From a virus, in the IMG/VR virus record IMGVR_UViG_3300009169_000083, positions 1 through 26,695 of that record: DNA of 26,695 bases; one strand, given 5' to 3'. Below the pieces are notes generated by a model. It searched no databases. It was not told the DNA's origin and worked only from the letters and a program-made list of their open reading frames with translations. Every line of letters begins with the position of its first letter. Position 1 is the stretch's first letter. Positions 1-26,695 of this stretch are shown one piece after another. The translations under genes and the position numbers were made by a program.

Positions 1-2817
1 ATCAATAGTTAAGTTACCATCTCTAAAGAGATATTCTTTATCCAGCTGAGAAGACTGACCAGCCGTAGTAACATTAATTTTAAGTTCCATTCCCCTATTG
101 TCTGTGGTTAGATTTTCTGCTGCATAGGCTCCAATAGATACCCCCATAGCATAGTCATATCCACCACTTCCGTGTTGCCCTAGATAGATTACTCTACCAA
201 CACAATCATCATCCTCTAGTGGTGAAGGAGAAGCACTAGTTCCTCTAGACCTCCACATTCCAAACTCATTATCACAAGCAGCACTGTCATCATAAGTTCT
301 AAGACTGAAGTAAGCTGCCTTATCTGTAGTCTGGTCAGAACCAACTACTCGAATTCCAGTTCCATAAATAGAGGGCCTTATTTGGTCTCCAAGCCTAATT
401 ATATCATGAACTGTGTCTACTTGCAAGTGGTCACTTTCAGTTATGGTTGTTGCATCTTGCCAAACAGTAATTCTATCTGCTTCTCCAGTTCCACTTACCC
501 CACCAGTGCCCTCACTGCCACTAATAGTTACTAGGGTGTAGTTATCTACAGAGTTATCAGAAACATCTACAGTAACAGTTCCAGCACCACTAAAAGCAAC
601 GGAACCTCTTTGTGGCATAACAAGAAGGCTTTCGTCCAAAACTACATGACCCGGGATAAAGCTCGGAGAGGTAGTTGCCACAGAAATAGCGGTTGCTATT
701 CTTTGAGGAATACGAGTCTGTTCTACCTGACCAGTTGTACTATAACTAGCGGATGCATGATATGTAAACTGATACATCAACACAGTTTCAGCAATTGGGA
801 ATCCTGTGTAGTTAAATGTTTTAGGGTCTTCAGCATATGCTAAAGCTGCAGTATTGAATTGTCCTCTACCGGGAAGAAGTACAAAGCGAGCATTCCCCTG
901 AATATTAGTATAAATCAGATAGTAATTATAGTATTTATTATTTTGTCCTTCTGTAAGGGTTCCAGCACTATCCCAATTGATATATCCAGCAGGAGTATAG
1001 CTAAATGGGAGTGCAGAGCGTTCCCACACATAAGTAGTAGCTCCATCCCTATAGAAGATGTCATAAGCTAGGTCTACTCCATTGGGCTCAACCAACTCTG
1101 AAAGAATCCAGTCTAGGTCTTCATCATAGATTTCTGCTTCCGGAATACCATAAGTTAAAGCAGCATCAGTATCTGTATTAATAGTGTATCCTGTTGGAAT
1201 GTCCCCAGTATACAATCTAGTTCCCATAACATGATGCAGATATGTATGAACCATTCTGTCTATAGAAGCCGTATGACGCTCATCCATCAAGTGATACTTG
1301 GGTGTAAGTGTGTCGTCCCAAATAACTATTGCCACAGGAATCTTATCATCTTCAAGAGTCCATGGACTAGTCATTTCTTTCAGTGTGCCATCTGTTGTAT
1401 CCATATAGATATAGTAAGTGGCTTTATTAGGTGGCTCCCCAGTCAGAACTTTTTCTTTCGATTCTGAGATGGTACATAAAGTTCCATCATAGAAATAACT
1501 CCACTCTGAACCATTCATTGTGAGAGATAATGTGTAGGTTCCATCATCAAAGGTAAGAGTAGTTTCTGTGTTGTCTACAAAGCCATATCTATTGATATCA
1601 TTCCAACGAGTGTCATTAACTGTAACAATAGTAGCATCATTTCCAGAGTCATCGGTAGCAGTAACAAAATCGCCTACAAAGTTAAGGTTAGCCCTTTGAG
1701 TTAGAGGAGTGCCTTCTTCTTGTATGGTATGACCACCACCTTCACTGCCACCACTAATTGTAACAACAGTAGCGTCATTACCAGCATCGTCTGTTACTGT
1801 AACCCCATCCCCAACAAAGTTTAAAATGGTTCTTTGAGTTAGGGGATTTCCTTCATCTTGAATTTCATGTCCCCCACCACCACCAGAAGTTGTTGCGGGT
1901 AGTTCCCAAGTAAGGTCATCACGAAGATACTTACTTCCAGTAGGTGTTCCGGAACCTAAATCAGCTGCTACTAAAGGACGAAAGGTAGGAACAGCATCCG
2001 CACCAGTTTCTGGTCCAGCAAAAATCTCATTAGCACCTTGTATATCTAGTCCAAGTTCTTGAGTAGACAGGCTGAGTAGAGTATCTGCATCTGTATCTAA
2101 AGTTACCGGAGTAGTGTCACCACTAAAAACAACAGCTGGAATTGTTACAATAGTAGTATCAACTCCATCATCTGTAACAGTTACACCATCACCAACAAAG
2201 TTAAGAGAAACTCTTTGTGTAAGAGGGACACCCTCGTCTTCTATAGTATGTCCTCCACCACCACCACTTACTGTGATATCAATTATAGTAGCATCATTGC
2301 CATCATCATCTGTAACAGTTACACCAGTGCCAGTAAAGTTCAAGTTGGCACGTTGAGTCATGGGAGTTCCGTTATCTTCTATGACATGTCCATCAATACC
2401 ACCGCTAGGTGGGAGTATATTAACATCGGTTGAATCATTTGCTTCATTATCTGTAACTGTAATCAAGTCTCCAAGAAAGACAAGCTTACTTCTTTGTATA
2501 AGAGCGTCACCTTCGTCATAGATAATGTGTCCCGGGACACCAGAAGCAACTGACTCCTCTAGACCACGGATTCTATACCTTATTCTATTTAGATTATCAT
2601 AGAGGCTAGCACTTACTGTGGGAATTTCCCAAGTAGTGTCATCTTCTAGAAAGTCAAATGTAACTCTATACTGTGGAAGATATCCTATATAACCACCAGC
2701 AGGACCTCCACCACCACCTCCAGAAGTAGGGACTCCACCAAGAACCAAAGGGAAACCTGAGGTATTCATGGTAGGTCTTCTTAAGTACTCAAAAAATTGT
2801 TGTTCAAATAAAGGCAT
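1..2817 (-). CDS. Tail fibre / receptor-binding protein with internal repeats, 3' end outside window
   Basis: Reading from the ATG at 2817 (MPLFEQQFFEYLRRPT), the frame stays open for 939 codons to base 1, so the C-terminus is missing. A glycine run (residues about 33-38) follows the N-terminal segment. Six copies of a module of about 39-43 residues then occur, with the pattern GHxIxDEGxPLTQR followed by VTVTDDxGNDATIVTI. The five clear copies lie at 1618-2532 and a degenerate one at 523-651; most are preceded by glycine-rich linkers. The visible end (GEADRITVWQDATTI, then a GGYDYAMGVSIGAYAAENL stretch) resembles the region before an intramolecular chaperone in trimeric fibres; that is inference. 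It is the last gene seen after the tail-tip genes, 2 nt beyond the hub-propeller stop, which is the usual place for host-recognition fibres. The structural-fibre call is firm; receptor and fold are unknown. Confidence 0.8.
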   Translation of the reverse strand, partial: MPLFEQQFFEYLRRPTMNTSGFPLVLGGVPTSGGGGGGPAGGYIGYLPQYRVTFDFLEDDTTWEIPTVSASLYDNLNRIRYRIRGLEESVASGVPGHIIYDEGDALIQRSKLVFLGDLITVTDNEANDSTDVNILPPSGGIDGHVIEDNGTPMTQRANLNFTGTGVTVTDDDGNDATIIDITVSGGGGGHTIEDEGVPLTQRVSLNFVGDGVTVTDDGVDTTIVTIPAVVFSGDTTPVTLDTDADTLLSLSTQELGLDIQGANEIFAGPETGADAVPTFRPLVAADLGSGTPTGSKYLRDDLTWELPATTSGGGGGHEIQDEGNPLTQRTILNFVGDGVTVTDDAGNDATVVTISGGSEGGGHTIQEEGTPLTQRANLNFVGDFVTATDDSGNDATIVTVNDTRWNDINRYGFVDNTETTLTFDDGTYTLSLTMNGSEWSYFYDGTLCTISESKEKVLTGEPPNKATYYIYMDTTDGTLKEMTSPWTLEDDKIPVAIVIWDDTLTPKYHLMDERHTASIDRMVHTYLHHVMGTRLYTGDIPTGYTINTDTDAALTYGIPEAEIYDEDLDWILSELVEPNGVDLAYDIFYRDGATTYVWERSALPFSYTPAGYINWDSAGTLTEGQNNKYYNYYLIYTNIQGNARFVLLPGRGQFNTAALAYAEDPKTFNYTGFPIAETVLMYQFTYHASASYSTTGQVEQTRIPQRIATAISVATTSPSFIPGHVVLDESLLVMPQRGSVAFSGAGTVTVDVSDNSVDNYTLVTISGSEGTGGVSGTGEADRITVWQDATTITESDHLQVDTVHDIIRLGDQIRPSIYGTGIRVVGSDQTTDKAAYFSLRTYDDSAACDNEFGMWRSRGTSASPSPLEDDDCVGRVIYLGQHGSGGYDYAMGVSIGAYAAENLTTDNRGMELKINVTTAGQSSQLDKEYLFRDGNLTID
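1618..2532 (-). repeat. Five copies of a ~39-residue fibre module (sixth, degenerate, at 523-651)
   Basis: Copies lie at 2416-2532, 2275-2391, 2140-2253, 1756-1872 and 1618-1734, with a divergent sixth at 523-651. Neighbouring copies start 138-141 bases apart (46-47 codons); a longer spacer of about 89 residues separates the third and fourth. The conserved core is DEGxPLTQR, a short strand LNFxGDGV, and TVTDDxGNDATIVTI. Similarity is clearest at protein level, but stretches of DNA are also alike, so copy number could change by recombination. Confidence 0.9.
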
Positions 2818-2819
2818 AG

Positions 2820-5800
2820 TTAGTTCCTATCATCTAATCTAATAGTTAAGATTTGTCCTAGTGCTCCACTAGGAAGTCCAACAGAATATTCATTCCATAT
2901 AAGGTCTTCATACTCTCCAATAAGGTTTCCCGTCTTCTGAAAGAAAAGTGGTCCGCTTTCTCCAGAACAGGCTACAAACATAAATTGATTATCCATGAAG
3001 TTAGAGGTCTCAACAGCTTTTACTTCATATCCGAAGTCATGATACTCACCTTCTTCAGGGTCATCAGTATAATGTCCTTGGTCCCACATAATCTCATTCT
3101 CTACATCATAGTTCCAAACAGAGTTAGCGTGTGGATACAAGATTCTTCTGTAATAACCATCTCCACCACCACTGAAAGCACCACCACCACTATAAGCTGC
3201 CTGACCATAGGTACGGGGTCCAAAGTATAAGAATCCTGTGGTATACCCCGGGTCTATAAGACTAAAAGTGTTTTCGTCTCCATTATCAGATTCATACATC
3301 CAACCATGGACAGGGCCGTCTCCCCAAAGAAGTACTGGAGATGGCTGTGAGCAATCTACTCTTGGAACATATCCAATATCATACACACTTTCATACCCAC
3401 CACTAGCTGCTGGTCTAAGACAACCATAAGGCCAATAGAGTGTTTCTGTTTCTCCAAGGACATTTCCTTCTTCCATAATAAGATATCTTGACCCATAGTC
3501 AGTCATTAAGATATTTTCATAAACAGTTGGGGAGTAGATACTTGTGTTTGTACTAAATAAACTGCCACTTATAAAATCTTTGTCATATTTATATATTCCA
3601 GTTACCCCACCAACAGTAGTTCTCACATAAAAACTTCCATCACCATCGTCTCCATACTGTCCAATTGAAAAAGGAGCACTAAAAGTAGCATTAGCCGAAG
3701 ACCCATCTAAACCAATAACAGTGTAAGTAACCGGACTTCCATCGGAAGTAACTAAAACTGTAGCAAGTTCATTAGTAGCAATTTGTACATAGTCAGCAGT
3801 AGCATGAGAAAAAATAGTGGTTGTATCAAGGGTTTTTATTTCTAGTGTAGGGGAAGTTTTAATAGCATATACAGTATCATTAGATTTTCCATAAGCTAAG
3901 CCTGTTCCTAGATTTCTTGTGCCTGTTTGCGTGGTAAGAGTAAAACTTCCTCCAGAAGATGTCCAAATACCCCCATGGTCCGGTCCTGAACCAGATGGAG
4001 CATATACTCCAACAAATCCTGCTGTAGTTTCTATACACAAAAACCTCATATTATGGGAAGGGGTGCTTATATATACTAGCCAAGGCTCTGAACTCCATAC
4101 AAGAGCACCAGCACTCATAGAAGGAGTGGCTGGATTATATATATACTTAGTGATAGCATCTTTATAATAAGAATTTCCGTCATATGTAGCACCATAACGA
4201 ACTCCACAAAAGGCATACCCTAATCCATTTCCTTCATCATCCATCTCTACAAAAACACAAGCCCTAGAGGGTGCTATACGTGTCCATGTATGTCCTTCAT
4301 CATCTACAAAACTTAATAGACCATCGACACTATCTTCGAGTTCAATATGACCAGATTGATAGTCAATTAAGTATGTAACAGTCCATGCCCCCACAATGCT
4401 GTTGTCCCAATAAGCATATAACATATACCTATCACTTAAAACATGTTTTGACTGCTCATTGGCAGACGCTAAACCAGCAACCTGTATTTTATTAACTATA
4501 TCGTTTCTATCTTCTGCATACCACATATAATCACCAACACCTTGAGGTCCAGTAGTAACCGGATTGCAGTCATAAATTTCAGGAGAAATCATTCCTGAAA
4601 TACTATTATAGGTTGTAGGACGCTGACAGTTTGCATTTGGCTTTACCCAAGTCTTCCATTCCCCACCCCCACCGGGGCCTCCAAACTGATATAAAGCAGT
4701 TACATAAGTGTATTCTTCATTATCGTCTATATCAATGCCATAAACGTTAGGGTTATCTTCTACCAGCATCTGAGTTATAGTAAAAGTAGAGCGACTGGTC
4801 ATGTCTAACACCCAGCATCGAGGGTCACCTACTACCTGATAAATCTCTTGCCCCATTACCTCTAACCTATTAACTTGGTCATTAAGATTAAAAATAGCTA
4901 GGACATGACTGGTATCTTTAGTAACAGTACATCCCATACAAGTAACATCTGTAAGACCATAAACTGTTCCTTCTTCGTCTATGAATCTATTTGCAGTGGT
5001 GAAGGGAATCCAAGCACTTTCGGAAGAATATCTTGTCCACAACTTTCCATTTCCGTCCACACAAGCAAATACACCATTGTAGATAGCAAGGTCTGGCACA
5101 ACTAAGTTGGTAAGACCAGTAGAATAGTCATACCACGTGTGGTCATATCGAACATGCTTTCTCCACACTCCAGCACCATCGGTTCCTACATAGACAAAAT
5201 CCCCAAAGTCATAGTATCCAATAATTCTTTCACAACGCTCATCTAGGAAGATGGTAGTCATTATTCCAGCACTAGTTACAGTAACAGAAAGGGTAGTTAT
5301 TAGTCCCGCCCCGGTGTAATAATCGGAGCTTATAAAAACAGTATCACCAACAGAAATATCTCTAAACCCAGTTAGCTCTATTTGCTTTATAAAAGTTATC
5401 TTTTTTGTTTCTTTCAAGATAGAGCTAGCAATGCCAGCTGCAGTCATGTTATCTCTAACCCCAGCTACATTGACACCCACCTTTCTTACATCAAGGGCAT
5501 CTCTATCCCATGGGGTAGTTACAGAAAGTTTAGCAAAAACATAGTCCCCTGTTTCATAATTACCATTGCCCCATACCACTACCTGATTTCTAAGACTGGA
5601 ATCATTTTTATTTGTCTTTACAGATAGGATATCGGTGTCATCATAAAAGGCAGCGGGTTCTGCCATATTTATTTCAGTCTTACCAATTCGTATAGTTCCA
5701 CCATAGTCAGTATGCATGTACCAACCACTTTGCTTTAGAAGCTCTATGATGATTTCCATGGCTGTAGTTCTGCCAAAGCTAGAGTTATTAGATACAAGAG

Positions 5801-6182
5801 TTCCATAATCAGAAACATCAAAGGTGTAAGAAACTCCGGCTTCATCCAAATACTTTTCTATCCAAGTTCTAGTATAGCTGGGGGCATCACCAGTTTCTGT
5901 TATGTCTACAACAAAGTAGTCCGTAAGTTTTTTAGACGCATCCTGAGCTGTAATTAGGGTTGTATTTTCAGGAATTTGGTGGTCTAGTGAAGAGATATAA
6001 AACTTACCATGAGTTGTCCCATCTTCTTTAATTGTAATCAAATCATAGGGCTCATAAGCATATGCCCTAAGTTTTGTACTTAACCTCAAAATTCCTGTGC
6101 CTTCACAAATGTTATGACTTCTATCATAACTGACACAGTCTGCTGTTATATCCGTACTTTTCCATAAAATCTGAAAGCTCAT
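2820..6182 (-). CDS. Baseplate/tail-tip hub-like protein fused to a propeller-like region
   Basis: This is a 1120-aa protein. The start is taken at 6182 (MSFQILWKS), where ATG overlaps the preceding stop as TAATG; an ATG 15 codons upstream lies inside the preceding gene and is less likely. Residues 1 to about 325 resemble phage tail hub proteins: a ligand-like barrel region, then SLRNQVVVWG (S196 onward), and a C-terminal strand-rich part. The remaining ~800 residues are rich in W, Y, G and D with irregular blade-like units such as VYVGTDGAGVW and GKLWTRYSSESAW. These recall sialidase or BNR-type propellers. A glycine-rich loop (SGGGAFSGGGDG) lies near residue 1020. Its place between the first hub-like gene and the fibre suggests a tail-tip component that contacts the cell surface. 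Hub similarity comes from motif and context; the propeller assignment is inference. Confidence 0.65.
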   Translation of the reverse strand: MSFQILWKSTDITADCVSYDRSHNICEGTGILRLSTKLRAYAYEPYDLITIKEDGTTHGKFYISSLDHQIPENTTLITAQDASKKLTDYFVVDITETGDAPSYTRTWIEKYLDEAGVSYTFDVSDYGTLVSNNSSFGRTTAMEIIIELLKQSGWYMHTDYGGTIRIGKTEINMAEPAAFYDDTDILSVKTNKNDSSLRNQVVVWGNGNYETGDYVFAKLSVTTPWDRDALDVRKVGVNVAGVRDNMTAAGIASSILKETKKITFIKQIELTGFRDISVGDTVFISSDYYTGAGLITTLSVTVTSAGIMTTIFLDERCERIIGYYDFGDFVYVGTDGAGVWRKHVRYDHTWYDYSTGLTNLVVPDLAIYNGVFACVDGNGKLWTRYSSESAWIPFTTANRFIDEEGTVYGLTDVTCMGCTVTKDTSHVLAIFNLNDQVNRLEVMGQEIYQVVGDPRCWVLDMTSRSTFTITQMLVEDNPNVYGIDIDDNEEYTYVTALYQFGGPGGGGEWKTWVKPNANCQRPTTYNSISGMISPEIYDCNPVTTGPQGVGDYMWYAEDRNDIVNKIQVAGLASANEQSKHVLSDRYMLYAYWDNSIVGAWTVTYLIDYQSGHIELEDSVDGLLSFVDDEGHTWTRIAPSRACVFVEMDDEGNGLGYAFCGVRYGATYDGNSYYKDAITKYIYNPATPSMSAGALVWSSEPWLVYISTPSHNMRFLCIETTAGFVGVYAPSGSGPDHGGIWTSSGGSFTLTTQTGTRNLGTGLAYGKSNDTVYAIKTSPTLEIKTLDTTTIFSHATADYVQIATNELATVLVTSDGSPVTYTVIGLDGSSANATFSAPFSIGQYGDDGDGSFYVRTTVGGVTGIYKYDKDFISGSLFSTNTSIYSPTVYENILMTDYGSRYLIMEEGNVLGETETLYWPYGCLRPAASGGYESVYDIGYVPRVDCSQPSPVLLWGDGPVHGWMYESDNGDENTFSLIDPGYTTGFLYFGPRTYGQAAYSGGGAFSGGGDGYYRRILYPHANSVWNYDVENEIMWDQGHYTDDPEEGEYHDFGYEVKAVETSNFMDNQFMFVACSGESGPLFFQKTGNLIGEYEDLIWNEYSVGLPSGALGQILTIRLDDRN

Positions 6183-7180
6183 TATTGTCTCAAATCCAAA
6201 GCAGTTGTAAATCCACCTTGACCCCACTGATGCTCACAACTGTAAACATACCAGTTAGAATCAATTCCAAGGTAAGAATTTCTTAGTCGTACTATCTCTC
6301 TTGCTGCAATATCCGGGTCACCCACAGTAGTAATCCTAGAAGAATACGTAAGCCTGTTTAGAAGGTTTAAGTTGTAGTCCGCTACTTTGTGTGCCATAGA
6401 AGTATCATCTATAATTGTTGTAAGGTCTGCAACTACGGACTTATAAAAACCAGCGGGAAGATATGGTGACACCGCAGAAGCTGTGTAGTGAACCCCCTCA
6501 GCTCCATACACTACAACCCTGTTTCGAAGACTATTATCTGTAGTAGAGAAGTAAACGTTATTTGTGTCTACTTTCTCTATTGTGTGGCTTGCCATTCCTA
6601 TAGGAGTTTCGTCTGTGGTGTCCCCGGGTTGTCCGGTATCTCCAGTCATTACATAGGGCTTTCTATTTTCAAAGTGGCATGTCCCCACAGAATCACACCA
6701 AAGATGCCAAGTAAGAGCGTCACCAATTGACCTACAGTAATCAAATACCGGAACGAGATTTACATTAAAGTCGTGGGAGATTCCAAAAGTAAAATATGTT
6801 GTATCATAAGTATAGCTTGTCAATCCAGCCATAGCTAACAACTGTCTGACCAGCTCTTCTGCTGCAATGTTTCTATAGGAAGTAAGATTATTCGGGTCAT
6901 CTGCTACGATAAAGTAATCTACCGCACGAATCATCTTGTCAGAAGCAGTAACAGTTACTACATTATCCGGAACGTTCTTTTCTATTTGTTTGACATACCC
7001 CGTAAAAACTTGTGGATAGTTATCTGTGTATCCAAGACGTATAGTAATAGCATCACCAATGTCCAGCGTGGTGCTTGTGCAGAGGATAGTAGCAGCAGTG
7101 GTAGCTACGGAGTGACTTTCTGAAATCACTACGCTTATTGGTCTAGTTATTCCCGTAGCTGTGCATTTTAATACTGACAT
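6182..7180 (-). CDS. Tail hub-like protein (gp27/gpD-like family, probable)
   Basis: This is a 332-aa protein whose ATG overlaps the preceding stop (TAATG at 7178-7182) and whose own stop overlaps the next start, so translation is probably coupled on both sides. The N-terminal half has barrel-like strands (ITIRLGYTDNYPQVFTGYVKQIE) followed by VTVTASDKMIRAVDYFI. The middle carries DALTWHLWCDSVGTCHFENRKPYV and SLRNRVVVYG (S217 onward), a motif seen in many phage baseplate hub or late-control D-type proteins. The end (YVYSCEHQWGQGGFTTALDLRQ) is the usual closing strand pattern of these proteins. The same SLRN-VVV motif occurs in the next gene, suggesting duplication. It probably forms the central tail-tip ring below the distal tail protein. 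Confidence 0.65.
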   Translation of the reverse strand: MSVLKCTATGITRPISVVISESHSVATTAATILCTSTTLDIGDAITIRLGYTDNYPQVFTGYVKQIEKNVPDNVVTVTASDKMIRAVDYFIVADDPNNLTSYRNIAAEELVRQLLAMAGLTSYTYDTTYFTFGISHDFNVNLVPVFDYCRSIGDALTWHLWCDSVGTCHFENRKPYVMTGDTGQPGDTTDETPIGMASHTIEKVDTNNVYFSTTDNSLRNRVVVYGAEGVHYTASAVSPYLPAGFYKSVVADLTTIIDDTSMAHKVADYNLNLLNRLTYSSRITTVGDPDIAAREIVRLRNSYLGIDSNWYVYSCEHQWGQGGFTTALDLRQ

Positions 7181-7542
7181 TATTCTTCCTCAAACAGTTC
7201 TATTTCAACATCAAACACAGGAGCATCACAATCTAAATCCTGTCGAACACTCTGCCAAATAACATTCCGTCTTGGTTTAAAAGAGAATCCTGCCACATAA
7301 ACTGTTTTAATCGTATCCCATGCTCCGGATAAGGTATGTGTTGTAGCGTCTCTAGACATAGCCCTAATAGCATCAATGTCATCTTGTCCCACTACAACGG
7401 CATTGAGTTTAAATATGGGACTCTCGTACCCAAAAATTTGATGTACTGTAGGACCCTCCAGAGGCTGGAGCCTAGCTATCTGCTGTCTTCCGTCCTCTGG
7501 AAGTTCTTGAGCAAAAACTCTTGTTGAATCAAGGAACCACAT
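7180..7542 (-). CDS. Small tail-tip/baseplate protein, unassigned
   Basis: This 120-aa protein starts at ATG 7542 with a strong ribosome binding site (AAAGGAGG, 6-7 nt upstream) just after the tape measure stop. It is soluble, mixed alpha/beta in appearance and strongly acidic at the end (FDVEIELFEEE). There is no signal peptide or membrane segment. The sequence contains GPTVHQIFGYESPIFKLNAVVVG and a second strand-rich part YVAGFSFKPRRNV. The position directly after the tape measure and before two hub-like genes is where distal-tail or hub-adaptor proteins are encoded, so a tail-tip role is likely. I do not recognise the family from sequence alone. Confidence 0.6.
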   Translation of the reverse strand: MWFLDSTRVFAQELPEDGRQQIARLQPLEGPTVHQIFGYESPIFKLNAVVVGQDDIDAIRAMSRDATTHTLSGAWDTIKTVYVAGFSFKPRRNVIWQSVRQDLDCDAPVFDVEIELFEEE

Positions 7543-7554
7543 ATTTATCCTCCT

Positions 7555-10500
7555 TTACGTTTGCCAGTGGTAGTTATTAGCAGCAGAACCTGTTCCAGCA
7601 TTGTATCTGATAAGGTCTTGCATAATGTAGGTCTTTATTACATTAGCCAGCTGTCTACCGTCTATATAAAGTTGTTGTTTGTTATCAATAGAAAGTTGTA
7701 ACTGTGTCTGCATTTTTTGCTGTGAAGCCGCACCACCCATTCCAGCTCCAGCACCAGCTCCAGTTATAGGGGTAGTAGCAGAAAAAGTGCTGAATAGCTG
7801 ACTTATATTTTGCATTGCTCTAGAAAAACTTTCCGCAGTTATTCCACCCATTCCAGCAGACAAAGCATCTCTATTTTCTGCTTGATATGACCATGGTGTT
7901 CTTTCTGTAGGCATTTGCCATGGTTTTACTTTTGTTTCTCCCTGCTCTAGTAATCCCATATCAGTGAGATTCTTAAGAATATTAGGTTCATTAGTCCAAT
8001 ATGCAGAGTTAGGTAACCCATTAGTCATTCCGGGTGTTGATTTCGAAAAAGCACTTGGTTCCGAAACTCCACCAACTCCACCAGTTCCCATAGAGCCTAC
8101 ATTCATGGTAGCTACATTCATGGTAGCTACAGACATAGCTGCACCTAGTGGTGTAGTTGCTATTCCACCTCCACCACCGCCTCCACCACCGCCTCCACCA
8201 CCAGAAGAAGGGGAAAAGATATTTCTAAAAGCTTGTTCTATTGGGTTTACTAGGTTAGCAACCAAGGTTTCAAGAGCATAAGAGATTCCCTCTATGATAC
8301 CCATTTTTTCTTCTGCTTTATTTGGTCCCATCCAAGGAGCTGTTCTGTTTGGAGACCCTGCTTGGTTCTTATTATATAGCAAGTAAGAATTCCAAGATTC
8401 TTCCTCTCCCTTTCTAAAATCCTCCATAGTTTTTGCTGGTGTAAGCACAGACTCAGCATCAGCTTTTCTAAAATCTTGCATAAGTTGGTTTAGTGCATAA
8501 GAAGCATTAAGAGCGGCGGTATTAAGTGCGTCCACTCCGGGATTTGCCCCGGTTCCTTCCCCACCAGCAGTTTCACCCTTGTATTGCCAAGCACTGTAAG
8601 GAAGCCAGAAAGACATTCCTTCAGGAAGGTTATAAATACCATCTACACTCTTCTCTAGAAGCTTGTTATTTTCTTCTAGCAAGTGTTCTATGATGAACAT
8701 AACACCTTTCATAACTTCCATAGTTTCATTGGAAGTTTCCATAATCTTAGTTGATTCAGACCAATCAATGTCATCAAACACACCCTGTTGTTTAGCTTGC
8801 TCTTGTAATCTAGCTAACTCTGCAGGATATTGTTGTCTAGCACGTGCAATAGTTGATGGGTCTAACTCAGAATATACTGGAGTAACCTTAGATGCTTCTA
8901 CAATTTTTCCTAGTTCAACTAAATCTGAATGTGCTTGGGTAAGAGATTCTTGAGAAAGTCCCTCGATGCGTTGAAGCGTTCCATCTACTAATCGTAGATA
9001 GAATACTTGGTTATCCATATTTTTCTTATACGCACCAGCCTCATCTGGTCTATCTTGTTCAACTAACTTTTTAATAGTGCCTTCTTTTTCAGCTGTTGCT
9101 GCGGCTATAACCTGATTTAGAGTTTGTTGTGTCCAATCTTGTCGAGAAATATTAGGAACACCAGCAGCATTTACTCTGGCACGTAATATTTCTTCTCCAG
9201 TTACTCTTACTAACTCTGCCCTAGTATCAGAAATTAGTTTTTCAACTTCCCCATAAGAAAGTTCTGTTTCAAGACCACCAACAGAAGTTGTTACTTTTAA
9301 GTCTCCAGCCTCTTTTGCTGTTTCTAAGTCTGAGACGTAGTTGTCTAGAGTTGTTCTTAGGTCATCTACCGCTGCGATTTGTTCTGGAGTTCCTTTAATC
9401 ATAAGGTCAGCTAGACCTCTATAAGCATCTTCTGCTGTTTTTATTCCGTTTCCCAAACCTTCATAGTTACCAGCTAAATCTGCTAGCGTTAGAGGAATAG
9501 CCGCAGGAAGACCAGAAATAGCGGTCTTCTTATTTTTAAATTCACGACCACTCAAATTACCTTTTGTGAAGTATTCTTTATCCAGCCATTCTCGAGCATA
9601 GCTTTGGGTTTGTCCCATTAAATCTTTGTTGTAGTATTTTAGAAATTCTGGAGACTGCTCATTATACAACTCCCCTCCGGGAGCCCCCAAAGAAAGAGAA
9701 TATCTGTTTAACTTCTCTCTCATGTTTTCTTCGGAGGTTTTCATTTTAGAACCTGTATCTACTCCAAACAGTTCTGAAATGCCTTTTATAGCCCAAGTTA
9801 GGGGTGCTCCAGCAACATTAAGTCCTCGCATTCTGCCACCAGCTAACTCCATAGCCGCTTCTTTTTCAGTAACGTCTTTACGTAAAGCTCTTTGAGTTCC
9901 TAAAAGAAACTTTCCAAGCCATTCCATGCCAACCACTTCCCCTCCTCCACCTAATTGACGCAGAATCGCTGATTCTTCTTTACTTCCAATAATTTTTTTA
10001 CCTTCTTCTTCGGCTGCTTTCTTTGCACTAGTTCTAGTAAGACCTTCAGCATTATATTCTGGTATAGCTTGTGCTATAGCAGAAGTTAGAGTTGTAGCGA
10101 TAATTCCAACCCCGGGTCCATAAAGCCATGTAGCAAGGCCACCAACAAGAGCTACAGCAATACCACCACCTACATCACCATTTGCCATAGCCATTGCAGC
10201 AGTCAATCCAACTGCAATAGAAGCTCCGATTTTTGGTGCGTTTTTCTCAAACGATTGCTGAACCCCCAAACCAAAAGCGGTTCCTTTTTGATTCCAAACA
10301 GTTGAAGTTCCCTCTGCTTTTTTAATTTTTCCAAGCACTTCTTTATCCAGCCAAGGGTCTCCAAACTCTTCTGTTTCTTCAGCAGCTGGTAATCTTAAAT
10401 TTTTACTGAATCTGGACATTATTCCATATCCAGCTAATCCGAGACCCTTTCCAATACCACCACCAATACTTCCGATAGTCTCATTAAATCTTCCACTTCC

Positions 10501-13500
10501 AGCAGCTAATTTTGCTCCTCCAAGAAGAGCTAGAGCTGGAGCAGCGGTTCCCATTGCAGCTGTAACAGCTGTTACCCCCTTTAGTACTTGGTCTAGAAGC
10601 CAAACTAAACCTTCCATGCTATTAAGAATTCCACCTTCCATTCCAAGAGTCATGGCTAGTTTTTCAAAAGTACTTGAAAGATTTGTAACTGCAGTAGCTA
10701 CGGTATCTAACTCCAAAGCCAAGGCTTTTTGTGCTTCCCCATCTGCTGTAGCAGACTGAGCAGCAACTTCATTCATTCTATTAAGATTAGAAAGAGATGC
10801 TACTACAATAGCAGAACGTCTGTTACCACCACCAATAGCCATACCAATTCTGTTCATCTGGTCTTGTGTAATAAGACCAGCATCTGCTAGGGCTTTGATT
10901 TCACCCATAACATCTTTGAAACCACGAGCATCTCCTTCAGCATTAGTTAGAGCAATACCAAAGTTAGTAAGTTCTTTTCTAGCATTATCTGAAGAGTATC
11001 CAGAAATAAGAGCACGAACAGCATTACCTGTTTCACGAGCTCCCAAAGTAGTTACTTCTGCTACAGTTGCAATAAGACCATTAAGTTCATCCACAGAAAG
11101 GCCAGCATTTGTTGCGGCTTCTGCTACAATGCTAAAAGAGGTTGCAAGGGTATTTAAGTCTACATTTGCAACCCTAGTTGTTTTCACCCACTTATCAAGA
11201 AGTTTATCACCCTCTTGAAGTGGTAGATTCATTTGTTTCAAAGAAGCTACAAGAGCGTCTGTAGCAGATGCTTGCTGCATATCTGCCAATTTAGCTAATG
11301 TAATAGAATCGGTCAGTAATTTGTTTGCTGTAGCATATTTTTCTGTTTTATCAGTAACATTACCTACAGCTCTAAAAGCTTGGTTATATCCATCAATAAC
11401 ACCATTTAATGACTCACCAGTTTTCTGAGCTATCTCATATGCACTAGTAAACACCTTATTAGCAGCTGATTGTGATTCACCTAAAGTAACCAAAGTATTA
11501 ACTAACTTACTCTGAGCTTCGATGGAAGTTTGCACCAGCTGTCCTAGTTTTTGAAGTGGTGTATAGATAAGAGATACTGCTAGAGTCCATCTGAAGAACT
11601 CGCTTGTATTTCTTTTCAGTGCCTGTCCAAAATCTAAGAATCTCTTGCTAGTGTTATCAAGAACTTCACCATATCTTGTTACAGCTACGGAAGCTTGTTG
11701 CATCACACCACTCTGGTCTTTATAAGAAGCATCTATTGTAGTCATACCAGTAGAAGCCGCTCTTTTTACTTTGTACTTAACGCTTGAATTATTTAAGAAT
11801 TCCGGGTCTAAATCATAAATTCTAGAGAGTCCCTTAACTGTTGCGGGGTCATTTGCTACACCACGAAGTGTCATTCTAGTCATGGCTTCTTGCTTATCTT
11901 GACTTTCTTGTTGCTTCTGTAATATTGCTCCCTTTCTCTTAGCCACATCCATTTGACTTTTTGTTAGGGCACGTCCTGCATCGTCTACTTCATATACAAC
12001 ATAGTCCATAGCTTTAGTAATTGTATTTTCTACAGCTACTTTTACTCTATTCTTTTGGTCATCTACCTGAAGACCAATAGGGCGATTAATAGTACCACCA
12101 CCAAAGAAATCTTCGGAAACTCTTTGTGCAACATTTCCATACTTAGCTATTGGAGGAAAGATATCCGGTCCGTTAGGGTTAGGAAGATTATAACCTTCTT
12201 TACTAAATACACCCTTAACTCCAGCTTCAGAAACGACAAAACCCTTCTTCTCAAGCTTCTTCATAGCATCAGAAGTAGGGGTATTATATGCAACTCTTCC
12301 TAAAGGATTAAAAGCTCCGGCAGATTGACCAGCGATTTGACGAGCTACTTCACTAGGGTCAACAGGTCCATTAGCAGTAAGTCTAGCTGAAACCATTCCT
12401 GCAATAGTTTGAACAAGTCCAGCCCCACCAGCTGCACCAAGATTAATAATGCGTCTTGGGTCAAGCTCTTGATTAAGAGCTAAGGCACTCGGAGGAGCAG
12501 GAACAAGGGCTCTCGAAGCAGGAATAGGTGGCTCTTTTCCACCAAAACCGGGACCCATTCCCATAGGAGGATATACTGATTGATTACCCCCGGGTAACCA
12601 ATAAACACCATCACTTTGAGAAGGTAGTCTAGTTCTTGCTCCGGTAGGTCCCATTACTGGAGAAGGTCCAGATGGAATAATAGCTGTCTGCTGTGCAACT
12701 TGTATTGCAACATCTTCAGGTCTATATCCTACAGAGGTTCCAAGATACCTGTCTTTTGGAAGTCGAGCATTGATAGCATCAATAACCGCTTGCTTCTCTA
12801 CTCTAGAACCTTTACCAGTTCCAATAGCAAATCTACCGGGTGCTACTAATTCAGTACCCATTACGGACTTAACTATCCTATCTATATTTTCAGGGGTAGC
12901 TGTTCTTCCAAGCTCTTCTTGAACATACTTAATTAGAGCCTTTTCTATTTGCTTCTTAGTAGCTGCTTTCTTTGAGCCACTAGCTGGTGTCTCTATAGAC
13001 ATGCTGAATAAAAGGTTTGTTTCAGAAATTCCCTCTTCTCCAAGACCATATGATAATAAGCTTCCTTCATCCGATGGTCCTAGACCAAGGACTTTTTTAA
13101 ATCCTGTCAATCTGCTTTTGCTTTCATTAGTCTTTTGCCTACTAAACTCTCTTACTTCTTTTAACCAAGCAATATCTTTAGGTGTTAAATATCCAGCAAG
13201 TTGGAGTCTTCTTATAACTTCAGCCCCAACTTCTGTTTTAGTTGTACCAAAAGCAGTATAGTTAGCCACTTCTCTAGCTATAATTTCATTTGGAAGCTGT
13301 AAATATTCTAAGTGGTTAGGGTCATATTCCATTCCCATAAGTTTAGTGAGACTTTTATAGGCTGTTTTAACTTGCTGCTTTGCCTGTCTGCTTACTAATA
13401 ACTTCTCCATATCATCAACAAAAGAACGTAATTCTACTTCTTCTGGAGACGGGGCAAGGTCTATTCCCTTTACTCGTTTAATTTCCATCCTTTTCATCTT

Positions 13501-14208
13501 ATAATCACGCAACTTCTCTTCAATATTTAACCACATTTGATGGGTAAACTCATGGACAGCTGTATTTCCCGGGTGAGAACCCCTTGAAAGTGTCGCAGCT
13601 TGCATAGAAAGAGCCCGCTGCTTAAAATTAGAGGGGTCTACTTCAAGGGTTCCACCAACATTGTCATAATTATTTGGACTCATTGTTCCAGCCACTAAAC
13701 CTCTTGCATATATAGAAGAGGGATTTTGTGCTGCTTTTTCATAAAGTGCTTTAGACACATATAGATTTTCTAGAACAACTTGAACATCAAAAAGAGCGTT
13801 ATCTATTCCTCGTGTTCCTCTACCCTTAGCCGCAAAACTTTTTCTTAATTGATAAGCTTTTTTCTGAAAAGCATCTAAATTTTGAATGAGTTTCTCTGTA
13901 CTCATAAAGCGAGTATTTATATTTCCAGCACCAGTAAAATAGGAGTTATGGACTACTCTTTGTGCAGCGAGGTCAAGTTGTTTAGATAGCATTTCAAATT
14001 CTGCTAAATCAGTATCAAGCTTGTCTATAAGAGTTCTGGAATCTAAACTACTTATTTCTTTAACAGATAATGGTAACTTAGCCTGAGATTCGTTAAAAGA
14101 AATATCAAAAGCTGCTAGAAGAAGCTCGGTAACTACAGCAACTCTGGGTAAGTTTCTATCACCAAAAATAGCTGGTCTGGTACTTAAAACAGGATACATC
14201 TTACTCAT
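7555..14208 (-). CDS. Tape measure protein with N-terminal zincin-like region
   Basis: This 2217-aa protein is the longest gene here and sets tail length in the known family. ATG 14208 overlaps the previous stop (TAATG). Residues about 1-400 are an unusual extension with HEFTH (H219-H223) and a later NEIIAREVANY (E308), the layout of a gluzincin-type zinc peptidase. A Pro/Gly-rich linker follows (about 520-600). Residues about 870-1190 match the phage tail tape measure core (FFRWTLAVSLIYTPLQKLGQ near 871; ATNAGLSVDELNGLIATVAE; SGYSSDNARKELTNFGIAL near 1073). Hydrophobic segments lie near 1198-1230 and 1329-1383, as expected for a protein ejected into or through a membrane. The C-terminal part has a 13-glycine run (2003-2015) and ends in a typical LYIDGRQLANVIKTYI segment. 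Using about 0.15 nm per residue, it could span up to about 330 nm, less if the N-terminal domain is not part of the ruler. Confidence 0.93.
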   Translation of the reverse strand: MSKMYPVLSTRPAIFGDRNLPRVAVVTELLLAAFDISFNESQAKLPLSVKEISSLDSRTLIDKLDTDLAEFEMLSKQLDLAAQRVVHNSYFTGAGNINTRFMSTEKLIQNLDAFQKKAYQLRKSFAAKGRGTRGIDNALFDVQVVLENLYVSKALYEKAAQNPSSIYARGLVAGTMSPNNYDNVGGTLEVDPSNFKQRALSMQAATLSRGSHPGNTAVHEFTHQMWLNIEEKLRDYKMKRMEIKRVKGIDLAPSPEEVELRSFVDDMEKLLVSRQAKQQVKTAYKSLTKLMGMEYDPNHLEYLQLPNEIIAREVANYTAFGTTKTEVGAEVIRRLQLAGYLTPKDIAWLKEVREFSRQKTNESKSRLTGFKKVLGLGPSDEGSLLSYGLGEEGISETNLLFSMSIETPASGSKKAATKKQIEKALIKYVQEELGRTATPENIDRIVKSVMGTELVAPGRFAIGTGKGSRVEKQAVIDAINARLPKDRYLGTSVGYRPEDVAIQVAQQTAIIPSGPSPVMGPTGARTRLPSQSDGVYWLPGGNQSVYPPMGMGPGFGGKEPPIPASRALVPAPPSALALNQELDPRRIINLGAAGGAGLVQTIAGMVSARLTANGPVDPSEVARQIAGQSAGAFNPLGRVAYNTPTSDAMKKLEKKGFVVSEAGVKGVFSKEGYNLPNPNGPDIFPPIAKYGNVAQRVSEDFFGGGTINRPIGLQVDDQKNRVKVAVENTITKAMDYVVYEVDDAGRALTKSQMDVAKRKGAILQKQQESQDKQEAMTRMTLRGVANDPATVKGLSRIYDLDPEFLNNSSVKYKVKRAASTGMTTIDASYKDQSGVMQQASVAVTRYGEVLDNTSKRFLDFGQALKRNTSEFFRWTLAVSLIYTPLQKLGQLVQTSIEAQSKLVNTLVTLGESQSAANKVFTSAYEIAQKTGESLNGVIDGYNQAFRAVGNVTDKTEKYATANKLLTDSITLAKLADMQQASATDALVASLKQMNLPLQEGDKLLDKWVKTTRVANVDLNTLATSFSIVAEAATNAGLSVDELNGLIATVAEVTTLGARETGNAVRALISGYSSDNARKELTNFGIALTNAEGDARGFKDVMGEIKALADAGLITQDQMNRIGMAIGGGNRRSAIVVASLSNLNRMNEVAAQSATADGEAQKALALELDTVATAVTNLSSTFEKLAMTLGMEGGILNSMEGLVWLLDQVLKGVTAVTAAMGTAAPALALLGGAKLAAGSGRFNETIGSIGGGIGKGLGLAGYGIMSRFSKNLRLPAAEETEEFGDPWLDKEVLGKIKKAEGTSTVWNQKGTAFGLGVQQSFEKNAPKIGASIAVGLTAAMAMANGDVGGGIAVALVGGLATWLYGPGVGIIATTLTSAIAQAIPEYNAEGLTRTSAKKAAEEEGKKIIGSKEESAILRQLGGGGEVVGMEWLGKFLLGTQRALRKDVTEKEAAMELAGGRMRGLNVAGAPLTWAIKGISELFGVDTGSKMKTSEENMREKLNRYSLSLGAPGGELYNEQSPEFLKYYNKDLMGQTQSYAREWLDKEYFTKGNLSGREFKNKKTAISGLPAAIPLTLADLAGNYEGLGNGIKTAEDAYRGLADLMIKGTPEQIAAVDDLRTTLDNYVSDLETAKEAGDLKVTTSVGGLETELSYGEVEKLISDTRAELVRVTGEEILRARVNAAGVPNISRQDWTQQTLNQVIAAATAEKEGTIKKLVEQDRPDEAGAYKKNMDNQVFYLRLVDGTLQRIEGLSQESLTQAHSDLVELGKIVEASKVTPVYSELDPSTIARARQQYPAELARLQEQAKQQGVFDDIDWSESTKIMETSNETMEVMKGVMFIIEHLLEENNKLLEKSVDGIYNLPEGMSFWLPYSAWQYKGETAGGEGTGANPGVDALNTAALNASYALNQLMQDFRKADAESVLTPAKTMEDFRKGEEESWNSYLLYNKNQAGSPNRTAPWMGPNKAEEKMGIIEGISYALETLVANLVNPIEQAFRNIFSPSSGGGGGGGGGGGGGIATTPLGAAMSVATMNVATMNVGSMGTGGVGGVSEPSAFSKSTPGMTNGLPNSAYWTNEPNILKNLTDMGLLEQGETKVKPWQMPTERTPWSYQAENRDALSAGMGGITAESFSRAMQNISQLFSTFSATTPITGAGAGAGMGGAASQQKMQTQLQLSIDNKQQLYIDGRQLANVIKTYIMQDLIRYNAGTGSAANNYHWQT
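8101..8130 (-). repeat. 15-bp tandem duplication in the tape measure gene
   Basis: Two perfect adjacent copies of attcatggtagctac encode VATMN twice in a Met/Ala-rich stretch just after the polyglycine run. It is in frame, so gain or loss of a unit would alter length by five residues only. Confidence 0.9.
8164..8202 (-). repeat. Polyglycine microsatellite (13 Gly codons)
   Basis: Thirteen consecutive glycine codons (GGT/GGC/GGA) occur at residues 2003-2015 of the tape measure, built on a 12-bp unit tccaccaccgcc on the plus strand. This looks like a flexible hinge between the rod and the C-terminal hub-binding part. Triplet-based repeats can slip without frameshift. Confidence 0.9.
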
Positions 14209-14426
14209 TATTTAAATCTAAGCCTCCAAGTGCTCAGTTGCACTAATTCGGTATCTACTCCTTCCTCTTTTATACGCTTTTTCATTTCCGCAGTAAACTT
14301 TTTCTGTTCAGGAGTTCCCATAGTTAATTTGCAGTCTAAGGCCAGTTCTTCTGAATAATTAAATCCTTTTATATCAAAAGTCCCGTCCTCATTATCTGTA
14401 ACCCAGTAAATTTGAATTCTATCCAT
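14208..14426 (-). CDS. Small protein between tail chaperones and tape measure, unknown
   Basis: This encodes 72 aa from the ATG at 14426 (MDRIQIYWVTDNEDGTFDIKGFNY). This start is preferred to the ATG six codons upstream because GGGAGAG lies 7 nt before it, and the upstream ATG overlaps that ribosome binding site. The start overlaps the chaperone T-frame stop by 8 nt (ATGGATAG) and its own stop overlaps the tape measure start (TAATG), so it is tightly coupled to both. The sequence is short, charged and strand-rich at the N-terminus, with a lysine-rich helix after it. No domain is recognised. A tail-assembly accessory role is plausible from position only. Confidence 0.7.
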   Translation of the reverse strand: MDRIQIYWVTDNEDGTFDIKGFNYSEELALDCKLTMGTPEQKKFTAEMKKRIKEEGVDTELVQLSTWRLRFK

Positions 14427-14715
14427 GTTCAATCTCTCCCTCATCTATCATAATATCTATATTACCTTGAGCGTTTCCAAGTACTACGTTGTCAATCCAG
14501 TCTTCCATCTCTTCAGGAGTACCATCCCAAATCATTTTTTCAGGTGGTCGCTTATCCTTTGGTAGTTCTGCTAGACTATCTATTTGTTGTCTTTTCCTAA
14601 CTACATAGGATATGCTGTGGGGAATATCTTCTAACTTTTCTATCTTACTATCGAGAGGGATTTGCAACTCTTTCGTAATTCCCCACAGATTTACGATTGC
14701 GTTGCTCCTTGCAAT
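14419..14715 (-). CDS. Tail assembly chaperone, T frame (expressed by -1 frameshift as G-T fusion)
   Basis: This frame lacks a convincing start: the only nearby candidate is a TTG at 14667 with a poorly placed ribosome binding site. However, it is open back through the slippery site at 14715-14721 in the -1 phase relative to the upstream chaperone. Reading through gives 98 extra residues after K238, beginning IARSNAIVNLWGITKELQIP, for a 336-aa fusion. The body is acidic and helical (PPEKMIWDGTPEEMEDWIDNVV). In lambda-like and many other long-tailed phages, G and G-T made in this way hold the tape measure before tube polymerisation, and the genes sit immediately upstream of the tape measure as here. 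The frameshift is inferred from sequence. Confidence 0.8.
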   Translation of the reverse strand: MARSNAIVNLWGITKELQIPLDSKIEKLEDIPHSISYVVRKRQQIDSLAELPKDKRPPEKMIWDGTPEEMEDWIDNVVLGNAQGNIDIMIDEGEIEHG

Positions 14716-14721
14716 TTTTTT
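14664..14721 (-). promoter_or_regulatory. Programmed -1 ribosomal frameshift signal
   Basis: The heptamer A AAA AAA at 14721-14715 is in the correct phase (codons CTA AAA AAA TTG of the upstream gene). After a 9-nt spacer an RNA stem can form: GCAAC (14705-14701) with GTTGC (14668-14664), then a 4 by 4 internal loop, and TCGTAA (14696-14691) with TTACGA (14678-14673) around a 12-nt loop. The zero-frame TAA stop is inside the inner stem. Pairings were checked base by base; stability was not computed. Confidence 0.8.
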
Positions 14722-15428
14722 AGGTAATCCGAATTTAACTCTAATGTAGCATAAGAGTCTATGAACTGCTGCCTAATTTCTGTAGGAAGAGCAGATACTT
14801 CTAAGGAAGAACTAAAAACCCTTTCCTTGCAAGTAGAATCTTTATAAGTGCCATAATACACGCACGAACTTTTAAAGTCATCATACATAGCCTTCTCACA
14901 TAAATCATTTACAATATAGGCTACGTACTCATCATATAATTTCTGTAGGTCCCACTTTTCAAGGGATTTCTCTTCTGCCTCAAGACGTTCTTTAACCTTG
15001 TCTCGAATCATATCATCCCTCTTATCAGGGTATTCATCTACAGCTTTTTGGTAGGCTTCTTGCTCTTCAAGCGTAGCTTCTGAATCTGGCTCTTTTGGAA
15101 ATGGAACATTAATCTGCTTTCCAACTTCTTCACCAATTTCTTTTGCTTTCAACATTAGAAGAGCGGTTACTAAATTCTTTTTCTCCAGCACTTCCATTTC
15201 TGGAATGTAAGCCAATCTTTCATCAGAAGTATTGTCTTTCAACTTTCTTCTAAGCTCAGAGCTCTTTCTAAGAGCGTGAACCCTTGCTTGATTCATATCG
15301 GCATCACCGATTAATCGAATATAGAACTTAATGACTTCCTCACCGTCATTATCCTTAATAACATCCTCTTTACCCCACGTGAAGAGCTTAGAGATATCTA
15401 CATCATTTTTCTCTGGAACTATTCCCAT
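14691..15428 (-). CDS. Tail assembly chaperone, G frame
   Basis: This 245-aa protein begins at ATG 15428 with AAGGAG 7 nt upstream. It is highly charged and largely helical, with a coiled-coil-like centre (residues about 95-165, many Glu/Lys, with FPKEPDSEATLEEQEAYQKAV). It ends in SDYLKKLQGATQS, where the two Lys codons form the slippery site. It lies between the tail tube gene and the tape measure gene, the standard place for the G-type chaperone. No specific family signature is recognised, so the call rests on position, composition and the frameshift. The 114-base gap upstream contains a hairpin that may reduce transcription relative to the tail tube. Confidence 0.75.
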   Translation of the reverse strand: MGIVPEKNDVDISKLFTWGKEDVIKDNDGEEVIKFYIRLIGDADMNQARVHALRKSSELRRKLKDNTSDERLAYIPEMEVLEKKNLVTALLMLKAKEIGEEVGKQINVPFPKEPDSEATLEEQEAYQKAVDEYPDKRDDMIRDKVKERLEAEEKSLEKWDLQKLYDEYVAYIVNDLCEKAMYDDFKSSCVYYGTYKDSTCKERVFSSSLEVSALPTEIRQQFIDSYATLELNSDYLKKLQGATQS

Positions 15429-15455
15429 TATAAATCTCCTTTCAATCGAGAGAGT

Positions 15456-15500
15456 AAGGGACTATAGCATAGGAATTTCTTCCAAACTCTATAGTCCCTT
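15456..15500 (-). terminator. Hairpin between tail tube and chaperone genes
   Basis: A perfect 12-bp inverted repeat (aagggactatag at 15456-15467, ctatagtccctt at 15489-15500) encloses a 21-nt loop that itself holds GGAA/TTCC. On the transcribed strand it is followed by ACTCTCTCG rather than a uridine run. It may therefore be a partial terminator, a processing site or an mRNA 3'-end stabiliser for the tail tube message. Confidence 0.5.
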
Positions 15501-15542
15501 TATATAACCTTAGAACGACTAATTTGCCTTTCTAAATTCTGT

Positions 15543-16769
15543 TTACGGCATTGCACCGCTATACACAACACAAGACGCAGAAACTGATTTAAAGTTGAAG
15601 GTCTGTGTTGCATTCTGGTTTACGTTTGAAGTGTATGAGTCACCAGTTACTGTGATGTTGTCCAAGTAAATAGTTTTCTTTACTTCGATAGGTGCCACAG
15701 TGTCGCATGGGTCCTGCAATTCAATCTTCAGTGCAACTCCACCAGTCACACACCCCTCACCCGGGGCGTATTCAGTACCAGAAGCTACAACACCATACTG
15801 GAGCAAGCTCATTAGTTCGGTGTCAGTGTCAAGCACGGTGATAGTTCCAGTAACTTCAGGAACCTGCTTCTGATATCCAACAATGAAACGGTTACCCATT
15901 TCTTTTACAGCTTGTGAGTTCAAAGTACCATTAATTGTGACAGACTGAACTCTAGTAATGTCGTTAGCTGCAATCTCTACCAAAACATCCTTACCACGGA
16001 TGGCAACGGGAAGCAGTGGGTCTGAAATGTCAGCCCAATCAGGTGAAGCACTTCCAGCAGCTACTTGATATACTACAACAACAGTATTTGCTGAATAGTC
16101 ACCATAAATTGTTACTGCCTGTCCTGCAACTGAAAACTGTCCTTCTGCTGGTGCAGCTGTAACTTCATCCAGCCATTGACCATTAGCAATTACGGATAGC
16201 ACTTTGTTACCATTTTTCAAGGCAACTGGAGCTACACTTAAGTTTACAGTAGAGTTAGGCGCACCGTACACTGGTGGGGTAGTAGTTGCATTAAATACAT
16301 CTACCTGAACGTCATTGCTGAACCATCTCTTCTCAGAGCCTACAGCAGTATAGTCTTCGGTAGATTCACCATCCACGTTATAAGTGAAAGTGAAGTCACG
16401 AATGTACAGTCTTTTTGCATGTGCAGCTTTGATGTAGCTTGTGGCACTTGGGTCTTTTACAAAGATGATAGCATCAATGGCATCCAAGGTTGAAATATCT
16501 ACACCAGCACCGGGATATGCAGTTGCACTTTCCCCAGTTAGAGCTGCAAAAATTTTGATTCCAACATCCATTGCACTGAATGTTAGTGTTACGTTAGGAA
16601 TATCCTTCACATCTCCAACGTGAAGGGGATTACCCAACTCGTCTACAGTAGTGCTAGGAATGTCCGTATTCAGTCCGAGTCTTTGGATACGAGAAGCTTT
16701 GAACATACCTCCCTTTCCAACGACAGCTAACTGAAGTTCTTTCGATGGAACTGCTAGTCTTTTAACCAT
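15543..16769 (-). CDS. Major tail tube protein
   Basis: This 408-aa protein begins at ATG 16769, preceded by AGGAGG (10 nt away). It is strand-rich, with KRLYIRDFTFTYNVDGESTEDYTAVGSEK and a late IYLDNITVTGDSYTSNVNQNATQTFNFKSVSA, the type of closing segment common in tube subunits. It is followed by chaperones and tape measure, as expected. Residues about 155-250 look like an extra beta-sandwich insertion (VALKNGNKVLSVIANGQW ... VVVVYQVAAGSAS) rather than part of the tube core; at 408 aa the protein is also longer than simple tube subunits. Codon use looks less AT-rich than in neighbouring minor genes, consistent with high expression. Confidence 0.82.
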   Translation of the reverse strand: MVKRLAVPSKELQLAVVGKGGMFKASRIQRLGLNTDIPSTTVDELGNPLHVGDVKDIPNVTLTFSAMDVGIKIFAALTGESATAYPGAGVDISTLDAIDAIIFVKDPSATSYIKAAHAKRLYIRDFTFTYNVDGESTEDYTAVGSEKRWFSNDVQVDVFNATTTPPVYGAPNSTVNLSVAPVALKNGNKVLSVIANGQWLDEVTAAPAEGQFSVAGQAVTIYGDYSANTVVVVYQVAAGSASPDWADISDPLLPVAIRGKDVLVEIAANDITRVQSVTINGTLNSQAVKEMGNRFIVGYQKQVPEVTGTITVLDTDTELMSLLQYGVVASGTEYAPGEGCVTGGVALKIELQDPCDTVAPIEVKKTIYLDNITVTGDSYTSNVNQNATQTFNFKSVSASCVVYSGAMP

Positions 16770-16783
16770 CTACCTTTATCCTC

Positions 16784-17227
16784 CTAAATTAGTTGCGAAT
16801 ATTCTGAGGTGAATATCACCGCAGAACGATAATACATTGCTTCAGTCAATTCTGGCAAGACCCTAACAATTTTCATTTGAATCGTATCTGGTAACAGACT
16901 GCCAATCACGGGTGGATTGACAAACCCTGCATCATAGTCATAGACCGGAATTGCATTCTCTAATGCTTGTATTATCCTATAACCAAATTCATCTCTTTGA
17001 GCTTTATTCATAGCAAAGATATCTAGATACCAATTTCGAATTTCCAGTCTTTGTCTATTCCCGAGCTCGTACGGGACTGTTTCAATTGTGTCGGTTTCCA
17101 CTGCTATTACAGGAAGGGTAAGTTCCGTGTTGGGAAAACCGTCTACTATATTAATAAAAGGTGCATCTGCAAATAATACCTTAAGCCATGCTATCACAGA
17201 CATATCTTGTTTACGTTCAATATACAT
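16784..17227 (-). CDS. Tail completion / tail terminator-like protein
   Basis: The product is 147 aa from the ATG at 17227 (MYIERKQDMSVIAWLKVLF). This start overlaps the previous stop as TAATG and has GAGGAAA upstream; an in-frame ATG 15 codons earlier lies within the preceding gene and is disfavoured. The sequence is a compact alpha/beta domain (LPVIAVETDTIETVPYELGN, RNWYLDIFAMNKAQRDEFGYRII, LENAIPVYDYD). It ends 14 nt before the tail tube start. The small size and position directly before the tube gene are typical of tail terminator or completion proteins that cap the tube and join it to the neck. The function is inferred from context and general pattern. Confidence 0.6.
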   Translation of the reverse strand: MYIERKQDMSVIAWLKVLFADAPFINIVDGFPNTELTLPVIAVETDTIETVPYELGNRQRLEIRNWYLDIFAMNKAQRDEFGYRIIQALENAIPVYDYDAGFVNPPVIGSLLPDTIQMKIVRVLPELTEAMYYRSAVIFTSEYSQLI

Positions 17228-18630
17228 TAATATTTCCTCTTTCTCTTTTCTTCTATTAAGAGATTTTTCCACCGTATTTGGTCTATCTCTAACAAAGATT
17301 TCTGCATATCCCTTGGAAGATTTTGCACTTCCTTAAGAATTTGCTGGCCTAGTGGGTCTTGCTCAGCTTGCTTAAGAATTTGTTGGGCAGTCATTCTTTT
17401 TTCTACCTTATCCTTTCCAACAATATACATTCTTTCTCCTTCGGGAATTTCTCCAAGAACAGCCCTTCTAATTGCTATAACTTGCTTAACTTGAATCTTA
17501 TCTAAAGTTTTTTCTCCTACATTTACATCATCAACAAAATCCCCCATCTCCCGAAAGAAAAATTTATACTCTTTGTCTAAATATCCTAAATCAGCTCCCT
17601 CATCTTTCAACCTTTCCGCCATTCCAATAAGGTCGGCACAGTTTTCAGCAAGACCATCATAAACCCTTTCTTGATTTCTAGCTTCCTCTACAAAATTATT
17701 TCCAACAGGTTCTTCGGAAGACCTCCTTTCTGAAAGGGCTAATTCTAGATATCTAGCTATTTGTGTTTCTGAATTCTGAATAAAATATGTTGGTTCCCAC
17801 TCTGGTTTTCCATGCCCGCCTTTATCAGAAGTAAGTTTAACATTCATGTTTCCGTTCTCCAAAAGATACCATAGGGGTGCTTTAGGAGCCATCTCTTCTA
17901 TACGAGCTTTCATGTATGCTTTATAAAATTGAATATATTTTGAAGTTAATTGCTTATATTCAACTTTAATTTTTTCTTGTCCATCATTTCTTTTACTTCC
18001 CTTTGGTTTTCTCCATCTCCAATAAGTAGTACCAAGTCGAGCTGGACCATAGAGTTTTATAAACCAAATCATTGTGGCGGTTTCCCCATCCACCTCTTTT
18101 CCACCAAAGCCAGCATTTTTTGCTGAAGCCGACATATTTTCTTGAGACCACTCCTTCATTGTTTCTCTAGCTGCTGTAATTGCGCTTCCCAACTCTTCAG
18201 GAGTTCCTACTTGTTCTTCTGCATGAATCTGAACAACTACTTGATTTCCTACAGCACTTACTGAGAATAAACTCATTTTAGGATTCAAGAAAAATTTATC
18301 TAAAGTCTTTTTAAAAAGGGGATATTCTGCAAATTCTGTGTGAGTCCCCATTGCTCCGAGGTAGTTTGTAGACAGAATATTTTTTACTTTATCCTGCACT
18401 ACCGCATCTTGCATAAGAGCCTCAAGAGAAAGGCCATTCATCAGTGAAACCCTTTCGTAATAAAAATTTTCTGAACGCTCTTGAAAAAGTTCTCGCAGGT
18501 TTTCTAATGAATTTATAATATCATCTAGTGTGGCTTCCTGTGCGTCCCACCTTCTTACCACATCTTTAAGATTATTGTCATAGCCTGTTAGTACTACTAA
18601 CTCTTGTCTTAATTGATATATGCTAGCCAT
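17227..18630 (-). CDS. Large neck/tail-completion candidate, unknown
   Basis: The product is 467 aa from the ATG at 18630 (MASIYQLRQELVVLTGYD), which overlaps the preceding stop by 8 nt (ATGGCTAG), the same junction type as at 14419-14426. A GTG or ATG up to 11 codons upstream is possible. The N-terminal third is helical. The centre has TMIWFIKLYGPARLGTTYWRWRKP and APLWYLLENGN, followed by a glycine-rich turn and PEWEPTYFIQNSETQIARYL. That order recalls HK97 gp10-like neck proteins but is far from conclusive. The C-terminal ~130 residues are charged helices ending in a Lys/Arg tail. It is much larger than usual genes at this place. I do not recognise it securely. Confidence 0.6.
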   Translation of the reverse strand: MASIYQLRQELVVLTGYDNNLKDVVRRWDAQEATLDDIINSLENLRELFQERSENFYYERVSLMNGLSLEALMQDAVVQDKVKNILSTNYLGAMGTHTEFAEYPLFKKTLDKFFLNPKMSLFSVSAVGNQVVVQIHAEEQVGTPEELGSAITAARETMKEWSQENMSASAKNAGFGGKEVDGETATMIWFIKLYGPARLGTTYWRWRKPKGSKRNDGQEKIKVEYKQLTSKYIQFYKAYMKARIEEMAPKAPLWYLLENGNMNVKLTSDKGGHGKPEWEPTYFIQNSETQIARYLELALSERRSSEEPVGNNFVEEARNQERVYDGLAENCADLIGMAERLKDEGADLGYLDKEYKFFFREMGDFVDDVNVGEKTLDKIQVKQVIAIRRAVLGEIPEGERMYIVGKDKVEKRMTAQQILKQAEQDPLGQQILKEVQNLPRDMQKSLLEIDQIRWKNLLIEEKRKRKY

Positions 18631-18862
18631 TTTTAGTGTATTCGAAATCATTTCCAAACACACTTCTCATAATAGAACGGGTATAGTTATTGAAGCAGTC
18701 TAATACAGCTTTTCTAACTAATGGGTATTCTGGAGAATCCTTCCCCATAATACTTTCTATTTCTTGAAGTGTCTTCGCTGTAAATTTCTTATTTTTCTGC
18801 CCCACATCCATAATTAGTTCAATAATATCAACGCCTTGTATCGCCTGTGTTCCTTCAGACAT
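18623..18862 (-). CDS. Small hypothetical protein in the connector cluster
   Basis: This 79-aa protein starts at ATG 18862, 6 nt after AGGAGG, only 1 nt past the previous stop. It is predicted helical and charged (LIMDVGQKNKKFTAKTLQEIESIMG, then SPEYPLVRKAVLDCFNNYTRSIM). No signal peptide or motif is recognised. The strong ribosome binding site and tight packing argue that it is a real gene. A structural or assembly role is suggested only by its neighbours. Confidence 0.75.
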   Translation of the reverse strand: MSEGTQAIQGVDIIELIMDVGQKNKKFTAKTLQEIESIMGKDSPEYPLVRKAVLDCFNNYTRSIMRSVFGNDFEYTKNG

Positions 18863-18863
18863 G

Positions 18864-19298
18864 TTATTCCTCCTCTGATAAATCTAATAAAACCCTGTTA
18901 ATAGGTTGCACCCCCCTCAAGATTTGCTTCCTAACCGACATACGGTGACCATCTACTTCCACATATTTAGCGCTTTCTATTGTAGAAATAATGGTATCAG
19001 TGTATTCTATCTGCACTCTGCAGTCACCTTCCATCATTTGACCCCCCGTAGCCCAACCGAGTTGGTCATTCCCACCCCAAGTAATATGTGCCATGACATC
19101 CGTTCCACTCGCTGTTATAAGGTATCCAATACCTGAACAGGTTGTGCAGAAGGGATTAGTTGAGTTGCCAGTAAAGATATCAGTATCACATGCAGGACAA
19201 TCTGATTCGATTTCCTGTACAAAAGTGATTTCTCTTCCAATAGCATCTCGAATGTCATCTATTATTTCTTTTGTATTACTTGGAAATGTTATTGCCAT
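18864..19298 (-). CDS. Head-tail connector candidate with four-cysteine zinc knuckle
   Basis: The product is 144 aa. The ATG at 19298 lies inside the end of the glycosyltransferase gene (23-nt overlap), with GAGGT 5 nt before it. After an N-terminal helix (KEIIDDIRDAIGREITFV), CxxC pairs at C34/C37 and C51/C54 bracket the loop DTDIFTGNSTNPF and form a probable zinc site. A beta-rich body follows (MAHITWGG, CRVQIEYTDTIISTIESAKYVEVDGHRM). Size, beta content and position between the adaptor and tail-completion genes fit a head-closure or joining protein. The zinc site is a sequence-based prediction and the connector role is inference. Confidence 0.6.
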   Translation of the reverse strand: MAITFPSNTKEIIDDIRDAIGREITFVQEIESDCPACDTDIFTGNSTNPFCTTCSGIGYLITASGTDVMAHITWGGNDQLGWATGGQMMEGDCRVQIEYTDTIISTIESAKYVEVDGHRMSVRKQILRGVQPINRVLLDLSEEE

Positions 19299-20496
19299 CC
19301 ATTACCTCTGTGAACAGTTTATCCCACATTCCGGCTACTGTACCCCAAGAAAATGCAGGACTTGTAAACTTAGCAACCGATTTTCTTCCCAGCTCATCTA
19401 GTAACTCCCTATCGTTGTAGAGAAGTTCTAGCTTCTTTGCTACATCTTCTGGTCTAATAAGAGAACCCTGTGTTGCAAACTCTGTAGTTACATGGGCTAC
19501 TGGCTCTACCAAAAGACCACAATCATTATAGAACTCATAATTTACTGTATGATTTCCTACAATCTGCGGTGCTCCTGTAACAGCATGTTCCATGTTTACA
19601 AGACCCCAACCTTCACCAATTCCGGTGTTGAGTCCAACATCACAGATATTATAAATCATGTTAAGTTTCTTGTCAGAAACCATCTGTGCCCCAATTTTTT
19701 TAGATGTAAACAGAATTCTGTCTTCTAAGTTATAGTACTTTATAAATTTAATAAGGTCTATGTAACTATCTTTGATACCCATATGAAGATACAAATGCAC
19801 ATTAGCTGGCTTGTCTTTAGCAAACATGGAGAAGGCTTCAATGGTGATGTCTGGTTTCTTTCTTGGCTGGTTCCGATTTGCATTTAGAACCATGAAAGAA
19901 TCTACAAGAACTTCTCTATTTGGAATTTCAACAAAGTATTTATCCCTAACTTCCCTTCTAGTTGGAGCAACTTTAAAGAAAACTTCTGTATCCAAGCCAT
20001 GAGGAATGATATCATACTTAATATCTGGAGCTGCGGTAGAGGCGACTTCCTTTCCAAACTCTGTATAAACCACAGTCCTATCAACAATGTCCATCTCTTC
20101 ATACCATTCGGGGTCGTGCCTTAACCCATCTACGGGAAAGTAAACAACCACTTTTGGTTTTGGAGGTGCTTCTTTTTCTGTCAGAAGCTCTTTAATCTCT
20201 TTTAGGTATCTCTTAATAATCCAAATGTCATTGAGGATAAATACAATATCCGGCTTCTCTTTTTTAATTATGATGCTTAGTTTTCCAAGCCCATAAATAT
20301 CTCCCGTATGGGAAATCCCTGCTGGGTAGATTTTGAATGGGTAGTCATGGGGGTCTCCCCAATAGTTGATACCCAACATTACTATCTCATACTTTTCTTT
20401 TGGAAACCTGCTTATTAGTGAATGTGCTACCCTTGAAAACCCTGTTGGTACTACTCCATCTGAAACCCATAAAACCTTTATTTTTCTTTCTGCCAT
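19276..20496 (-). CDS. GT-B glycosyltransferase (GT4-like)
   Basis: This 406-aa enzyme starts at ATG 20496 with AAAGGA upstream. The N-terminal domain opens with KVLWVSDGVVPTGFSRVAHSL, a strand plus glycine-containing loop as in GT-B enzymes, with KPDIVFILND near residue 85. The interdomain part has FMVLNANRNQPRKKPDITIEAFSMF. The C-terminal domain carries GEGWGLVNMEHAVTGAP, an EX7E motif (E295, E303) that usually contacts the donor sugar nucleotide. No transmembrane segment is apparent, so it is probably cytosolic. The overlap with the next gene and the setting in the connector operon suggest co-production with virion proteins. It may glycosylate capsid or tail proteins; a role in modifying host surface polymers is an alternative. 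Acceptor and sugar cannot be read from sequence. Confidence 0.88.
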   Translation of the reverse strand: MAERKIKVLWVSDGVVPTGFSRVAHSLISRFPKEKYEIVMLGINYWGDPHDYPFKIYPAGISHTGDIYGLGKLSIIIKKEKPDIVFILNDIWIIKRYLKEIKELLTEKEAPPKPKVVVYFPVDGLRHDPEWYEEMDIVDRTVVYTEFGKEVASTAAPDIKYDIIPHGLDTEVFFKVAPTRREVRDKYFVEIPNREVLVDSFMVLNANRNQPRKKPDITIEAFSMFAKDKPANVHLYLHMGIKDSYIDLIKFIKYYNLEDRILFTSKKIGAQMVSDKKLNMIYNICDVGLNTGIGEGWGLVNMEHAVTGAPQIVGNHTVNYEFYNDCGLLVEPVAHVTTEFATQGSLIRPEDVAKKLELLYNDRELLDELGRKSVAKFTSPAFSWGTVAGMWDKLFTEVMDGNNISK

Positions 20497-20513
20497 GTTG
20501 TATTCCTTTCGTA

Positions 20514-21008
20514 TTAAAGTAATCCTTCTCTTTCGTAATCATTCCCTAAATATCCGGGGAGACTTGCTTTCTGTGTCCCGGCTAATCTTTTTGTAGGCGG
20601 CAACATTAAGTAAAGCAGCTCATCCCAAATCCTTTGCAGACTCGCATTTCTAGACCGACCCATTTCAAGATTACTATAAGAGATTTCGTTATCTTTCCAT
20701 GAAGCTAGATTCCATGCAGAGTTCTCCAAGCTGCCTTGCAAAACGATTGCTGCCGCCAAAAGCACGATGGGTCTCTCATCCTCTGCCATAATAACTGGTG
20801 GCTCATCAACTGAGAACCACTCATTAGGGTTTCTAGATACTAGACCAGAGGAGTCCATCGTGTACTTATTACTAAACCAAGAAGACTTTATAGCTGCTTC
20901 TATAGCTACATCTAACCAAGGTTGAGTGTACCTATAAGCTGTAGGGTCTACATCTCCTAGATAAAGACGAACAAACGGTATTAAATATCCCGGGTCAACT
21001 GTAGCCAT
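20514..21008 (-). CDS. Head-tail adaptor-like protein
   Basis: This 164-aa protein starts at ATG 21008, overlapping the previous stop (TAATG). It is mainly helical: PGYLIPFVRLYLGDVDPTAYRY, QPWLDVAIEAAIKSSWFS, then RPIVLLAAAIVLQGSLENSA and a late ASLQRIWDELLYLML. Known head-tail adaptors that dock below the portal are small helical proteins encoded a few genes after the capsid gene, which fits here. The ends are basic or flexible. The assignment is from fold appearance and position. Confidence 0.65.
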   Translation of the reverse strand: MATVDPGYLIPFVRLYLGDVDPTAYRYTQPWLDVAIEAAIKSSWFSNKYTMDSSGLVSRNPNEWFSVDEPPVIMAEDERPIVLLAAAIVLQGSLENSAWNLASWKDNEISYSNLEMGRSRNASLQRIWDELLYLMLPPTKRLAGTQKASLPGYLGNDYEREGLL

Positions 21009-21355
21009 TAGATTATACTCTCCATAATTGTGAAGTTTCCTACAAGAACTGTTGATACATTACCTTGAGCGTCTATCACTTCTCCCTCATGTCTGTACCA
21101 TGTAGCTGGTCTTATATCTTCTGTATCTTCCGGAAGAACACTAATAACACAGACACCACTCGGAACACTAGTAATAATTATACCAGAAACTGTGCTTTTT
21201 TGCACTAGCAATTCTCCAGTATTTTCATTAAAAATTCCCCAAGAGACATCTGCACTGGTCAAGTCTTTTACAGTACCATCAAGATTGGTAACTGACATTG
21301 TTAAGTCTAAAGAGTCTCCAGCATAAAGAGAAAGATTTTCTGTAATCAGTGTCAT
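21008..21355 (-). CDS. Ig-like / BppU N-terminal-like small beta protein
   Basis: This 115-aa all-beta protein starts at ATG 21355, with AGGAA about 9 nt upstream. The pattern GDSLDLTMSVTNLDGTVKDLTSADVSWGIF, then VSGIIITSVPSGVCVISVLPEDT and ATWYRHEGEVIDAQGNVSTVLVGNFTI, resembles the Ig-like domain at the N-terminus of phage baseplate upper (BppU) proteins and many small head-cluster proteins. Between the capsid gene and the adaptor, it could decorate the capsid or stabilise the neck. No signal peptide is seen. The domain resemblance is from memory, not from a search. Confidence 0.6.
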   Translation of the reverse strand: MTLITENLSLYAGDSLDLTMSVTNLDGTVKDLTSADVSWGIFNENTGELLVQKSTVSGIIITSVPSGVCVISVLPEDTEDIRPATWYRHEGEVIDAQGNVSTVLVGNFTIMESII

Positions 21356-21396
21356 ATATTAAATATTCCTGTAAGATTCTCCACTTACATTTTGTA

Positions 21397-21864
21397 TTAG
21401 GCTTTCTGAAGTTCTGATAATCTAGCTGTAAGAGTTTCCATAATCTTCTCAGATTTTTCCATCTCACGAGCAAGGTCTATCATTCTTCCAAGTACAGCTT
21501 CTGTCTTAATGTCACTTAAAACTTTTGTGAATGCAAAATATTTTAAGTCAATAATCTCTTTAAGTTCAGCATCCGAATACTGCTCATAGGGTTTAACCTC
21601 TGGCTTGGCACCATGCTGAAATGGAATAATCAATCCCAGTGCAAACTGTTTTTGATTCATTCGTCTAAAATAAACATCATCCTCATCACTCCAAATATCT
21701 ATGATTTCGGATTCCGCTCCTTTTTCTCCCTCAAGAAGTACGCCCTCTGGTGAACCAGAGAATGGATTCTTAGTCGTAACGTATACTTTTCCTGTGGTAG
21801 TTTTTTTGTAGGAGGTAAAGGGAGCCCCCGCCTTTAATCTTTCGTGAACTGATAGTTCTGCCAT
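21397..21864 (-). CDS. Hypothetical protein following the capsid gene
   Basis: This 155-aa protein starts at ATG 21864, with AAAGGA sequences 1-12 nt upstream and the capsid-gene hairpin before it. Residues 1-90 appear beta-rich (SYKKTTTGKVYVTTKNPF, IIDIWSDEDDVYFRRMNQKQFALGLIIPF). Residues about 95-155 form a long helix with a heptad-like pattern (LIDLAREMEKSEKIMETLTARLSELQ). It may be an accessory head protein, but I do not recognise the family. Confidence 0.7.
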   Translation of the reverse strand: MAELSVHERLKAGAPFTSYKKTTTGKVYVTTKNPFSGSPEGVLLEGEKGAESEIIDIWSDEDDVYFRRMNQKQFALGLIIPFQHGAKPEVKPYEQYSDAELKEIIDLKYFAFTKVLSDIKTEAVLGRMIDLAREMEKSEKIMETLTARLSELQKA

Positions 21865-21898
21865 TCCTTTATAATTCCTTTCTTAATTAAATTTTTTA

Positions 21899-21920
21899 GG
21901 GGGAGGTTTTGGCCTCCCCC
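21899..21920 (-). terminator. GC-rich hairpin after the capsid gene
   Basis: An 8-bp perfect stem (GGGGGAGG / CCTCCCCC) with a 6-nt loop begins 17 nt after the major capsid stop. On the transcribed strand the stem is followed by TAAAAAATTTAATT, not a clean U run, so termination may be partial; on the plus strand it is followed by ATATTTTTG. It could also protect the capsid mRNA 3' end. Confidence 0.6.
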
Positions 21921-21936
21921 ATATTTTTGTTACACT

Positions 21937-22842
21937 TTAGTTAACGTGTAGAACACCGATACCTTGTGCATTATCAATCATAAGACCGAACTGCTGCACA
22001 ATGTCCAAGTGCCAGTAAGGAGGTGTTGGCTGGTAGTCAGTCCATTCTTTTGAACGCTCTGGTCCAAAGGTAATGAACTCACCAACATTTTCACCAACCA
22101 CTAGCGCATAGTTTTCACTGTACAGTGGGTTGTAGTCTTCAGGATTGTCCCAAACCTGATTGATGGCAATAATCGGAACACCGTAGTAGTTACCGAGATA
22201 GCCAGTTCTCATAAGTTCAGAAATTCTTTCGGGCACGTATCCAACATCACCAGCAGCAGTAGTGAAGAATGCAGCAAACTTGCTGATGGGTTGAACAACG
22301 GCACGAGTACCAATAATAGCTTTTGCACCGGAAGTAGTTTGGTTAATATGGTCAATCATATCTTCTAGTGCAGTATCAGTAATTACAGCACCGCAGTTAG
22401 TATAGTTATTTGGAGTATTACCCGGTCCCCAAATCTGTCCTAATGCAGTAAATACTTTATTCTGGTAGTAGTCACGTAGTTTCGCACCAGCTTCCGCTTT
22501 CAGCGAGGCAATAGTTCCAATCTCTCCAGATTCAAGTTCCCACTCATTTGCCAATACACCAACGATGGCTGAATCCAGCACATAGTTGATGCGGTCTGTC
22601 ACAGTGATTTCATGCTTCAGACCAATCTGCCCGGGCACCCACGTGTGTACGTGAATCCCCTTGCGAATTTTCTTCACAAGGGAGTCACCGGGAGCAAGGT
22701 TACGAGTGTTCAAAATCATGCTAACGAAGTCAGTGGTGATATGATTGGGCTGAATATACTCCACAATCATCTGTGCCAAAGCCTCACGCTGAGAAGTATC
22801 TTTCATCATCCCAGCAATTGCTTCCTCGAATTTCTTTTCCAT
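21937..22842 (-). CDS. Major capsid protein (HK97 fold, probable)
   Basis: This 301-aa protein starts at ATG 22842, with GGAGGT 9 nt upstream. The features fit HK97-type subunits: an N-terminal helical arm (residues 1-45), an E-loop-like segment (about 50-80), VLDSAIVGVLANEWELESGEIGTI leading to a spine-helix region, and a central A/P-domain-like part (GAKAIIGTRAVVQPISKFAAFF, GYLGNYYGVPIIAINQVWDN). It ends in strands (YWHLDIVQQFGLMIDNAQGIGVLHVN). It follows the protease-scaffold and decoration genes as expected. Less AT-rich codon use suggests high expression. Proteolytic trimming of the arm is possible because a protease is encoded nearby, but no site can be named. Confidence 0.88.
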   Translation of the reverse strand: MEKKFEEAIAGMMKDTSQREALAQMIVEYIQPNHITTDFVSMILNTRNLAPGDSLVKKIRKGIHVHTWVPGQIGLKHEITVTDRINYVLDSAIVGVLANEWELESGEIGTIASLKAEAGAKLRDYYQNKVFTALGQIWGPGNTPNNYTNCGAVITDTALEDMIDHINQTTSGAKAIIGTRAVVQPISKFAAFFTTAAGDVGYVPERISELMRTGYLGNYYGVPIIAINQVWDNPEDYNPLYSENYALVVGENVGEFITFGPERSKEWTDYQPTPPYWHLDIVQQFGLMIDNAQGIGVLHVN

Positions 22843-22867
22843 GTTAGTTAATATAACCTCCGTTTAT

Positions 22868-23446
22868 TTAGTCGAGTTCGAAAGTCAAACTTCCGTCTGA
22901 AGTATGGAACTCAATTACCTGACCAACTTTTCTATCACTCATTGATGCAAGAGTCTTCAGTTTACCAGCATCTCCACCGTCTTCAGCTGTGTTAGCAACC
23001 TGAAGAAGTGAGCCCGGAACTGTGATACCAGCAGCATAGATATAACCACAGCCAGAAGTCACTGTGTAAGTTCCCTTTCCGAATGCGAGTGATGGCACAC
23101 CGGATGGGATAGTTCTGCAGTTCTGATTACCGGGGTAAGTCAGATAGATGTCCGCATTAAACGGAGCATTTGCAGCTTGGTCCCAACCACCCTGACGCAT
23201 AGCCCAAGTGAAACTCGGGATGTTCTGGATGAGAGGGGTAGGGCGGTTATCAACTGCCCAAGTAATAATTTGTTTTGCGTTCTTTGCTTCCTCTGCAGTT
23301 GCAGGGATGCGGAAACCGGGTAAGTCCGTCTGGCTACCCCAGTCATAGCTAAAGGTATGGGCTACAAAAATACCCAATCTACTTTCAACCACGTCGGCTA
23401 CAGGAACTACACCAACGATTTCACTATCGTATTTATTAATCTCCAC
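22868..23446 (-). CDS. Probable capsid decoration / head-associated protein
   Basis: This 192-aa protein starts at a GTG at 23446, chosen because AGGAGG lies 8 nt upstream and no better in-frame start exists. It is rich in glycine, proline and beta-strand residues, with a turn-rich centre (YLTYPGNQNCRTIPSGVPSLAFGKGTYTVTSGCGYIYAAGITVPG) and a closing strand (VGQVIEFHTSDGSLTFELD). It lacks enzyme motifs. Its place between protease-scaffold and capsid genes matches that of lambda gpD-like decoration proteins, and codon use resembles that of the capsid gene. Decoration is an inference; a minor capsid subunit is also possible. Confidence 0.65.
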   Translation of the reverse strand: MEINKYDSEIVGVVPVADVVESRLGIFVAHTFSYDWGSQTDLPGFRIPATAEEAKNAKQIITWAVDNRPTPLIQNIPSFTWAMRQGGWDQAANAPFNADIYLTYPGNQNCRTIPSGVPSLAFGKGTYTVTSGCGYIYAAGITVPGSLLQVANTAEDGGDAGKLKTLASMSDRKVGQVIEFHTSDGSLTFELD

Positions 23447-23462
23447 GTCTAAATCCTCCTAG

Positions 23463-23906
23463 TTATTTCTTTGACTCAAGTGATTTCAGATATGCAGCCA
23501 ATTCTTTTGGTCCCACTTCTTCGGTTTTCTTACCACCGACTGGGGGAACAATAGGATTGTCTAGAGTATCTTCATTCTTTGAAGCCGAAGCGGTTTTAAA
23601 AGAAACAAGTTCTTGTACCATAAAGTCCACTTCTTCCTTTGCCATAGAAAGGAACATGTCTTTATTCTTGCCAAAATAGTCTTCATCCTTTTCAATTCCC
23701 GCTTCCTTGAATTGTAGTTTTACAGCATCTAACTTTTCAGCGTCTTCCTTTTCCTTATCAATAGCTGCTTTAAATTCAGCAAGTCCGTCTCTCTCAGCTT
23801 TAAGAGTAGCCAATTCAGCCTCTTTTGCAGTGACCATGGCTTCTTTCTCAGCAAGGGAAACTTTCAACTCTGCGTTTTCTTTAAGCAGTTTTTCTAGTTC
23901 TTCCAT
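23463..23906 (-). CDS. Nested scaffold protein from internal start (predicted)
   Basis: Within the protease-scaffold gene, ATG 23906 (M187) is preceded by GGAGGA with a 7-nt spacer, as good as any true start in this window. The site falls exactly between the protease domain and the coiled coil. Initiation there would give a 147-aa scaffold (MEELEKLLKENAELKVSL at its start) in excess over protease. The lambda C/Nu3 pair is a known case of this arrangement. Only the start site is seen directly; its use is inferred. Confidence 0.65.
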   Translation of the reverse strand: MEELEKLLKENAELKVSLAEKEAMVTAKEAELATLKAERDGLAEFKAAIDKEKEDAEKLDAVKLQFKEAGIEKDEDYFGKNKDMFLSMAKEEVDFMVQELVSFKTASASKNEDTLDNPIVPPVGGKKTEEVGPKELAAYLKSLESKK

Positions 23907-24464
23907 TGAATTCTCCTCCAATTTGTCTTCGTGTTTTCCTGCCACTTCTAATATCGGTGTCCTGCCTTCGTAAGCGGGCATTCCTACTAGAGTAACAGCT
24001 CTAAGGACAGTATCTCGAAGTTCTTCAATACCTTCCTCAGTTGTACTTGCGTTGGCAAATAGAATCTCCCAAGAAAGTTGTAGTGGTTTCTTGTCGTGAT
24101 ACATTTGCTTGACAAGGTCTACATCTTCCGGATTTTCCTTACTCCAAAGAGCAGCCAATCCCATAATTTGATTCTTAAATTTCTTTAGGTGAGTAATCAC
24201 CCCGATAGGTCTGGAGTAGTCATGTCCATCATTGATAGACCCTTCGGCCATTTTGATAGGCATATAAACTCCCGTCTTTATCAGATTGTCGAACTCCTCA
24301 GCTGGCACACGTTGTTTGTTGGCATTCGGCTTATCATCTGTTAGAATAAACTTAGTCCATGTTACCGCAGGGTTTAAGTTTATTGCTGAGAAAGCCTCCT
24401 TATCCTCTTCGGCCAGTGCTTCCAACATGAGGAATTCAGTTACGAGTTTTACTTGTTTTTCCAT
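23463..24464 (-). CDS. Prohead protease fused to scaffold
   Basis: This 333-aa protein starts at ATG 24464 with GGGAGAGG about 11 nt upstream. Residues about 30-175 match the serine protease fold of prohead maturation enzymes: MAEGSINDGHDYSRPIGVI (candidate His H81), LQLSWEILF (candidate Ser S131), then LRAVTLVGMPAYEGRTPIL. Residues about 180-265 form a Glu/Lys-rich coiled coil, and the tail ends PKELAAYLKSLESKK, as in scaffolding proteins that bind the capsid subunit through a basic C-terminus. The protease would remove scaffold after prohead assembly. No separate scaffold gene is present, which supports the fusion reading. A promoter and a leader hairpin lie just upstream. Confidence 0.85.
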   Translation of the reverse strand: MEKQVKLVTEFLMLEALAEEDKEAFSAINLNPAVTWTKFILTDDKPNANKQRVPAEEFDNLIKTGVYMPIKMAEGSINDGHDYSRPIGVITHLKKFKNQIMGLAALWSKENPEDVDLVKQMYHDKKPLQLSWEILFANASTTEEGIEELRDTVLRAVTLVGMPAYEGRTPILEVAGKHEDKLEENSMEELEKLLKENAELKVSLAEKEAMVTAKEAELATLKAERDGLAEFKAAIDKEKEDAEKLDAVKLQFKEAGIEKDEDYFGKNKDMFLSMAKEEVDFMVQELVSFKTASASKNEDTLDNPIVPPVGGKKTEEVGPKELAAYLKSLESKK

Positions 24465-24483
24465 TTATCTGAATACCTCTCCC

Positions 24484-24508
24484 AATAGCTGTCTTACCCA
24501 CAGCTATT
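24484..24508 (-). promoter_or_regulatory. Leader hairpin next to the protease-scaffold ribosome binding site
   Basis: A perfect 9-bp stem (AATAGCTGT / ACAGCTATT) with a 7-nt loop GGGTAAG on the transcribed strand lies about 12 nt after the predicted transcription start and immediately before the GGGAGAGG ribosome binding site. It has no U run, so a terminator is unlikely. A 5'-end mRNA stabiliser or a protein-binding operator for translation is plausible. Confidence 0.55.
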
Positions 24509-24526
24509 TCCTATTCGCTATTAATA

Positions 24527-24556
24527 AGTATAACATACTTTGAGTTTTTATGTCTA
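24527..24556 (-). promoter_or_regulatory. Predicted sigma70-type promoter for the head genes
   Basis: TAGACA (24556-24551, 5 of 6 to consensus), an 18-nt spacer, and TATACT (24532-24527, 5 of 6) point leftwards to the protease-scaffold gene, with a start expected near 24520. It lies in the 100-base gap after the endonuclease gene, the largest gap in the head region. A second TATAAT at 24564-24559 has no well-spaced -35 partner. Confidence 0.55.
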
Positions 24557-24564
24557 TTATACCC

Positions 24565-25143
24565 TTATTTGTCCAAATTTTCTTCTAAATATGCTACAGC
24601 ACGCAATAAATTAGGAACACTGTCTTTAAATTTACCCAAACCAGTATTACAATTCGGGCATAAGAGGCCCCTAACTTTTCCCGTAATATGGTCATGGTCT
24701 ACATGAGGGGTAGACATTTCCTCATTACAAATCTTACATCTATTACCCTGTGCTTCAATCATATTAGTATGTTCTTCTATAGTAAGACCATATTTCTTTT
24801 TTATGTGGTACTTATAAGAAGCTGCTCTCATCTCTTCTGGATGGGCTTTATTCCATTTATCTCGAGCTGCCTTAAATTTTTCTTTATTTTTATTGTAATA
24901 ATCTCTAAAACGTGCTGCATTTTGTTTAGCATACTCTTCTGGATTTGCTTCTTTTTTCTTTCTTGTCCATTTAGCAACACTTTCACGAATCTTTTCTGGA
25001 TGTTCTTTATAATATTGTTTTGTTTTTTCGTTCACATGCTCTTTATGGCTTAGATAATATTTTCTACGGCTCTCTTTTACCTTTTCTGGATGCTCTTGTC
25101 TATATTTTATTCGATATTCTTTACGTTTTTCTGGAGTTACCAT
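24565..25143 (-). CDS. HNH endonuclease, recombination endonuclease VII type (free-standing homing-like)
   Basis: This 192-aa protein starts at ATG 25143 with AAAGGA 5-6 nt upstream. Residues about 115-192 carry the endonuclease VII pattern: YGLTIEEHTNMIEAQGNRCKIC, HVDHDHITGKVRGLLCPNCNTGLG. Zinc ligands are probably C136/C139 and C162/C165, with catalytic D149-H150-D151-H152. Residues 1-115 are lysine-rich degenerate repeats (EHPEKVKESRRKYY, EHPEKIRESVAKW) that probably bind DNA. It lies 15 nt after the portal stop and before the promoter. Both flanking genes look intact, so it is not in an intron that can be seen. Such genes often spread as homing endonucleases; a role in resolving DNA branches during packaging is the alternative. 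Confidence 0.9.
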   Translation of the reverse strand: MVTPEKRKEYRIKYRQEHPEKVKESRRKYYLSHKEHVNEKTKQYYKEHPEKIRESVAKWTRKKKEANPEEYAKQNAARFRDYYNKNKEKFKAARDKWNKAHPEEMRAASYKYHIKKKYGLTIEEHTNMIEAQGNRCKICNEEMSTPHVDHDHITGKVRGLLCPNCNTGLGKFKDSVPNLLRAVAYLEENLDK

Positions 25144-25158
25144 TTTTATCCTTTCGAT

Positions 25159-26695
25159 TTATCCGTTTTTAGGGTTCGGAGCTCCCTGTTTTGGTCCGGG
25201 TTTTGTCTCAGAAGGTGGTTTAGCCGGATTGTTCCCGGGTGTAGAAGGTCCTTCTGGAGCACGACTGTTAGGTAGTGGAGCAAACTCCTCGATACCCTTT
25301 TCCTTCAACGTCTTATTTTCTTTTTCTTTGATGTTGATTTCATCATCCCAGTCATAACCAAAGTACTTGTCATAGCTGGTTCTTGAAAGTCCACCACTCT
25401 CGTAAAGCTTTCCAAGAGCTCCAACAAATGCTGCAAAGTCTACGAGCTGAAGAGGCTCAAAAATAATATCAGGTTCAGAAGCGAACTTGTTATCTTGAGC
25501 TACTTTATCAATTATCATTTCAAGAATGGTGATAATCTTCATACGCATATTCTCCATGGTCTTTACAGGAGACATAGAAGCGTATTGTGCGTCTGAAGAA
25601 TTACTCTTCTCAGACTCACCAGTAATCAAAATGCGTGGGAACCCTAAAGCAAAGATAATGTCTTGGTTCACCTCACGATACTTGGTATCATCTGTCAAAA
25701 CTTCTACTGGAGGAAACACCCAAGAAATATCTAGTGTGTGGTTTCCATAAAGAGTATAGATGCGTTCAATGTCTCTTTCAGAAGAATCTCTCCACGCTAG
25801 CTGTGACCGAATAGCATTCAACTGCTCTTCCCCATCTTTTTCAAGAAGTGGGAAGTCCCTATCACCAAGCTTTACAACCATGATAGCAGAAATAACTCTA
25901 GAGGCAATAGAGTAGTCCATACGCCTTAGGTTTCTTTTGTGCTTCATGGCTTCAATAGCTGGGTAAAGATATGAAATCGGATAAGCTGTGTCCGATAAAA
26001 CCTTACGTCTAATTACAAGAGTACCATCTACTTTAACCTTAGTCTTTCCAGCATTAATCTGAGCTACGAAGACCGGATACTCTGCTTTCAATTTCATGAA
26101 CATTTCAGGGTCTTTATTCCCATCTGGATATTCTCCCTGATGCTGAATAAAGTAGATTAGGTCTTCCGGAATTTCTACAAAGTAAGTCGGTTCATCCGAT
26201 AGAATGTTCTTTTCAACTTCTACACTCATCGGGTCACGCAACCACATATTTGTAGGCAAGACCAAAGTATTATACTTCTTGATGTTTAATTTCTTTAGAG
26301 TTTCTTTCCCTACAGGGTCATAATGAACCTCCGGAAAAACAAGTCCGGAAATCAAAAACTCTAAAGCCATTGCTTCAGCAAACTCTTGTAGCTTAGGAAG
26401 GATAGCTTCGAAGACTCTGAACTCATTGTCTGTCAAATCTCCTTTACTTAGAGTTAGACCATTGATTCCTATATCTACCATCTTATTAACTACAGAAGCA
26501 GCAAGAGGGTCACGCCTGTAAAAGAAGCGGCAAGCTTCCACCATCTTCTTAAATTCTTTAGCATCAGCAAACTCCATCTTATCTACATCAGAGGGAGACC
26601 AAGGGTTACCCCCAACACTCTTCATGTAGTGATAGGTAGCCTTAGCAAGCTTTGGCTCCACCTCTGCTTCTTTTGCTACAATACCAAATCCAACA
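25159..26695 (-). CDS. Portal protein, N-terminus beyond right edge
   Basis: The frame is open to base 26695, so the true start is outside the window; the GTG at 26661 is internal, because GFGIVAKEAE reads in frame before it. At least 511 residues are visible. Portal-like features include FFYRRDPLAASVVNKMVDIGI (helical wing region), PTNMWLRDPMSVEV, LIYFIQHQGEYPDG, and the stem/clip-like MKHKRNLRRMDYSIASRVI. RYREVNQ-type strand and helix text follow with DIIFALGFPRILITGES and SPVKTMENMRMKIITILEMIIDKV. The C-terminus is Pro/Gly-rich (APEGPSTPGNNPAKPPSETK), possibly a flexible tail inside the head. It forms the dodecameric DNA gate at one capsid vertex. The terminase genes are expected just beyond the right edge. 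Confidence 0.85.
   Translation of the reverse strand, partial: VGFGIVAKEAEVEPKLAKATYHYMKSVGGNPWSPSDVDKMEFADAKEFKKMVEACRFFYRRDPLAASVVNKMVDIGINGLTLSKGDLTDNEFRVFEAILPKLQEFAEAMALEFLISGLVFPEVHYDPVGKETLKKLNIKKYNTLVLPTNMWLRDPMSVEVEKNILSDEPTYFVEIPEDLIYFIQHQGEYPDGNKDPEMFMKLKAEYPVFVAQINAGKTKVKVDGTLVIRRKVLSDTAYPISYLYPAIEAMKHKRNLRRMDYSIASRVISAIMVVKLGDRDFPLLEKDGEEQLNAIRSQLAWRDSSERDIERIYTLYGNHTLDISWVFPPVEVLTDDTKYREVNQDIIFALGFPRILITGESEKSNSSDAQYASMSPVKTMENMRMKIITILEMIIDKVAQDNKFASEPDIIFEPLQLVDFAAFVGALGKLYESGGLSRTSYDKYFGYDWDDEINIKEKENKTLKEKGIEEFAPLPNSRAPEGPSTPGNNPAKPPSETKPGPKQGAPNPKNG

Follow-up and report, generated by a model that had tools for sequence, protein, structure and literature searches.

Elimination of GATC and CCWGG from the structural module of an uncultured tailed phage, and turnover of the eliminated words among its relatives

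The window analysed here is an entire IMG/VR virus record (IMGVR_UViG_3300009169_000083) of 26,695 bases, with a GC content of 39.9%. It is the structural module of an uncultured tailed phage, coded on the minus strand and running from portal to tail. The following features were assigned.

1..26695, no strand: stretch without GATC or CCWGG (exact search and codon shuffle)
25733..26695, minus strand: overlap with L067 (IMGVR_UViG_3300027721_001017), 963 bases with one mismatch
25159..26661, minus strand: portal protein, as read in the window; the frame starts further upstream in L067 (PHROG 2739, E 8e-18)
24565..25143, minus strand: Recombination endonuclease VII-like protein (PF02945, E 4e-24)
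23463..24464, minus strand: probable head maturation protease (PHROG 3244, E 5e-5)
21937..22842, minus strand: probable major capsid protein, assigned by its place behind portal and protease; the PHROGs it matches have no known function
19276..20496, minus strand: glycosyltransferase (PHROG 2170, E 2e-44; PF00534)
7555..14208, minus strand: tail tape measure protein, 2217 aa (PHROG 4211, E 1.6e-21)
6182..7180, minus strand: tail protein, YqbQ-like (PF24032, E 2e-12)
2820..6227, minus strand: large 1135-aa protein of the tail region, without a Pfam or PHROG match
1..2817, minus strand: possible tail fibre gene, a 939-aa open frame running off the left window end, its function suggested by position only

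The second record, L067, extends the same phage genome past the portal end of the window and carries a terminase, three tRNAs and a gene for a ParB-like protein, together with a series of genes of glycosyltransferase, nucleotidyltransferase and methyltransferase fold. This series (L067:4318-8283) lies directly before the terminase, and the glycosyltransferase at 19276-20496 is a further one, set among the structural genes of the window; these enzymes may act on the virion, the cell surface or DNA. The window had no nucleotide match in the phage collection, and the portal protein had none among phage records; the capsid protein found one distant match there, Microcystis phage MaeS, at 24% identity. 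The tape measure protein and the glycosyltransferase were used as queries too, and neither led to a closer relative.

An exact string search of the 26,695 bases found GATC and CCWGG zero times on either strand, which bears out the complete absence claimed in the first-pass annotation from reading alone. The expected number of GATC sites is 69.8 under a maximal-order Markov model, 93.5 from base composition and 80.1 in dinucleotide shuffles; for CCWGG, the Markov model predicts 23.1 and dinucleotide shuffles 38.5. Both words, at 0 of 69.8 and 0 of 23.1, thus fall under the published definition of elimination (a ratio of observed to expected sites under 0.1, where 15 or more are expected; PMC6286503). 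A scan of the window plus its continuation found no comparable depletion in any other 4-mer or 5-mer. L067 contains no GATC (37.8 expected) and a single CCWGG (10.4 expected), located at position 130 between tRNA genes, so that over the joint 36.6 kb the counts are 0 of about 108 for GATC and 1 of about 34 for CCWGG. The related CCSGG words are not avoided, with 42 seen in the window and 29.6 expected beside the zero for CCWGG. The annotation had also listed CCCGGG at 650, 2531, 3247, 6623, 10111, 12589, 13568, 15760, 20989, 22630 and 25234, and the search returned exactly these 11 positions. Its expectation of about two such sites holds as a base-composition figure, but the Markov expectation is 7.2; its estimate of about 40% GC agrees with the measured value.

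We examined the coding route of this loss with a shuffle that permutes synonymous codons while fixing the encoded proteins and total codon usage (23.6 kb of genes, 1000 trials). GATC sites averaged 69.3 in the shuffled genes with a minimum of 45 (z -11.0), and CCWGG sites averaged 29.3 with a minimum of 17 (z -7.4). Since none of the 1000 shuffles fell below these minima, the loss acts through synonymous codon choice, and codon usage or base composition is excluded as its cause. The codons themselves give the same picture. Asp before C is encoded by GAC in 55 of 55 cases, whereas elsewhere in the window GAT outnumbers GAC by 293 to 129. Pro before GG is CCC or CCG in 23 of 23 cases, as had been proposed for Pro-Gly pairs, although CCA and CCT prevail elsewhere (230 versus 70 for CCC and CCG). 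CCSGG correspondingly rises to 37 in genes compared with 12.0 in the shuffle (z +7.7). The sites have therefore been lost mostly through silent codon changes.

Approximately 95 family members were recruited by capsid protein searches, and the same protein served as the basis of a tree, on which 30 members are GATC-free and 65 GATC-bearing. Observed/expected ratios for GATC are bimodal across the family: 31 values are 0.12 or lower, one is 0.19 and the remainder are at least 0.26. Parsimony places 15 changes of GATC state on the capsid tree, of which well-supported branches require no fewer than 7. When all 4- and 5-mers were scanned in the relatives, the palindromic words found nearly eliminated were GATC, GGCC, GGWCC, GCWGC, CCWGG, GCGC and CCGG, all of which are palindromic Type II sites; the non-palindromes were CCCAG (2 records) and CGAG (1 record). 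The window and L067, G001 and L135 have lost CCWGG to the point of elimination, and in L012 and L094 it is reduced; CCSGG is kept in all of these. L135 lacks CCWGG and keeps GATC, while nearly all other GATC-free relatives keep CCWGG. The non-palindromic word CCCAG/CTGGG, for which no known enzyme was matched, stands at 0.67 of expectation family-wide, with 0 of 17 expected sites in G001 (L043), 1 of 15 in L135 and 17 of 36 in the window; the observation also takes in G002, L137 and L142. It is low in some MAG sequence too (21 of 36), and part of this depletion may be background.

Close relatives in opposite states come from a single metagenome. G001 and G002 (both 3300027887) have capsid proteins that are 90% identical. 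G001 contains neither GATC (55 expected) nor CCWGG (19 expected), whereas G002 has 13 sites of each (41 and 17 expected). A second pair from one metagenome, GATC-free G015 and GATC-bearing G005 (3300014913), shows the same division. Six CCWGG sites of G002 fall on Pro-Gly pairs that are kept in all three phages, and at each of them G001 and the window have CCSGG, which shows through what substitutions the two states differ.

Taken together, these results make it very probable that Type II restriction enzymes with GATC and CCWGG as their sites exert strong, continuing selection on the phage lineage. Their targets would be unmethylated GATC (as for MboI/DpnII/Sau3AI) and CCWGG (as for EcoRII/MvaI). 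A newly arisen site would render the incoming genome cuttable, genomes carrying such a site would be removed, and survivors would have exchanged their sites mainly silently, from GAT C to GAC C at Asp and from CCW GG to CCS GG at Pro-Gly. That CCSGG is kept speaks for an EcoRII/MvaI-type specificity, for W, rather than the CCNGG specificity of ScrFI-type enzymes. That removal is continuing is suggested by the roughly 1,850 places in the 36.6 kb that lie one mutation from GATC: sites must arise often, and the count is nevertheless zero. The double elimination is repeated in the continuation L067 and in the relative G001. Which enzymes these are, that they are active and that a host or hosts carry both is what we infer from this pattern. 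According to a published survey, it is mostly non-temperate dsDNA phages that show elimination, which affects almost only orthodox Type II sites (PMC6286503); a search of 33 fragmentary family records for integrases of the tyrosine type found none, which may fit that link. Some considerations weigh against restriction. For two motifs to be lost together, one host must carry two enzymes or hosts must succeed one another, and methyltransferase genes in the relatives fail to separate GATC-free from GATC-bearing phages. Phage-encoded methyltransferases had been considered as an alternative to avoidance when they were seen only in GATC-bearing genomes (G003, G005, G008 and G014), but the wider set has N6_N4 methyltransferases in GATC-free or GATC-poor phages as well (G023, G025, G026-G028 and G031). 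Because these genes occur in both classes, self-methylation as a complementary strategy is unsupported.

GATC and CCWGG are exactly the enterobacterial Dam and Dcm sites, and the words could in principle have been lost to avoid effects of methylation, either by escape from methyl-directed mismatch repair at GATC or by deamination decay of methylated CCWGG. There is precedent in phiX174, which has no GATC and whose mutation rate falls when GATC sites are restored (PMC5014478). The deamination products CTWGG and CCWAG, though, show no excess (153 seen, 147 expected), which makes Dcm-type decay unlikely, and the replacement observed between G002 and G001 or the window is CCSGG. Mismatch repair concerns GATC only, and would leave the loss of CCWGG, and of GGCC, GGWCC and GCWGC in relatives, unexplained. 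Moreover, GATC loss and CCWGG loss are separate in the relatives. We therefore regard avoidance of Dam and Dcm effects as an improbable account. The first-pass annotation had offered both readings, restriction and avoidance of Dam/Dcm methylation. Its restriction reading emerges as the best supported, given the directly observed elimination, its synonymous route, its W-specificity, its lineage-specific turnover and the loss of other Type II sites in relatives; its second reading is weakened by L135, by the GATC-free relatives that keep CCWGG and by the missing deamination excess.

Cutting of methylated and of unmethylated sites would leave the same trace in a sequence, and DpnI-like or other nucleases specific for methylated DNA could act on phages that gain methylation in one host and are cut in another. 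Where the host has a Type IIM enzyme for GATC, the phage had fewer of these sites than expected in all 46 cases (PMC6286503). Such a scheme needs alternating methylating and restricting hosts as well as a methyl-dependent enzyme for CCWGG, whereas classical Type II restriction needs neither, and we judge it slightly less probable still than the Dam/Dcm account. An artefact of codon bias, of base composition or of the loss of GATC-containing DNA during library preparation has a negligible chance of being the explanation. Codon-preserving shuffles contradict the compositional forms, and the library form is excluded by phages of one metagenome in opposite GATC states (G001 and G002, G015 and G005).

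The relatives of the window may also show which way the state has changed. G002 and L177 are 87% identical, and in the 5.6 kb they have in common each carries six GATC sites, of which one is shared; control palindromes have 6 to 10 sites in common out of 17 to 29. At 7 of the 10 unshared GATC sites, GACC or GACT stands in the other phage. With both phages pooled, GAC is used before C in 40% of cases and in 17% elsewhere (p 0.006). Such a pattern would be expected if GATC sites were returning after having been purged in an ancestor, though the numbers are small. The same GAC excess is found in GATC-bearing G008, L103, L087 and L076 and is absent in G014, L179 and L110; its presence in several GATC-bearing relatives and not in others offers weak ongoing selection as an alternative to re-gain. 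Five CCWGG sites are common to G002 and L177, which makes separate purges of CCWGG in the window and G001 lineages more likely, with the caveat that fourfold sites are only 40–49% identical. The family could be a natural record of restriction escape over time. GATC would have been purged in the ancestor of the window, G001 and G002/L177, GATC restriction would later have been lost in the G002/L177 branch, where sites would now be re-arising independently, and CCWGG would have been purged separately in the window and G001 lineages. We put this history forward tentatively, as possible rather than probable. If it is true, phage sequence alone could suffice to read the restriction repertoires of hosts and to date their turnover.

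Restriction-site elimination is a classical, long-known anti-restriction strategy, and the window is an extreme new case of it. Escherichia phage T7 (NC_001604) is likewise nearly free of both words, with 6 GATC of 141 expected and 2 CCWGG of 56 by the same measure, but its elimination is incomplete and its host is known; as the window had no nucleotide match in the phage collection, no close relationship to T7 is seen. For Staphylococcus phage K, elimination of GATC has been reported and explained as avoidance of Sau3A (PMC6532042); that report concerns one motif only, in an unrelated phage with a known host enzyme. These two precedents place the window within a known kind. Coliphage phiX174 also lacks GATC entirely (PMC5014478), but it is a 5.4 kb ssDNA phage, is treated there in terms of mismatch repair and mutation rate, and CCWGG is not concerned. 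In a survey of prokaryotic viruses by Rusinov et al. (2018; PMC6286503), about a tenth of the genomes had eliminated sites wholly or nearly so, and these were almost exclusively sites of the orthodox Type II kind. Their survey covers phages of known hosts, in contrast to the uncultured family described here, in which gain and loss recur between near relatives. What the family adds is this repeated on/off turnover, which spans about 95 members, involves several eliminated words and sets near relatives of one metagenome against each other. The rates of purging and re-gain thereby become measurable, and the elimination pattern predicts the restriction specificities of the hosts.

Regarding those hosts, which the first-pass annotation thought the pattern might help to identify, a single-sequence scan of cellular genomes returned no related sequences, and an alignment scan returned two MAG contigs of the family, L072 from a Brevinema MAG (a spirochaete) and L073 from a Bathyarchaeota MAG (an archaeon). 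Searches across one class (257 genomes) and one phylum (393 genomes) found no further carriers of the capsid gene, leaving a single genome in each. Mis-binning of both contigs is therefore likely, and these isolated sequences may be binned phage contigs. The Bathyarchaeota MAG (L145) has a gene for a Dam-like methyltransferase and no obvious restriction gene among the open frames of a 2.6 kb stretch, as judged from the frames themselves. The host searches thus yielded these two MAG contigs only, from which no host or restriction enzyme was identified.

Some minor features of the relatives may be added. A tRNA-Pro(TGG) gene followed by two tRNA-Gln genes occurs in identical order in L067 and G001, and G005 carries 20 tRNA genes clustered at L047:16046-19359. 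The portal genes of the near-identical relatives G003 and G005 (L032:1501-2943 and L033:1501-2943) each have one in-frame TAG inside the tblastn match, which may reflect a gene end within the aligned stretch, read-through or recoding.
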